Below are positions 1 to 64,000 of a stretch of 64,000 nt of DNA, in pieces. A program made the translations under genes and the position numbers. The DNA is taken from NCBI GenBank assembly GCA_928724745.1, contig CAKMXJ010000016.1, positions 1-64,000 on the forward strand. Direction: 5' to 3'. The stretch comes from Anthracocystis setariae. Lineage: Eukaryota; Basidiomycota; Ustilaginomycetes; Ustilaginales; Ustilaginaceae. Position 1 is the first letter of the stretch. Each line of letters starts with the position of its first letter. The notes below the pieces were generated by a model. It did no database searches and had not been told where the DNA came from. It saw only the letters and a list, made by a program, of their open reading frames with translations.

Positions 1-51
1 CTAACTCTAGAATCCCAACAGCATGGCTGGTTGCTGCACAACAGCTGTTTG

Positions 52-104
52 AAGGCGACGTGATTTTATCTCCTGATTTTCTGGAATTAAAGTCACGTCG
101 CCTT
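52..104. repeat. Inverted repeat (hairpin) at the left edge
   Basis: AAGGCGACGTGA at 52-63 is matched by its reverse complement at 93-104, with a 29-base loop. The arms extend to 16 bases with one mismatch. It lies just before the cassette array and may be part of the same element. Function is not known. Confidence 0.6.
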
Positions 105-466
105 TGAGACTGTAGATCTTGCAGAATCATATTGCTGACAGTGTGGCATAGATGTTGCCGTGTTCCTGAGATGAATCTCTGTTGTTTATACTGATGTTAT
201 GCCCTCTTTCCAATCTAAATTTGCAGCTCCACATTGATCAAAAATTTTATTCCAAGTTGAAATCCATCCACGCACCTGATTCTGTGCCAGCAACTTTCTG
301 TACTGAATTTCTTCAAAGACAGCATCAAGCCTCTGCTTTGCTGCAATAGCTGTTGGAAGCGTCTTAGAGGGGAATGGCTGAGATGGATGAATGCTGGCTG
401 ATATCCACTCCGGACCTAAAGACAAAGTGGGCCAAAATTCAAGCAGGTTCCAGTAGACCTGGGCCT
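105..466. other. Gene-free stretch
   Basis: No recognisable gene. A minus-strand frame from 425 to 186 is open but has no ATG start and no motif I recognise; it could be the tail of a lost gene. Confidence 0.4.
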
Positions 467-663
467 GGGGGACTCTCCTGTTTGAGTATTTTTTGTCCAG
501 TTTCCGGCAAGTCCCCTTTTCTGACCAAGCCTGGGGGACTCTCCTGTTTTGGAAATTTCAAGTTGTTTTCAGGCAAGTCCCCCTCCTGGCAATCTGCACA
601 TTTTCCTTCCGCTGGGGGACTCTCCTGTTTGAGAAATTTTCCTTTGATTTCAGATGTGTCTTT
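467..663. repeat. Array of 49-bp inverted-repeat cassettes
   Basis: Two cassettes of exactly 49 bp (468-516 and 534-582) start with GGGGACT and end with AGTCCCC. The left arm is followed by CTCCTG and the right arm preceded by CMGGCA. A third left arm at 615-621 has a degenerate right arm where the cassette should end (about 663). The arms resemble those of the 69-bp cassettes at 11,297-11,658, which suggests a shared origin. Confidence 0.65.
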
Positions 664-885
664 GCAATTGTAGTGGACTGTCTTCTGTTTTGTTACCGAC
701 CGTCTCCTGTTTCTTACTGATTGTCTTCAAATTGTTACTGACTGTCTTCCAATTTGAAGTAGACGGTCTGTCTTTTTGTTTGAAGTGGACCGTCATCTGC
801 TGAATTCAAATCCAAAATAATTTTGAAGTGGCACGTCTTCCTGGCATTTCAAAATCCAGCACAGTTTTCAAATGGACCGTCTCAT
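664..885. repeat. Array of degenerate GACNGTC motifs
   Basis: About eight GACCGTC, GACTGTC, GACGGTC or one-mismatch variants occur at roughly 20-45 base spacing, usually followed by TCCTG or TTC. The last unit is duplicated at about 28.62 kb. It looks like a decayed tandem array or a cluster of binding sites. Confidence 0.5.
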
Positions 886-955
886 TTTCTCAGGGATGCG
901 TCCAAACAACAATTTTTTGCCCATCAAACCCTAACCTTAACCCTAACCCCCTAGA
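838..955. repeat. Subterminal-like segment ending in a telomere-like CCCTAA tract
   Basis: The segment beginning TTCCTGGCATTTC and ending in AAACCCTAACC is repeated at 28,621-28,727. Here it runs into three degenerate CCCTAA units, the simple telomere repeat of many fungi including Ustilago. It marks an interstitial telomere-like sequence directly before repeat copy 1. Confidence 0.6.
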
Positions 956-963
956 ACCCTATC

Positions 964-1598
964 GGTGAGACACGTAAGTGATCATACCACTGCACACACT
1001 CCACCAACTGCTCTGAAACTCTGATGCTGTCCTCTCCTAGCATATAGAAGGAAGTCTTATTAGTGTAGCGTAGAGATGGGAGGAGGTCCACCTCCAACGT
1101 CCCTGACATGGTCACGTAGGGTCAGGGTTGGGTCGGGGTCAAAACCCGAGTCACCGTATCTCAGCAACCAGGGGTGCACTCCCTCTGAAACTTCACTGCT
1201 AGCATCTCCTAGCATGTGTGAGCAAGTTTGATTAAGCTAGCGTGGAGATTGGAGGTGGTCCATTTTCCCACTTTCAAAGGGGGGACCCTTGGAGCTTCGA
1301 CCAAAATCTCCAAAAACAACAAGTCGGCCATAGCTCCACAACCACTTTGCGCCCTTCCATGGGAGTTTCAGGGTGTTCATTTGGGCCTATTTGAGCCATA
1401 GTTTACTATGGGTGCGTCCCTGAAAAGTGAAATTTTTGCCAACCCGAGTCGAGTCGGCCCAATATTGACGGAGCCGTACAGCAACATTTTATTATGCAAC
1501 TTGCGTAGGGTTAAGTAATCAAATATACCTATTTTGGGTAGATGAACAACTTTTATTAAGCAACCCTACCCTGTTTGTAAAAGCACACCCCCTTGTAA
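964..1598. repeat. 635-bp dispersed repeat, copy 1
   Basis: Nearly identical to 17,910-18,513 and 27,709-28,343. It begins GGTGAGACAC and ends with CACCCCCTTGTAA, the same last base in all three copies. Inside are two diverged modules about 182 bp apart (CTCTGAAACT at 1,011 and 1,193). There is no ORF and no obvious terminal inverted repeat. Its right end is fused directly to a copia gag gene, so it interrupted or truncated that element. Confidence 0.8.
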
Positions 1599-4500
1599 CC
1601 GAACTGTCAGACCAACTGACCATGGCGGGCGTTACAATCAGCTTCAACAAGAAGTACAGCGTACTAATGAAGGGTCTCCGCAAGGAATATGATAACATCC
1701 GAGCACAAATCGAGGAGACCTACCGAGCACGTCGAGAAACGAGCGAAATGATCGTCCGAAGGGGCGACAACGAAATCGAGACCCTGGTTGTCGAGAGCGC
1801 CATCATTAACGAGAAGGTCGAGCTCGACAACATCGTCACTCGCCTGCGAAGCGAGGAATTACGTCTTGGCATCAACGTTCAGGGCATGCATCAGCGAACC
1901 CGGGTCGGGTCATCGGCGTATTACGCCGGACAGGAAAACAAACGTAAGGGTCAACGAAACCCGAAGCGAAACACCAAGACGAAGCCGAAAACGCCAATCG
2001 AGAAGATTACTTGTTTCAATTGCCAAGAAAAGGGGCACTACGCGAACAAATGCCCGAAACCTAAGAACCCGACGTCGGGTTCCCAGCCGAACACCAAAAC
2101 TGGTGAACCCGGGCGCGACAACGTCTACTCCGCTAGTGAGTTCACACACCCGCGATCAACAATGTGGTTAATGGACTCGGGTGCCAGTCGACACATCTGT
2201 TGTAACAAGACTCTATTCCGGGATCTCAAACTAGGCGTGTCAATGCGACCCATCTGGGTAGCAAACGAAGTTCCGGTCAAAATCGAAGGACTCGGCACAG
2301 TCGACCTCGAAGTCAATATCGGACGAGGAAAAACGAACAAGATCACACTGTCCAACGTGGCATACATACCATCCTTCGGCGTCAACCTCCTGTCCACAGG
2401 AGTAATGAGGAAGAAGGTGGAAATTGTGACAAACGATCGCGAGACAGTCGCTCGCACGACGGATGGCAGAATCACATGCAGAGGTGTCCATATTGGACCC
2501 CTCACGTATGTCGATCAAGTCGGCACCGACTTTGCCGGAATGGCGGCCGAACACGAGGCCAACACCACAAACTGGCACAAACGCCTTGGTCATCCAGGTC
2601 AAGCACGTTTGGAAGAGATTGCGAAGGTCGTTCCCCAAGTAACCCTCAATCCACGCACACCCGCGAAGTGTGAGACGTGCCAGATCGGAAAATCGCACAA
2701 ACAGCCGTTCTCTCGAAACCCGACGTCGGGTTCCACAAAACCCCTGGAACTTGTACACACCGACGTCGTGGGCCCAATGCCCGACGAAACTCCTCAAGGC
2801 CACCGATACGCTGTCACATTCATCGACGACTTCTCAAGATTCACCGTCGCTTTCCTACTCACAAGGAAGAGTGAGGTGTACGGCCACTTCTTGGAGTACA
2901 AAACCTTGATGGAAAAGCAAACCGGCCAGTTGATTAAAAGAGTCAGGTCGGACAACGGAGGCGAATACACGAGTAAAGAACTTGCAGAGCTACTTCGAGG
3001 AAATGGGATCATCCACGAACACACCGCTCCATACACGCCAGAACAGAACGGGGTTGCAGAACGAATGAATCGCACCCTGTTCGACCTAGCTCGCTGCATG
3101 ATGATCCAATCATCCTCACCGTATCATATGTGGGGAGACGCTTTCCTCCACGCGGTCTACCTCAATAACCGATTCCCAACGAAGGGCGCCGGGATGAAGA
3201 TCCCGATCCAATTGTTGCGTTCCATTACACCTGACTTCTCCCTCGCTCGAACGTTCGGATGTGCTGCTTGGGCACACGTTCCAGAGGAGAGAAGAGACAA
3301 ATTGGAGCCCCGCGCGCTGGCATGCGTCTACGTCGGCATCGCTGCAGGGACGAAGGCCTTCAAGTTATATAACGTGGCCGAAGATCGATATATTACAACG
3401 GTCCACGCAACATTCGACGAAGGGACTTTCCCCTTCTCGTATGATACCGAAAGTTCGGTGCGGTTTGCAAAAACCGACGTCGGGTTCGCGAACCCGCCCA
3501 GATTTAACACAACGACGAAGGAAATCGATATCCCCCCTCAGTCAAATCATCAAAACGCCGAACTACAGCAGAACACATCGGAAGACTCAAACAGTTGGCC
3601 CTACCTTACTCCAGAGGAAAGGGCGGCAGGAATCCAGACTCCACCTGGTTCGCCACCAAGTTCACCACGCCTGGACGCGCTCGCAGCCCTCGAAGAAACC
3701 GACGGGGTCGAAGACCCGACGTCGGGATTGGACGATTCGGACCCAATAGGGCTACTCGACGACGAACCACGAACAATCACTCAGGCTTTCCGAAGACCCG
3801 ACTGGGAATTGTGGAAACAGGCAGTAAATAGAGAACTTGCGTCGCACAAGAACAACAACACCTGGAATCTTGTGACCCCCCCGAAGGACGCAAACGTCAT
3901 CGGAAGTCGATGGGTCTTCAAGATCAAGCGAAAAAGCGATGGAACAATTGACAAGTACAAGGCTCGCTTGGTAGCACAAGGATTCGCACAAAAACACGGC
4001 ATAGATTACGACGAGACCTTCGCACCTGTCGTGAAGCTTGCGACACTCCGTCTGCTCATGATACTAAGTCTACAGATTGGATTGACTATCTACCAAATGG
4101 ATGTCGAGACCGCCTACCTCAATGGTGAAATCGACAAAGATATATACATGCGACCACCGCCTCGCGAACCCGACGCAGATCCTCACACCCCGGGTCTACT
4201 TTGCAAGCTAAACAAGTCATTGTACGGTCTCAAGCAAGCTGGTCGTACTTGGTACCAGAAAGCAGACTCAACTTTGCGGGGAATGGGTTTCAAGCGCAGT
4301 AACCACGATTCCGCGCTCTACATCAAAACCCCGACGTCGGGGTCCGAGACTCACCCGCTCGTCCTCACACTTTACGTGGATGACATTCTTATCTTTGCTC
4401 GCTCTAAACCCCTCGCCGAAAGCGTGATGAACGACCTCAGGAAGCACTTCAAGATGACGGGTGGAGAACAGCTTGACTACATTCTAGGCATTCAAGTGAA

Positions 4501-5356
4501 ACAATCGCCGGACTCCATACACTTGTCCCAAACCAGCTACATCCGACGGCTCCTCCTGACTTACGGGCTCGAATCTGCCAACATCGTACACACTCCGCTC
4601 AACCCGAGTGCCAACATAGCAGAAGGGGACCTCCTCTCCTCATCAGAACATTCCAAGTATAGGAGCATCGTCGGCCAAATCCTCTACATTGCGACATGCA
4701 CGAGACCTGACATCAGTTATGCTGTACAGAGACTCAGCCGCGAACTTGCAAACCCGCACTCTAATGCTATGGTTCAGGCTAAGCATCTGTTACGTTACCT
4801 CAAGGGAACGGAAACCCACGGGCTCGAATATAAACCCGCCGTCGGGTTTCCAATTCACGACGTGAATCTTGATTTCGGGTCCCTATTCCAGACATTCACC
4901 GACGCAGATCACGCGGGGGACACACTAACTTCGAGATCAACGTCGGGAATTGTCAACACGGTCAATACTATGCCATACAGCTGGATTTCTAAGCTACAGT
5001 CCATCATCACGGACTCTACAACATACGCCGAATATGTAGCTATGGCCGAAGCAGCGAAGGAAATCACATGGTGCCGATGGCTGGTCGAAGAACTCGGCCT
5101 GAAAGTCAAGAACCCGACGCAACTCATGGTGGATAACCGCGCGGCCATCGAACTCGCCAAGGAACCCAAATTCCACAACAGGACCAAACACTTTCGCCTC
5201 AAGTATCACATTACCCGATCATACCAAGCAGAAGGATTACTGATCGTGAAGCCAGTCTCAACAACGAACCAACTGGCTGACATTCTCACTAAGGCATTGG
5301 AAAAGAACAAAGTCCAAGTCAACCGCGAGAATCTCCACATACTTCCCACAAATTAG
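1599..5356 (+). pseudogene. copia gag-pol polyprotein, N-terminally truncated
   Basis: The frame stays open from the repeat junction to a TAG at 5,354-5,356; the first ATG (1,622) is internal to gag. Counting from it: CCHC zinc knuckle at about residues 131-144, protease DSG near 185, the GAG-pre-integrase HKRLGH and CETC motifs, integrase with the D, D and E regions, reverse transcriptase with the YVDD box, and RNase H with FTDADHAGD. The pol part reads as intact, with no stop or frameshift seen. The matching protein of the minus-strand element has about 200 more residues at the N-terminus. Without a 5' LTR this copy is probably silent unless driven from the adjacent repeat. Confidence 0.9.
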
Positions 5357-5931
5357 GAAAACCCGACGACGGGTTTCTCCTTTCATCGATTAATCATCAA
5401 GATCCGTATATGCACACCCACGACTCGACGCGCTTTCCCTGAAAAACATCAAAAACAACACAAAATATCCGAACAAGACCAACACCGAAAATAACAATAA
5501 AAGCCAACAAAATAACTGGACCCTGCATGAACACGCGACCCAAGATACAGCAACACCCTTTGGATCACAGAACCCGACGTCGGGATTACACTTCCAGCCT
5601 AAATCCACATGATTCAGCCCTCGACTCACAAAATTACAATGAATCACCACTAACACTACAAGCCACCCATATGTCACATTGCGCAATCACATCCACCGAG
5701 ATGAAACGCGGCGCATCCGACAAGACTCTCTATCGGGTCATAAGACCCGACGTCGGGCCTTCACCTCACACTGCGCCACCCTCGGAGCATGCCGAACAAA
5801 GCTTTACACCCCTAAGAACCAAAGAAGCGGATCGAAACAGAGACAAAGCACTTACGTTACTTATAAGAACCGACCTGATCACCCCTACCGACACCAACCC
5901 CAACACCACAAACACCATTTTACAGGACACG

Positions 5932-7287
5932 ATGGGAAAACGACTTTCCCAAGCAAAGAAAAACGCCCTCGCCAAGGCCAATGAGGCCAGGAGAAGGAAG
6001 TCCGCCAACGAAACGGACACTACCACCTCCTCCTCAGTCATCGCCGCCAACACAAACGATGGCGTAACCCCAATCTCAACCAACACCCAAGCCTCCCCAG
6101 CACGGGGTCAAGAAGAGGCCATGGATCTCGACGAGGGACACTCAGTTCCAGCGAACGAGAATTCTTCTCCCTCAAGCACTCGGCCCGCTGTCGCAGAAGA
6201 CATGGCTGTTGACGTCCAACCACCATTACCGCCCGCTGCAAACCAAGGCATGGCGTCGCACGACACTGGAGCAACGAGTACCAATACCACCGCTGTGCCG
6301 TCGCAGGCCAACGACGTTCCATCGCCACGGGTCGCCGTGTCTCCTCAGACCGGCGGAATCATCATCAACAACTCCCTTCGTCTCCGCAGCCGACCCCTCG
6401 CCACGTTGAGACCAGCGCCACTAACGACAACGGGTAATCACCCCGAAGAGAGAGGCCTCTTCCTCCTCAACTCCGACGACTCTCTCCGCGACGGAGACTA
6501 CGAGGTGGACCCGTTTGCCGACGAGGACGAAGACATGGACAGCAGCGAGAGGTACAGCGTCCCAGCTTGTTCCTCCAACAACAACAACAACAACCCGGCG
6601 CGAGCGATCGAGCTCGTCGAAGCGAGCATGGCAATCACCCGTCCACGGGTCGTAGGAGCTGCTGCCGCCGCCGTTGCAGCCTCAGAGGCCAATCTCGAGG
6701 CCAACGAAGTCCAACCCGCCGGCGGAACAGCCGAACACCCCCTTCCCCCGCACCTGGCATGGTCGGGGGCCATCACACCGGGGGTACCATTATCAAAGCA
6801 GAAGCGCTTTGTCGTCCCAGCCGGAGTGGTGCTCAACTCACGGCGGCACTTCACTCCACTGGGCGAACCCCTTCACCCCGACCTTATGGTCGTCAACCCG
6901 GGCTGCCAAGAGTGCCAACTCATCGGAGTGCACTGTACATTTGGCGCGGGTATCAATCATCAGGGAAAGAAGCGAGACCCCGCCCGCGGGTCTTGCGATC
7001 ATTGCATGATCATTTCGAAGCCCTGCCGTGGGCTGGGATACGGAGGGAAAAGGACGAAGAAACTGGCTACCATCGACGATCTACGAAGCAAGCTAAACGA
7101 AGCGAAAGAGATCTGCATCGATGCGATCGTGGCCTCAAGGACTGGCAAGCAAACGCCGAAGAAGTGGGACCCTTCCTACTTCATCAAACTCCTCGGCCAG
7201 GCTGAAGAACTCGTCGACAAACGCGAGGCCCCGGGCCCTCGTAACAGGTACGCGCAAGCTTCTCGTTCCGGCGCTTCGGGTCATTAG
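5932..7287 (+). CDS. copia accessory ORF (ORF3) with six-cysteine domain
   Basis: A 451-residue protein between pol and the 3' LTR. I chose the ATG at 5,932 because the MGKRLS N-terminus is shared with copy B (same length) and resembles the MARLSA start in the other family; the frame is open further upstream without a good start. The N-terminal 30 residues are very basic, the middle is low-complexity Ser/Thr/Pro/Asn with acidic patches, and the C-terminal third is conserved. That part has RFVVPAG, then C-x2-C-x5-C, a GxGxNHxG linker and C-x2-C-x5-C followed by CRGxGY. The spacing recalls metal-binding clusters such as Zn2Cys6 but does not match that family exactly. A nucleic-acid-binding role is inferred. 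I know of no named family for it. Confidence 0.75.
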   Translation: MGKRLSQAKKNALAKANEARRRKSANETDTTTSSSVIAANTNDGVTPISTNTQASPARGQEEAMDLDEGHSVPANENSSPSSTRPAVAEDMAVDVQPPLPPAANQGMASHDTGATSTNTTAVPSQANDVPSPRVAVSPQTGGIIINNSLRLRSRPLATLRPAPLTTTGNHPEERGLFLLNSDDSLRDGDYEVDPFADEDEDMDSSERYSVPACSSNNNNNNPARAIELVEASMAITRPRVVGAAAAAVAASEANLEANEVQPAGGTAEHPLPPHLAWSGAITPGVPLSKQKRFVVPAGVVLNSRRHFTPLGEPLHPDLMVVNPGCQECQLIGVHCTFGAGINHQGKKRDPARGSCDHCMIISKPCRGLGYGGKRTKKLATIDDLRSKLNEAKEICIDAIVASRTGKQTPKKWDPSYFIKLLGQAEELVDKREAPGPRNRYAQASRSGASGH

Positions 7288-7354
7288 GACCCATCATGAA
7301 ATCCGGTGCCCCGATGCGATAATGATTGACTGTGACTGAAGTGTGTGAAGTGCT

Positions 7355-7367
7355 CAACGTGGGGGGC
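7355..7367 (+). promoter_or_regulatory. Polypurine tract of copia copy A
   Basis: A G-run (GTGGGGGGC) directly precedes the LTR start TGTTGG, as expected for the plus-strand priming site of an LTR element. Copy B has GCGGGGGAC in the same place. Confidence 0.75.
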
Positions 7368-8167
7368 TGTTGGAACTTGGAATTCCACGTAAACGTCTCG
7401 CGCTTCAAGTATTTCCACCCTTCAGCCACAAACCCGACGTCGGGTTTGGCAATCCGCATGCGGGATGTTGGACTTCGCCGGATTCAGCAAGCTGCGACGC
7501 GAGTCAAATAAAATCACGGAGATTCTCACACACACGCTCAAAACATACGGTCCAAGACAGGAGGTTCGAAACCTCGTCTCAAAACCCGCGGTCGGGTTTG
7601 ATGACTCCGGATGCGTTCTCAGGAAGAAACTACGGATCCTCCCAATACGATCAGAAGGCGGACCCCACAGCGAAAGACAGGTACCGACGACTCGAGTAAG
7701 AGGATCACGCCATGTGCATCGTAACATTCCCCAAGGAACGATCAGTGCAGGCGTTGGGAAGCACCATCACGGACACAACATGTATATAAACGCCCGTTGG
7801 TCGCGATTTCGTTAATGTCTTTGGAATACATCGAATCTTTCCCCCATTTACTCTTACCATACCTTCTCTCCGACAACTCGTCGAGTAGTCATCAAAGTAC
7901 TTATAGTATTTATCGTTCAAGCTTCCTACCTCTGCGAAGACGACGTGAGCGTACGAAACCCGACGTGGATCTTTGGAATAACAACAAAGATAACGTTCGG
8001 ATATCCTAAGACTTCCGGGATTCTAACAAACCCGCAGTTCGTCAGAACCCGACGTCGGGATTGATCACCCGACGCCTACTTCCGTAAGTCACGCTTAAAA
8101 GCCATAATTAACTACTTATTCTTGGCTTTGCCGTAAGGCCGTCATTTCTCATTTGCTATCTTTCACA
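7368..8167 (+). repeat. 3' LTR of copia copy A (800 bp)
   Basis: Begins TGTTGGAAC and ends TTTCACA; the ends TGT...ACA were set by alignment with copy B (799 bp, 24,972-25,770). A TATA box (TATATAAA) lies at about 7,782. Palindromes of the family type occur at 7,430, 7,582 and 8,046, with half-sites elsewhere. No target duplication can be checked because the 5' end is missing. Confidence 0.85.
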
Positions 8168-8535
8168 AGTCTTGCATAGGCAAACAGAGGGGCCTTGTGT
8201 GTATATCATTGATGGCTCCCAATGATTGCAAACAAGGAAGCCAATGTTTGTCGACACAAGCCAGTTGGTGTGATACAAAGTCAAACACCTGGGGGCCATC
8301 CAGGCTGGGAGACAGCGCATCACATTGAATGGTTATTAGGGGATTGTCGAGAGTCTTGTGTAGGCAAACAGAGGCGCCTTGTGTGTATATCATTGATGGC
8401 TCCCAATGATTGCAAACAAGGAAGCCGATGTTTGCCGACACAAGCCAGTCGGTGTGATACAAAGTCATACACCTGGGGGCCATCCAGGCTGGGAGACGGC
8501 GCATCACATTGGCTGCCTGGTTGTATGTAGGGTTT
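8168..8535. repeat. Two direct repeats of 184 bp
   Basis: The segments around GGCTCCCAATGATTGC at 8,214 and 8,398 repeat with a period of 184 bp and few differences over about 170 bp. They lie between the LTR and the first dioxygenase gene. The next 60 bases repeat GTAGGGTTTTGCTTTGGCTTT twice with a TATAAAAT between. They may be promoter-proximal repeats of the gene at 8,924. Confidence 0.75.
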
Positions 8536-8923
8536 TGCTTTGGCTTTGGGTTATAAAATGTAGGGTTTTGCTTTGGCTTTTCCCCCTCTTTGCGTTGTTG
8601 GCATGGCTGAGCATTTGAGACATCCCGTTTCGGCTTGAACCATGTTGGCAATCAAGGAGGTGTATTTTTTAATGTTAGATTCTTCAGAATACTTGACAAC
8701 AATGATCATGTACTATAGCAGAAACTTATAGAGCAATCACAGCATATGAACCGTAGGGGGCGCCCACTGTGAAAAGAGAAAGACACGCAAACGCAAACCA
8801 AAACGCAAACACTAACCAAAGCTCAAGCAAACACGCAAACCAAAACCAAGCGCAAATCAAACGAGAACAAGAACAAGCCTGTCCTATAACAGACATTGAC
8901 TACAACACAGTACGGTTGACAAG
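8536..8923 (+). promoter_or_regulatory. Probable leader region of the dioxygenase gene
   Basis: Contains TATAAAAT at about 8,550 and, from about 8,770, a CA/AACGCAAAC-rich stretch typical of an untranslated leader. The distance from the TATA-like box to the ATG (370 bp) is long, so an unseen intron or a different start site is possible. Confidence 0.35.
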
Positions 8924-10030
8924 ATGGCAAGGAAAAGAACAGTTGACAAGACGGCAAGGAAAAGAACGGTTGACAAGACGGCAAGGAAAATAAAGAAACC
9001 AAACCTGCTTATTTGGCAGCATCCGAGGCAGATGGAACATGGTCCACGAAAGCGTGGTCGAAGCAAAGGGAAGCTGGCATTCAGGAAGCATGTACAATCT
9101 GGTGAGGCGTCCATTGTGACAACAGATCTGGATCTAAACAAGTACATGATGCAGCCTCTGATCCTACCAAAGGAGCCAAGTCCGGGAAACAATGCTGCAA
9201 TGCTGAGATGCATCAAGTTGAAGACTCGGTGGACACATTTTGTTGACAAGAATGGTCTCCACTTTGCCAGTGTGGTCCTGCCCCCAGAGCTGCATGCGGC
9301 AGAGTTCCACAGCAGCCTGGATCAGGTCCGAGCCTCGATGAAAGCCATCCCATGGGCAGCAGGAGCTCCAACGGAGGCTATCCGAGGAGGTCACTTTCGA
9401 ACATGGCATTTGATGCTCAGTGGCCAGGACCAAGCACATATGGATGGGCCATACTGGAATTTGAAGTTCATGCAATATCCTCAAATGCAGGCTTTCCTTG
9501 ACACCGAGTCCCTCAAGAGCATCCAGGCATATTGCAATCGCCAATTCTACGAGTGCTTTCCTGATCATGCCAGCTTCTACCAGTATGTTGGAGAGTCGTC
9601 CGAGTTCAAGCCATATGGGGCATTCAAGTTTGGACCGTGCTTTCCATCCCTGGCTTTGAATGAGGAGGCCAATGCAATCTCTGCTCCACACAGAGACCGG
9701 AGGGACTACTTGCAAGGGTTGGCTGGAGTGATGAGTGTTGGTGACTATCGGCACACAACGCTCAACATGCATGAGGCCAACATCAGCATTGAGTTCCCTC
9801 CTGGTGCACTTGCTTTCTTCCCATCGCATGTTGTGCATCACTACAACACCAACATTGCAGAGGGTGAGACTCGAGGCTCATTGACCATGTTCATGTCTAG
9901 CGATGTTGTCAAGTGGGCAGGCCATAGAGGCAAGGCAGGCAGCAAGACTGAACAAGAGAAGGAGGCATACAAGGACACATGCATCAAGAATTGGGATCTC
10001 TTCAAGCACATTGACAGCAAGACCACCTAA
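8924..10030 (+). CDS. 2-oxoglutarate/Fe(II) dioxygenase-like protein 1
   Basis: 368 residues, no intron needed. The core shows the double-stranded beta-helix metal site: H256-x-D258 in APHRDR, a distal His (H305 or H306) in FPSHVVHHYN, and R317 in GETRGS where 2-oxoglutarate would bind. The N-terminus is basic and contains a 9-residue repeat (KRTVDKTAR) coded by three 27-bp tandem units, possibly nuclear-targeting. The spacing and 'GxY..TTLNMHEANISIEFPPGALAFFPSH' style of strand resemble the TET/JBP nucleic-acid oxygenases that expanded in basidiomycete mobile DNA, but I cannot separate these from other 2OG oxygenases by eye. It faces a second such gene tail to tail. Substrate unknown. Confidence 0.7.
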   Translation: MARKRTVDKTARKRTVDKTARKIKKPNLLIWQHPRQMEHGPRKRGRSKGKLAFRKHVQSGEASIVTTDLDLNKYMMQPLILPKEPSPGNNAAMLRCIKLKTRWTHFVDKNGLHFASVVLPPELHAAEFHSSLDQVRASMKAIPWAAGAPTEAIRGGHFRTWHLMLSGQDQAHMDGPYWNLKFMQYPQMQAFLDTESLKSIQAYCNRQFYECFPDHASFYQYVGESSEFKPYGAFKFGPCFPSLALNEEANAISAPHRDRRDYLQGLAGVMSVGDYRHTTLNMHEANISIEFPPGALAFFPSHVVHHYNTNIAEGETRGSLTMFMSSDVVKWAGHRGKAGSKTEQEKEAYKDTCIKNWDLFKHIDSKTT

Positions 10031-10170
10031 GTAGTTCTGTAGTTCCGTAGTTCCATAGTTCTGTAGTTCCATAGTTCCGTAGTTCCAGTTCTGTAGTTCT
10101 GTAGTTCCGTAGTTTCATAGTTCCGTAGTTCTGTAGTTCCATAATTCCATAGTTCAACAGTTCCACAGTC
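10031..10170. repeat. 10-bp satellite between the two dioxygenase genes
   Basis: About 14 tandem units of the type TAGTTCCGTAGTTCCA/TAGTTCTG begin at the stop codon of the plus-strand gene. They lie between two converging genes. Confidence 0.85.
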
Positions 10171-10332
10171 AAAGTTTTGTGATTCCGTGTGTCAAAGTGT
10201 GTGAATTGGGACTTGAAGATTTTTTCAAGTTTGATGCAAGTGAAATTTGAGAAGCGGATGAAAAGGAAAAAGCAAGGCTTAGTCAGATCAGATTGCATTC
10301 GGAGAGAAAGTAACATTGAGAGGGAAGAACAT

Positions 10333-11259
10333 CTAAATCTGATCGGGATCAACTCGAGAAGCAGCAATCTGAGCAACCGGATCCATCTTGAAGATACTGG
10401 ATCGCAGGAATGCGCTAAAGGCCCACCGTCCTGCAATGTGGTTGTTGTCAATACTAGTTGTGCGATGCCAACACTGCTGAGAGTTGAGGAGAAGCAGATC
10501 ATAAGGCTCGACTCTGATCTTGATTGAGTATTCAGGAAGCTCAAACCAGAATGGCTGACCAAAGCAGAAAAGGAATGAAGGGTTGACATCGTTGGTATCT
10601 CTATGAAAGCCACCAGAGAACCCGTGGAAGAAAGCAACTGTACTGTACCACGGGTGTACATACGACAGCATGTCTGCCCCAAAGATGGAAGTGAGCCAAT
10701 CAAAAGACTTCAGCCGCCTGCCAAGACTTGCGCAGAACTGTGGCTCAAAAAGGTGTCGAGTTGGCACAAGGATCATGCCGGTATGCTTTCTTGTCCAAGC
10801 AAGGAGGTTGAGCGCATCTTGTTTGTGCCGGCTGTTGAGGGTGTGCTGCGTGTAGCCAAGTGTCTGCCGTGCTTGATCATGCCAGATGCCGAGGTGATGT
10901 CCGATAGATTGTCTGTTCTTGTCAAGGATGGATGGATTTGAAACGCAGTACTTGTCAAAAAGGACCTTGCCGATCTTTGAACTGGCAGCAGCTTGCAGAG
11001 CTTTGCGATGGCTGCTGGGCCGGATGCGCTGCAGAATGATGTTGGAGTTGGCATTGTCAAACAGTGTGAGGTTGGACGGTATGTTAATCTCTTGAAGAGG
11101 ATAAGTGGAGATCTCTTCTTGCGGTGTATTCCGTGTGATGCGATGCTGCTTGTCAAGCCCAAGCCGCTGCACTTCTTGCTGCATTTGCTGGTATGCTTGA
11201 CGTCTGGCTGCTGCTCTTGCACGCTTCCTGAGTATGGCTTCTGGGGATGTTGATGGCAT
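10333..11259 (-). CDS. 2-oxoglutarate/Fe(II) dioxygenase-like protein 2
   Basis: 308 residues starting at the ATG at 11,259. The metal-binding pattern is H219-x-D221 in GGFHRDTND, a distal H265 in QQCWHRT and R278 in AGRWAFS. A basic, Arg/Ala/Gln-rich N-terminal 35 residues precede it. Overall sequence differs strongly from protein 1, so this is not a recent duplicate, although both have the same fold signature. It is co-directional with the helicase gene, 527 bp downstream of that gene's stop; the gap holds the 69-bp cassette array. A nucleic-acid substrate is suggested only by its neighbours. Confidence 0.65.
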   Translation of the reverse strand: MPSTSPEAILRKRARAAARRQAYQQMQQEVQRLGLDKQHRITRNTPQEEISTYPLQEINIPSNLTLFDNANSNIILQRIRPSSHRKALQAAASSKIGKVLFDKYCVSNPSILDKNRQSIGHHLGIWHDQARQTLGYTQHTLNSRHKQDALNLLAWTRKHTGMILVPTRHLFEPQFCASLGRRLKSFDWLTSIFGADMLSYVHPWYSTVAFFHGFSGGFHRDTNDVNPSFLFCFGQPFWFELPEYSIKIRVEPYDLLLLNSQQCWHRTTSIDNNHIAGRWAFSAFLRSSIFKMDPVAQIAASRVDPDQI

Positions 11260-11296
11260 TGCTTTGTTGCGATGAATGGGAAAGGCAGGTTGCGGA

Positions 11297-11658
11297 AAGG
11301 GATTGCCTCATATTGCAAATGCACAGTCAGATTGGTGCTTGCCAGTTGGGTACCAGGCAATCCCCGGTCACAGGAAAACCAGCCGCACAAGGGGATTGCT
11401 CCGTACCTGAAATCCAAGGCCCAATTTTGCCGGCAAATGGCAACTACCAGGCAATCCCCTCAACAAAACATGTTTGCGTTAGGTGTACGCAGGGGATTGC
11501 TCCGTACCCAAAATTCAAGGCCCAATTTTGCCGGCAAATGCCAACTACCAGGCAATCCCCTCAACACGGCCAGACAGAACTGACTGCCAGGGGATTGCTC
11601 CGTACTGCAATACTGAACCTAATCACGTCAGCCAAAATTGGAGTACAAGGCAATCCCC
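11297..11658. repeat. Four 69-bp inverted-repeat cassettes
   Basis: Cassettes at 11,297-11,365, 11,391-11,459, 11,492-11,560 and 11,590-11,658 are each exactly 69 bp. Each begins with (G)GGGATTGC and ends with GCAATCCCC, and they are separated by 25, 32 and 29 bp. Cassettes 2 and 3 are almost identical inside; 1 and 4 differ inside but keep length and arms. They lie just upstream of dioxygenase 2 and downstream of the helicase stop. Operator array, recombination sites or RNA hairpins are all possible. Confidence 0.85.
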
Positions 11659-11785
11659 CCAAGCAGCACTTTCACTCGCTGATCATGCTGTTCCTATCTC
11701 TGCTATGCAAACCTGTATTCCTCACATCACATTGCTGAATGTATGTACTTACACTATGTATGACTGACTGAGCTGCTGTCAACAA

Positions 11786-14700
11786 CTAACCTGCCAGCTG
11801 AACAGCGGTGGCAAAGATGGCAAACGCTAGGAAGACACGCTCACCATGATACAGCACCGTGGTTCCTAGCTCCGCCTCCACCATCTCCAAGTCCACAAAG
11901 GGACGGCCCAGCTGCTGAAACACATCAATACAAGACGGCTCATCTCTGAGCATGGCAGCTACCACTGGCAACACTATATCTGCATACCGCCTTGAGCAAG
12001 GTGTGGCCACCGAGACGTTGCTGGTCAAGCACACCTTTGTTGGCACCAGGCATGTCCAGCACGTACTTCCCTTGTCCTTCCGCATGCGGTTCTTGATCTT
12101 GCCAATGTACGTGCCATTGATGCGTTCTGGATCCTCTGTTTCTGGCAGCAGCGCCTCTATCTGGTTCCAGCATGCGCAGTCTTTGAAGCGGTGGCTAAGA
12201 CCACACTCTCCACTGCATGTGTGACTGCGGCTGAAGAGATAGCAGAGGGAGCAGCGGTCCACCAGTGGCTCCAGCAATGAGCGTATGTGGGAGACATTGG
12301 GATCAGCAGTGCGCATTGGTGAGCCAAAGTCAGGTGGTGCTGGCATCAAGCGGTGAGAGAAAATGGCTGATGGACTGGGCTGCTGGTTGACCCTGTGTAG
12401 CATGCGTGGAGTAGGCGTGTACGGTGCTGCTGGTAGTGTGCATGCTGCTGGTGAGCGCAAGGTGCTGGTGCTGGTAATCTGCTGCAACCTGCTGCTGCTA
12501 GCGCTTGCGTTGTGATGCTGTGGGGTTGTGGGTGTGCGCTGCAGTGTCTGATGTGAGCTGCTGCTGGCATGACGGGGCTGGTGGACAGGAGGAGACTCCA
12601 CTGCAATGGTTGTTCTGGGTGGCGTGCCAGGTTCTTCCCCAACTGCTTGATGGCAAAGGTCACAGAGCGCAAAGTCTGGCTGGCTGAGGCAGGTGACCGG
12701 CATGCCATCAATATAGGTGGAGATGATCAAGCGCCGGCATGTCTGCTCCTCCACGTACTGCTGGACCGACGTATTGTTCACTGCAAGCAGCACTGCTGTT
12801 GCTGGTGCTCCGCTACGGCCTGCACGGCCGGACTCTTGCACATAGCTGATCATGTCAAATGTGTTGGTGCAGTGCACTACCAGCTTGACGTGCTGCGGAT
12901 TGATGCCGGTTCCAATGGCGGTGGTGCCTGCCAGGATGCGCTTGCTGTTGTCTGTCTCTGTGGTGGAGCACCGCAACCAGGCTGAGATGGTGGTCTGCTT
13001 GTATGCCTCATCCATGTCTGATGTGATGAAGGGGCAGCCAAGCGCTGTTGCGGTGAATGCTGTGGCCGACTTGGAGATGCAAAAGACCATCACTGCTCCT
13101 GTTGGATGCGCTGCAAGGAGCTCTTCCAAGCAGAGCAACATGCTGTCCTCTGACTTCAGCCGTTGCACCGCATAGGAGATGTTCTTGCGGTTGGTGCTGG
13201 CACGTATCATGCCTGTGCCGTCATGCGGGAGCTGGAGCGCTGTCTTGAGGGTGGACACCAGCACAGGTGGTAGCGTGGCAGTGAGGAAGTACTGCTGCAC
13301 ATGCACAGAAGACAGCAACGCCTTGATCTTGTCCATGGCCGGTCGGAAGTTGCTCTGAGTGAGGCAGACGTGACACTCATCAAAGAAGATGGCCGCCAGC
13401 TGCTTTTCTTCTTGCAAGACGCGTGCCCAATTAGCAAACTCCACACTGTGGCAGTTCTCCACCGCAACAAAGACCAGCTGGGCTCCCACACCTGCTACTG
13501 TTCTTGATGGTTGGTGGCTGGCCCACCGCTTGGCAGTGACACCAACACGGCGACAGTCTTGCAGGAGGTCATCTGTCAGCGCAATGAAGGGCACCACCAC
13601 AATGATGACAGACCGCTCTGGCAGCCAGTGCAGTGGAGCCATGAAGAGTGCAGACTTGCCGGATCCGGTGGCCATGATGATGATCAGCGGAGACTCCTTG
13701 GCGTGAATGGCGTTGAGTGCGTATGCCTGCTCCAGTGTCTTGGTGCAGTGGCTGCCGGTAATCTGGAAGAGGGCCCTGCTGACCGCTGGTGGGAGCACAG
13801 CAGAGCGTGAAGCACCGCTGAGCTGCAGGCTGCCGCCAGTGCTGTGCGCTGATGGTGGAGTGTGGTGTTCCAGCTTGCGTCTGATGGTGAGCACGCTCTC
13901 TTCTACCAGCTCCAACTTGCGCTTGATGCCTCTGAGCTCCTGTGCGTGGTCTGCACCACTTCCAAGCTCAACAAGTTGGTTGAATGGCTGTGTGTCCTCT
14001 TGAAAGCGCGTGCGCATCCTCCAGAATGTGTGCCAGCGCTCTGACACCGCCAGCATGCGGTCCATGCTTTCCTGCGTGAGCTGGTAGAGCATGCTTGCAT
14101 CCAGGCCGTAGTGCTGCTCTGCGGTGCTGGTCAAGTGACCTGCTTGGAGATCGTGCTTGTTGTCTTGATCTGTTTCCTTGCTGGACATGCTTGCAGAGCC
14201 TGGACGGATGAGCTTGCGGTCAATGGCTACCGCAACCTGGCGCCACATGCGCATGGTCATGCCGCTGGAGACAGAGCTGATGTGCTGCTGATGGAGCGCC
14301 TGCAGCATCTTGCTGACGGTGTTGGTGTCCAGCGGCTGCCCACTGTGCGTAGAAAGAAGCATGTGGCAGGCTGGGCGGGGCTTGATGATGGCGTTGTGAA
14401 GCAGATGGACAAAGGGCGCCACCTGAGAGATGTAGTAGACCACCATGCAGCCAACTGCATGAGGCAGGAAGCGTGGGATGATCCTTTGCCGCCCTGAGCC
14501 CTTGTTGGTGGGCAGTGCCGTGAAGACGCTGCCATCATGGACAAAGATGTTGCGTGGACCCATGAGCGTGTTGGTGTGCTGAAGCTGCATCAGTTCCGTA
14601 CCTCTTGCTGGCAGACCGCTGCCCAGTTCAATGAGAACAGCAAGCAGCTTGATGAACTCGTTGTGCGTGCTGAAGTAGGACCGTGCTGCGTCTGCATCAA

Positions 14701-16846
14701 ACTCCAGCTCCTCACTGTAGGCATCCAGCAGCGGTTGCGCTGGTGGGGCATTGCCAGCAACAGCACGGCAGAGGACGGTGCTGAGGTTGCTGAGCTCTGG
14801 GGAGGTGGTGACAAAGTTGAAGCCTGGTTGCGTGTTGCGGTGATCATCTTGGATGTGTTTGAGGTTGATGGCCAGCGTGGCGTCTTCTGGTAGCAGACAC
14901 AGCTGACGCAGGTGATGCTCTGCCTGTTCCTGTGCACCGTGCATCAGAGCTTGGAGGCGTGTGATCTGGATCTCCTCTGTTCCGTACTTGATGTGGCTGA
15001 GGTCATGCGCCCAAGAACAGATGAAAGGTGTGACTTCATCCTGAGCAAGCACCTTGCCGTAGCGGTGGAGAGACTGGAGGTGGGCGCTGGCAGAGTTGCT
15101 GTTGTGGTAGACGTTCTCCTTGAGGTGCTTGCGCATGGCCTTGTCCGTCTGAGATGGAGACATCTTCAAGAGCTGACCATTAGTATCATTGAAGAGGTAG
15201 TGGTGCAACACAGCACGCATGCAGAACTCCAGGCTGGCAATGATGGAGGTGGCAGCGCTGACAGCTTTGGGCATGCCTTCCCTGTCCACGCACATGTGCA
15301 TGAAGAGACGCACCAGCATCAGCTCATCTGTCTGACCATGTTTTGCTGGCCGCTGCGTGGTGAGCTGGTGGGACAGGCTGAGCAGCGCTTCTTCCACTGC
15401 AAGGGTGACCTCATGAATGTGTTGCTGATGCTCTGCAGTTGCATGTGCACTGGTGTTGGTGCTGGTGTCATTGTCATTGTCAAAGAGCGTTGACAAGTCA
15501 CGCAGGTGTAGAATGGCCTCTGTGGCCTCTTCTGTGACCACCAGATGCTGCTCCTCTGTCCTGCTGCCGTGATAGTGGAGGGCCTCACCGTCCAAGGCAA
15601 GGTGTGCAAGTAGAGCAAGGACATTGCCCCACATGTCAGCACGCTTCTTGATGGTGGGAGGCTGGAGGTTGTAGGGCTCAGACGGCTCGTCACTGTAGGC
15701 ACGGAATGTCTGCTGCATGTAGCGGCCCGAGTCCATAAAGGCCTGCATCCAATGCAGAGCAAAGGCTTTGGTCATTCTAGCCAGCCAGTGAACAAAGTCA
15801 CTGTGAGCGCCGGGCCAGCTTGACGTGTCTGTGCCCAAGGCGCCAATGGCAGTCAGCGGCTTGCCTGCCCAGTAGGAGCGCCACTTGAGCTGCTTGGCCC
15901 AGGGACCAATGTTGCCGGTGCGCATGGATGTGTCCGCAACAGGGTTGAGCAGACCTGCATCACGGAGAGCATCTTGATCCTGCTGGATGAATGCAGCAGC
16001 CTTGGCTTTGATGGCATCGTCCAGCTGGCGTGCATCCAAGTTGGGGTTGAGGATGGCTTGTGGAGGCGTGGGGTCCAGCTCCTTGTCCTGCACATAGACG
16101 TAGCGCTTGTTCTTGCCATGTTCCTGGATGACCTGCAGCAGGACAGGGTGCGTAGACTTGGCTTTGACCTTCAGGTCTGCGTGTTTGTCCTTGAGGTGAG
16201 CATACATGGCATTCCTGGCAAAGATGGCGTAGGAGCAGTGGTTGCACTGGTAACCGTCTGTGACCACCGGCAGCTCCTTGATCTTGGGCACAGGCAGCTG
16301 ATCTTGGTTCACAGTGACATCCTTGGGAAGTGGCAGGTCAAGCTGATCAAGCATGGCCTGGATAGCGCGGCGTGAAGCGTCACCAAGAGGCTGGTGATGG
16401 AATCGCTGCAGGTGAGCAGTAACATCTTTGAACAAGGGTGTCAGCGGGACTCCAAGAGTGCAGCCAATGCGCGTGCAGACAAGCAACTGCGGGTGATTGA
16501 CCAAGCGGAGATAGAAGCGGCCAAGGGCAGCGCCTTGGGCAGCAGCAGCTGCACAGCTGTCAGCAGCTGCAATGTCAGGAACAGCAGCTGCATTGGCGGC
16601 CAGCTGGTTTGCAGCAGGTAAGACAGGACTGTGTTGGAGAAAGACACATGTATCAGAAACACACTAATTGCTGGTGATGCGTGGGGACAGGACACAAAAA
16701 GCTTACGTTTCAAGCAAGGGAATTTCCACTGACTCGTTGTCAAGTGCTGCGCTGATGTTGCCGTCAACTTGGCTGTTGTTGGCAAGAGGCGGTGACTGTG
16801 AAGTCATGATTGGAGATGTTGAGCAGTCTGCGTTGATGATGGGCAT
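11786..16846 (-). CDS. OrsD - tyrosine-recombinase-like - RecQ helicase fusion
   Basis: About 1,660 residues from two exons: 16,846-16,707 and 16,628-11,786. The 78-bp intron has GTAAGC and ACACAG borders. Residues about 98-124 and 175-196 hold two Cys2His2-like fingers of the OrsD type. Residues about 700-900 contain a tyrosine-recombinase-like pattern: R722-x-x-E (ARGTE), K756, R840/R843, H878 in AGHLTST and Y887. The C-terminal half is an SF2 RecQ-like helicase: ATGSGKS with K1038, DECH at 1130-1133, LTAT, and QESGRAGRSG at about 1311-1320. A cysteine-rich tail follows. Such helicases are known at chromosome ends in Ustilago (UTASa), so a subtelomeric or mobile origin fits the telomere-like tracts nearby. 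Whether the recombinase core is active is inference. No stop or frameshift was seen. Confidence 0.85.
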
Positions 16847-16913
16847 AGAGATTTGAGTGAGATTGGTACAGAGAGGATGAGGATGTGATGTCCTCTGCAG
16901 CACAGGCGCCCAT

Positions 16914-16920
16914 CTATATA
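16914..16920 (-). promoter_or_regulatory. TATA box of the helicase gene
   Basis: TATATAG on the minus strand, about 70 bases upstream of the proposed ATG at 16,846. This supports the choice of the first exon. Confidence 0.55.
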
Positions 16921-17002
16921 CCACTGAGGCCCGTCCAGCCAGCTCAGCTATGCCATTCAGTGTGCGTGACTCACAGACAATGTAGTACGGACAGAGCATG
17001 CA

Positions 17003-17314
17003 CCTGGCAGGACAGTCTGCCAGGCAAGCGCAGTGAAAATTTTTGCACACAACCGCTGTACTTGCCCCAGCCCAAACAATGGCTGAGCGTGAGAACAAAG
17101 GGAATGTTTGACTGGACGCATGCTGATAGGTTGGATAGGCATGTCACGCCATGGACAAGGACAAAGGGAGATGGTGTTGGCAATGGCATTGTGTGGTGGT
17201 GAACAAAGGGATCCAGTCCGGACAGTTTAACTGACCCGCTGAAAAGCTGACGCGCTGGAAAGCTGACGCACTGAAAAGCTGACGCGCTGATCAATAGACT
17301 TGATCAATAGACTT
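17003..17314. repeat. Hairpin and short direct repeats upstream of the helicase gene
   Basis: CCTGGCAG-N6-CTGCCAGG forms an inverted repeat at 17,003-17,024. From 17,239 three 16-bp units (CTGAAAAGCTGACGCG) are followed by two 13-bp units (GATCAATAGACTT), and GGCGGTCTGACAG occurs twice soon after. They lie 160-470 bp upstream of the helicase start and could be regulatory. Confidence 0.6.
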
Positions 17315-17720
17315 GATGGCGGTCTGACAGTCAAAGAAAATAAATGTGCTTGTCAATTGACGTGCTGGCGGTCTGACAGACAGGAAAAAGGATTGCGTGC
17401 TGACCCAGAGTTGATGCACCCACAGACACGCTCACCGGATCTGTACTTTGGGCACGGCGCCAGTAACAAAGTTGGATCTGTACATCAGGCACTGGAACAG
17501 TCCTCCACTTTGACCATTGCCCAGCCAATTTCCTTGCAATTTTGACGCGTCCGTTGCCCGTTGCCCGGTGCTCCTGCTAAAATCTGGCATTTGACGTCGC
17601 TGCACAGGAGCAGTGTAAATTTGGCTGTCCATTGGGGTGACGTACAAATGGCAGGCCCCGCCATTTGGCAGGGAAATGGGCGACGGATTTGACCGTCGCG
17701 TGCAGCCGGCGCACCACGGC
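17315..17720. other. Gene-free stretch
   Basis: No gene or clear repeat beyond the second GGCGGTCTGACAG copy. It separates the helicase promoter region from repeat remnants. Confidence 0.4.
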
Positions 17721-17819
17721 CTAGGGCTAGGGTTGACTAATCAAACATGTATTTTTGACCTTTCTCTACAACTTTGCTTAAGCAACCCTACTTGATTTGT
17801 AAAAGGGACACCCTTGTAA
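17721..17819. repeat. Diverged 3' end of the 635-bp repeat family
   Basis: Shares with the 635-bp repeats the terminal pattern TAGGGTT...TAATCAAA...AAGCAACCCTAC...TTTGTAAAAG...CCTTGTAA. It starts with CTAGGGCTAGGGTT, which is telomere-like. It stands about 90 bp left of repeat copy 2 and seems to be an older, truncated relative. Confidence 0.6.
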
Positions 17820-17909
17820 CCCTATTCCGGTAGCTTATAGCCCCATTGAGGTTGCCAGATCATAAGAAGGCCAAGTGGTTTTTCCTTGAGCACCAGAACC
17901 TCTAATAAC

Positions 17910-18513
17910 CACACTCCACCAACTGCTCTGAAACTCTGATGCTGTCCTCTCCTAGCATATAGAAGGAAGTCTTATTAGTGTAGCGTAGAGATGGGAGGAG
18001 GTCCACCTCCAACGTCCCTGACATGGTCACGTAGGGTCAGGGTTGGGTCGGGGTCAAAACCCGAGTCACCGTATCTCAGCAACCAGGGATGCGCTCCCTC
18101 TGAAACTTCACTGCTAGCATCTCCTAGCATGTGTGAGCAAGTTTGATTAAGCTAGCGTGGAGATTGGAGGTGGTCCATTTTCCCACTTTCAAAGGGGGGA
18201 CCCTTGGAGCTTCGACCAAAATCTCCAAAAACGACAAGTTGGCCATAGCTCCACAACCACTTTGCGCCCTTCCATGGGAGTTTCAGGGTGTTCATTTGGG
18301 CCTATTTGAGCCATAGTTTACTATGGGTGCGTCCCTGAAAAGTGAAATTTTTGCCAACCCGAGTCGAGTCGGCCCAATATTGACGGAGCCGTACAGCAAC
18401 ATTTTATTATGCAACTTGCGTAGGGTTAAGTAATCAAATATACCTATTTTGGGTAGATGAACAACTTTTATTAAGCAACCCTACCCTGTTAGTAAAAGCA
18501 CACCCCCTTGTAA
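17910..18513. repeat. 635-bp dispersed repeat, copy 2 (short left end)
   Basis: Matches copies 1 and 3 from CACACTCCACC to the common terminal CCTTGTAA but lacks the first 30 or so bases. It lies about 1 kb upstream of the OTU-protease gene. Confidence 0.8.
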
Positions 18514-19503
18514 GTGGTGAGGGTGGTATCCAAGCCCAGTCAGGCTCCACTGGCTTTGAAGAGACCGAGTCGGCTTGGAACAGCCGTGCTGGCATCTGTG
18601 TGGTACAGGCTAGCCTGTGTACTGTCAAAGGCAAGCAAGCGACTCTATTGTGAGTATGAAAGCATGTTTGAGATGCCTCTGAGGCAGTTTCCAGTACATG
18701 TGTGATGCTTCACTGAAGTTGGCCAAGGTTCACCGAGGTTTACCAAAGTTGGCAGGCACCTTGACCGAAGACTTTGAGGGTTGAACAAAGGTCAAAGATA
18801 GGGTAAAGAGCCTACATGCATCCCTCTTGAAGGCTTCTGGTTCTGTCATTGAAGGTAGTTGAACCCTAGGTTAGCCTCACCTTGCCTGCTGCTTGACCGA
18901 ACTTTAGCGAGGTTTGCCAAGGTTCACCTACGTTTGCTGAAGTTGGCAAAGAGGTTGGCCATGGTACTTCACTTGAGCTTGGAGGTGGAAAAGCAACAGA
19001 GGAAGTTCAGTTCACCCTGGTTAAGTGGAACTCAGACTTCAGGTTGGAAGGTAGTTGACCAAGGTTGTCAAGTATGTACGTACCCAGGTCAAACATACTC
19101 CACCCTATGTTAAGGTGCCCTGGTACATAGGTTCAACATAGGAAAGCAGCCTCTGGACGCACATGTACTACCTTTGAATGTTGCTTTGCTGCTAGATGGG
19201 TACAACTCCGGTTGCTTGAACTTCTTTGATGTTGTTGAGGGTTGAGCTAGGCTCCACGCACTTGTACATAGGTTTGGCTTGAACTTGGACTTCAAGGTAT
19301 CCTTTTTGGTGCTGATTTAATCCTTTCATTTTGGCCATTTGCATCTTCCCTTCCTATTTATCACTCCTCCACCTTTCCTTCTGACTTCTCCACCACTAAC
19401 TCCTCCGAACTTCACCTCACCTCCTCCGAACTTTGCCAAACTTCACATTGAACTTCAACCCCACCTTGACTGGTACTTGCAACCCAGGTACAGTACCTTG
19501 ACC
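18514..19503 (+). promoter_or_regulatory. Word-biased upstream region of the OTU gene
   Basis: No ORF. The sequence is dominated by recurring short words (AAGGTT, ACCGAAG, AAGTTGG, GGTACAT) in loose, non-tandem repetition. The last 150 bases are rich in CTTC/CTCC and resemble an untranslated leader, ending in ACCATG. The same words fill the gene and its 3' flank. Confidence 0.45.
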
Positions 19504-21489
19504 ATGCCTTGGGAGTCTTCTGACCATCAGGAGCTAGGGAACTTTGAGTTCCCTCAGCTAGAGGATGAACCCTACAACTACCCAGTCTTTGACATGGATG
19601 GGTTCAATGTTACCCTACTTCCCAAGGACCTCTTCCATCTCTATGGGTACTACACCTCAGTTCAACTATGTTCCCATGCCCCCATGGTCAGGGACCTTGC
19701 ACTGTACAAGGACTGGGTCTTCATAGGTTCAGGACCTGTACTTATGAAGGTTCATCCGAAGTTCAAAGTACCTTTGCTGCAGGAACTCGAACTTGATGGG
19801 CACATCATCTATCCTTCAGACTACCCCAGATGCCTCATCCATGGGTCCCAGGTTCTTACTATGTTTGAACTGTACCTCTCCCTAGCTGGAGCTGGGGTTG
19901 ATGCTGTCAGGATCCAAGCCTATGGTATGAAGACCGAAGTTGGAAGTACCCTTCCTAGGTTGGGCAACCCAGAACATCCTTTTTCAGCAACCAACTTCTT
20001 TGATGTTGGCAGGAACTTCGAGCAACCTCACATCACCTTGGTCAAGCTTGCCAACTTCAACCAAGCTCTAGGAAATGCAGTTGGCTACCCCATGTTGCTC
20101 AACATTGGTGCTGGCCATGGTTCAGTCAAACTAGAGGTCAAGTTCAGGGAAACTTCGTTCAAGATCAAGATCTACCCCAGGCTGGTACACTGCATCAAGG
20201 CAACTTCAGGCAAAGGTATGCTGTATGATCCTACTACCTTGAACTCCTGTAGGGGTAGGGAAACTAGCTTCCTCAACAGGTTGGAGAAGTTCCCTTCTCT
20301 GAAGTTAGGTGGACTTCGGTTGGAGGTTACTTGTGCAGCCAACACCCTGCAAGAAGCTGTAGCCAAGGTGTCCCAAACCCCCCTTCTCAACCTGCATGAG
20401 TACTTGAACCCCAGTACTCCAGAGATGGAGAACTTCAGGCTCAATGTAGTCTTCATCAGGAAGAAGAAGTACATCACCAACTTCAAGACCCTACTTCACA
20501 AGGCACAGGAACTAGGGGTGTTCAGGGGTCAAGGTATCAAGAAGGCAGGTAAAGTTCGGAAGAACATCCTGTATGACCTAGGGTTGGCCTTTGGCTGGAA
20601 TGCTGGGATCAGGAACCCCCTGTGGCATCTCAAGGGACCTCAATGGTACACCTGGACACCTTCAACTAGGGATGTAGATGAGCCAGCCGAAGTTCAACCT
20701 ACTTCCAACCTCAAGTTCAAGGACCCTCTCTCCAAGGAAGTTCACCTCCAGGAGATAGAGAGGTGTTGCAAGATGTACAAGAGGGGTACCTTGTGGAGGT
20801 CTATGGTCTACAATGAACATGGGACCAAGGTACCCTTTGGGTCAGCTCAAACAAAGTTGAAGTTGGCTGAAGCTATCTGGAGTAGGTTCAAGTTCAACTG
20901 GACCCAGTCCTGCTACTTGGAGAAGCAACCCTTCCAAGATGAAGCTGGAACCTCCCAAACCCCCAAGAAGTTAGACCAAGCCTTGGACAAGTACCTTATC
21001 CTTGGTAGCCACATGGTACCTGAATGTACCAACTGGACCGAACTTCAAGGTACAGACAACTACAGGATCACATCTGGCTACATCAAGGGAGATGGCAACT
21101 GCCAGTTCAGGGTACTATCCAAGATCATCTATGGTACCCAAAGTAGCCATCAAAGGGTACGTTCAGAGGTGGTCAAGTACCTTGAACTTCACCACAACAT
21201 GGTGGAAGCTATCCTGGCTACCAAGGAAGTACCCAAACACCCCTTCATATCCAAGGGGGAACCTCTGACAGTGAGAACCTACCTTTCTAAGATGGCTAGG
21301 CATGGTACATGGGGGGATGATGCTACTTTAAGTGCAGCAGTCTCCATCTTCAAGCTCAGTTTGGTGATCATCAACCCAGACAGATCCTACTTTGAGGTCA
21401 ACAAAGTACCTGTTCCTACCCAGTGGCATGCCCTCTACTACACAGGCAACCACTACGAGCTTGTACTCAAGTTCAACTCAGAGGCATAG
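19504..21489 (+). CDS. OTU-domain cysteine protease with large unknown N-terminal region
   Basis: 661 residues from the ATG at 19,504, the first ATG in the frame, in a good ACCATG context. The last 140 residues form an OTU protease domain: D530-G-N-C533 in GDGNCQFR, the helical VRSEVVKYL segment, TWGDD and the catalytic His region GNHYEL with H650. OTU domains cleave ubiquitin or related chains and are often carried by mobile elements. The first 500 residues are not recognised; they include Lys-rich and aromatic stretches and no membrane segment. Codon use is skewed to the words typical of the surrounding DNA. A truncated relative of the C-terminus lies at 27,172-27,432, so this is a repeated family, probably part of a mobile element. 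Confidence 0.75.
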   Translation: MPWESSDHQELGNFEFPQLEDEPYNYPVFDMDGFNVTLLPKDLFHLYGYYTSVQLCSHAPMVRDLALYKDWVFIGSGPVLMKVHPKFKVPLLQELELDGHIIYPSDYPRCLIHGSQVLTMFELYLSLAGAGVDAVRIQAYGMKTEVGSTLPRLGNPEHPFSATNFFDVGRNFEQPHITLVKLANFNQALGNAVGYPMLLNIGAGHGSVKLEVKFRETSFKIKIYPRLVHCIKATSGKGMLYDPTTLNSCRGRETSFLNRLEKFPSLKLGGLRLEVTCAANTLQEAVAKVSQTPLLNLHEYLNPSTPEMENFRLNVVFIRKKKYITNFKTLLHKAQELGVFRGQGIKKAGKVRKNILYDLGLAFGWNAGIRNPLWHLKGPQWYTWTPSTRDVDEPAEVQPTSNLKFKDPLSKEVHLQEIERCCKMYKRGTLWRSMVYNEHGTKVPFGSAQTKLKLAEAIWSRFKFNWTQSCYLEKQPFQDEAGTSQTPKKLDQALDKYLILGSHMVPECTNWTELQGTDNYRITSGYIKGDGNCQFRVLSKIIYGTQSSHQRVRSEVVKYLELHHNMVEAILATKEVPKHPFISKGEPLTVRTYLSKMARHGTWGDDATLSAAVSIFKLSLVIINPDRSYFEVNKVPVPTQWHALYYTGNHYELVLKFNSEA

Positions 21490-22020
21490 GTACTTGGACC
21501 GAAGTTTGTATATAGTTGGCTCCTAGTTGTACATAGTTCCTGAAGTTCCCATGGACTTCATCTGAGGTTTTTTCATCCTCTTCACTGAGGGTTTTTCCTC
21601 ACAATGAAGTACCTTTCTCTTGATCAAAGTACCTTCCAACCTAGACTGAAGTAGGATCAACCTCTGTGGACTGACCCTTGAACCCTAGGCAGACCTCATC
21701 CAAGTATGTTGGAACCTGAGTCCAACCAGGTTCAAGTACATCCCCAAGCCATGGTTGAAGATAGGCAGAAGTACCATCAACCTTGGCTGAAGTGCAGGAA
21801 GTACAGTTCAACCTCGGTCCAAACTATACTTGGCACATACTTCAACTTCAAGTCACCCAGCTTGGACTCCATCATAACACCTCAGCCAGCATCCAAGTTT
21901 GAACTTCAACCCTCAGTCAACCCCACCCTGAACTTCGGTCAACCCTACTTGGACCCCATCTTCAAACCTTGGTCAACCGAACTTGGACCTAGGTTCAAGG
22001 TACTTGGGTGTCAACTTTGA
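21490..22020. other. Word-biased 3' flank of the OTU gene
   Basis: No gene. It has the same AAGTAC, GTTCAA, CAACCT and ACTTCA vocabulary as the gene, which stops abruptly near 22,020. That edge may be the boundary of the OTU-carrying element. Confidence 0.4.
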
Positions 22021-22314
22021 ACCCCTGTAGCACCGCAACCGCTTGCAATTTCACCACTCTTGACATGTGTACAGCCTCTCTATAGGTTCTTCTAGCTGTT
22101 CCACACATTGCCTCCACCCTTCCACCGCTTTGAAAAAAAAATATTCTTCCCCGAGAGAATTCTGCCGTCAACTTCAAATGCCTGTATCTCGGTCAATAGG
22201 TTAAACTTTAACCCAAACTCAACGGCTTCTGACAGCTCTGAGCTAGCTCTACAACTCCAATTAGTACAGATTTGAAGGTGTATTTGATGCCTCATGAGAA
22301 CAGCCTTGTAACCC
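22021..22314. repeat. Possible relative of the 635-bp repeat, ending CCTTGTAA
   Basis: Ends at 22,311 with the same CCTTGTAA that closes the 635-bp repeats, and includes a CTGTATCTCGGTCAATAGG stretch like their CCGTATCTCAGCAACCAGG. Like copy 1, it is fused directly to a truncated copia element on its right. The rest is too diverged to align by eye. Confidence 0.4.
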
Positions 22315-22323
22315 CCGAGGCCA

Positions 22324-22971
22324 GACATCAGCTACGCTGTACAGAGACTCAGCCGCGAACTTGCAAACCCGCACTCTAATGCTATGGTTCAGGCTAAACA
22401 TCTGTTACGTTACCTCAAGGGAACGGAAACCCACGGGCTCGAATATAAACCCGCCGTCGGGTTTCCAATTCACGACGTGAATCTTGATTTCGGATTGCTA
22501 TTTCAGACATTCACCGACGCAGATCACGCGGGGGACACACTAACTTCGAGATCAACGTCGGGAATTGTCAACACGGTCAATACTATGCCATACAGCTGGA
22601 TTTCTAAGCTACAGTCCATCATCACGGACTCTACAACATACGCCGAATATGTAGCTATGGCCGAAGCAGCGAAGGAAATCACATGGTGCCGATGGCTGGT
22701 CGAAGAACTCGGCCTGAAAGTCAAGAACCCGACGCAACTCATGGTGGATAACCGCGCGGCCATCGAACTCGCCAAGGAACCCAAGTTCCACAACCGAACC
22801 AAACACTTTCGCCTCAAGTATCACATTACCCGATCATACCAAGCAGAAGGATTACTGATCGTGAAGCCAGTCTCAACAACGGACCAACTGGCTGACATTC
22901 TCACTAAGGCATTGGAGAAGAACAAAGTTCAAATCAATCGCAAGAATCTCCACATACTTCCCACGAACTAG
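22324..22971 (+). pseudogene. copia RNase H fragment
   Basis: The frame is open from the truncation point (DISYAVQRLS) to the stop at 22,971 and includes FTDADHAGD and the VDNRAAIELAK region. It is almost identical to the last 215 residues of the copy A polyprotein. It lacks protease, integrase and reverse transcriptase and is a remnant. Confidence 0.9.
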
Positions 22972-23536
22972 GAAAACCCGACGACGGGTTTCTTCTTCCA
23001 CCGATCAATCATCGAGATCCGTACATGCACACTCACGATTCGGCGCGAAAAACATCAAAACCACAAAAACAAAGACCAACACAGGCAAAACAGTAATAAA
23101 AGGCCTACAAAATAAACCCTGCATGAGGACACGACCCAAGACACATCAATACTCATCGGATTGCAAAACCCGACGTCGGGATTTCACATTTAGCACGAGC
23201 CCTCAAGATTTAGGACCGGACTAACAAAATTACAAATAAATTACCGCTAACACCACAGTCACTTATATGTCACATTGCGCAATCACATCCACCGAGATGA
23301 AACGCGGTGCATCCGACAACACTCTCTATCGGGTCATAAGACCCGACAACTGGACTCTACAACATGCTGCATCACTTGCGGAACGCCCCGAACAAAGCAT
23401 TACGCCACAAAGGATTGGAGTTGCGGCGGAAATCAATAAAAGGACCCTCACCACACTTACCGATCTCATAACAACGACCTCCTTAACCACCATCCCTAAC
23501 TCCAACCCCATACCAATCGACACTCAGCAACCAATC

Positions 23537-24892
23537 ATGGGAAAAAGGCTCTCAAAAGCAAAGAGAGAAGCCCTCGCCAAGGCCACCGAGGCCAGGCGAA
23601 GAAGAACCACCGAAGTTAACGCTGCCGTCGCCAACGTCGCCGATAACGCCAACTCCTCGACCAACGACACAGACAACATCGACAACGACGCCGACACACC
23701 CTCCGACGCAACCGTCGCTCAAGCCTCCCCTCAAGAGGGCCAAGAAGAGGCAATGGACGTCGAGGAAGAGCTCCCAGCTCCGACAGACGAGGATCCATCA
23801 CCACCAAGTACTCGGCCCACTGTCACACATGACATGGTCATCGATAATCACCTTCCTCCAACATCGCCGCCGTCTACCAACCCCGCCTCGATACCACAAG
23901 TCGCTGAATCGACCCAGAACAGCGCTACCGTCCCTTCCAACGAAGGCAACGGTACTACCACCTCGTCGACCGCGCCCCGTGTGGCCGGCCACTCGCTACG
24001 CCTCCGCAGCCGACCTCTTCCTGCGTTAAGGCCAGCGACTGCCACCACCGGCGATGACGAGTCCCCCGAAGCGAGATCTCTCTTTCTCTATTCGGACGAC
24101 TCCCTCATCGACGGTGACTTCGAACTAGATCCCGCCTACGACCGTGGTAACGAGGAACTGGAGCGGAGCACCTCTGCCCGCCGAACAAACGGACCCAATC
24201 CCTCCCGAGCAATCGAGCTCGTGGAGTCGACCACCTCGCCCTCTCACCGCCGCATCGTTGGAGCAGCCGCCAACGCCGTCGCTGCCTCCAAAGCCAACCT
24301 CGAGGCCGACGAAGCCCAACCGGCCGGCGGAACGAGCGAACACCCCCTCCCCTCGCACCTGGCATGGTCGGGGGCTATCACTCCGGGGGTTCCACTATCG
24401 AAGCAGAAGCGCTTCGTTGTCCCAGCGGGAGTGGTGCTGAACTCACGAAGGCACTTCACTCCGCTGGGCCAGACTCCTCATCACGGCCTCGTGATCATGA
24501 CACCCGGCTGCCAAGAGTGCGAACTCATTGGCGTGCATTGTTCCTTTGGCGCCGGGGTCAATCACCAAGGGAAGAAGCGAGACCCCGCCCGCGGGTCTTG
24601 CGACCACTGCATGGTCATCTCAAAACCATGTCGAGGACTGGGGTACGAAGGGAAGAAAACCAGGAAAATGATGCTCATTGAGGAACTCCGAGGCAGAGTC
24701 GACGAAGCTAAGGAGGTATGCCTCAATACGATCGTGGCCACGAGAACAGGGAAAACACCCCCGAAGAAGTGGGATCCCTCGTTCTTCATCAAAATCTTGG
24801 GGCAGGTCGAAGAGCTCATCGAGAAGCGCGAGGCTCCCGGCCCTCGAAATAGGTTCGCTCAAGCATCCGGCTCTGGTACCTCGGGTCCTTAA
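23537..24892 (+). CDS. copia accessory ORF (ORF3), copy B
   Basis: 451 residues from MGKRLSKAK, the same length as the copy A version. The central low-complexity part has diverged (NANSSTNDTD-like runs), while the C-terminal cysteine domain, RFVVPAG and GPRNRFAQ tail are conserved. Both CxxC triads are intact. It has stayed open although the rest of the element is truncated, so decay is recent or the ORF is maintained. A perfect CGGGTC-N5-GACCCG inverted repeat straddles the stop codon. Confidence 0.72.
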   Translation: MGKRLSKAKREALAKATEARRRRTTEVNAAVANVADNANSSTNDTDNIDNDADTPSDATVAQASPQEGQEEAMDVEEELPAPTDEDPSPPSTRPTVTHDMVIDNHLPPTSPPSTNPASIPQVAESTQNSATVPSNEGNGTTTSSTAPRVAGHSLRLRSRPLPALRPATATTGDDESPEARSLFLYSDDSLIDGDFELDPAYDRGNEELERSTSARRTNGPNPSRAIELVESTTSPSHRRIVGAAANAVAASKANLEADEAQPAGGTSEHPLPSHLAWSGAITPGVPLSKQKRFVVPAGVVLNSRRHFTPLGQTPHHGLVIMTPGCQECELIGVHCSFGAGVNHQGKKRDPARGSCDHCMVISKPCRGLGYEGKKTRKMMLIEELRGRVDEAKEVCLNTIVATRTGKTPPKKWDPSFFIKILGQVEELIEKREAPGPRNRFAQASGSGTSGP

Positions 24893-24971
24893 GACCCGTT
24901 GTGAATTCCATTACTCTGTTACGAAATAATTGACTGTGCCTGATGTCTGTGAAGTGTTCGACGCGGGGGAC

Positions 24972-25770
24972 TGTTGGAACGCAGAGTTCCTTATTCCGTC
25001 TCTCACTAAGAGCATTTCACCATCGGGCCACAAAACCCGACGTCGGGTTTTGTAACCCGCGTTCGGGTTTGTACCCTCAGCCGGATTTGGACAACCACGA
25101 CCCCCTTTACGAGAAAACACCCAAAACCCACACACGCGTCCAAGACACACGATTCAAGACAGAAGGTTCGAAACATAGTCTTAAGACCCGCGGTCGGGTT
25201 TTATGATTCCGGATGCGTCCTCAAGAAGAAACCACGAACTCTCCCTATACGACCAGAAGGGAGATCCCACAGCAAAAGGTTGGCACCAACGACCAAGTGA
25301 GTGGATTACGCTACAGACATCGCGAGATCCACCAAGGAACGTTCAGTACAAACGTAAGGAAACAACATTACGGACTCAACATGTATATAAAACACCTTTT
25401 TGTCGTGACTCGTTAGTGTCTCCGGAAGTCATCGAATCTTTTCCCCATTTACTCTTATCATACCTTCTCTCCGACAACTCGTCGAAGTAGTCATCAAAGT
25501 ACTTACAGTATTTATCGTTCAAGCTTCCTACCTCTGCGAAGACGACGTGAGCGTACGAAACCCGACGTGGATCTTTGGAATAACAACAAAGATAACGTTC
25601 GGATATCCTAAGACTTCCGGGATTCTAACAAACCCGCAGTTTGTCAGAACCCGACGTCGGGATTGATCACCCGACGCCTACTTCCGTAAGTCACGCTCAA
25701 AAGCCATAATTAACTACTTATTCTTGGCTTTGCCGTAAGGCCGTCATTCCTCATTTGCTATTCTCTTACA
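24972..25770 (+). repeat. 3' LTR of copia copy B (799 bp)
   Basis: Begins TGTTGGAACG after the polypurine tract GCGGGGGAC and ends CTCTTACA. TATATAAAA at about 25,383. Palindromes at about 25,036 (20 bp, perfect) and 25,648, with an imperfect one at 25,053 and one at 25,184. Confidence 0.85.
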
Positions 25771-25914
25771 AGTACTGGTAGACGTTGCCGGGGCGTCACT
25801 GGCGCCGGACGATGAACCGGAGGGGGTATTGGCATCGGCTGGCGTTTTGGCGAGCCGAGCCGATCGACGCGAGGGAATGGCAGGAGCAGGCGAGGGTTTC
25901 TTCTTGGGCGCCAT
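25771..25914 (-). pseudogene. N-terminal fragment of a gag-like protein cut by copia copy B
   Basis: From an ATG at 25,914 the minus strand reads MAPKKKPSPAPAIPSRRSARLAK and a Ser/Thr/Ala-rich tail for 48 residues, then runs into the copy B LTR. A basic start with RRSARLA is common in fungal Gypsy-type gag proteins. It may be the start of another retroelement or of a DNA-binding host protein; only the start is left. Confidence 0.4.
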
Positions 25915-27171
25915 GGTGCTGATGGCGAGGTAGGGGGCTGTAAGTGTTGATGGTAGTTCTTCAGACTCATCACTCAGCTGCCGTCGAGCTCACAGTGGCT
26001 GGAAGATGCGCAGCCCATTTCATTTCGCCTCGCAGGAGCTCGGGTCTCGGAAGGGGGGTAATGTCACAGGCGGTGAAGCCGAGGCGGCGGAAAACTTGTT
26101 TTACGGCCGCTGTCAGCCCAAGCGCGGTTGATAGAGTCAAATTCGGCCGCTCTGGCATTGGAGGAGAGGAGGTACGCTGCCGGCAGTGCGTCGTATTGAG
26201 CAGTGTGGTTACTCCCAGGCGGCATAAGTGGAGCGGTGGAGAACACGCTTTTCAGCCGCTCTCAGTGCGAGTGCGGCCCAGAGAGTCTCTTTCAACCGCT
26301 TCTGGTCAAAGTGGTCGGATTGCGGCCGTTCGACATCGCAGAGACGCCGGATCGCGACAACACCATCTCGAGGTGATCAGCAGAGGGGGGACACCATCTC
26401 AGGCGCTCTCGGAGGCTTGGAGGTGATCAGCCGCCTGTACCACGGCCAGAACAAGCACACACGCAGGCCGTGCAGCTAGACAATAGGCTAGCGCCGGATC
26501 GGCCTTGCCATAGGGGTTTGGAGCGGTCCTACTTAATGTCTCCTCATCTGTTTCAAAGTGGATGAGCTCCTCATCCACTCTACTTCTTACAACACCAGTC
26601 TTCAGCTCAGTATCTATTCTTAACGACGTCTTCACGATCATTCAGTTTCTAGTTCAGTAAGTTGCAATACAAGTAGCATTGCAGCTTCCTCGCGTGCCTC
26701 CGTTCAAGTCGGAGAACAGCTAGACCTCGTCGGTACCGGTATCGACACCGCAGCGCGTAAACGCTGCCTACAAGCTGACATCGGGACGTCAGGCCCTAAG
26801 CCGTCGCCGTAACAGCTTGGTGATCACTCCCAGTGTTCACCTAATCATCTAAACAGCTTCCTGTCTCGTCAAGAGCGCTCGCGGGACACCAAGCTAACAC
26901 ACCGTAATACCGAGTACGCCGTGCTGCCGCTGAACGGAGCGCCAACAGCGTCAGTCGGTAATAGGTCGAACGCGGTTGAGAGGCCCACACTCCACCGCCG
27001 TCGAGTCGAGTGCGGCCCAGTCGTCGTTATCGGACCGCCGACGTATCTGCGCAACCCACCTCGTACTACCCAGTTGCGCAGGCGCGTAACCCAAACTCGG
27101 CGGCCCAGCCCAACAGGACCGCACCGCTCTCGAAACAAGATCGGCCTATTTACCAGGCGCCCGACCGCTGA
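25915..27171. other. GC-rich gene-free stretch, possibly old LTR sequence
   Basis: No gene. Around 26,083-26,340 two diverged units about 155 bp apart share GGNGGANAAC and GCCGCT motifs. GGTGATCAGC occurs twice near 26,372 and 26,423. It may include LTR or leader sequence of the element whose gag starts at 25,914, but I could not define ends. Confidence 0.35.
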
Positions 27172-27432
27172 CACAGGCCACACTTGGTGGCTGCCTATGC
27201 GGTGGAGGGTGCCGGACATCTCGGAGCCAAGGCCTGGCTCACTGAGATGGCCAAGATGGGCACCTGGGGGGACGAGCTGGCCCTCCTTGGGCTGGCAGAG
27301 GCCTACAGCAAGGCGCTGTGGGTCTTCTCTGACCAGCATGGTCAGCACTCCACCTATCCTGGTGGAGACAGTGGGCCGTACCTGGGGCTCATCCACCTGG
27401 GCGGCAACCACTATGAGATCCTGAGCCTGTGA
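27172..27432 (+). pseudogene. C-terminal fragment of an OTU protease
   Basis: The frame is open from just after a stop at 27,169-27,171. It matches the end of the OTU gene at 19,504-21,489: WLTEMAKMGTWGDE aligns with YLSKMARHGTWGDD, and GGNHYEIL with GNHYELVL. The catalytic His is kept; the Asp/Cys half is missing. Base composition is much more GC-rich than the other copy, so this is a distant relative, not a recent duplicate. Confidence 0.7.
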
Positions 27433-27708
27433 TGTGCCTGACCTGACCCTATGTATATAGTATAACACAAAAAACCCAAAAAAATACCTTGTAAATAGTT
27501 AACATACCGTGTGAGAGTGTGCAACATAGCTTGAGCAGCCACCGTGTGGAATCGGTGAGACTCGGAGTCACTGTAGCTGCCACACCAGAGACCGCCAGAG
27601 CCTGCGACTTTGGCTCCAGTGTCTCCTATAGTGCGTCACCAACTTCCATTAAGGTAGCGTAGAGATCCGATGACTTCAACTTTCAGGTATCGGACTCGTG
27701 TTGGTATT
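27433..27708. repeat. Diverged module of the 635-bp repeat family
   Basis: After an A-rich end of the OTU fragment, 27,545-27,700 shows the same ordered blocks as the 635-bp repeat module (GGAGTCACTGTAGCTG, GTCTCCTATAG, TTAAGGTAGCGTAGAGAT), diverged. It runs straight into copy 3. Confidence 0.5.
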
Positions 27709-28343
27709 GGTGAGACACGTAAGTGATCATACCACCGCACACACTCCACCAACTGCTCTGAAACTCTGATGCTGTCCTCTCCTAGCATATAGAAGGAAGT
27801 CTTATTAGTGTAGCGTAGAGATGGGAGGAGGTCCACCTCCAACGTCCCTGACATGGTCACGTAGGGTCAGGGTTGGGTCGGGGTCAAAACCCGAGTCACC
27901 GTATCTCAGCAACCAGGGATGCGCTCCCTCTGAAACTTCACTGCTAGCATCTCCTAGCATGTGTGAGCAAGTTTGATTAAGCTAGCGTGGAGATTGGAGG
28001 TGGTCCATTTTCCCACTTTCAAAGGGGGGACCCTTGGAGCTTTGACCAAAATCTCCAAAAACGACAAGTTGGCCATAGCTCCACAACCACTTTGCGCCCT
28101 TCCATGGGAGTTTCAGGGTGTTCATTTGGGCCTATTTGAGCCATAGTTTACTATGGGTGCGTCCCTGAAAAGTGAAATTTTTGCCAACCCGAGTCAAGTC
28201 GGCCCAATATTGACGGAGCCGTACAGCAACATTTTATTATGCAACTTGCGTAGGGTTAAGTAATCAAATATACCTATTTTGGGTAGATGAACAACTTTTA
28301 TTAAGCAACCCTACCCTGTTTGTAAAAGCACACCCCCTTGTAA
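27709..28343. repeat. 635-bp dispersed repeat, copy 3
   Basis: Same length and ends (GGTGAGACAC...CCTTGTAA) as copy 1, with few differences. No ORF. Confidence 0.82.
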
Positions 28344-28620
28344 GATGTTGATCTTCCTCGTTCGAGTCCTTCAAAGCTTCTAACCGCTGCGCCCTGTTCA
28401 ATATCGATATTGTCCTAGCACTACTAAGTCACAGACATCAAACTCTGTGACAGTTCGAGCACGGACTTAACAATTCACGACACTTTCCCAAGATCGCAAC
28501 TTAGGAAATAGGACGTCGGATATCAAACATCCATTACCAAGTGTTGTAAGTCGTATCTAACATTGAATAAACTAACGCCGCAATAGCTACTTCGCATCGA
28601 TTGACTTTGAGAATCTAATA
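28344..28620. other. Gene-free stretch
   Basis: AT-richer sequence with no gene, no clear repeat and no tRNA fold, despite a GTTCGAGTCC word. Confidence 0.4.
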
Positions 28621-28727
28621 TTCCTGGCATTTCAAAATTCAGCACAGTTTTCAAATGGACCGTCTCATTTTCTCAGTGACACATCCATACAACAATTTTT
28701 TGCCCATCAAACCCTAACCCTACGGCA
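28621..28727. repeat. Second copy of the subterminal-like segment with CCCTAA tract
   Basis: Repeats 838-943 with few changes, including the last GACCGTC motif and TTTTTTGCCCATCAAACCCTAACCC. The tract then joins a truncated, inverted copia LTR. Confidence 0.65.
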
Positions 28728-29488
28728 AAGCCAAAAATAAAGGGTTAATCATGGCTTTTGAGCGTGACTTACGGAAGTAGGCGTCGGGTGATCAACCCTG
28801 ACGTCAGGTTCTGACAAACTGCAGGTTTGTTAGAATTCCGGAAGTCTTAAGTTATCCGAACATTGTCTTTGTTATTATTCCAAAGACCCTATGTTGGGTT
28901 ACAGACGTTCACGTTGTTTTTGCAGAGGTAGGAAGCTTGAACAATGAATACTATTGGTACTTTGATGACTACTTGACAAGTTGTTGGAGAGAAGGTATGA
29001 TAAGAGTAAATGGGGAAAAGATTCGATAGATTCCAAGAGCACTAACGGGTCATGACAAGGGAACACTTATATACACGTTGGGACTACTAGAAGACGCTTC
29101 CCAGCATTTGTACTGAGTGTTCCTTGATGAATGCTACAGGGTCCATAGCGTGAACTTCTTGCTCGGTTGCTTGAGGCTTTCTCGCTTTTGTGTAGTGTGT
29201 ATCTTGGTCAGGTCGGAGCACTTCTGAATTCTCCCAGGTGACGCATCTGGAATTGTGAAACCCGACTGCGGGTCTTGAGATAATGTCTCGAACCTCCTGT
29301 CTTGAATTGTGTGTCTTGGGCGCGTGTGTGGGTTTTGGGTGGTTTCTTGGGAGAAGCATCGTGGTTGTCCAAATCCGGCTAAGGGTGCAAATCCGCACGC
29401 GGGTTGCAAAACCCAACATTGGGTTTTGTGGCCCAATAGTGAAATGCTCTAAGTGGGAGACGGAACATGGAACTTCTGCGTTCCAACA
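28728..29488 (-). repeat. Decayed solo copia LTR (copy C), truncated at its 3' end
   Basis: Reverse complement of the copy A/B LTR, from TGTTGGAACG (ending at 29,488) to the TTGGCTTTGCCGTA part. The last 35 or so bases are replaced by the telomere-like tract. Palindromes survive in mutated form, for example AACCTGACGTCAGGGTT at about 28,795 (minus strand) and AAACCCAATGTTGGGTTT at about 29,410, mostly through CG to TG/CA changes. It is the last repeat before core genes. Confidence 0.8.
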
Positions 29489-30113
29489 CAAACCAGCTGG
29501 AGCGATACAAGTTGTTCAAGTCTTGATGAAGAGTGTCAGCCACCTTGAGGGCCCAGCCTTCACAGACAAAACTCATACCATGACCTGCGTTGCTGAGCTG
29601 GGTTGGTAGTGACGCTCTTCATAGGCCTAGCTATGACCTTTTTTGTTGCTACCTTTGTCAACAATGCAGGTGATGGTAAGAGCTTCTGCACCGGTGGCAC
29701 AGAGCTGGTGTGTCGGTCTCTCTGGCAATGAACAGACCAGTGTGACCCAGATGAACAACACGGGTCTGTTAGGTCTGCATCACTGACACCATCCATACGC
29801 ACAAGACGTGTGTCAAGCCTGCGTTGCTGACGCTCACCATCACAAATTTCGATGTGAGTGTTGGTCTCAATTGATTTTGGAAGATGCTGGTGTGGAGGCT
29901 GAGGTTAGGAAAGCACGCACCACTTTGCCGCTTCTCTTCTTTCCATGTCTGTCCGTTTTCTCGCTGAGGCGCCAAGTGCTGCTAGCTCGCCATCTTGGCT
30001 TTCGTCGCAACGACGTACTAGCCATCCATCGGGAGAGTAAGGCAACGCACGCGACTTTTGGTGGCGTCTAGCTGGAAGATTTGACGAGGTCTTCCGCGAC
30101 CGAGCTTGCAGAC
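29489..30113. other. Intergenic region upstream of mre11
   Basis: No gene seen. It contains the boundary between the repeat-rich block and core genes, and presumably the mre11 promoter; no clear TATA box was found. Confidence 0.5.
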
Positions 30114-32669
30114 ATGGTTCGTCCCACACGCCGAACAGGTACTCAAAGGTCGGCTCCGTTCGCTTCGTACTCTCACGACCAGGAGCAAGATGAACTCGCA
30201 TCGCAGTCCGTCCTTGCCCCCGAGAGCGCTTCTCCAATTGCACCGCAGGCTACATCACGAACGAGCAATAGCAATCTAAATGCTGAACCAGATGAGCTCG
30301 AGGCAAGCCAACCACCACCACCGCCGTCGACATTCTCGGCCACCTCGGAAGCTGATCACATCAAGATCATGCTGGCTACCGACAACCATATCGGCTACAT
30401 GGAGCGCGACCCTGTGCGTGGTCAGGACTCGATTCGGACGTTCGAAGAGATCCTGCAGCTAGCCGTGGAGCACCAAGTCGACTTGATCCTGCTCGGCGGC
30501 GATTTGTTTCACGAGAACAAGCCAAGTCGAGCAACGTTGCATCAGACCATGGCGTTACTGCGGCAGTACACGCTGGGAGACAAGCCGGTATCGATCGAGC
30601 TGCTGAGCGATCCTAACGACGGTGCTCTTCCGGGCAACCACTTTCCTGCCATCAACTATGAGGATCCAAACCTGAACGTTGGCATCCCGGTTTTCTCGAT
30701 TCACGGCAACCACGACGATCCACAGGGGGTGGGAGAGACAGGCGCTCTGTCCGCTCTGGATCTGCTGTCGGTCTCGGGCTTGATCAATTACTTTGGCAAG
30801 ATCGAGCTGCCTTCAGACGACGCGAGCGCTGGTGCGGCGAGTTCGAGGACGGCTAGAGGAGGTGCTTTCCAAGAAAAAGGCATTCGCATCAAACCTGTGC
30901 TGCTGCAAAAAGGTCAAACGAAGCTGGCACTGTACGGAATGGGCAACATCAAGGATGAACGCATGCATTTCGAGTTGCGAGCCAACCGAGTGCGCATGTA
31001 TCGACCCCAGGAGGATCCCGATGATTGGTTCAACATCTTGTGCGTTCATCAGAACCGCGTAGCGCACAATCCAAAAGCATGTGTGCCCGAGACCATGTTT
31101 GACGACTCGATCCATCTCGTCGTATGGGGTCATGAGCACGAGCAGATGATCCAACCGCAGGCCGTGACGGAAAAGAGGTACCATATCACCCAACCGGGAA
31201 GCAGTGTTGCGACAAGCCTCAGTCAGGGGGAGACGACGGAAAAGTGCGTGGCAATCGTGCATGTGGAGAAGACGGATTTCATGATCGAGCCCATCCCGTT
31301 GCGCACGGTGCGACCCTTTGTGATGGATGACGTGGTCCTCTCCGAGCAGCTCGACGAGGCCGGGCTGGGATCGGATAGGATCGATATCATCAAGGTGTTG
31401 CGGAGCAAGGTGGAGGCACTGATCGAGCGCGCCAAGCGAGAATTTTCAGAACGTTGGCCGGGGAGAGAGATGCCTCTGCCGCTGGTGCGTTTGCGGGTCG
31501 AGTATACGAACCAGGAGATCAGCAATCCGCAGCGGTTTGGCCAGGAGTTTGCCGGCAAGGTTGCGAATCCCAAGGAGGTGTTGCAATTTACGAAGCGCAA
31601 GGAATTCAAGAGGGGAAGGAGGGGCGAGGTGGATGCGAATGCGCCGAGTGCATATGTGGATGTGGAGGAGGAAGGACTGCTGCCCATCGAACGGCTGGAC
31701 AAGGTAGATGTCGGCAAGCTGGTACAGGAATACCTGCAGGCGCAGAACCTGGATATCCTCAATCCGGAAGGACTGGAGAGTGCGGTGCTCAATTTCGTCG
31801 AGAAGGACGATCGGGATGCGATCGACAGTTTTGTAACCAAGATGCTCAAGAACACGGTCAAGGGGTTGGTGACGATTGATCCAGAAGAATCGCGAATCGA
31901 TGGGGAGCTGGAAAGGTTGAGACAGCAACAGCAGCAGCTGCTGTTGCAGAGAAGGGAGATGGAGGTGGATGACGATCCGCGCGATGCGAGGGGCAGTAGG
32001 AGAACGGAGGATGCCTCGGATGATTCGATGATGGAGGATCTCGAGCCACAAGCAACGACCGCGAGGACCGCCGCCCGGGGTAATGGGAGAGCAGCTGCTA
32101 CTTCGACGAGACACGAACTTTTCCAAGACGAGGACGAACTTGAAGAGGCAGCCAGCGTTGCAAGCAATCGAAGGGGCGGCGTTCGTCGAGGTACAACAGC
32201 CGCTGCCTCCAGCAGTCGAGCGCAGAGAACCCCGACAGCGGCTACCAGAACATCTCGCACAAGCGCACCGGCACCGACATTCCTGGGACCCGAATCGGCC
32301 TATGCGGAGCAAGACGAGGAGTCAGACATTGGCATTGACGAAGAGGCCTCCACGCGTGCTCCACCGATCAGCCGGCATGAGAGTGTGTTGAACATGCTCA
32401 ATCGAAGGCCAGCTGGCAGCAGCACGGGTTCACGGGCGAAAACTACGACGTCCAAGACTGGGAGGGGTGCAAAGACAGCAGCAGCCTCCAACACAGCGAG
32501 GGGGAGGAAAAGCACACAGCGGCAAGAACAGGAGAGCATCCAAGTCAGCGACGACGATGACGACGACGATGATGATGGAGGAGATGCTATCGTCGATGCC
32601 GAGTCTGACGATGAGTTTGTCGAGGTCCCTGCTACTCGCAAGCCTACCCGTCGCGTGGGACGGAGATGA
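30114..32669 (+). CDS. mre11: Mre11 double-strand-break repair nuclease
   Basis: 851 residues from the ATG at 30,114 (MVRPTRR); the frame is open a little further upstream but only from a TTG. It is the nuclease of the Mre11-Rad50-Nbs1/Xrs2 complex, which processes DNA breaks and acts at telomeres in the nucleus. The phosphoesterase motifs are complete: D90-x-H92 (ATDNHIGY), GGD130, GNH200D201, CVHQN and GHEH at 339-342. The Mre11 DNA-binding domain follows to about residue 520. The last 250 residues are low-complexity, Arg/Gly/Ser-rich, with an acidic D-run near the end. An unconserved 80-residue N-terminal extension precedes the nuclease domain. No intron. It is the first core gene right of the accessory block. 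Confidence 0.96.
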   Translation: MVRPTRRTGTQRSAPFASYSHDQEQDELASQSVLAPESASPIAPQATSRTSNSNLNAEPDELEASQPPPPPSTFSATSEADHIKIMLATDNHIGYMERDPVRGQDSIRTFEEILQLAVEHQVDLILLGGDLFHENKPSRATLHQTMALLRQYTLGDKPVSIELLSDPNDGALPGNHFPAINYEDPNLNVGIPVFSIHGNHDDPQGVGETGALSALDLLSVSGLINYFGKIELPSDDASAGAASSRTARGGAFQEKGIRIKPVLLQKGQTKLALYGMGNIKDERMHFELRANRVRMYRPQEDPDDWFNILCVHQNRVAHNPKACVPETMFDDSIHLVVWGHEHEQMIQPQAVTEKRYHITQPGSSVATSLSQGETTEKCVAIVHVEKTDFMIEPIPLRTVRPFVMDDVVLSEQLDEAGLGSDRIDIIKVLRSKVEALIERAKREFSERWPGREMPLPLVRLRVEYTNQEISNPQRFGQEFAGKVANPKEVLQFTKRKEFKRGRRGEVDANAPSAYVDVEEEGLLPIERLDKVDVGKLVQEYLQAQNLDILNPEGLESAVLNFVEKDDRDAIDSFVTKMLKNTVKGLVTIDPEESRIDGELERLRQQQQQLLLQRREMEVDDDPRDARGSRRTEDASDDSMMEDLEPQATTARTAARGNGRAAATSTRHELFQDEDELEEAASVASNRRGGVRRGTTAAASSSRAQRTPTAATRTSRTSAPAPTFLGPESAYAEQDEESDIGIDEEASTRAPPISRHESVLNMLNRRPAGSSTGSRAKTTTSKTGRGAKTAAASNTARGRKSTQRQEQESIQVSDDDDDDDDDGGDAIVDAESDDEFVEVPATRKPTRRVGRR

Positions 32670-32836
32670 TCACAATACATTGCATTGGCTCTCTCATTCA
32701 ATGTCGACGATCAACGCAACTGCGACGGTGACAGTGACAGTGACGCGTGGTGAGGTGTTGGTCTCGACGTACTGAACGTTGAAGTGTGTATGCGGAAATT
32801 CCGAAAATGGGTAAAATTGCGGTAAGATCTTTATTA

Positions 32837-34464
32837 CACCTTTTTTCGATCAAGTTCGGAATCCGGACTGTCAACTTCGGTAACAAGTTCGGTAGCCACA
32901 CTGCTTTTTGGTACAGTTGTTCGATAACGTGTATGCTATTTGGTATAACACACATCAAGTTTGGTAATGCTAGCTTACAAGTTCGGTACAACAAGCATGT
33001 TTGGTAACCAAGTAGCTCCTTGAACACTTTAAGATGATGGTTTCGCAATCAAATGATGTTGACAAGACAGCTACGATTGTGATTACATGTGACGATGAGC
33101 GCTAGAATACAGAGACATCAAAGACCGAAACGTGAGATGGCGGTAGCAGCGTCGTGGTCTTGACCAAGAGGATGTCCAGCTTCAGCTACAGCGAGCCAGC
33201 GTGTTGCTCCGTGGATCCAACCAATGCAGTCAGCTGGCGAGACAGTGTCGAGAACTGCATGGATAACGTTGACGATTCCGTTGTGTGTCCTGAGCTCTTG
33301 ACGTGTGACTACAGGCTTCACCTTCGAGAAGACGTTCTCGGCGATGTTCAGCCACGGCAAGTATGGAGGCAGGAAGTCGATTTGATGGCCTTGAGCGTTA
33401 CAGGCATCGACAAACTCTCGGTTATGGTGAAACTTGACATTATCCATAACGAAGATTGTTGGCTGGTCAAGCTTTGGGAAGATCTCCTCCTTGAAGAAGT
33501 CAAGAAGCTTCGTTGCATTCCATGCTCCTAGTGTACATCGGCGAGACATGATTCCATTGCGGTTAACAGCAACAAGTAAAGATACATTCGTTCCGCGCTG
33601 TGCTGGTCGGTCATGCTGTCGAGCTCGCTGTCCTCTTGGAGCTCGACCTCGAGATCTTGTCATATGCAAATTGAAGCCGGCCTCGTCGAAGAACACACAG
33701 TCTGTGTAGGATCATCCTTCGAGATGGAACTGTCGTGCATAACGTTGTCGAGCGTTCTTTGTCGCTGTACTGTTGTGCCTAGCATGCTCCACGCTCATTC
33801 GCTTGAGCGTCATGTGAGCGCAATCCTCGAGAGCTTTGCCGATCGTTGAGAGAGACACGGATCCGAGCGCTGGAAAGTGCTGGAGGAGCTGCTCCTGCAT
33901 CTCAAGCGTCGCTCCTGGTTGCCAATGCAGGAAGGCAATGAGATGTTCGATATGCTCTTCCTGCAGTCGTTGTTCTCTTCTAGCTCCTCCTCAAGGAGTA
34001 GCTTCGATGCCTCCACCGGTTTCGAACTTCTCCCAGATCGACCATACTGTGGAGTAAGGAAACTCAAACCGCTTGGCGACGCTGGAGAAGCTCTCTCCTC
34101 GACTGAGAGCTTCGACGATCTTGGTCCGGAACTCGTTGCTTACAGTTCTGTTATGTCGTACCATTGCAATGTGAAGCTATGATGCAGAACAAGAACGTGA
34201 ATATGGTGGTAGTGGTTAGCAGCGATGGCGAGGAGAACGGTGTCTTGGAAGCTGATCTCAAGAAGCTACGGTAACGATAAGGACAACTCTCAGCGCACTG
34301 CTCACTCAGACACCGTTCGGATACCGAATTCGATCCTCGGCTTTGCCGATTTTGTCTCACACGCTACACCAAAACACTTGGACTATACCGAACAAGCAGT
34401 TCGAACAAGCTTGCTTATTCCGATTTCCATACGCCGGCATACCAAACTTGATCGAAAAAAGGTG
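32837..34464 (-). mobile_element. Tc1/mariner DNA transposon (1,628 bp), inactive
   Basis: Terminal inverted repeats begin CACCTTTTTTCGATCAAGTT (20 bases matching), then diverge. TA lies on both sides (32,835-32,836 and 34,465-34,466) as the expected target duplication. Inside the left end AAGTTYGGTA occurs several times in both orientations, with related words at the right end; these look like subterminal transposase-binding sites. The transposase has two stop codons. Confidence 0.85.
33118..34164 (-). pseudogene. Tc1-type DD34E transposase with two premature stops
   Basis: A single 349-codon frame from the ATG at 34,164. The N-terminal half has a helix-turn-helix (EALSRGESFSSVAKRFEF). The catalytic core shows D in FFDEAGF, D in VMDNVKFH, and E in NIAENVF, with 34 residues between the last two (DD34E). 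In-frame TGA codons occur at codon 58 (33,991-33,993) and codon 151 (33,712-33,714). Both fit CGA-to-TGA transitions. No frameshift was seen, so inactivation is recent or only by point changes. Confidence 0.88.
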
Positions 34465-34466
34465 TA

Positions 34467-34570
34467 TTATTATTTTGGATGTTGTGAGCAGAATAGTAGA
34501 GTGGTGATGATCTGGAAGGGAGACGGGGAGGTTGGAAGGGATGTGCCGAAAGTGGTCGGCTTCCCGTGTT
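34467..34570. other. Short host spacer between the two insertions
   Basis: About 100 bases of apparently host DNA between the mariner element and the copia insertion site. Nothing recognisable. Confidence 0.5.
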
Positions 34571-34575
34571 GGTTG
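34571..34575. repeat. Target-site duplication, left
   Basis: GGTTG, repeated at 42,391-42,395 on the other side of the copia element. Confidence 0.9.
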
Positions 34576-35495
34576 TGTGAGATTCTACGTGCGTCTAATC
34601 ACTATTGCGTCGTGGGTAGACGTTCGAAGGTGATTGCAAACACGCAAGGGCGCGTGTTTGCCGCGTCTCTTGATTGACTTCAAGCTGCGATCTTGGAAAT
34701 GTGTTTGGGATCACTAAGTCAATTATCAATCCTTTTCGGCAATAGAGTCAGCAAGACCGAAGTGAGGTTGACCGCACTCGTCCGAATGGGCGCTGTAGGC
34801 TAGGAAGCTTGGTAGGTTACTACGTGAGGGACAAACACGCAAGCCTGCGTGTTGGTATGCTTGATCGTATGTTAGGAACACACTTTGTTAGTTGATGATT
34901 CGATGATATTACAATCCCTGTAGGGTGTCTTGCGGCCTCTATATATACATGTGGCGCTGATTCTCAAATACGGCAAAGTGACATCTCTTGTCGCTGTAGC
35001 CGTACTTCATAACGTCCCATGTCGACTGAGATTTGTGCTTCTATACACGCGGTCTTGCGTGTGTCCTCGCCATTCCGGGACTATTCCCTAACGGTCTATT
35101 AGCAGCTTACCTCTAATTCGTTCGGGGCAACGTCGTCCGCAAATGGGGTTCACCCTTGATTATGAGGGTGACCCATTATGACCCTTGAGTCTTGTTCGTA
35201 TCATAACCCCAACTTGAGCTGATTGGTTCGTCGAGTAGGGGATCGCGAGGAGCTGTATATTCAACACGCAACCACGCGTGTGAGGTGTCCAGCTAGTCTT
35301 GATGTCCACGACGGCGCGGAACCAGGGTTTACCCTTCTTCCTGAAGTGGGGTCCGAATATTATTCCCTATTATTTCGCGCGCGTGCTATTTCGGTTCTTT
35401 ACTCTCTGCGTTCAAACACGCGGGCCTGCGTGTTTAGTGCTGTCAAGTAAAATACTCCAAGTATGAGATGACTTTCGGATCTGTGTGATCCAACA
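34576..35495 (-). repeat. 3' LTR of the complete copia element (920 bp)
   Basis: In element orientation starts TGTTGGATC and ends GAATCTCACA. Palindromes at 34,638-34,659, 34,834-34,853, 35,045-35,062, 35,264-35,281 and 35,414-35,435. A TATATATAG-type box lies near 34,940 on the minus strand. Confidence 0.95.
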
Positions 35496-35560
35496 GCCCC
35501 TCTCATCGAGTACTTCACTCACACAGCACAGGCAGGGCACGCAAGGGAACGGGTTAGTAT

Positions 35561-36742
35561 TTACAATCGAGAACCAGAAGCAGCGCTAGGATCTTGAACG
35601 CGCGAGCGCTTCTTGCGAAGGGGGCCTTCTCGCTTCTCGAGCGTCTTTCGTACGGTGCCAGCGATCCTAATGATATTCGTCGGGTCATAGGATCGTGGCG
35701 TCGGCCTGTTGAGAGCTTTGGCCGTGATGGCCTCCTTAGCCGCCTCCTCGAGTTCCTCCAGCTGTTCCAGTGCTTGTTCGAATAGCGTAACTTTCTTCGT
35801 TCGGTACCCAGTGAAGCCACCTCCCCGACAGCGCTTTCCCGCTACAATGCAATGATCACATGCGTGAGACGTCGGGACCCTTGGACGCCCCTTGTGGTTC
35901 TTGCCGACGCCGTACGTGCAGTAGACGCCGGCCTCGACGCAAGGGGTACATCCTGGGGTCGAGACAGTGAAGCCGTCCTCGATCGTATCCGTGAGCTTTG
36001 GGAAGTCAGACACGCCGGCTCTGACCGTCCCAGCCGGGACCACGAATCTATGTTGTTTGTCGAGGGCTTTCGACTCGTCGAGGGGTCCAGACCAGGCCTG
36101 GTCGTTCGATAGAGGGTGGAGGATACTTCCACCTGCCGGCTGCGGCGTCGAGGCAGGCCGGGGGCGGAAGTGGTGAGGGAGGGCGGCCGAGAGGTCCGCC
36201 GTAATCGAGTTTAATGGACGACGGCGTATGGGAGCTGGCCCATCATCGTCGTCCTCGTCGTCGTCGTTGTCGGCAGGAGGGATGGCCATGTCATCATCCT
36301 CACCTGTGCGAGGGCTTGGAGGCACCTCGGCTCCGTCACTGATCCTGAGGAACAAAGGCCGGAGCCTAGTGACGTTGCTGTTGCTGGTCATCGGCGACTC
36401 AGCAACTGCCTCGCTTGATCGTCCAGAGGCTTGAGTGATGTCGCCCCCACTTGATGCGGCCGGGGGCTGAGCGATAGGAGTGGTCATGCCAGGCGTGGCA
36501 GAGGACCTCGATGTTGAAGGTGATACCTCGCCGTCGTTGGCGGGCGAGGGAGCGGCGTGGGATTGACCCGTACCATTGGTAGCAGGGGTCTCGTCGACGT
36601 CCATGTTTTCTTCGCTGGCGGGGGTCGGGGAAGGGGTCGCTGGCGAAGGTTGGGCGACTAAGGCGTTGGAGGCGTGGAGGCGTTTGCGAGCCTCTGTTGC
36701 TTTCTTGATGGCAGCACGTTGTTTTGCGCTGAGTCTCGCCAT
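35561..36742 (-). CDS. copia accessory ORF (ORF3), second family
   Basis: 393 residues from MARLSAKQR at 36,742; the frame is open upstream without an ATG. It has the same plan as the ORF3 of copies A and B: basic N-terminus, Ser/Thr/Pro-rich and acidic middle (a D/E run near residue 170), RFVVPAG, and the two triads PGCTPC-x5-C and CDHC-x5-C with GxGKNHKG between. A helical Glu/Leu-rich segment (QALEQLEELEEAAKEA) and a basic tail follow. Outside the cysteine domain similarity to copies A and B is low, as expected if it evolves with the family-specific palindromes. A role in binding element DNA or RNA is inference. Confidence 0.75.
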   Translation of the reverse strand: MARLSAKQRAAIKKATEARKRLHASNALVAQPSPATPSPTPASEENMDVDETPATNGTGQSHAAPSPANDGEVSPSTSRSSATPGMTTPIAQPPAASSGGDITQASGRSSEAVAESPMTSNSNVTRLRPLFLRISDGAEVPPSPRTGEDDDMAIPPADNDDDEDDDDGPAPIRRRPLNSITADLSAALPHHFRPRPASTPQPAGGSILHPLSNDQAWSGPLDESKALDKQHRFVVPAGTVRAGVSDFPKLTDTIEDGFTVSTPGCTPCVEAGVYCTYGVGKNHKGRPRVPTSHACDHCIVAGKRCRGGGFTGYRTKKVTLFEQALEQLEELEEAAKEAITAKALNRPTPRSYDPTNIIRIAGTVRKTLEKREGPLRKKRSRVQDPSAASGSRL

Positions 36743-37179
36743 GGTGATGGGTGGCGACAGTGGTTGTGTGGAAGAGATGGTGGTATTAACGAACGGACTG
36801 GTAGAGGCGTTCAGTTGACTTCTGTAGTTGCGCAAGCCACGGTGATAATCTCTTTGTTCGCGGCTATTGAGTGTGTGACTGAGTCCGGTATGGATACTCA
36901 GCGTCGAGTGTTGGTGATTGCGCCTCCACGCTTTGTGAGGCGGATGCGCCGATATGAAGTCTGTGGCGTTGGCGCAGGGTTTGGGGCTTGCGTGTGGCTT
37001 TAGTCTTGAACACGCGAGGTTGTGTTTTTGGTGCCTGGCTGTCGGCTTAGATATTTTACGTGTTTTTTGTTGATGGGGGGTGCCCCTCTGATTTCTTGGA
37101 TTTTCTTGTTTGGTCGGATCTGTCAAGGTCGAGTCGGGTCGGGAAAAATATGTACAAGGCAAATACGCGACGTCGAGTG

Positions 37180-40100
37180 TTACTCCACGACGTTGTTTGT
37201 CGGAGTTTTGATGTTTAATGCTTCGCGGTTTGCCTGAGTCTTGTTCTTCTCCAAAGCTTTCGTTAGCATATCGGCCAATTGGTCGCTAGTGGACACGGCT
37301 TTCACCGTCAAGACATTGTTAGCTTGGTATTCTCGTGTAATGTGATACTTAAGCCTGAAGTGTTTAGTTCGATTGTGGAATCTTGACTCTTTTGCGAGTT
37401 CGATTGCTGCTCGGTTGTCGACCATGAGCTGTGTGGGTGTGTCAACTTTGAGTCCCATTTCGGATGCGATCCAGCGTGTCCAGATGATCTCCTTTGCAGC
37501 TTCGGCCATGGCTACGTACTCGGCATAGGTCGTTGAGTCTGTGATGATGGACTGAAGTTTTGATAACCAGCTGTATGGCATTCCTGCGACGGTGTTAACA
37601 ATCCCCGAAGTTGATCGCGAAGTAATAGTGTCCCCCGCGTGATCTGCGTCGGTGTATGTCTGCAAATACTGTCCAAGGTCAACACGCGTGGTTGCGGGTG
37701 TGAGGTCAGCTATGCGTGTGTAACGTAGTCCGTGTGAGGCGGTCCCTTTGAGGTATCGGAGTAAATGTTTGGCCTGCACCATGGCGTTGTGGTGCGGTCG
37801 GGAAAGCTCACGGCTGAGTTTCTGGACGGCATAAGCAATGTCGGGGCGTGTGCATGTTGCAATGTAAAGGACCTGGCCGACGAGGCTTCGGTATGTGGAG
37901 TGCTCTATAGGTGAAAGAGGATCTCCTCCTTTGAGATCGTGAGTTGGATTGATGGGTGTATGCGTTATGTTTGCACACGCAAGGCCGTAGGTTTCCAGTA
38001 GACGGTGTATGTAACTGGTTTGGGCAAGGTGTATAGACTGTGGAGACTGGGTGACTTGGATTCCCAGGATGTAGTCGAGCGGGTCTCCGCCAGTCATTTT
38101 GAAGTGCTTTCGGAGTTCATCCATAACACTCTTCGCCAACTCGTGTGTTTTGGCGAAGATTAAGATGTCGTCGACGTACAGAGTTAAGATGATGGGTTGA
38201 TCTTCAACACGCGGGCCCGCGTGTTTGAAGTAGAGGGCGGAGTCGTGTTCACTGCGCTTAAATCCCATTTCTCGGAGCGTGGTGTCGGCCTTGTGGTACC
38301 ATGTTCGACCTGCCTGCTTAAGTCCATAAAGCGACTTATTTAGCTTGCACACTTGACCTTGCGGGGTCCCTCGAGACTCTTCGATCGTGGGGGGTGGCCT
38401 CATGTATAAGTCTACGTCGATCTCCCCGTTTAAGTAGGCTGTGGCCACGTCCATTTGGTAGATACTCCATCCCATTTGTAATGAGATGATCATGAGTAAT
38501 CGCAATGTGGACAGCTTTACTACTGGAGCGAAGGTCTTGTCGTAATCAATGCCATGCTTTTGAGCGAAGCCTTGTGCTACAAGACGAGCCTTGTACTTAT
38601 CTATCGATCCGTCGGACTTGCGTTTTACTTTAAAGACCCATCTGCTCCCAATGATGTTGGCCCCGTTAGGTGGCGTTACCAAACGCCATGTATCGTTCTC
38701 GCTGTGAGAGTTGAGTTCTTTATCGATGGCTTCTTTCCATAACGACCAGTCTGGGCGTTGGGAGGCTTGCATGATTGTTCGAGGTTCGTCGTCGAGTAAC
38801 CCAACGCTGTCTGGTTCGTCAACACGCAGCGTCGCGTGCTCCAACTCGTCATTGAATTCTTGAATTGCGAGGGCTTGCAGACGCGGCGACGTTGGTGGGG
38901 AACCTGGCGGGGTTGTCAGTCCTTGTTCTCTCTCTTGTTCGGTGAGGTACGGCCACCTGCTAAGGCTGCCATCGTTCCCTTCGTCATTTCCTTGATTTGA
39001 AGTCTGTGTGAGCGGGGCAGGCTGTTGTTCCGAACTCCAGACGTCGCGTGTTGGCAAACCAAGTTGTTTCTCGGGAGAACCTTTGTAAGGGAAAGACTCT
39101 TCGTCGAAGGTTGCATGCACCTGCGTCAGGTACCTTTTCTCGACGGGATTGTACAACTTATAAGCCTTAGTTCCTGCCGCAATCCCTAGGTAGACACATG
39201 AGACAGCTCTGTCATCGAGTGCGGACCTCCTCTCCGTTGGAATGTGAGCATAAGCTGCACAACCAAAAGTTCGTACAAGAGAGAGGTCTGGCATCTTGTC
39301 GTACAAGACTTTGATCGGGATCTTGTCACCATTGCCTTTCGTCGGTAATCTGTTGTTCAAGTAGGTTGCATGAAGTAAAGCATCGCCCCATAGTGTGTCA
39401 GGAGCATGGGATTGTATCAACAAGCAACGTACAGTGTTGAACAATGTCCTGTTCATCCTTTCCGCAACGCCGTTTTGTTCAGGTGCGAATGGGGATGTGA
39501 ATTCATGCAGGATTCCGTGGGAAGTGAGGAAGGTATCCATTTCAATGCTTGTGTATTCTCCTCCGTTGTCGGATCTGAGCTTCTTGAGTGGGTATCCGGT
39601 TTGCTTCTCCATGGTCGTCTTATATTCCTGAAGGCAGCCGAACACCTCACTCTTGCGAGTGATCAGGTACACCATTGTGTGTCGAGAAAAATCGTCGATG
39701 AATGTGACCGCGTACTTGTATCCTTGAGGAGTTTCGGTGGGAATTGGTCCTTTGACGTCCGTGTGGATCAAGCCAAGCGGATGTTCAACACGCGGCGTTG
39801 CGTGCTTGAACGGTTGCTTGTGGGACTTGGCAATCTCGCACGTTTCGCAGAGTTGGCGGTTTTTCTTTGCACTCAACGTGACTGTTGGGACTTCTTTTGC
39901 GATTTCTTCCAGGCGTCGCTCTCCAGGGTGGCCGAGACGCTTATGCCATCGATCAGGCTCCTTGTGTTCTGCGGCTAGCCCTGCGAAGTCAATACCTGCT
40001 TGATCAACGTACGTGAGTGGTCCAATATGTACACCCCTGCAAGTGATGCGGCCACTCTTTGTCCTTGCTATGGTTTCTTTATCGTTGGTGGTGATCTCCG

Positions 40101-41466
40101 CCTTCTTCCTCATCACTCCTGTGGATAGGAGGTTGACATTGAAGGATGGGATGTAAGCTACGTTCGTTAGCATGATCTTGTTGACGTCTCCTTGTCCGAC
40201 GTTGACATCTAGGTGCACTGTGCCAACGCCCTCGACCTGGACGGGTACGTCGTTGGCCACCCAGATGGGTTTCATTGATACACCTGTACGGAGGTCTGTG
40301 AAAAGAGAACGATTGCAACAGATATGCCTGCTAGCTCCTGAGTCCATGAGCCACATAGTTGAACGCGGATGGGTAAACTCGCTAACGGAGTAGGCGTTTT
40401 CATTGTTGGCGTTGCCGTCTTTTACGCAACCTTGCGTGTTCTCCTGCTTCGTTTTCTTTGGACATTTATTCTGGTAGTGCCCCTTTTCGTTGCAATTGAA
40501 GCAGGTTATTTCTTCGATGGGAGTTCTTTTCCTACGACGTTGCGTGTTTGGCCTCTTCGTCTTCTTTCCGTCGCTGGCGAAGTAGGCTGACTGGTTTTGC
40601 TTTGTTTGTTGGTCCAGACCGTGTGAGTGGAGTCCGAGGCGTAGTTCTTCGCCACGCAACCTTGTGACTATGGAGTCAAACTCTACTTTCTCGTCGATGT
40701 GTGCCTTTGCCATCGTGAACCTCTCGTTTTCATCCCCTTCGCGGTGGATAATCATCTGAGTTTGCTCTCGGCGAGCTCTGTACGTTTCCATGATTTGCGA
40801 CGCGATGTTCTCGTACTCTTTGCGTAGTCCCTTCATGAGGACGCTGTACTTCTTGTGATGACTTATGTTATAGCCTGCCAACGTCAGTTGTTCGGCAAGC
40901 TGCTTGATTCTGCCAACGAAGCCGTCGATGGTCCGCTTTTCTTGTCTGAGACTGTTGAACTCGGTCTCCATTTCCTCGAGTTGCCATCGCATTGACTTGG
41001 CAAATCGGTCTTCGAGGGTGATCCAGATGGTCCTGGCATCCTCGAGATCGCTGATCGTGTGCTTTATGTCGATTGACATGCAGCTTCGAAGCATTCCGCA
41101 TGCTGTGAGATTGGCGTTGAGCCATTCGAGGTACGTGGGGTCGGACTCCGGAGGTTTGGGGAAGATCCCTTTGATGATTCCGTAGACGCGGATGCCCTTT
41201 TGCATAAGAACATCTATGGTTCTGTCCTTCCACGTGTAGTAGTCTTTCGCTTGCTCGAGCTTTGGCAAGCAAAGTTTCGTTTGATCAATCTCCGTACCCA
41301 TTGTAAACGCAACGTTGCGGGTTTGTACCGTAGGGGGGAGAGTTAGAGATAGGGTAGGTTCTTCGTCGTCTCTACTGGGTGTTCCAGTAATCGAATCGGA
41401 GCGACGGGTTCGCGATCGGGTTCCTTTGTAGCTACCTTCCGAGTTTCCAGTAGGCTTTGGGCTCAT
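37180..41466 (-). CDS. copia gag-pol polyprotein, full length
   Basis: 1,428 residues in one frame, no stop or frameshift. Order: copia-type gag (residues about 60-220), CCHC knuckle CFNCNEKGHYQNKC near 320, aspartic protease (MDSGASRH) near 375, GAG-pre-integrase HKRLGH...CETC, integrase with TDVKGP, SDNGGEY and EQNGVAERMN, reverse transcriptase with YQMDVATAYL and YVDD, RNase H with YTDADHAGD and ending near 1,400. The ATG lies only four bases inside the LTR border (LTR-GGTTATGAG...), so the start codon sits in the presumed primer-binding site. Gag and pol share one frame, so no frameshift separates them. Confidence 0.95.
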   Translation of the reverse strand: MSPKPTGNSEGSYKGTRSRTRRSDSITGTPSRDDEEPTLSLTLPPTVQTRNVAFTMGTEIDQTKLCLPKLEQAKDYYTWKDRTIDVLMQKGIRVYGIIKGIFPKPPESDPTYLEWLNANLTACGMLRSCMSIDIKHTISDLEDARTIWITLEDRFAKSMRWQLEEMETEFNSLRQEKRTIDGFVGRIKQLAEQLTLAGYNISHHKKYSVLMKGLRKEYENIASQIMETYRARREQTQMIIHREGDENERFTMAKAHIDEKVEFDSIVTRLRGEELRLGLHSHGLDQQTKQNQSAYFASDGKKTKRPNTQRRRKRTPIEEITCFNCNEKGHYQNKCPKKTKQENTQGCVKDGNANNENAYSVSEFTHPRSTMWLMDSGASRHICCNRSLFTDLRTGVSMKPIWVANDVPVQVEGVGTVHLDVNVGQGDVNKIMLTNVAYIPSFNVNLLSTGVMRKKAEITTNDKETIARTKSGRITCRGVHIGPLTYVDQAGIDFAGLAAEHKEPDRWHKRLGHPGERRLEEIAKEVPTVTLSAKKNRQLCETCEIAKSHKQPFKHATPRVEHPLGLIHTDVKGPIPTETPQGYKYAVTFIDDFSRHTMVYLITRKSEVFGCLQEYKTTMEKQTGYPLKKLRSDNGGEYTSIEMDTFLTSHGILHEFTSPFAPEQNGVAERMNRTLFNTVRCLLIQSHAPDTLWGDALLHATYLNNRLPTKGNGDKIPIKVLYDKMPDLSLVRTFGCAAYAHIPTERRSALDDRAVSCVYLGIAAGTKAYKLYNPVEKRYLTQVHATFDEESFPYKGSPEKQLGLPTRDVWSSEQQPAPLTQTSNQGNDEGNDGSLSRWPYLTEQEREQGLTTPPGSPPTSPRLQALAIQEFNDELEHATLRVDEPDSVGLLDDEPRTIMQASQRPDWSLWKEAIDKELNSHSENDTWRLVTPPNGANIIGSRWVFKVKRKSDGSIDKYKARLVAQGFAQKHGIDYDKTFAPVVKLSTLRLLMIISLQMGWSIYQMDVATAYLNGEIDVDLYMRPPPTIEESRGTPQGQVCKLNKSLYGLKQAGRTWYHKADTTLREMGFKRSEHDSALYFKHAGPRVEDQPIILTLYVDDILIFAKTHELAKSVMDELRKHFKMTGGDPLDYILGIQVTQSPQSIHLAQTSYIHRLLETYGLACANITHTPINPTHDLKGGDPLSPIEHSTYRSLVGQVLYIATCTRPDIAYAVQKLSRELSRPHHNAMVQAKHLLRYLKGTASHGLRYTRIADLTPATTRVDLGQYLQTYTDADHAGDTITSRSTSGIVNTVAGMPYSWLSKLQSIITDSTTYAEYVAMAEAAKEIIWTRWIASEMGLKVDTPTQLMVDNRAAIELAKESRFHNRTKHFRLKYHITREYQANNVLTVKAVSTSDQLADMLTKALEKNKTQANREALNIKTPTNNVVE

Positions 41467-41470
41467 AACC

Positions 41471-42390
41471 TGTGAGATTCTACGTGCGTCTAATCACTAT
41501 TGCGTCGTGGGTAGACGTTCGAAGGTGATTGCAAACACGCAAGGGCGCGTGTTTGCCGCGTCTCTTGATTGACTTCAAGCTGCGATCTTGGAAATGTGTT
41601 TGGGATCACTAAGTCAATTATCAATCCTTTTCGGCAATAGAGTCAGCAAGACCGAAGTGAGGTTGACCGCACTCGTCCGAATGGGCGCTGTAGGCTAGGA
41701 AGCTTGGTAGGTTACTACGTGAGGGACAAACACGCAAGCCTGCGTGTTGGTATGCTTGATCGTATGTTAGGAACACACTTTGTTAGTTGATGATTCGATG
41801 ATATTACAATCCCTGTAGGGTGTCTTGCGGCCTCTATATATACATGTGGCGCTGATTCTCAAATACGGCAAAGTGACATCTCTTGTCGCTGTAGCCGTAC
41901 TTCATAACGTCCCATGTCGACTGAGATTTGTGCTTCTATACACGCGGTCTTGCGTGTGTCCTCGCCATTCCGGGACTATTCCCTAACGGTCTATTAGCAG
42001 CTTACCTCTAATTCGTTCGGGGCAACGTCGTCCGCAAATGGGGTTCACCCTTGATTATGAGGGTGACCCATTATGACCCTTGAGTCTTGTTCGTATCATA
42101 ACCCCAACTTGAGCTGATTGGTTCGTCGAGTAGGGGATCGCGAGGAGCTGTATATTCAACACGCAACCACGCGTGTGAGGTGTCCAGCTAGTCTTGATGT
42201 CCACGACGGCGCGGAACCAGGGTTTACCCTTCTTCCTGAAGTGGGGTCCGAATATTATTCCCTATTATTTCGCGCGCGTGCTATTTCGGTTCTTTACTCT
42301 CTGCGTTCAAACACGCGGGCCTGCGTGTTTAGTGCTGTCAAGTAAAATACTCCAAGTATGAGATGACTTTCGGATCTGTGTGATCCAACA
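41471..42390 (-). repeat. 5' LTR of the complete copia element (920 bp)
   Basis: Identical by eye to the 3' LTR. It faces away from the phosphomannomutase gene. Confidence 0.95.
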
Positions 42391-42395
42391 GGTTG
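42391..42395. repeat. Target-site duplication, right
   Basis: GGTTG, matching 34,571-34,575. Confidence 0.9.
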
Positions 42396-42681
42396 TTGAG
42401 AACTGACGAGGTGTTTGGTGAATATATCGTTGAAATTGGTTGGAATTCTTTTTTTTGGATGGACCCTGAGTTTGGGAACTGCAGAGCGCGATTTGCCGGA
42501 TGCAGAAGCGCGGCGTGGCACATGCACGCACAGATAGGGCGGCAGAAGCAGAAGCAGTAGCTTCCTTCGGCTTTCTAAACATGATAAAGGCTGCGTCCGC
42601 TCTTGGTCCACCTTGCATCCTTCTTCCTCCCCTACAACATCGTTCCCTCTCCTACTTGCAAGCTTATACATCAAAGCTACC

Positions 42682-43604
42682 ATGGCAGCTAGCGCATATT
42701 CGGACCGCGAGCAACCGCGCACGTTGTGTCTCTTTGACGTCGACGGCACGCTTTCGCTTGCACGTCAGTCGATCACGCCGGAATTCAAGGCGCTCCTCAA
42801 GCAGCTCCGAACCAAGTGCGTCATCGGCGTTGTCGGTGGTTCCGATCTCAAAAAGATCCGCGAACAGCTTCAAAACACCCAAATCGACTTTTTGACCGAA
42901 TTCGACTACGTCTTTGCCGAAAACGGCCTCACCGCTTACCGCGATGCCAAGGTTCTGGCGAGCGAGAGCTTTATCGGATGGTTGGGCGAAGAAAAGTACC
43001 AAAAGCTCGCCAAGTTCTGTCTCAAGTACATCGCCAACCTCGATATTCCTGTGATGAGGGGCACCTTTGTTGAGTTCAGGAATGGTATGATCAACGTCAG
43101 CCCCATTGGTAGGAACGCTTCGTAAGTATCCACCCCAAATCACACACTGTCTCAACACATTGTCAAAAGTAGGGACTTGGACTGACGATGCTTGTCAAAC
43201 GTCTTGCTTCCTGTTGGATTCCGATCAGGATCGAGGAGCGCATCGAATTTGAGAAGTATGACAAGGTGCACAATGTCCGCAACACGTTCGTTTCTGCGCT
43301 TAAGAAAGAGTTCGCCGATTACGGCTTGACCTTCTCGATTGGCGGTCAGATTTCGTTCGATGTCTTCCCTCATGGCTGGGACAAGACGTATGCGCTTCGC
43401 AACATTGTGATCGACGGCGGCAAGGTGGAAGGTAGTCAGACGTCCAAGGATCTCGGTTGGGATGCCATCCACTTTTTCGGCGACAAAACCTACAAGGGCG
43501 GAAACGACTACGAGATCTTCTCCGATCCCAGAACTACAGGACACGCGGTCACCAACCCGTTGGATACTATGCAGCAGTTGAGAGAGCTGTTTAACCTCCA
43601 GTGA
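42682..43604 (+). CDS. Phosphomannomutase
   Basis: 271 residues from two exons, 42,682-43,121 and 43,229-43,604, with a 107-bp GTAAGT...CAG intron. It converts mannose-6-phosphate to mannose-1-phosphate in the cytosol for GDP-mannose synthesis, glycosylation and GPI anchors (yeast SEC53, human PMM2). The HAD-type motif FDVDGTLS has nucleophile D19 and acid D21; [37 protein letters not shown] and GNDYEIF are all present. The start is the first ATG after the pyrimidine-rich leader. A copia LTR was inserted 290 bp upstream and could alter expression. Confidence 0.96.
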
Positions 43605-43972
43605 CTCGCAGCGGCTTTGTAGTGCTCAGCTTACAGCAATTTTACAGTATGATAGCAGCATGGCTGGCCTGTTTGACAACGACAAGCAAGCAAGCAAGCA
43701 AGAAAGCAAGCATGAGAGCGAGTGTGTGTGTGTTTCGTATGTTGCCCAACGTGCATGGTAGTTGCGTTGAAACACGGTGAAATCCATGTTGATGTGTTAG
43801 ACCGAAGATGAAGTGAAGAGTCACAAAATCGAATCCCGCGGATGCAAGGTGGAGTGCAATTTTTGGAAGAGTACAGGATTTCACTTCTGACTTTGATTCG
43901 TTCTTCCTGTGTCGTTGCGACATAGAACTAACTACCCCATCATCTTGCCACCAATCTACAGACAACGCGAGA
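43605..43972. other. Intergenic region with (CAAG)n
   Basis: A short CAAG tandem run at about 43,682-43,705 and a GT run at about 43,722-43,733. Otherwise nothing seen. Confidence 0.6.
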
Positions 43973-44854
43973 ATGTGGCCATTTAGCGACACCAGATCCA
44001 CTTCGCCAGATGCTTCTGCCGATCGATGTCCTGTTGACGAAGAAACTCGACAGGCATGGTTGAAAGCGAACCCAGGCAAGACTTCGCCCTTCCAAGCAGC
44101 AGCACCTGCTCCTGCACCAGCATCAGCACCAGTAGCGCAAGCAGGACCGAGTCGACTGCGATACAACGACGAAGCGCGGCTCTCAACCGAACGTGAGATC
44201 TCTTCCATTCCGCGAAGCTACTCTCCGCTAGCGAATCCAACGGCGGCACAGTCGGCGCAACCTCGTACGCCAATCGAGGGCGAGGATTCCGATGGAAAAT
44301 GGGTCTATCCGTCGGCGAAGCAGTTCTACAATGCGATGAAGCGGAAGAACCAGAATCCGCAGGTGGCGGATATGGATGTAGTAGTACCGATTCATAATGC
44401 GGTGAACGAGCAGGCTTGGAGGCAGATCCTGGCTTGGGAGCGCATGTGGACGGGGTCGAAAACAGGTCCAGGAGAGCAGGAGACAAAGCTGGTATCCTTC
44501 AAGGGAAGACCGAGGGACTTGACGTGGAGAGCGTGGCTGAACGGTTTGGCGGGATACCAGCATCCGTTTGATCGACATGACTGGACCGTGGAGAGGAAGA
44601 ACGGAGAGCAGGTCAGGTACATCATCGATTTCTACACTGGGCGAGCTCAACAACCACCGGCACCAGCAGATAAGGGATCCTCAAGCGGCGAGCCAAGGAT
44701 CGCAGATAAGTTTGGCGCAGCAGCTCAAGCTAGCACAGGTCTGAGCTTTTACTTGGACGTCAGACCGGCTCCATCGACCGCCGAGGGGCTGGCAATGAGG
44801 TCGACACGGTTGTTCAAAAAGTACTTTGGCGAGCCAGGGTCAGCGCCTCACTGA
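43973..44854 (+). CDS. Holocytochrome c synthase (cytochrome c/c1 heme lyase)
   Basis: 293 residues, no intron. It attaches heme to apocytochrome c or c1 in the mitochondrial intermembrane space. An N-terminal CP motif (CPVDEETRQAW, residues about 19-29) is followed by an Ala/Pro-rich linker. The conserved domain then shows WVYPSAKQFYNAMKRK, NEQAWRQILAWE, RPRDLTWRAWLN and YQHPFDRHDWTVER with the heme-binding His, and YIIDFY. I cannot say from sequence whether the substrate is cytochrome c, c1 or both. Confidence 0.93.
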   Translation: MWPFSDTRSTSPDASADRCPVDEETRQAWLKANPGKTSPFQAAAPAPAPASAPVAQAGPSRLRYNDEARLSTEREISSIPRSYSPLANPTAAQSAQPRTPIEGEDSDGKWVYPSAKQFYNAMKRKNQNPQVADMDVVVPIHNAVNEQAWRQILAWERMWTGSKTGPGEQETKLVSFKGRPRDLTWRAWLNGLAGYQHPFDRHDWTVERKNGEQVRYIIDFYTGRAQQPPAPADKGSSSGEPRIADKFGAAAQASTGLSFYLDVRPAPSTAEGLAMRSTRLFKKYFGEPGSAPH

Positions 44855-45858
44855 GCTCGCCAAGTCCATAGAGTATCGCTAAAAATTGCCTGCTTTGACA
44901 ACAAATAGACAGGCTACCCCTCTCACTCTACCTTGTTGGATATGCGTGCGTCTTTGAGCTACAGAAGTATGACCTTTTGACATCGTACTAGACTTGTACA
45001 AGTCATGACGTTTCAGGTTGTGGAGGAGCACTCTAGTAGTGAGCATGCTGTCTTCTTGTTTCCTCCTCTTTTTTTTCTTTTCTTTTTTATTTTTTTGTTT
45101 TTTTATTTTTTTTGGCTTTTTCGGGCGGTAAGGAAATCGAATCAGGGCATTATTGAGTGTGTGGTTTTGTAATCGGGCATTATTTTACGTTTTCAGGTGA
45201 TCGTTTCGGTACAGAACGAATTTCAATTCAAGCCGTTGCTTGTTGCCATCGAAATTGGCGTGGGTGGGTCCCTTGCTTGCTGCTGTGTTGGTCATGTCGA
45301 GCCGGGTAGCGGCCTACTGTGTGCCTAGCTAGCTAGCTGGCTGGCTGGCTGGCTGCCTGTCTGCCCTGCCAAGTCACATTGCCAACTCGGTGCATATGAG
45401 TTGTGGAACTTCCTCTGCCCTATTCTTCTTCCCTCACGTTATAGGTGCTCGTCCATCTCCTCCTCAACTCGTCATCATCGCTTTTCTCTCTTCACCAAAA
45501 TCATCATATTGTCGCAGCGCTTAGATTCTTGCGCTCTGGACAATTCGGCTTTTCTTGTTTCGCGATCATCGGCACGGCCGCTGGCTGACACGATCGTTTC
45601 CCCACCCCTCCACTCCCACGCTTCGGGTTTGGTCCGATCGTCGGCGGCACTGGCCGACTCAAACACTACTTTATCTATACGACCGAAACCACTATCTAGA
45701 TACCCTCTTACAGCATCTACCCGCACATACTCTGCCATCGACAAAGCAAGGAACATTCAACACATGCACCAACGCTCTTGATCTCTTGACCTTGAGCCTA
45801 ACCCACCAACGAGACACACCTTCGGCCGCACGACCTGGGCAGATCCAAGAGCAGCAAC
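44855..45858. other. Intergenic region with T-rich tract and microsatellite
   Basis: A T-rich tract at 45,068-45,120 and a CTAG/CTGG tetranucleotide run at 45,325-45,364. The last 400 bases are pyrimidine-rich and look like the leader of the next gene. No other gene was found. Confidence 0.6.
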
Positions 45859-47031
45859 ATGAACTCGCGCATGCTTCACAGCCCTGGGCCCAACGGCGAC
45901 TCGGCCAACTCGTCCAACGGTGTTACGCCATCGCCCCAACCTGCTGCTTCGTCAACGATGGGTGGTTCGCTAGCCGGCGTGGATTTGGGCCCCTCGATGC
46001 TTTCCGCTGCTGGGCCTCCACCAAATGCCGGACCTACAATGCCTGCGGGCACGGGACCGGGAGGCACACCGACCACGGCGTTGAGTGTGTATCATTTGAT
46101 CACGCAGCTCTGTCAGCGACCCGAGCCAAATGCGACAGCCAAGCCAACCAGTGGTTCGCCCAAGCAGAGCAATGGCGAGGCCAAAGGTGCTGATGCGCAG
46201 AGCAACGGCGAAGAGGTCTCGGGCGAGCGGGATGGTCAGGCGGGCTCTTCAGCTCAGCGCGAACATGCTTTGCTCGAGTTGAGCAAAAAGAGGGAGCAAT
46301 ACGAGGATCTGGCGTTGGTGCTGTGGCATAGCTTCGGAGTCATGTCGAGCTTGTTGCAGGAGATCGTTTCGGTCTATCCGCTCCTTTCGCCTCCTGCACT
46401 GACGGCACAGGCTAGCAATCGGGTTTGCAATGCTCTTGCGCTCTTGCAATGTGTTGCGAGCCACAGCGAGACGCGAGCTCTGTTCCTGCAGGCGCATATC
46501 CCCCTCTTCCTCTATCCATTCCTCAACACGACGTCGAAAACAAGGCCCTTTGAATACCTGCGTCTCACTTCGCTCGGGGTGATCGGCGCGCTAGTCAAGC
46601 AAAACGACAACTCGGACGTGATCACGTTCCTGCTATCCACCGAAATCATTCCGCTGTGCCTTCGCATCATGGAGACGGGCTCGGAGCTGAGCAAGACGGT
46701 GGCCATCTTTATTGTGCAGAAGATCTTGCTGGATGATATGGGGTTGGCGTACATCTGTCAGACGTACGAGCGATTCTATGCGGTGGGGACGGTGCTAAGC
46801 AACATGGTGTCGCAGATCGTGGAAAGCCAGGCGGTGAGGTTGCTCAAGCACGTGGTCAGGTGTTACTTGAGGTTAAGCGATAACCCTCGCGCGAGGGAGG
46901 CGTTGAGGGCATGTCTGCCTGGTCCCTTGCGCGATGCCACCTTCAGCCAGTTGTTGAAGAACGACCATATCACCAAGAGGTGTCTAGCAACGCTGTTGCT
47001 CAACCTGTCGGATCGAGCAGAGCAGCAGTAA
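45859..47031 (+). CDS. CNOT9/Rcd1/Caf40 subunit of the CCR4-NOT complex
   Basis: 390 residues, no intron. It is a scaffold subunit of the deadenylase complex that recruits mRNA-binding and GW-type proteins. After a Gly/Pro/Ser-rich N-terminal 70 residues, the armadillo-repeat domain covers about 140-385, with the highly conserved [25 protein letters not shown] start, [35 protein letters not shown] and [15 protein letters not shown] blocks. An insertion with Asn/Gly/Glu-rich sequence lies at about 85-135. Confidence 0.96.
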
Positions 47032-47122
47032 GGAGAACGCTTCAAGGAAAGAATGATTAGAGCCATCACTTTGTACTAGTCGAATGCACACACGGCGAGA
47101 TACTGTAATCAGACGGGGCTGG

Positions 47123-47148
47123 CAGCTGAGCTGAGCTGAGCTGAGCTG
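47123..47148. repeat. AGCTG pentanucleotide run
   Basis: Four or so tandem GCTGA units in the short gap between CNOT9 and ATP23, which converge. Confidence 0.6.
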
Positions 47149-47228
47149 CGCGCACGTTGGCGGGGGTGGTGCCAATTATGTTGTCCATTGCGATGATATG
47201 CGTGACGTGTGTCTGGAAGCGCATTGGG

Positions 47229-47991
47229 TCAGTAGATCTGTGACGGGTAGGTAGAGGAAGAGGAGAGTGAGTTGGATGCGCAAAGTCAAGTCAAGATCAA
47301 GTGGTCTCTTGGGGGGAAAGAAAGGGCGGAGGAGACTTACTTCATCAAAGGGCCTTGTGTCAGCGAAGCAGCTCTCGAAAACTTCATCGACGATTCGTTG
47401 AGCTTTCTCCTTGTCACCGTTGCAAGCTGGGTGGACGAGGATGCTGAGTGCCGCTCTTCGTTTGACGCAATTTTGGTGTTGGAGTTTCAAGCCGTAGTTT
47501 CGACGTGACCATTCTCGTGTGAAGCCGCAATCGCCCGATAGGCTGTTGGCGCGGATTTCGGAGCATGCCTGATGGCGTACGTTGGACCAATCGACCAAAA
47601 AGCGACAGTGATCAAACCAGTGCACCATTTCGTGTGCTAGCGTGTCTTCGAGGTGTGATTTGGACATGATTCGATTCGAACAAATCAGGATCGAGGAATG
47701 CGAAGTGGGTTCCGACGGTAGAGAGGGCGAGAAGCCACCCGCTACAGAGTCCGGACATGCAGCTATAACCAGCTTGGGTTCGGGTCTGGTTGCAGACGAA
47801 GTCGAGCCCGAGGAGGAGGGTGAGGACCCAAAGGGCTTTAGGGGGTCACAGTCGAGCAGCGAAAGGTGTTTGGTCATGAATCGGACCATGGGAGAGGTTC
47901 GAAAGAGCTTGTCGGTCCATTGTTCGCAGCGTTCACGTTCGGTAGTCTCTTGCGGCGTCTCCAAATGGCGGGGGATCGGAACAGTGGCCAT
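47229..47991 (-). CDS. ATP23 mitochondrial metalloprotease
   Basis: 219 residues from two exons: 47,991-47,341 and a nine-base last exon 47,237-47,229. The 103-bp intron has GTAAGT...CACAG. The spliced end reads RPFDEIY-stop, the usual ATP23 terminus, whereas read-through would add an unrelated 47-residue tail. It processes the Atp6 precursor and helps F1Fo ATPase assembly in the intermembrane space. Catalytic HEMVH is at 120-124; the family's cysteine-rich pattern and WSNVRHQACSEIRANSLSGDC follow. The ATG at 47,991 is the first in the frame. Confidence 0.92.
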
Positions 47992-48229
47992 CGTGATTTG
48001 GTCCGATGGGAGCCGAGGCAGAGATGATGGTGATGTGGTTGGGAACAAAGTTGGCTACTTGGCTACCACACACAATCACGCCGGGCAATTTTCTAAAGCA
48101 TTCCAGGGTCTGCAGTGCAATATGAACTATCACTGACATGCAATCCGAGTGCCGAAACAATTTGTTGGCCTGACACTTTAGCTCTCAAAGCCTGAATGAC
48201 GGAACGGCCCGTGACTTTCGGCATTGCCG

Positions 48230-48232
<3 letters not shown>

Positions 48233-48290
<58 letters not shown>
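48233..48290. repeat. (CT)n microsatellite
   Basis: About 58 bases of nearly perfect CT repeats in the 5' region of the next gene. Confidence 0.95.
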
Positions 48291-48533
48291 TTCTATTTCT
48301 CTCCCAAAGCCATTGCCATCTACCTCATTGCCACCCACCACGCTTTCCGACTGCTGCACATCGCGTTTGGTCCGAACACACTCGCTTAAACGGTACCGGC
48401 TCCAATCACCTCGACTCATCCTCCGTTCCAAACGACGGCGGGATCGAATTTTCCCACGCCGCTCACACTCCATCACCTACGATCGGACTCTTCCCGGTTT
48501 ACATCACTGTTCGAAGCCATCACCGTTCACATC

Positions 48534-49736
48534 ATGGGCTATATCCCCTCGCTTGGTACCGCGATCCGCGTGGTCGGTGCAGTCCTTGCCGCCACGCTCA
48601 TCTCGACCGCCGGCCTCCTCTATCGCTACCAGACCTCGCTCATCTACCCGTCCTCGTTCCCAGCTGGATCCAAAACTGAAATGTCCACACCAGACGAATA
48701 TGACCTTCCCTTCACCGAGGAAGAGCTCATCACGCCGGACTCGCAAAGGTTGCGCGTGTTTGTGATGCTTCAAGGTACAAAGCTTGCTTCTCGAAGGCGT
48801 ACGCCAAAGATCCAGGCTGTGGAGCAAGGAAAGCAGCAACAGCAGCAGGTGCACAGAAAATCCACCCCGACTCAGACTGCGATCGCGCCTGTGGAAGTGA
48901 TCGACGAGAACCTTGCCAAGACTAGACCAACGGTGCTGTATCTACATGCCAATGCCGGCAACATGGGTCACAGGCTACCCCTGGCTGCGGTGTTCTTCAG
49001 GCGGTTTGGGTGCAATGTTGTCATGCTCGATTACCGCGGTTTTGGCTTCTCCACTGGCAGTCCGAACGAAAGGGGAATCAAAATCGACTCTCAGACCACA
49101 CTCGACTTTATTCGAGCCCACCCCGTACTCTCGAGCACCGTGCTAGTGGCGTACGGTCAGAGTATCGGTGGTGCGGTGGCGATCGATCTTGCGGCGAGGA
49201 ATCCTGCTAGTGTCCATGCGCTTGTTCTCGAAAACACTTTCTTGAGTATCCCGGAACTGATCCCGCATGTACTCCCTCCGTTGAAGCCGTTTGCCTTCTT
49301 GTGCCGCGAGTACTGGAACTCACGCGTAGCGATCGGCAAACTTAAGCCGACGGTTTCGACATTGATGCTTTCGGGAAGGCAGGATGAGTTGGTACCACCC
49401 TACCAGATGGACATCCTGTTCCAGAACTGCTCGAGCAAGGTCAAGGTATTCAAACCGTTCCCCGATGGCATGCACAACGATACGTGCGTCAAGCCGCACT
49501 ATTTCGAGGCGATTGGCGAGTTCCTTCTGGCTCACGTCGTGACTCTGATCCATCAAAGGACAGCGCAAAACGCAACAGGTGTTGGCGCTACCAAAACGGA
49601 GCCAGCTGCGGGAGAGGAATCGGATGGATGGGAAAAGATGAGCCACTCAGAGATTAAGGATGAGGCTAACGTGAGCCAGGTCAAGGAAAAGCAAGATGTC
49701 GATGCGCCAACGTTGAGCAAGGCGCCTGAACTTTAG
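48534..49736 (+). CDS. ABHD13/Bem46-type alpha/beta hydrolase
   Basis: 400 residues, no intron. An N-terminal hydrophobic segment (about 10-30) would anchor it to a membrane. The hydrolase fold shows YLHANAGNMGHR (oxyanion region), LDYRGFGFSTG, nucleophile S210 in GQSIGG, D284 in GRQDELVPP and H314 in DGMHNDT. A 50-residue Gln-rich, basic insert lies before the first strand (about 85-130). Bem46 proteins are linked to cell polarity in fungi; the substrate is not known. The C-terminal 60 residues are charged and unconserved. Confidence 0.92.
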   Translation: MGYIPSLGTAIRVVGAVLAATLISTAGLLYRYQTSLIYPSSFPAGSKTEMSTPDEYDLPFTEEELITPDSQRLRVFVMLQGTKLASRRRTPKIQAVEQGKQQQQQVHRKSTPTQTAIAPVEVIDENLAKTRPTVLYLHANAGNMGHRLPLAAVFFRRFGCNVVMLDYRGFGFSTGSPNERGIKIDSQTTLDFIRAHPVLSSTVLVAYGQSIGGAVAIDLAARNPASVHALVLENTFLSIPELIPHVLPPLKPFAFLCREYWNSRVAIGKLKPTVSTLMLSGRQDELVPPYQMDILFQNCSSKVKVFKPFPDGMHNDTCVKPHYFEAIGEFLLAHVVTLIHQRTAQNATGVGATKTEPAAGEESDGWEKMSHSEIKDEANVSQVKEKQDVDAPTLSKAPEL

Positions 49737-50228
49737 TTTCGCTTTTGTATACACTACGTCCAGTCCAGTCGTCGACTCTTGCAATTCGAAAGCGATCCAG
49801 ACCCTGGAAGCTCAAGTTTGTGAGACAATGCACGATTCGTATCACAGTCGAGACGAGATGGACAAACGAAATGAAAGTTGTCCACAGCAAGGGATGTTGG
49901 TTGGCATCGAAAAGAAACGAATGTGTATGGTATTGGTGTGGGGGAGAGAGAATTAAAGGCGAAAGTCATGACAAGATCCCGGATCTTTTACATGAGTGAG
50001 CAAGGGGATGAATGGAAAGTATCGACAAAGGGGGGGGGGGATGGAGTTTATCGGGGGAAAGCAAGGATCGTTTTTGGAGCGGCACGTCGAACGATGAAAG
50101 CGTCTAGCGTTTGAAAGTGAGTTCCTGCTCTAGCAAAAGCGCCTTGTTGTCGATTCCATGGGAGAAGCAAAGGTAAGGAATCCCCCCTTCCCCCCGCTTT
50201 GACAGATCGAGCGATCAATCGATCCAAA
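49737..50228. other. Intergenic region between converging genes
   Basis: Contains a G11 run near 50,030. No gene seen. Confidence 0.6.
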
Positions 50229-51668
50229 TTAGACCTTGGGTGGTTGGTCGTTGGTGGTGGTGGTGGAAGTGGTGGTCGAGTTGGTAACACTCTGGGTGAC
50301 GGGTCCGTTGTTGGTGGTGCTCTCACTCGAGGTGGTCTGAGGCTCCGACTCGGTGGAGGTCGACACCTTGACTTCGCTTGGGTGCTGCACAATCCTAGTC
50401 GTTGTGTCGGTGTCCGGCGAATCGTCCGACGAATCGTCATCGTAGTTGGTCTGATGAACATCAGTCTCGGTGTAGTTACCAATGTTGGTCTGGTCAACGT
50501 TGTTGTTGGTCTGGTTACCAATGTTGGTCTGCTGAACGCTGTAGTTGGTCTGGTTTCCAATGTTGGTCTGGTCAACGTTGTTGGTGGTCTCGGAGGTCTC
50601 GAAGGTCTGGTTACCGTTGTTCTCGTTGACATTGTATGTGTCGTCGATCTGTTTGCCGATGTTGGTCTGGTGAACAGCGTTGTACGTCTGGTTGCCAGAG
50701 TTGTTGTTGATGTAGTTGGTGGTGCTGTTGTCGTAGTTGGTTGAGTTGACGTTGAACTTCTGGTTGTACTGGTTGTTGTTGGTCACGTTCTGCGAGATAA
50801 AGTCGTTGTTGTAGACGTAGGTGCTGCTCTGAACAACAGCGGCAGCCTGCTGTTGAACCTGGATCGAGGCACCAGCCTCGGCGTAAACAAGCACGACAAC
50901 GTTGCTCTGAACATCGACCGAGGCACCAGCGGCGACGCAGACGTCAAGAGCAGCCTTGGCCTGAACCTGAACAGTTGCACCAGCGGCGGCGCAGATCTTG
51001 GCGGCAGCCATAGCTTGAGCCTGGACAGAGGCACCCGCCGAAGCGTAAGCCTGAGCAGCAGCCTGAGCCTGCGCCTGGAGCGTGCCACCGGACCGAGCAC
51101 AAGCCTGAGCAGCGGCCTGAGCCTGAGCCCAAACACCGGAGCTAGAAGAGCCGGAGCTGGCGGAAGCACCAGCGCTGGCACTGCTCCACGCACTGGAACC
51201 CGACGATCCAGAGCTAGCGGAAGCGCCGGAACTGGCCGAGGAACCAGAGCCACCCGAGGTGACCTGCGCCTGGGACTGACTGCCGGAGTAGCTGCTGCTG
51301 CTGCTGCCACCGCGGTTGATGCAGAAGCAGATGGAGCTGTCATCGCTGTTGACGGTCCACTGGTCGCTACCAACCTGTCCAGCCATAGCAACCGCCGAGG
51401 CGGAGGCAGAGGCATCACGCTTGTGCAGACCCATGCTCCAGTAATCCGAGCGCTTGAGGATGTTGAAAGCGGCCTCGATTTCGGCATCGGTGGCACGAGG
51501 GATCAAGTTCTGACGAGCATGGAGCGCACGGCGACGACGCATACCTTGGTTGGAGCTGTTGGCGATACGTCCATTGGTCTGGGGTGCCGCAGTGACAGTC
51601 TCAACAGTGGACACCAGAAGCATTGCGAAGGGAAGAAGGGCCAGAAGGCCGCGAACGCCGGAAACCAT
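50229..51668 (-). CDS. Secreted repeat protein with 18-residue and Asn-rich repeats
   Basis: 479 residues, ATG at 51,668. A signal peptide covers about 1-28 (LLALLPFAMLLVSTVETVTAAP). Arg-rich and KR sites at about 43-47, 72-73 and 83-84 are possible Kex2 cuts. Residues about 120-180 are Ser/Gly/Ala-rich. From 181 to 270 there are five 18-residue repeats of the type QAQAAAQxCAxAGAxVQ, with Cys, Tyr, Cys, Cys, Tyr at the same position. From about 285 to 410 an Asn/Gln/Thr-rich stretch contains 13-residue repeats around QTNIGNQT with many N-glycosylation sequons. It ends Ser/Thr-rich. I infer a cell-surface or wall-associated structural protein; the family is not recognised. No transmembrane segment or clear GPI signal was seen. 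Confidence 0.8.
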   Translation of the reverse strand: MVSGVRGLLALLPFAMLLVSTVETVTAAPQTNGRIANSSNQGMRRRRALHARQNLIPRATDAEIEAAFNILKRSDYWSMGLHKRDASASASAVAMAGQVGSDQWTVNSDDSSICFCINRGGSSSSSYSGSQSQAQVTSGGSGSSASSGASASSGSSGSSAWSSASAGASASSGSSSSGVWAQAQAAAQACARSGGTLQAQAQAAAQAYASAGASVQAQAMAAAKICAAAGATVQVQAKAALDVCVAAGASVDVQSNVVVLVYAEAGASIQVQQQAAAVVQSSTYVYNNDFISQNVTNNNQYNQKFNVNSTNYDNSTTNYINNNSGNQTYNAVHQTNIGKQIDDTYNVNENNGNQTFETSETTNNVDQTNIGNQTNYSVQQTNIGNQTNNNVDQTNIGNYTETDVHQTNYDDDSSDDSPDTDTTTRIVQHPSEVKVSTSTESEPQTTSSESTTNNGPVTQSVTNSTTTSTTTTNDQPPKV

Positions 51669-51800
51669 TTTTGATTAGTGTGCTGAGAGGAAGAAAGAAA
51701 GGAATGTGGGGAAAGAGTGTGGGGATGAGCGTAGAGGGGAGTGGAGATAGGGGGACAAGGTGATCACGGATCAAGGACGGAAACAACGAAGGAGAGACAT

Positions 51801-51807
51801 CTTTATA
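51801..51807 (-). promoter_or_regulatory. TATA box of the secreted repeat protein
   Basis: TATAAAG on the minus strand, about 133 bases upstream of the ATG. Confidence 0.5.
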
Positions 51808-54800
51808 TGTTGCTGCACTACACTGGTATGGTTGAATTTGGGAGACAGGCACGGCTGGGGCACTTGAGCTGAGGACTGTTGACCCAAGATCAGACAGATC
51901 GAGGGAAGAAAGGCTTTGTTTGCTCCGAACCCCGTATAGAAGGGAGGATTGCAGCCAAGATGTGCGGACTTTGATGAACTGTGGACGCAACATGAACGGC
52001 TGACTTGATTTTCACCGCAGGGATCGAGAGGGTAGCGTACAGTACGAGACTGCATGGCGGCAAAAGGGAGGCTGCAACTAATGCAGTGGGGATCAGGAAA
52101 GACGACAGTACCTGCAGAGATTCATCAGCCGGTTCGAATCGTTGAGAAGACGGCACAAATGAACGGAGGCACAAGCATGGCGACATGCCGGAAAAGCACC
52201 CAAGGGCGGGCGAGATAGTAAGGAGAAGGCCCTTTGAACTGGACGCATCGCTGCAGTGCCAAAACGGACGACAATGGCGGGAACAATCCACTGATGAGAG
52301 TTGATTGAGCGGGAAACGGAGATCGTCAATTTGAACGTGGACATGGTGTGTTGGCCATCAACGTGTGCATGGGAGCATCACCAAGGAAAAAGCTGCAGAG
52401 CAGAGGATCTGGCAAAAGGTGTGAACATTGTTCGTAAAGCCAAGGATCGCCCAACATCGACTGGCAACATTTTAGAGCAAGGGCAAGGAGTACCGATGGC
52501 ACGACAAGGCGAGATCCCGTGTGTGCCGCCGCATGTGCGGCAAACGAAAGGAAAGGCAAAGCGGCACTGACTGACAGGTCGAGCAAGTTAGGCGCTGTGG
52601 AAGTTTTTGGGCGCAAGTCGCACGCTTTCTGGAGGGATGAGAGATGGCACAAGTGGCGCTGGAGAAGCGCTGATGACCGTCTTGGCCATGCTGGCGGCGG
52701 CGTACACGGACAGAATCAGCATGAAAAGAAAAAGAAGCACGAGAAGAATTATAGAGCATACGGGGAAGACGGGGAAGAGCGCGTGCAGCAGAATACGGCG
52801 ACGTAGAGATGCGCGTCAGAGCGTATCAGCTGTCAAACCTAGCCTACGGTCCGTTAAGCAACCGTTCCCTATTCAATCTCCGCTTTACCCGTCGCAGCCA
52901 CCGGTACGTGGATGCACTAAGGTGTCGTCCTGTGCAGCAATCGTTTGCTTGATTGCTTGCCACGCTGAAGCCCAATCGAAAGGCAGAAATTTTGGCCAAA
53001 GCTATGGAGTCACGGTGGCGCACCTTGGATTCAGCCTAAGCACTTATTGTTGAGGTGAAGCGGACAAAGATGGAGAAGAGTATGGGTCGATGGGGAATGA
53101 AACTACCTACGTGATTGCTTTGCAGAAAAGCGTGGTGGATCATCGCCTTACTCTTCTTTACGTGGCATGTAAGGGGGATCACGTTGGAAATGCAAAGGGA
53201 TACAAGCGTGGTTTTACGGGACAGCGGCATGGTGAATCAGGCGAGCGACGAGGGTTGGGATCACCATTCGGCTGGCTAGCAAGGCGACATGCGGTGCTGT
53301 AGTTTGCAATCCAGTGAACGTTGCCGATGCAATGCTGCTGCAATGGGGCTGCAATGGGAAAGGCCAACTGCAGCAACATATTGATGAGACAAATATCGCG
53401 GATTCAACAATGTTAGATTCGATTCTTTTTTGACGCATGTTGAGCTCATTCTGACTGTTGACGAGGATCCTCTTTGGATCAGACTGGAACCAAGATATGG
53501 GGGCTGATTGCGTGGCCATGGTTCAACATCGTTGTGCGTGGATTTCTGCGGTCGTCGTACCGGGACCATGTACAACTGCAGCCACTTCCAGTCGCTTTAC
53601 CTCGTGGAAGCCTGCAGCGCCGGCATCTTTCGAAGCTGTCAGCTACAAGACCATTTCAAGAGCGGTTCCGGAGCGCTCCACTTTGCTGATGCTACAGTTT
53701 GTGATTGCAACCGCCTCTCCCGGCCTCCTCGGCACCTGCGCCAACGTCTTTAGTGCAGCAAGCATGCGGTGGACGATTCTCCGGAGGTTCGTTGATGCTG
53801 CATGCATCTAGCGTCGCTGTGGTGGTAGCAATCAAGATCAAACCCCCCCCCCCTCTTTGCCCGGAACCGAAGGTGTTCTATCCTCGCTCGTGGCATTGCG
53901 GAAACTTGCCAAGATTGCCGTGGTAAGCACATTATGGGACGGCGAACTTTCCGATCCAACAGGTGATTGTGCGGTATCAGCCACGTGATGATATATCCTC
54001 CTCAGTGAGGTTGGCTCTGGATCCAGCCGACTGTGACTATGTCAAATGGAGCGAGCCGGCCACAGGTCGTGCATCTCTGCGATGCTTGGTAGTGCTGCAG
54101 TATCTGGCCATCTCGCGACGACGGGCGCGGCATTCAATAGAGCCATGCTACAAGATGGCTACATGTTTGACGATGCTTATTGAGCGACCGGAAGTCTCAG
54201 CGGCAGGGAAGGGGAAGGTCGTGGTACCGAGCGGGCAGAAGCAGCATCATCATGTTGTCTGTGCCGACAAGATTCGATGGGATCAACTTTTATCATGCCT
54301 GTCGATCCATTGCCGCGAATGTTTGCAAATCCTTTCGGCTTTAGCTCGTCCTTCGACTACAATACTGTACAGCTCTGTTCCTGATTCTTGGTTGGCTGGT
54401 TCAAGTCTGTTCGAATTCGCAGACAGCTCAGCCATCCATTGATGCTCTCCAATCTGTCTCTCTGTGCCAGAATATCCAGTCACCAAATCATTTTTTTTTT
54501 GGCTCCCATGAAAGCAATTCTTGGCGCTTTGGCGTTTACTAGATCTCGAGTGGTACACTTAGCCATCTCGGAACGGTACAGTTGTCTTTGCCGTGATGTG
54601 TTCGAGTCAAGTAATGCTTCTCGAGACCAACAAAGCTGCCAAAATGTGACACAGAAATTAAAGCACAGCAATCAAGGCACAAAAATGCGATTCAAAATCA
54701 GCTCGACTGGCAAGCGTGCTTCTCATACTGAACTGCCCCGATAAACTCTCCAAATATATCGTAGGAACGAACGACGCCTAGCTTGCAAACAGGCTAGTCA

Positions 54801-55470
54801 GCCGTGTAGCCTTACATGCTTAAGCGCAACCAATCTGCTCGAGTTATTGATCCACAACCGAGTCGCTGGTACCTGCAGGATGGCCACCTCCACGTTTCGA
54901 TTTGGTGGTACAAAGTCAATAAAATAATAATTAGGCTCTTGTGTGGCCTAGCACTTTGACGTTTCCCCGCAAATACTGTAGAACCTTGTTGCACCTGTTG
55001 CCTCACTCCATCCCTATACCACATCCACATTGCGCCGTGACTTGCGTGGATCCTTGCTTCTTTCCGAGTGCTTGAACATGATCCTGTAGCAAAACATAGT
55101 CCTGGCACGCACCTGCACCTACCACACTATATGGCTTGCGTGCAGTCGTCGTACTGTAGTCACATCGATGCCGGCCATGTACAACATGCACAATTTGTGA
55201 GGCGAAATCTAAGCCGCGCTTGATCTGGGTGGATGCTTGATGTTGAGTCGTCAGACATGATGGCAGGTGCGACATACACCTTGCCCGGTGCTCGGGCCAA
55301 GGCTTCCGAACCATCTATGCACTTGCCAAAATTGGGTTCTAGATTCCAACAAGCAAGACACTATATGCATACTCATCATCGTGAGCCATCCATCAGCTTT
55401 GGTCTAGTGCATCTAGGGTCCTTGTGTGGATGCCCCGCACTCCACCCGCGTGCATTGCCCGCCGCGTCGG

Positions 55471-55477
55471 TATATAA
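55471..55477 (+). promoter_or_regulatory. TATA box of the alcohol dehydrogenase
   Basis: TATATAA about 160 bases upstream of the ATG, followed by a pyrimidine-rich leader. Confidence 0.5.
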
Positions 55478-55633
55478 CCGTCGGCCGCCTTTGATAGATG
55501 CCCTTGGTTTGACCCCCTTCATCCGTGTCCTTGACTTTGACTTTGATTCTGGCCTCAATCTCGACCTCTCACAAGGCTACAAGCTAGAAACTCTTCAACA
55601 TACATACCGATTCATCTGCAAGACCAACCTAGC

Positions 55634-57257
55634 ATGACGAAACAGCTCGACGGCCAAGCTCTCGTTGTCGAGCAAGCCAAGGGACCTTTCAAGCTTGTCG
55701 ACATCCAGCTCGACCTTTCCAAGCTCAAATCCGACCAAGTTGTTGTGCGCTACCACCACACTGGTGTCTGCCATACCGATGTTCACTGTCGCAATCATGC
55801 CCAGCCCGAGCTACTCCCCGCCATCTACGGTCACGAAGGTGCTGGCGTAGTCGAGCATGTCTCGAGCAACTACACAGGTCCATTCAAGGTCGGCGACTCG
55901 GTTCTTGCCAGCTTTTGCAGTTGCGGTGGCTGCAACAATTGCCAGTCAAGTCGACCCGCCTTCTGTGATCTCTTCCTCCCGCTGAGTAAGTAACAACCAA
56001 GCTAATCTTGTAGAACCACGGCTGATCATCACCTTTTTTTTGCTGAAATGACAGATCTGGCGCACTTTGACAAGCAGATGCAACAAGCTCGGATCACGTA
56101 CAAGCGTCAAGATGGTTCTTCCGGTGAGGCTCTGTCGCAATACTTTGGCCAAAGTTCGTTTTCCAACAGGATGGTCACCAACGATCGCAGTGTAAGTGGC
56201 ATACCTTGTTCTTCTCCTTGACCATCATAACACGACTCACTGCTGACCAGACCAATCTGTCCCCACTCGCAGCTGACCAAGGTTAGCTCCAAAGTTCCTA
56301 CTAAGCTCGTCTGTGCGCTTGCCTGTGGTTTCCAGACCGGGTTTGCTACGGTGTTTGAAAAGGCGCCTTCGGACAAGCCACGCTCTTTTGAGCTTTTCGA
56401 GTCGGCTGGTGTTGCTGTTCCGGCTTCGGTCAAGACGTCGAGCCGATATGAGCGTAGTAAGCAGACGCTGCTTGTCACCGGAATGGGTGGGGTTGGTCTA
56501 GGTGCCATCTACGCAGGCAAGACGTTGGGATTTGGCTCGATCATCGCTGCCGATCTCAACGATACTCGACTCGAGCTTGCAAAGCAGATCGGCGCCACGC
56601 ACACCATCAATGTCCAAGGTCTCGACGCTGCTGCATTTGCTGGAAAGGTCAAACAAATGAGCGCGGATGCAAGGGGTGCGTCGCTCGGCATCGAGGCAAG
56701 CGGCTCACCCATCGCCATGGGCAACGTCATCACCGCTCTGGCTGTAGGCGCCCGATCCGTAATCGTCGGTGCCCCTCCACCTGAAGCGCCATTACCAATT
56801 CCTCACGCTGCTATCTTGGTAAGTGCCCCAAAAGAGACTTTCAACCGACCTTTCACGTTGACACATTCATCTTCATTGCTACCTCTTTTTTTTTTTTTTT
56901 TTTTTTTCTTCTTTGTCACTTTTGCGTACACAGGCCCAAGCCACCTCGGTTGAAGGTCTTTTGATGGGTAAGTCATCCTCCTCCTCCTTCTCCTCGTGCA
57001 GTCTCATAACTTGAAATACTCACTCACTCCCGTCTTGATTGATTTTTTTGTTTTTTTTTTTGGGCGGCGTTTGAACCCGTGCAACAGGCAACTCTGTCCC
57101 GGAAGTGACGCTGCCGTACCTGGTGGCCAAGCTCGAAGCAGGCGAGCTGCCGTTCTTGGACGAGATGGTCAAGGTGTACAAGCCTGCCGATATGAACACT
57201 GCCGTGCACGATCAGGAGAGCGGCAAAGTCATCAAGCCCGTCATCGAATGGCTCTGA
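55634..57257 (+). CDS. Zinc-dependent alcohol dehydrogenase (MDR family)
   Basis: 412 residues from five exons: 55,634-55,985, 56,055-56,191, 56,273-56,818, 56,934-56,967 and 57,088-57,257; all introns start GTAAGT and end AG. Catalytic zinc ligands C46 (GVCHTD) and H67 (GHEGAG); structural zinc C97, C100, C103 and C111. The Rossmann fold shows TGMGGVGLGAIYAG followed by an acidic D in AADLND, suggesting NAD. The overall pattern is that of aryl/benzyl-alcohol type dehydrogenases, but the substrate cannot be read from sequence. Exon 4 is only 34 bases, and the third intron holds a run of more than 20 T. Confidence 0.92.
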
Positions 57258-57347
57258 TGCAGACACTCACCTCGAGAGAAAAATATATAACTTAATTATT
57301 CAGATTGCCAATGGATGCTTTTTGATGTCGGCTAGCTCTCGACTGAA

Positions 57348-58049
57348 CTAGTAGGGACAGGTGCCGTTTCCCTGAAGTTTTGTTGCGTTGAGCTGCTGAG
57401 CAACCGCCTCGATCGAGGACGAGTGGGCGACGTCAAACACCTTGTATGCTGGACCTGGTTTGTCAAAGCAATATCGACCTGTGAAAGTGATAAACGTGGC
57501 ACGCTCTTGGCAGATTGATTCGACGCGCAAATCTTCGGTATAGCTACCGAACAAGATAGTCTCATCCGGCGAATCGTCTGCCACCGCTCCAGTGACGTTG
57601 ATGGGGCCGTTGACGAGATGCCATTCGAGCTCGAGCAGGGCGGGCTTGCTCGTGTATTTGATCAATTGCTCGTGCAGGATCGTGCCAGAGAAATCGATCT
57701 CGCGGATCGATCCAACCGTATTGTCCGCTCCCTCGGTTGCATTCGGTGGCAATCCAATCTGCGCAGCGTAAAAGTGGGACAAAGATCAGCATCCTCCTTC
57801 GTGACAAGAACCAAACGTTTTGATACTCACATACCAAACCTCATCGTAGAACGAGCCCACCTTGGCATAGAACTCCTTGGCAGGAACGTCGAAGCGCGCC
57901 GTATAGAACTCGAACCCAGGCGTAGTTCCCGCGGGGCACTCGGGATCAACCTTAAAGTGATGCCATCGTGAGACGAGATCCGCCGCTGGAAGCGGACTGG
58001 CAGAAACGAGCAAAGGCAGCAAGCCTACAAGGAGACCAAAAGACCACAT
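57348..58049 (-). CDS. Small secreted protein, unknown function
   Basis: 209 residues from two exons, 58,049-57,831 and 57,758-57,348; the 72-bp intron has GTGAGT...GCAG. A signal peptide is clear (MWSFGLLVGLLPLLVSASPLP). The mature part has four Cys and three N-x-T/S sites and ends NGTCPY. There is no homology I recognise. Size and secretion fit smut effectors or ordinary apoplastic proteins equally well. It is transcribed towards the alcohol dehydrogenase gene (tail to tail, 90 bp gap). Confidence 0.8.
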
Positions 58050-58154
58050 GTTTTTTTTTGTCGGTTTTGGCAGCGTTGGTCGGACTAGATCTTGTTCGAG
58101 AGAGAGGAAAGATTATAGCATTGTATCTTGGAGGCAATCTGGACCATCAGCGAC

Positions 58155-58161
58155 TTATATA
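58155..58161 (-). promoter_or_regulatory. TATA box of the small secreted protein
   Basis: TATATAA on the minus strand, about 106 bases upstream of the ATG. Confidence 0.55.
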
Positions 58162-59809
58162 AAAGCCTTTTGCGGCGGTTGGAGCGAGCATTGCACCCAG
58201 TGGCGGCCGCACCTTTCAGCAGCAGCAGCAGCAGCGTGAGGCGATCATTCTCAGTGGTGAGTGGACAGACGCGGTAGCCGAGACAGCGATGTGAGACTAG
58301 AGCAAGCATGCGAAACATGTTGGCAACGGAATGTCGGGGCGCCATCCTTGAGATGGTCATGCGTCCCTGCACACTGTTCTTGGCACACGCATCGAGAGGT
58401 GTCCAAAAGGGCGGAACAAGTCTAGCGATCCGGATCCCGTGCATCAGCAATCAACTCAATTGAAACTGGATCTCTGTCGTTGGGCAAGCGAGTCTCGATG
58501 CAAATACACGGCTAAACTTATCATCAATCGATGCCCGACTTTTCTAAGCTGTATCGCCGCACGATGGAAACGCTGGCTTTGTCGCTGAATCGAAGCGGGT
58601 TTTTTTTCCAAAGTGGAGTCCAAGTGTACGATTGTCATGATTGCTGTGCCTTTCAAGTGAGAAGCGGTCTAGGAGCGGCGGAGTTGAGTACTTGCTGTAT
58701 CTTGGGCAAGGTGCCTTTACTTGTTATCACTAATCAAATAGGGTCACGGGTGGGGGAGGAGGAGGGGGGTCACAACGTATGCATCATCTTGCTCAGCTGT
58801 GATCGTTCCTATGCAGAATGTGCGCCTCCCGCGGCTACCTAGCTTGAAATACCGGCAAGTCTAATCTTGACACCATGTGACAGGGGTGGCAGGACGGTAA
58901 GTTGGGAGGTTGGTGGTGTACCGTAGCTACAGCGGGAGTGGCGGCAAACGCGTCTGATCCATCCTCGGTTTTCCACCGCAAAGCGATGGTAGCATTCATA
59001 TCAATTCACCCTAACTGTATTCACCCAGCCCTCCTCATCAAGTGATGTATGTGGGGCGTGGTGCAACAAGCGGTCGAAGGCGAGAAAAGAAATCGATGTT
59101 CGAGCGTTACAAGCAAGCTAGAAGTAATCAAGAGCATATCTAGCGCGGCTATCGCGGCTATTTGTTGGCGGTATCGGACAGAGTCGTTTTTTTTGCCGCG
59201 ATTGGCGCGGCATTTGTGCTCTTGTTCCTGATCTCACCTCTCTTGATGGCCGTACGCTGCCTTGATACTACTGTAGATGCCGTTGCTCGCTTTTGTGCCT
59301 CGTCCTGTACCATTTCAACTTGTATTGGCAAGCTATTATTTGTACATCTTGGTCGCGTATGGGTAATGTGCAACTTACTTGACTTACCCCGTTCGACGTT
59401 GTGGATTGCTTCCAGTAGTGCCTGTTTGTGCCGCAGCTTGTTTGTTCAACAATCCGACTCAGATCCTGCATACTCTTGTTGCCCGCCTTTGGTCCTGTTC
59501 CTGTTATCGCTATCATTGCAGTTCAAAAAAGAAAAACCCCTGTCGACCGTCGGATCGCTTTGCAGTCCGCCGTCACCCTGTCAACTGTGGGCTACCTTTG
59601 GTCGTTGCCTATTGGCTCTCCCCGCCAAAGTGAACCTAGCTGCCCTTCCACCTCGGTCATTGTACGGAATCATATCTATGTGTCCTTTTGTGCGCGCAAA
59701 GTAGCCGCATGGCAAGCACCGAAACAACCACCATGCCCTCGGTTCTGCCGCTCTTTACCCGAGCTTTATACTTTTCTCTTGTCCATCGAATGTAGCCGGT
59801 ATAAAGAGG

Positions 59810-59816
59810 GTAGCCC
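59810..59816 (+). promoter_or_regulatory. TATA box of the permease gene
   Basis: TATAAAG in CGGTATAAAGAGGG, about 215 bases upstream of the ATG. Confidence 0.5.
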
Positions 59817-60029
59817 CTTGCCACCACCCTTCCAGCCCCATCCCTGCCCTGTCCTCGATCCATCCGTTCCGTCATCTCCCCTCCAGCATCACCTCCTGCG
59901 GTCGACCCTTTTGCTATCTTGGTTTGGGATTCGATTCCTTGACAGTATCCTAGGTCGTTCGATTGACGCCAAGCCGTGCCAAACCGCAAGACGGACCTGA
60001 AACCCCAACTGCAATCTCAGTCGCTTCAC

Positions 60030-61586
60030 ATGTCCGATCTGTCCGTGAAGAAAAGCCGAGAGGCGGATCAATCCGCCGAGGTCGTCAGCTTTGGCCATAA
60101 CGACCACCATGCCCAGTCTGAGTCTGAACCGCTTATCCGTCAGTTCGGCCTCATGCCACTACTCGGCGTCGGCTTGCTTGGTGCCGGTTACTGGGCTGGT
60201 CAGATCGTCACTATGACCACCGTTCTCGGTGTTGGTGGACCACCTGGTCTGTTCTGGGGTACTTTCCTTTGCGCCTTCTGCATCCTCTGTATCGCCATCT
60301 CACTGGCCGAGCTGGCATCCGCCTATCCCACCTCGGGAGGTGTGCTCGATTGGGCGTACGAATGCTCTTCCAAGTCCAGTCGCAAGTTTGTTGCATGGAC
60401 TACCGCCTGGCTCAACACTTTTGCTTGGATCGTCACCGCCACCACATGGGCCTCACTTGTGGCTCAGCAAGTTCTGGCGCTTGCAGTGCTCTACCACCCC
60501 GACTACGTCATCAAGCAATGGCACACCTGGCTCGTGCTCCAAGTCGTCCTGATCATCGGTCTAGTCATCAACGTCTTTGCCGTCAAAATCATCCCATTGA
60601 TGGACAAAATCGGCCTAGTCACCTTTTTCCTCGGCTGTTTCGTTCTCAGCATTACCGTCGCCGCCACCGCGCCATCCCACCAATCTGCCAGGTTTGTTTT
60701 TATCGACATCATCAACACCACCGGCTGGAGTTCCAATGGTCTTGCCTGGTGTTTGGGTCAGGTGGCCACCTCGGGCGCCTTTATCCTCATCGACTCGCCT
60801 AGTCATCTCTCCGAAGAGACCATCGAACCCGAAAAGAATGTGCCCAAAGCCATGGTTTACTCGGTCATCATCGGCACCGTTACCGGCCTCTTTGTCACTC
60901 TTTGCTTCATGTTTTCGATTGTCGACATTGACGGCGTTCTCGGTAGCGCCACTGGCGTTCCTTACATCCAAATCATCAAGAATGCAACCCAATCCAACGC
61001 TGCCACCGTGGTGCTGTCGCTGTTTATGATCGTGCTTTCCATGTACGGTGCGGTTACTTCGGTCACGGTTGCCAGTCGTGTCGCTTGGGCTTTTGCACGA
61101 GACGGTGGTCTGCTGATGCCCAACACGTTCAGCAAGATGTCTTTGCGCCTCCACGTACCCGTCCAGGCGTTGATCCTTTGCACCTTTGTATCCAGCTGCA
61201 TCGGGTTCATCTATCTTGGCAGCATCACGGCGTTCAACTCGTTTCTCTCTGCACTCACCATCCTCTTCTTCGCGTGTTACGCCATGGTTATCGGCTCGTT
61301 CATGCTTAACAAGCGCTACATCGAGGTCAGGGGGCCTTACTATGTGTCGTCAACGCTGGGCTGGGCTGTCAACTCGATCGCTATGATCTACATGGCCATC
61401 TTTGGCGTCTTTTTCTGCTTCCCAACCGTCTATCCTCCTACAGCCGACACAATGAACTGGTCTAGCGTCATCCTCGTCGGCGTCATCGTCTTGTCTTCAG
61501 TAGGATACGTGACGTGGGGCAGGAACAGCTATGCAGGTCCCAGTGGCGCAGTACTAGCTCAGCGCACAGGCAAGAGCCACCCCTAG
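60030..61586 (+). CDS. APC-family amino acid/choline/GABA permease
   Basis: 518 residues from the ATG at 60,030; upstream codons in frame start only from GTG. About 12 hydrophobic segments. The first is preceded by the IRQFGLMPLLGVGL-type motif, and the ELASAYPTSGGVLDW and SEETIEPEKNVPKAM motifs are typical of the yeast Uga4/Hnm1 branch. It is a plasma-membrane proton symporter; substrates in this branch include GABA, choline, polyamines and others, and I cannot choose. No intron. Confidence 0.92.
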   Translation: MSDLSVKKSREADQSAEVVSFGHNDHHAQSESEPLIRQFGLMPLLGVGLLGAGYWAGQIVTMTTVLGVGGPPGLFWGTFLCAFCILCIAISLAELASAYPTSGGVLDWAYECSSKSSRKFVAWTTAWLNTFAWIVTATTWASLVAQQVLALAVLYHPDYVIKQWHTWLVLQVVLIIGLVINVFAVKIIPLMDKIGLVTFFLGCFVLSITVAATAPSHQSARFVFIDIINTTGWSSNGLAWCLGQVATSGAFILIDSPSHLSEETIEPEKNVPKAMVYSVIIGTVTGLFVTLCFMFSIVDIDGVLGSATGVPYIQIIKNATQSNAATVVLSLFMIVLSMYGAVTSVTVASRVAWAFARDGGLLMPNTFSKMSLRLHVPVQALILCTFVSSCIGFIYLGSITAFNSFLSALTILFFACYAMVIGSFMLNKRYIEVRGPYYVSSTLGWAVNSIAMIYMAIFGVFFCFPTVYPPTADTMNWSSVILVGVIVLSSVGYVTWGRNSYAGPSGAVLAQRTGKSHP

Positions 61587-62538
61587 CGACGCTTAGAAAT
61601 CCTTTTTTTTTCCACTTGTCAAATTGTATCCATCGTGGTCCCACCCGTCATCGTTCAATCTTGTTATACTAGCAGTTATCGGATTTCGCAAAATCCCACC
61701 ACCCCCCCTTAGTAGACTAGTGTGTGCGACCGCCAAAGAGCCATACAAGGCATCTGGACACAGATGGCCGGCCCCGTATCGTCTCGAAGTCTTGCCCCAG
61801 ACGAAGAAAAGCGCGAGACACTTGATTTTCGCACTCCAGCCTGGTAACAAATTGATTGAAAACTGGGTACCAAGTCTGGTTGGTGGTGGTGTTGTTGGTC
61901 GGTACTGTTCGACTCTTGGTCCGTGTAAGGCCAAAAAGTACATCTACATTGCTATTGCTCCCTTACTCGCTTCAGATGTAATAGAATGGGTTACGTTGTT
62001 CCTGGCCAACAAGCTGGCTCACTTTAACCATGGTGTCACTTGATAGATGCAAAAGAATAACAATCAGTAGTGGTAGAGATACCGTGTTGACAAGCTTTTG
62101 TTCAAGATCTTGTACCTGCATTGTGGACAGGCTGGTCATGAGTCCCACAGCTTAGTTAGCGTAGCTGAGTACCTGAACAATCGCCAACCCCACGACAATT
62201 CTGTCATAGCATCAGTGGGGCTAAAAACCTCCCAGCAGCAGCAGCACCAAAGTGACAGCGCTGGCTCAGACACAGTGCAATCGCCAAACAAATCGACATG
62301 GTTGTGTACCCTGCTGATGACTACCCCTTCCGAGTCGCAGTCGTCAAACCCAATATGCGCGGCCCGATTTGATGCAAGAAAAGGTAGATCAAGCTCACAA
62401 CCACACCGCAAAGCTTGGCTCGGCACAGAACAGACAGGACCATGAGTGAGAGAGAGAGATAGCACGATGGGTAATGCAATCGATTCCCAAACCGCAAAGA
62501 TCGTGAATATGCAATTCCAGCCAAAAATGGACCAGCGA
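61587..62538. other. Intergenic region between converging genes
   Basis: No gene found. Short GGTGGT and CAGCAG runs only. Confidence 0.55.
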
Positions 62539-64000
62539 TCAATCGGCCCAAGCACCGGCGATCGTCTTCATGCACTTGGCCCACCTTAGCAACCTGCCAC
62601 CTTCTTCGGGAGCCACAATCGGCAACAAGGTCAGATCGCTGCGACCACCCGAAGCAACACCAAAGCTCATGCCACCCCTGTGCAGATGCTCCCACTGCGG
62701 TTTGGATAGTCGCCTGCTGCGCTCGTACGCCTCGATGCCACCGTACGGCGAAACATCCTCCTCGATCATCGAGTGGGCCAGCTCGATATCATCATGCGCG
62801 ATCGCGGCAGCTTCCTCCAAATTGGACGCCGAAGCAGACAGCCTCCTCTCTCCCGACAGACGCGCGAGCTTATCTTCGGCGTCGCACCAGAACAGCTGCC
62901 ACCCGGTCCCCTTTGCGTCCGTGTCGATGCGAACAAACCCGTTGGATCGCTCGTAATACCATCGATTCACCGGATTGTTGGAGCGCGACTTCCAAACCAA
63001 ATCCCTGCCCGTACCATACCCGCCTCGACCGCCGTTGTCGTTGAGCGCATCCAGCAAACCCAACCCCTGCACTTCATCCCGCAACGCACCCCACAAGAAA
63101 TCCACCGTACCCGATCCTTGCAACGACGGCAGCACCGCAAACTTGTCCAGATACGCTATCGGCTCCACCGCATTCCTATCGTCCTCCGGCGCATACTCTT
63201 TCGTCACAATCGCCGCACCCTGGTAGTCACCGGTGACAATGACGAAATCAAGCTGCCCATCCAGCCTCTCAAAGTACTTGTCCCGCTTGAGCTTGCGACG
63301 GAACGACGCCTCCAGCAGCGCCGTCATCTTGTCGAGATCGACCTTGGTAAAGTCTTGGATCACCTTGATGGGCAGACCGGGACGAATGATGGTGGGTGTA
63401 TGGCGCACATCTTGCTTGTTGGCCAACAGACGGTGCGGTAGTGATGGGCTGTGTGCAGCCTTGTTGGTGATCAGATTGGCAATGAGCGACCGAGGCGAGC
63501 GATGCGTCACCAGCACGCCAGACGACGTCTGTGGCATGTACGAGAGGCAGTCGGAGATGGCATCGAGGTTTCGCAGCGCGGTGGGATGCGTTTGATCCCA
63601 AACGAACGAATGCTTGATTTGATGGTACTCTGACGCAAGGTTGATCGACAAGTGAGGATCACCGCCTCGGGCATGCGATGGGATACCGCCCTCCCGATTG
63701 ATCACCATGAGACGCAGCGGCATCATGTCAACTTCACCACCAATGAGGTTCGAGAGTGGATCGTCCGTTTCTGGAGATTGTGCATGTTGGTGATCCCGGT
63801 TAGCGGCAACCACCATGTCCCTCGCCAAAGCCACCATGACATCATCGGCACGCACACAGAGCGTCTCCAGCGTTCCATCCTTTTCGTTCTCGAACAAGGC
63901 ATACGGGGCAAGCACGGGGATCTGTTCGGACGCAAGAGCTGACCGGATCGATCCAAGACTGTCGTCCGACACCAGCGGTGGTCGCAAACGCTTTTCGGCA
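62539..64000 (-). CDS. ARG2: Acetylglutamate synthase (5' end outside the window)
   Basis: At least 486 residues; the frame is open to the right edge, so the start and probably the mitochondrial signal are missing. It makes N-acetylglutamate from acetyl-CoA and glutamate, the first step of arginine synthesis in mitochondria. The visible part covers the end of the kinase-like domain (VLVTHRSPRSLIANLITNKAAHSPS) and the GNAT-type NAT domain (VIVTGDYQGAAIVT, AYLDKFAVLPSLQGSGTVDFLW, LVWKSRSNNPVNRWYYERSNGF). About 110 unusual C-terminal residues follow, Ser/Glu/Arg-rich. No intron in the visible part. Confidence 0.93.
   Translation of the reverse strand, partial: AEKRLRPPLVSDDSLGSIRSALASEQIPVLAPYALFENEKDGTLETLCVRADDVMVALARDMVVAANRDHQHAQSPETDDPLSNLIGGEVDMMPLRLMVINREGGIPSHARGGDPHLSINLASEYHQIKHSFVWDQTHPTALRNLDAISDCLSYMPQTSSGVLVTHRSPRSLIANLITNKAAHSPSLPHRLLANKQDVRHTPTIIRPGLPIKVIQDFTKVDLDKMTALLEASFRRKLKRDKYFERLDGQLDFVIVTGDYQGAAIVTKEYAPEDDRNAVEPIAYLDKFAVLPSLQGSGTVDFLWGALRDEVQGLGLLDALNDNGGRGGYGTGRDLVWKSRSNNPVNRWYYERSNGFVRIDTDAKGTGWQLFWCDAEDKLARLSGERRLSASASNLEEAAAIAHDDIELAHSMIEEDVSPYGGIEAYERSRRLSKPQWEHLHRGGMSFGVASGGRSDLTLLPIVAPEEGGRLLRWAKCMKTIAGAWAD

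Follow-up and report, generated by a model that had tools for sequence, protein, structure and literature searches.

Class-specific palindromes at shared positions in copia retrotransposons of Anthracocystis setariae and a candidate element-encoded reader

Two related copia families lying close together in one fungal genome carry different palindromes at what an earlier note took to be the same places, which raises the question of what reads these sites and how reader and sites could change together. The stretch analysed (the window) comprises positions 1-64,000, forward strand, of contig CAKMXJ010000016.1 of Anthracocystis setariae (assembly GCA_928724745.1), and the comparison set consisted of the copia elements of this one genome. 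Four classes are distinguished by their palindromic word, with gamma being AACCCG-N4-CGGGTT, alpha AACACGC-N6-GCGTGTT, beta AACAYTC-N6-GARTGTT and delta TACCG-N4-CGGTA. Element C, the complete element of the window (Table 1), is a Ty1/copia LTR retrotransposon by its domain order within one gag-pol, with integrase (rve, 570-671) ahead of reverse transcriptase (RVT_2, 933-1182), by its LTRs and by the 5-bp target duplication CAACC that borders it and was read directly.

Palindromes in the window and their positions

Exact gamma words occur ten times in the window and exact alpha words seven times, against a mean of 0.00 for either in 100 dinucleotide shuffles. Allowing two mismatches, we counted 25 gamma sites (14 in element A, 8 in B and 3 in the solo LTR) and 16 alpha sites, every one of the latter inside C, and found none of either class outside the copia elements and the solo LTR within the 64 kb. 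Sites number ten or more per element, at spacings of about 150 to 1,600 bp, in LTRs and coding regions alike. The solo LTR, which also holds more decayed sites, has a CpG observed/expected ratio of 0.78, compared to 1.43 and 1.37 in the LTRs of A and B.

Table 1. Copia elements of the window and their palindromic sites
Feature	Position	Strand	Description
Element A, class gamma	1595..8170	+	5'-truncated; gag-pol to 5356, 3' LTR 7368-8160
A, gamma site	2066..2081		pol 287; exact
A, gamma site	2717..2732		pol 503; exact
A, gamma site	3471..3486		pol 754; 1 mismatch
A, gamma site	3713..3728		pol 825; 2 mismatches
A, gamma site	4328..4343		pol 1030; 2 mismatches, symmetric
A, gamma site	4833..4848		pol 1198; exact
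A, gamma site	5360..5375		directly past pol stop, residue 1369; exact
A, ORF3 open frame, class gamma	5443..7287	+	contains two weak gamma sites
A, gamma site	5571..5586		downstream of pol; 1 mismatch
A, gamma sites	6636, 6977		inside ORF3 frame; 2 mismatches each
A, gamma sites	7431, 7451, 7583, 8046 (span 7431..8061)		LTR; 7431 and 7451 spaced 20 bp
Element B, class gamma	22316..25773	+	3' fragment; pol end, ORF3 frame 23240-24892, LTR 24997-25761
B, gamma sites	22448, 22975, 23167, 24582, 25034, 25054, 25185, 25648
Solo gamma LTR	28718..29488	-	sites 29259, 29390, 29410 (1-2 mismatches)
Element C, class alpha	34576..42390	-	complete copia; LTRs and copia domains
C, 3' LTR	34576-35495	-	identical to 5' LTR
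C, alpha sites of 3' LTR (34639..35434)	34639, 34834, 35044, 35263, 35415
C, ORF3, class alpha	35561..36742	-	393 aa from in-frame ATG
C, alpha site	37009..37028		between pol stop and ORF3; 2 mismatches
C, alpha site	37162..37181		pol stop, residue 1373; 2 mismatches, left half AACACTC beta-like
C, gag-pol frame	37180-41493	-	protein taken from 41301; domains RVT_2, rve, gag, zf-CCHC
C, alpha site	37681..37700		before RNase H motif, pol 1205; 2 mismatches
C, alpha site	38206..38225		reverse transcriptase, before LTLYVDD, pol 1030; exact
C, alpha site	38821..38840		before GLLDDEPRTI, pol 825; 1 mismatch
C, alpha site	39033..39052		after integrase, pol 754; weak, 3 mismatches
C, alpha site	39787..39806		after CETC..SHKQPF, pol 503; 1 mismatch
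C, alpha site	40421..40440		after zinc knuckle, pol 291; weak, 3 mismatches
C, 5' LTR	41471-42390	-	identical to 3' LTR
C, alpha sites of 5' LTR (41534..42329)	41534, 41729, 41939, 42158, 42310

The seven gag-pol pairs claimed for A and C were all found at matching residues when placed by the residue number of the C pol protein, but many are imperfect: three of the seven A sites carry mismatches, only that at 38206 is exact in C, and the C sites at 40421 and 39033 would not stand alone. At up to two mismatches, all five C sites fall no more than 8 residues from an A site (P 5e-6, the lowest value attainable with 200,000 random placements, whose uniformity makes a lenient null if linkers alone can hold sites); at up to three mismatches this holds for seven of eight, an additional site at the start codon being omitted. 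The codon phase of the A site at 4833 differs from that at 2066 and 2717. The encoded protein does differ at the sites, A-C identity in 7-residue windows being 17% at six sites versus 67% across all windows of that size (P 5e-5, floor), and beta and C compare likewise, with 37% at five sites versus 70% (P 0.0025). Pol site positions are common to alpha, beta and gamma, and for these three classes the claim that place is conserved while sequence switches as a set stands; it does not extend to delta, in which only two of ten pol sites coincide with positions of the other classes and most lie elsewhere.

Each LTR was likewise said to hold several sites, and we find five in each C LTR and four in that of A. 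Offsets from the LTR start are 62, 214, 433, 643 and 838 in alpha (C) and 65, 202, 438, 653 and 850 in a beta element, L009 (P 4e-5), LTRs between which blastn returned no match below E 0.01. Gamma LTR offsets fit those of the other classes weakly (P 0.017-0.045), and in some alpha-like and gamma LTRs the position of one site differs by as much as about 90 bp. Column conservation across LTRs is higher in half-sites than in the remainder (gamma 0.94 versus 0.74, alpha 0.93 versus 0.73, beta 0.96 versus 0.90; L017 and L026, in which the LTR start was not found, were left out). The identical word recurring at many places within one element might suggest selfish mini-inserts of palindromic sequence, or a repeated word copied by gene conversion, in either case without function. 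We give this hardly any credence, as words differ by class with places kept, half-sites resist decay and, compared to delta pol, the other classes have no palindrome-length insertion: aligned lengths agree to within one residue at pol 503, and delta is three residues shorter at 1030 and three longer at 825. Insertion of a palindromic mini-element is disfavoured by this length comparison.

Palindrome class and element class across the genome

Genome-wide there are 141 exact gamma, 68 alpha and 100 beta places, and reversed control patterns gave 0 exact places. Among the first 50 places listed for each of these classes, 40, 48 and 47, respectively, have part of a same-class element no more than 1.3 kb away, and none of the 150 adjoins only a piece of another class; for 15 no element piece is that close, and at least three of these belong to one gamma element (L047/L027). 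Reading 31 alpha, beta and gamma loci, with repeat loci dropped and about a dozen further ORF3 loci outside the tally, we counted 35 own-class and 0 other exact sites in 11 gamma loci, 19 own-class and 1 beta-type in 7 alpha loci, and 37 own-class (two counted twice) and 0 other in 13 beta loci. Thus, absence of the palindromes from close relatives, which the earlier note named as evidence against its reading, was not encountered in this genome, each of the 31 loci having at least one exact own-class site. Locus L004, for a time a candidate site-free element, was rejected as such, being an ORF3 relic that lacks pol and most of the LTR. Mixing of types within one element, named in the same breath, is nearly absent, with one off-class site among about 90 exact ones, a beta-type site in the alpha-type L005 that is seen again in the overlapping L012. 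At one mismatch, off-class beta-type sites appear in L006/L007/L008 (the same site), L012 (pol 1057) and L030, and two alpha-type sites in L024 lie past the end of its gamma LTR. Alpha elements, moreover, carry hybrid sites composed of one alpha and one beta half, AACACGC and AACACTC being one base apart.

Searches for perfect arms and for the words of the other three classes had left delta seemingly without palindromes, a view overturned by the word count and by one-mismatch searches. The delta word is present, with at most one mismatch, 14, 15, 13 and 9 times in four of the 15 delta loci fetched (0.05-0.3 in shuffles) and 0 times in four alpha, beta and gamma pieces. As the elements counted were also those that yielded this word, ranking of all 5-base half-sites served as the unbiased check: at one mismatch the class word ranks top in delta (14 copies, with 6 for the best of three control blocks), gamma (13, with 5) and alpha (10, with 5), the beta word (5 copies) not being outstanding.

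Pol class equals ORF3 class in 21 of 21 elements in which both were read (out of 34 pol matches, paired by eye). Palindrome class tracks ORF3 class through all four classes, which supports the proposal of the earlier note that the sites are recognised by a factor co-evolving with the element. This link rests on four clades rather than on many independent switches and, since pol and ORF3 class never separate in those 21 elements, it stops short of proving that ORF3 specifically is what the sites follow.

ORF3 as candidate reader of the palindromes

ORF3 is located after pol and encodes a domain with six cysteines in the pattern C-x2-C-x6-C-x19-C-x2-C-x6-C, after which a long helix is predicted; an acidic stretch is also present. 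All 21 aligned members retain the six cysteines, the linker between the cysteine triplets counts 19 residues (16 in delta), and dN/dS of 0.04-0.13 (last 160 codons, 11 pairs) reveals purifying selection. Gal4-type domains have a shorter linker. Seventeen of the 21 members match Pfam PF00172 (Zn_clus) weakly, with a best E of 0.016 and shown scores of 11.1-12.3 bits, under the 21-bit cut-off, and the PDB gave no convincing sequence relative, one ribosomal protein appearing at E 0.44. AlphaFold models with the three window proteins as sole input were poor (mean pLDDT 52 and 60). With these low-confidence models Foldseek found nothing below E 0.001, and a second structure aligner matched mainly the helical part (residues 107-177), a zinc cluster being absent among the matches listed; these comparisons weigh neither way on the fold. 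One scan of viral contigs returned no relatives. We term ORF3 zinc-cluster-like, membership of the Zn2Cys6 family being unproven. It shares with the fungal Zn2Cys6 regulators Gal4 and Leu3 the two C-x2-C-x6-C motifs and the following helix, predicted here, and differs from them in its linker, in being retrotransposon-encoded and in the ten or more candidate sites per element. The gamma and delta words, unlike those of alpha and beta, contain a CCG-N4-CGG core, which we take to be the everted repeat of Leu3-type zinc clusters.

That core, as a usual fungal zinc-cluster site, together with internal regulatory sites known in Ty1, could also point to host zinc-cluster factors, with families adapted to different factors as Ty1 uses host activators in its coding region. 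We consider this unlikely: it requires four different factors, one per family, matching the ORF3 classes, and the sites are largely element-bound among the 150 listed genome places and wholly so in the window. The third and fourth classes, each with its own ORF3 and palindrome, argue against a single shared host factor.

Weaker copies around strong sites recur at 20-21, 40 and 59-60 bp, or about two, four and six DNA turns. This phasing is significant with the four classes pooled (P 0.0025, the floor of 400 draws; fitted period 19.5 bp, slightly below two turns) and for gamma (P 0.005) and alpha (P 0.0125) alone, and not for beta (P 0.12) or delta (P 0.16). Neighbours at two-turn multiples favour duplex DNA as the recognised form. 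RNA hairpins acting in packaging, dimerisation or RNA stability are the alternative, as the sites are within, or copyable into, element RNA and each could fold, and beta half-sites form 192 complementary pairs versus 181.6 in shuffles (P 0.003). Pairing in gamma and alpha is, however, no better than for independent halves (P 0.90 and 0.17), G-U pairs are enriched in none of the three, and beta has recurrent sites with both halves consensus yet not complementary (AACACTC with GAATGTT). Half-site shuffling thus disfavours RNA hairpins, with beta still allowing them, and taken with the spacing of the neighbours we hold this reading improbable.

The explanation we favour, and judge likely, is that a dimer of ORF3, a zinc-cluster-like protein, binds the palindromes along the length of its own element, probably serving anti-silencing or transcription, with sites and protein changing together. 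ORF3 of each family probably reads that family's own word. The helix after the six cysteines could permit a dimer, which would bind own-class palindromes on duplex DNA in LTRs and coding regions and, given the weaker copies that flank strong sites some two turns apart, may spread along the DNA from these. Element chromatin would thereby be kept open or transcription driven, in a self-encoded manner by which related families would not cross-activate each other. When ORF3 specificity shifts, sites would follow singly, each in its former place, and the linker peptides encoded there would be replaced. Bolder, and to us somewhat short of an even bet, is the proposal that oligomerising ORF3 coats its own DNA against silencing, the two-turn-phased private palindromes forming a protein-coat code with at least four mutually insulated codes per nucleus; sites and reader would then drift as a set with positions constant. 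Alternatively, ORF3 binding may serve copy-number repression, cDNA guiding or protection, target-site immunity or tethering. Sites across the whole element, coding parts included, resemble whole-genome marking more than a promoter, and the delta word includes ACCG-N4-CGGT, the papillomavirus E2 site. LTR sites and the acidic stretch suit activation equally and the present evidence fails to separate these outputs, which we regard as possible, if on the unlikely side; as they share the binding step with the favoured explanation, the chances of the two overlap.

Relation to known systems and meaning

The nearest known system is that of the anti-silencing VANC proteins of Arabidopsis VANDAL elements (Hosaka 2017, PMC5735166; Sasaki 2023, PMC10398659). 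Both systems combine an element-encoded sequence-specific protein (predicted for ORF3) with a short motif that is dense in its own element and different in related families, protein and motifs evolving together. VANDAL elements are plant DNA transposons whose motif YAGTATTAY is mainly non-coding and spread by tandem repeats; the present elements are fungal LTR retrotransposons with a different, six-cysteine protein and with palindromes at mostly isolated, position-conserved sites, seven of which lie within or at the end of pol. Papillomavirus E2 is similarly a genome-encoded dimer reading ACCG-N4-CGGT palindromes on its own genome. Its fold is unrelated and not known to include a six-cysteine motif, and most of its sites belong to the control region. 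Foamy virus (Tas) and Ty1 are further retroelements with regulatory DNA sites in both the LTR and the coding sequence, the internal activation sites of Ty1 using host factors; to our knowledge, Tas has neither a six-cysteine domain nor a palindrome set across the whole element. Titles and abstract openings listed from the literature on Zn2Cys6 and retrotransposons, VANC and Ustilago hordei copia described nothing like this system, and the main text of PMC9603552 contains none of "palindrom", "zinc" or "Zn2".

What emerges looks like a private self-recognition code per family in four related families of one fungal genome. If true, it would add fungi and LTR retrotransposons to the range of VANC-like anti-silencing, and would mean that protein sequence in pol linkers, even within reverse transcriptase, can yield to a DNA code. 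The joint change of a DNA-binding protein and its many sites has long been an open question. In the present case three families differ, at shared positions, in the whole set of their sites, some ten or more per element, and four candidate reader-site pairs are on offer from one genome. As each element itself encodes the presumed reader, the path of protein-site change can be followed, and the single base between AACACGC and AACACTC, with the hybrid sites of alpha elements, would make that path traceable.

Palindromes and the elements that carry them

Exact AACCCG-N4-CGGGTT (the gamma word) occurs 10 times in the window and exact AACACGC-N6-GCGTGTT (the alpha word) 7 times, whereas 100 shuffled sequences averaged 0.00 for each. 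With up to two mismatches allowed the counts rise to 25 and 16, and all of these sites in the 64-kb window lie inside copia elements A, B or C or a solo LTR. The two LTRs of C are identical, with CAACC as target duplication. In the solo LTR, CpG observed/expected is 0.78, against 1.43 and 1.37 in the LTRs of A and B, and, unlike theirs, some of its palindromes have decayed as CG to CA or TG. This CpG loss in an older LTR fits methylation of silent copies and, coming from a single LTR, is only suggestive.

Window coordinates of the elements, and site positions in pol (C pol numbering) and LTRs (bases from the first base of TGTTGG)
Feature	Positions	Remarks
Element A (gamma)	1595-8170	
Element B (gamma)	22316-25773	
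Element C (alpha)	34576-42390	minus strand, complete
Solo LTR (gamma)	28718-29488	
Gamma pol sites	287, 503, 754, 825, 1030, 1198, 1369	
Alpha pol sites	291, 503, 754, 825, 1030, 1205, 1373	
Beta pol sites	255, 503, 825, 1030, 1205, just past 1365	<=2 mismatches
Beta pol sites	287, 298, 765 and elsewhere	three mismatches
Alpha LTR site starts	62, 214, 433, 643, 838	C
Beta LTR site starts	65, 202, 438, 653, 850	L009
Gamma LTR site starts	63, 83, 214, 677	B
Gamma LTR site starts	64, 84, 216, 679	A

A 600-bp repeat is present in three copies of ~99% identity (960-1598, 17910-18514 and 27705-28344), one of them adjoining the truncated 5' end of A, and a 160-bp duplication (95%; 8168-8511) lies directly past the LTR of A. 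Between repeat copies stands an ORF of 722 aa that carries an OTU-type cysteine protease domain (19321-21489, +). Telomere-like CCCTAA words occur near 941, and a 1625-aa ORF with OrsD and DEAD/helicase-C domains (11786-16663, -), ~12 kb from the contig start, is possibly a subtelomeric helicase gene. Beside it are an ORF with a weak TET/JBP oxygenase match (8900-10030, +; E 0.0015, below cut-off) and one without domain match (10333-11307, -).

Palindrome words and ORF3 classes

The ORF3 of C, used as query against its own genome (21.47 Mb scanned), gave 69 matches. Thirty loci with flanks of up to 1.5 kb, plus further stretches, were scanned for palindromes (~12 ORF3 loci left out), and these sort into three ORF3 classes, each with a single palindrome: gamma (the type of A and B), alpha (that of C) and beta, whose word AACAYTC-N6-GARTGTT is matched exactly at 100 places genome-wide, its reversed control at none. 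Counting exact sites, with repeat loci L001 (C itself), L021 (A) and L012 (overlapping L005) dropped, 11 gamma loci hold 35 own-class sites and no other, 7 alpha loci 19 and one beta-type, and 13 beta loci 37 (two counted twice through the L009/L014 overlap) and no other; locus L004 has none. The beta-type exception is in L005, and L006, L007 and L008 each carry a one-mismatch beta-type site at its place; further such sites occur singly in L012 and L030, and L024 has two one-mismatch alpha-type sites beyond its LTR. Sites in which one half is AACACTC resemble alpha/beta intermediates, as do the alpha exceptions. The earlier proposal that palindrome type switches as a set is supported in that each ORF3 class has one word, with mixed types nearly absent (one exact off-class site and a few one-mismatch ones). 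Pol class equals ORF3 class in 21/21 elements where both could be read (paired by eye; 34 pol matches in all).

A more distant copia family, delta (15 loci, L031-L045), whose pol shares 46% identity with that of C, uses a word of its own, TACCG-N4-CGGTA. Allowing up to one mismatch, the four delta elements tested hold 14, 15, 13 and 9 sites, against 0.05-0.3 in shuffles, and four pieces drawn from alpha, beta and gamma elements hold none. The one exact gamma site in delta stretch L032 lies inside a gamma LTR that the stretch overlaps. A single host reader common to all palindrome sets is difficult to reconcile with four sets in one nucleus, each linked to an ORF3 class.

Conserved places in pol and LTRs

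The seven A/C pairs named in the earlier note all fall at matching pol residues, but three A sites and six C sites are imperfect palindromes, and two of those in C have three mismatches. Different words at aligned places are nonetheless borne out: each of the five C sites with up to two mismatches has an A site no more than 8 residues away (P 5e-6, the lowest value that 200,000 uniform draws can give, a null that is lenient if only linkers can hold such sites), and, as had been claimed, the protein differs there (A versus C identity 17%, against 67% overall). Since the gamma word in A is read in two codon phases (NPTSG at 2066 and 2717, KPAVG at 4833), selection is on the nucleic acid. Beta and gamma pol positions agree likewise (5/6 within 8 residues, P 1.5e-5).

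LTR offsets, counted without alignment, agree between alpha and beta (P 4e-5) and weakly between gamma (three sites, 83 left out) and either (P 0.017-0.045); single sites depart in L005 (790) and L007 (748) for 838, and in L016 (585) and L030 (661) for 677. As blastn between these LTRs found no match below E 0.01, the places have outlived the surrounding sequence. Delta has 2/10 pol places in common (near 754 and 1197), about one being expected by simple arithmetic, and the positions are therefore inherited within alpha-beta-gamma and not universal. In the opening 760 bases of the LTR, conservation within a class is higher in half-site columns than elsewhere (gamma 0.94 versus 0.74, alpha 0.93 versus 0.73, beta 0.96 versus 0.90), a value reached by 27, 3 and 10 of 759 circular shifts, respectively.

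ORF3 as putative reader of a DNA signal

Were the palindromes RNA hairpins, their two halves should covary. Pairing in 33 distinct beta sites does exceed that of shuffled halves (P 0.003), but for gamma (35 distinct sites) and alpha (29) it only equals the shuffled level, and G-U enrichment is absent from all three. Scanning the flanks of 36 pooled strong sites (one element per class) with each class's own word revealed weak copies 20 and 21 bp away (mean z of 0.70 and 0.68), at 40 bp (0.50) and at 59-60 bp (0.35, 0.28), with a pooled best period of 19.5 bp (P 0.0025, the minimum for 400 draws; by class, P is 0.005 in gamma, 0.0125 in alpha, 0.12 in beta and 0.16 in delta). Taken singly, the strongest offset is 40 bp in beta and 20 or 21 bp in the other three classes. 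This spacing, about two turns of B-DNA, suggests a protein array along one face.

ORF3 is encoded downstream of pol, ahead of the 3' LTR. Its six cysteines (C-x2-C-x6-C ... C-x2-C-x6-C) are kept in 21 domain sequences from all four classes, as are an aspartate, an arginine and several glycines. Gal4-type proteins touch DNA through residues between cysteines 2 and 3; in ORF3 these differ between classes (in one member each, alpha VEAGVY, beta ETRRIL, gamma QLIGVH, delta MKKGVI). Pfam Zn_clus matches weakly, and we therefore describe ORF3 as zinc-cluster-like without assigning it to the Zn2Cys6 proteins. A long helix follows the cysteine domain (pLDDT 72-84 within otherwise poor predicted models), and the C copy of ORF3 includes an acidic stretch. 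Over 11 pairs, dN/dS, rough with dS often above 1, is 0.04-0.13 for the last 160 codons and 0.17-0.46 upstream; ORF3 is thus a selected protein whose C-terminal domain is conserved and whose upstream part changes faster. Alpha-like elements L005-L008 are 90-93% alike in pol to C (window 35561-41301) and 61-64% in the matched ORF3 part, their LTRs being alike in patches, a pattern consistent with either fast ORF3 change or exchange. L004 (G000:C11:152266-156258, in this assembly) has an alpha-type ORF3, 72% identical from residue 61 on and with its frame open, without pol and most of the LTR (C-terminal dN/dS versus C 0.08); it may be either a relic or an adopted gene.

We found no account of this palindrome/ORF3 system in the literature searched, which was covered in part. 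The nearest known system is VANC of the VANDAL elements, Arabidopsis DNA transposons in which the motifs of an element's own sequence vary from one relative to another and evolve together with the protein (PMC5735166; PMC10398659). The VANDAL motifs are mainly non-coding tandem arrays, whereas the copia sites are palindromes at fixed places, coding sequence included. In the favoured reading, predicted ORF3 dimers would bind their own element's palindromes along its length; anti-silencing, activation, repression and cDNA handling are candidates for the output. Bound to its own element, ORF3 would keep that element expressed.
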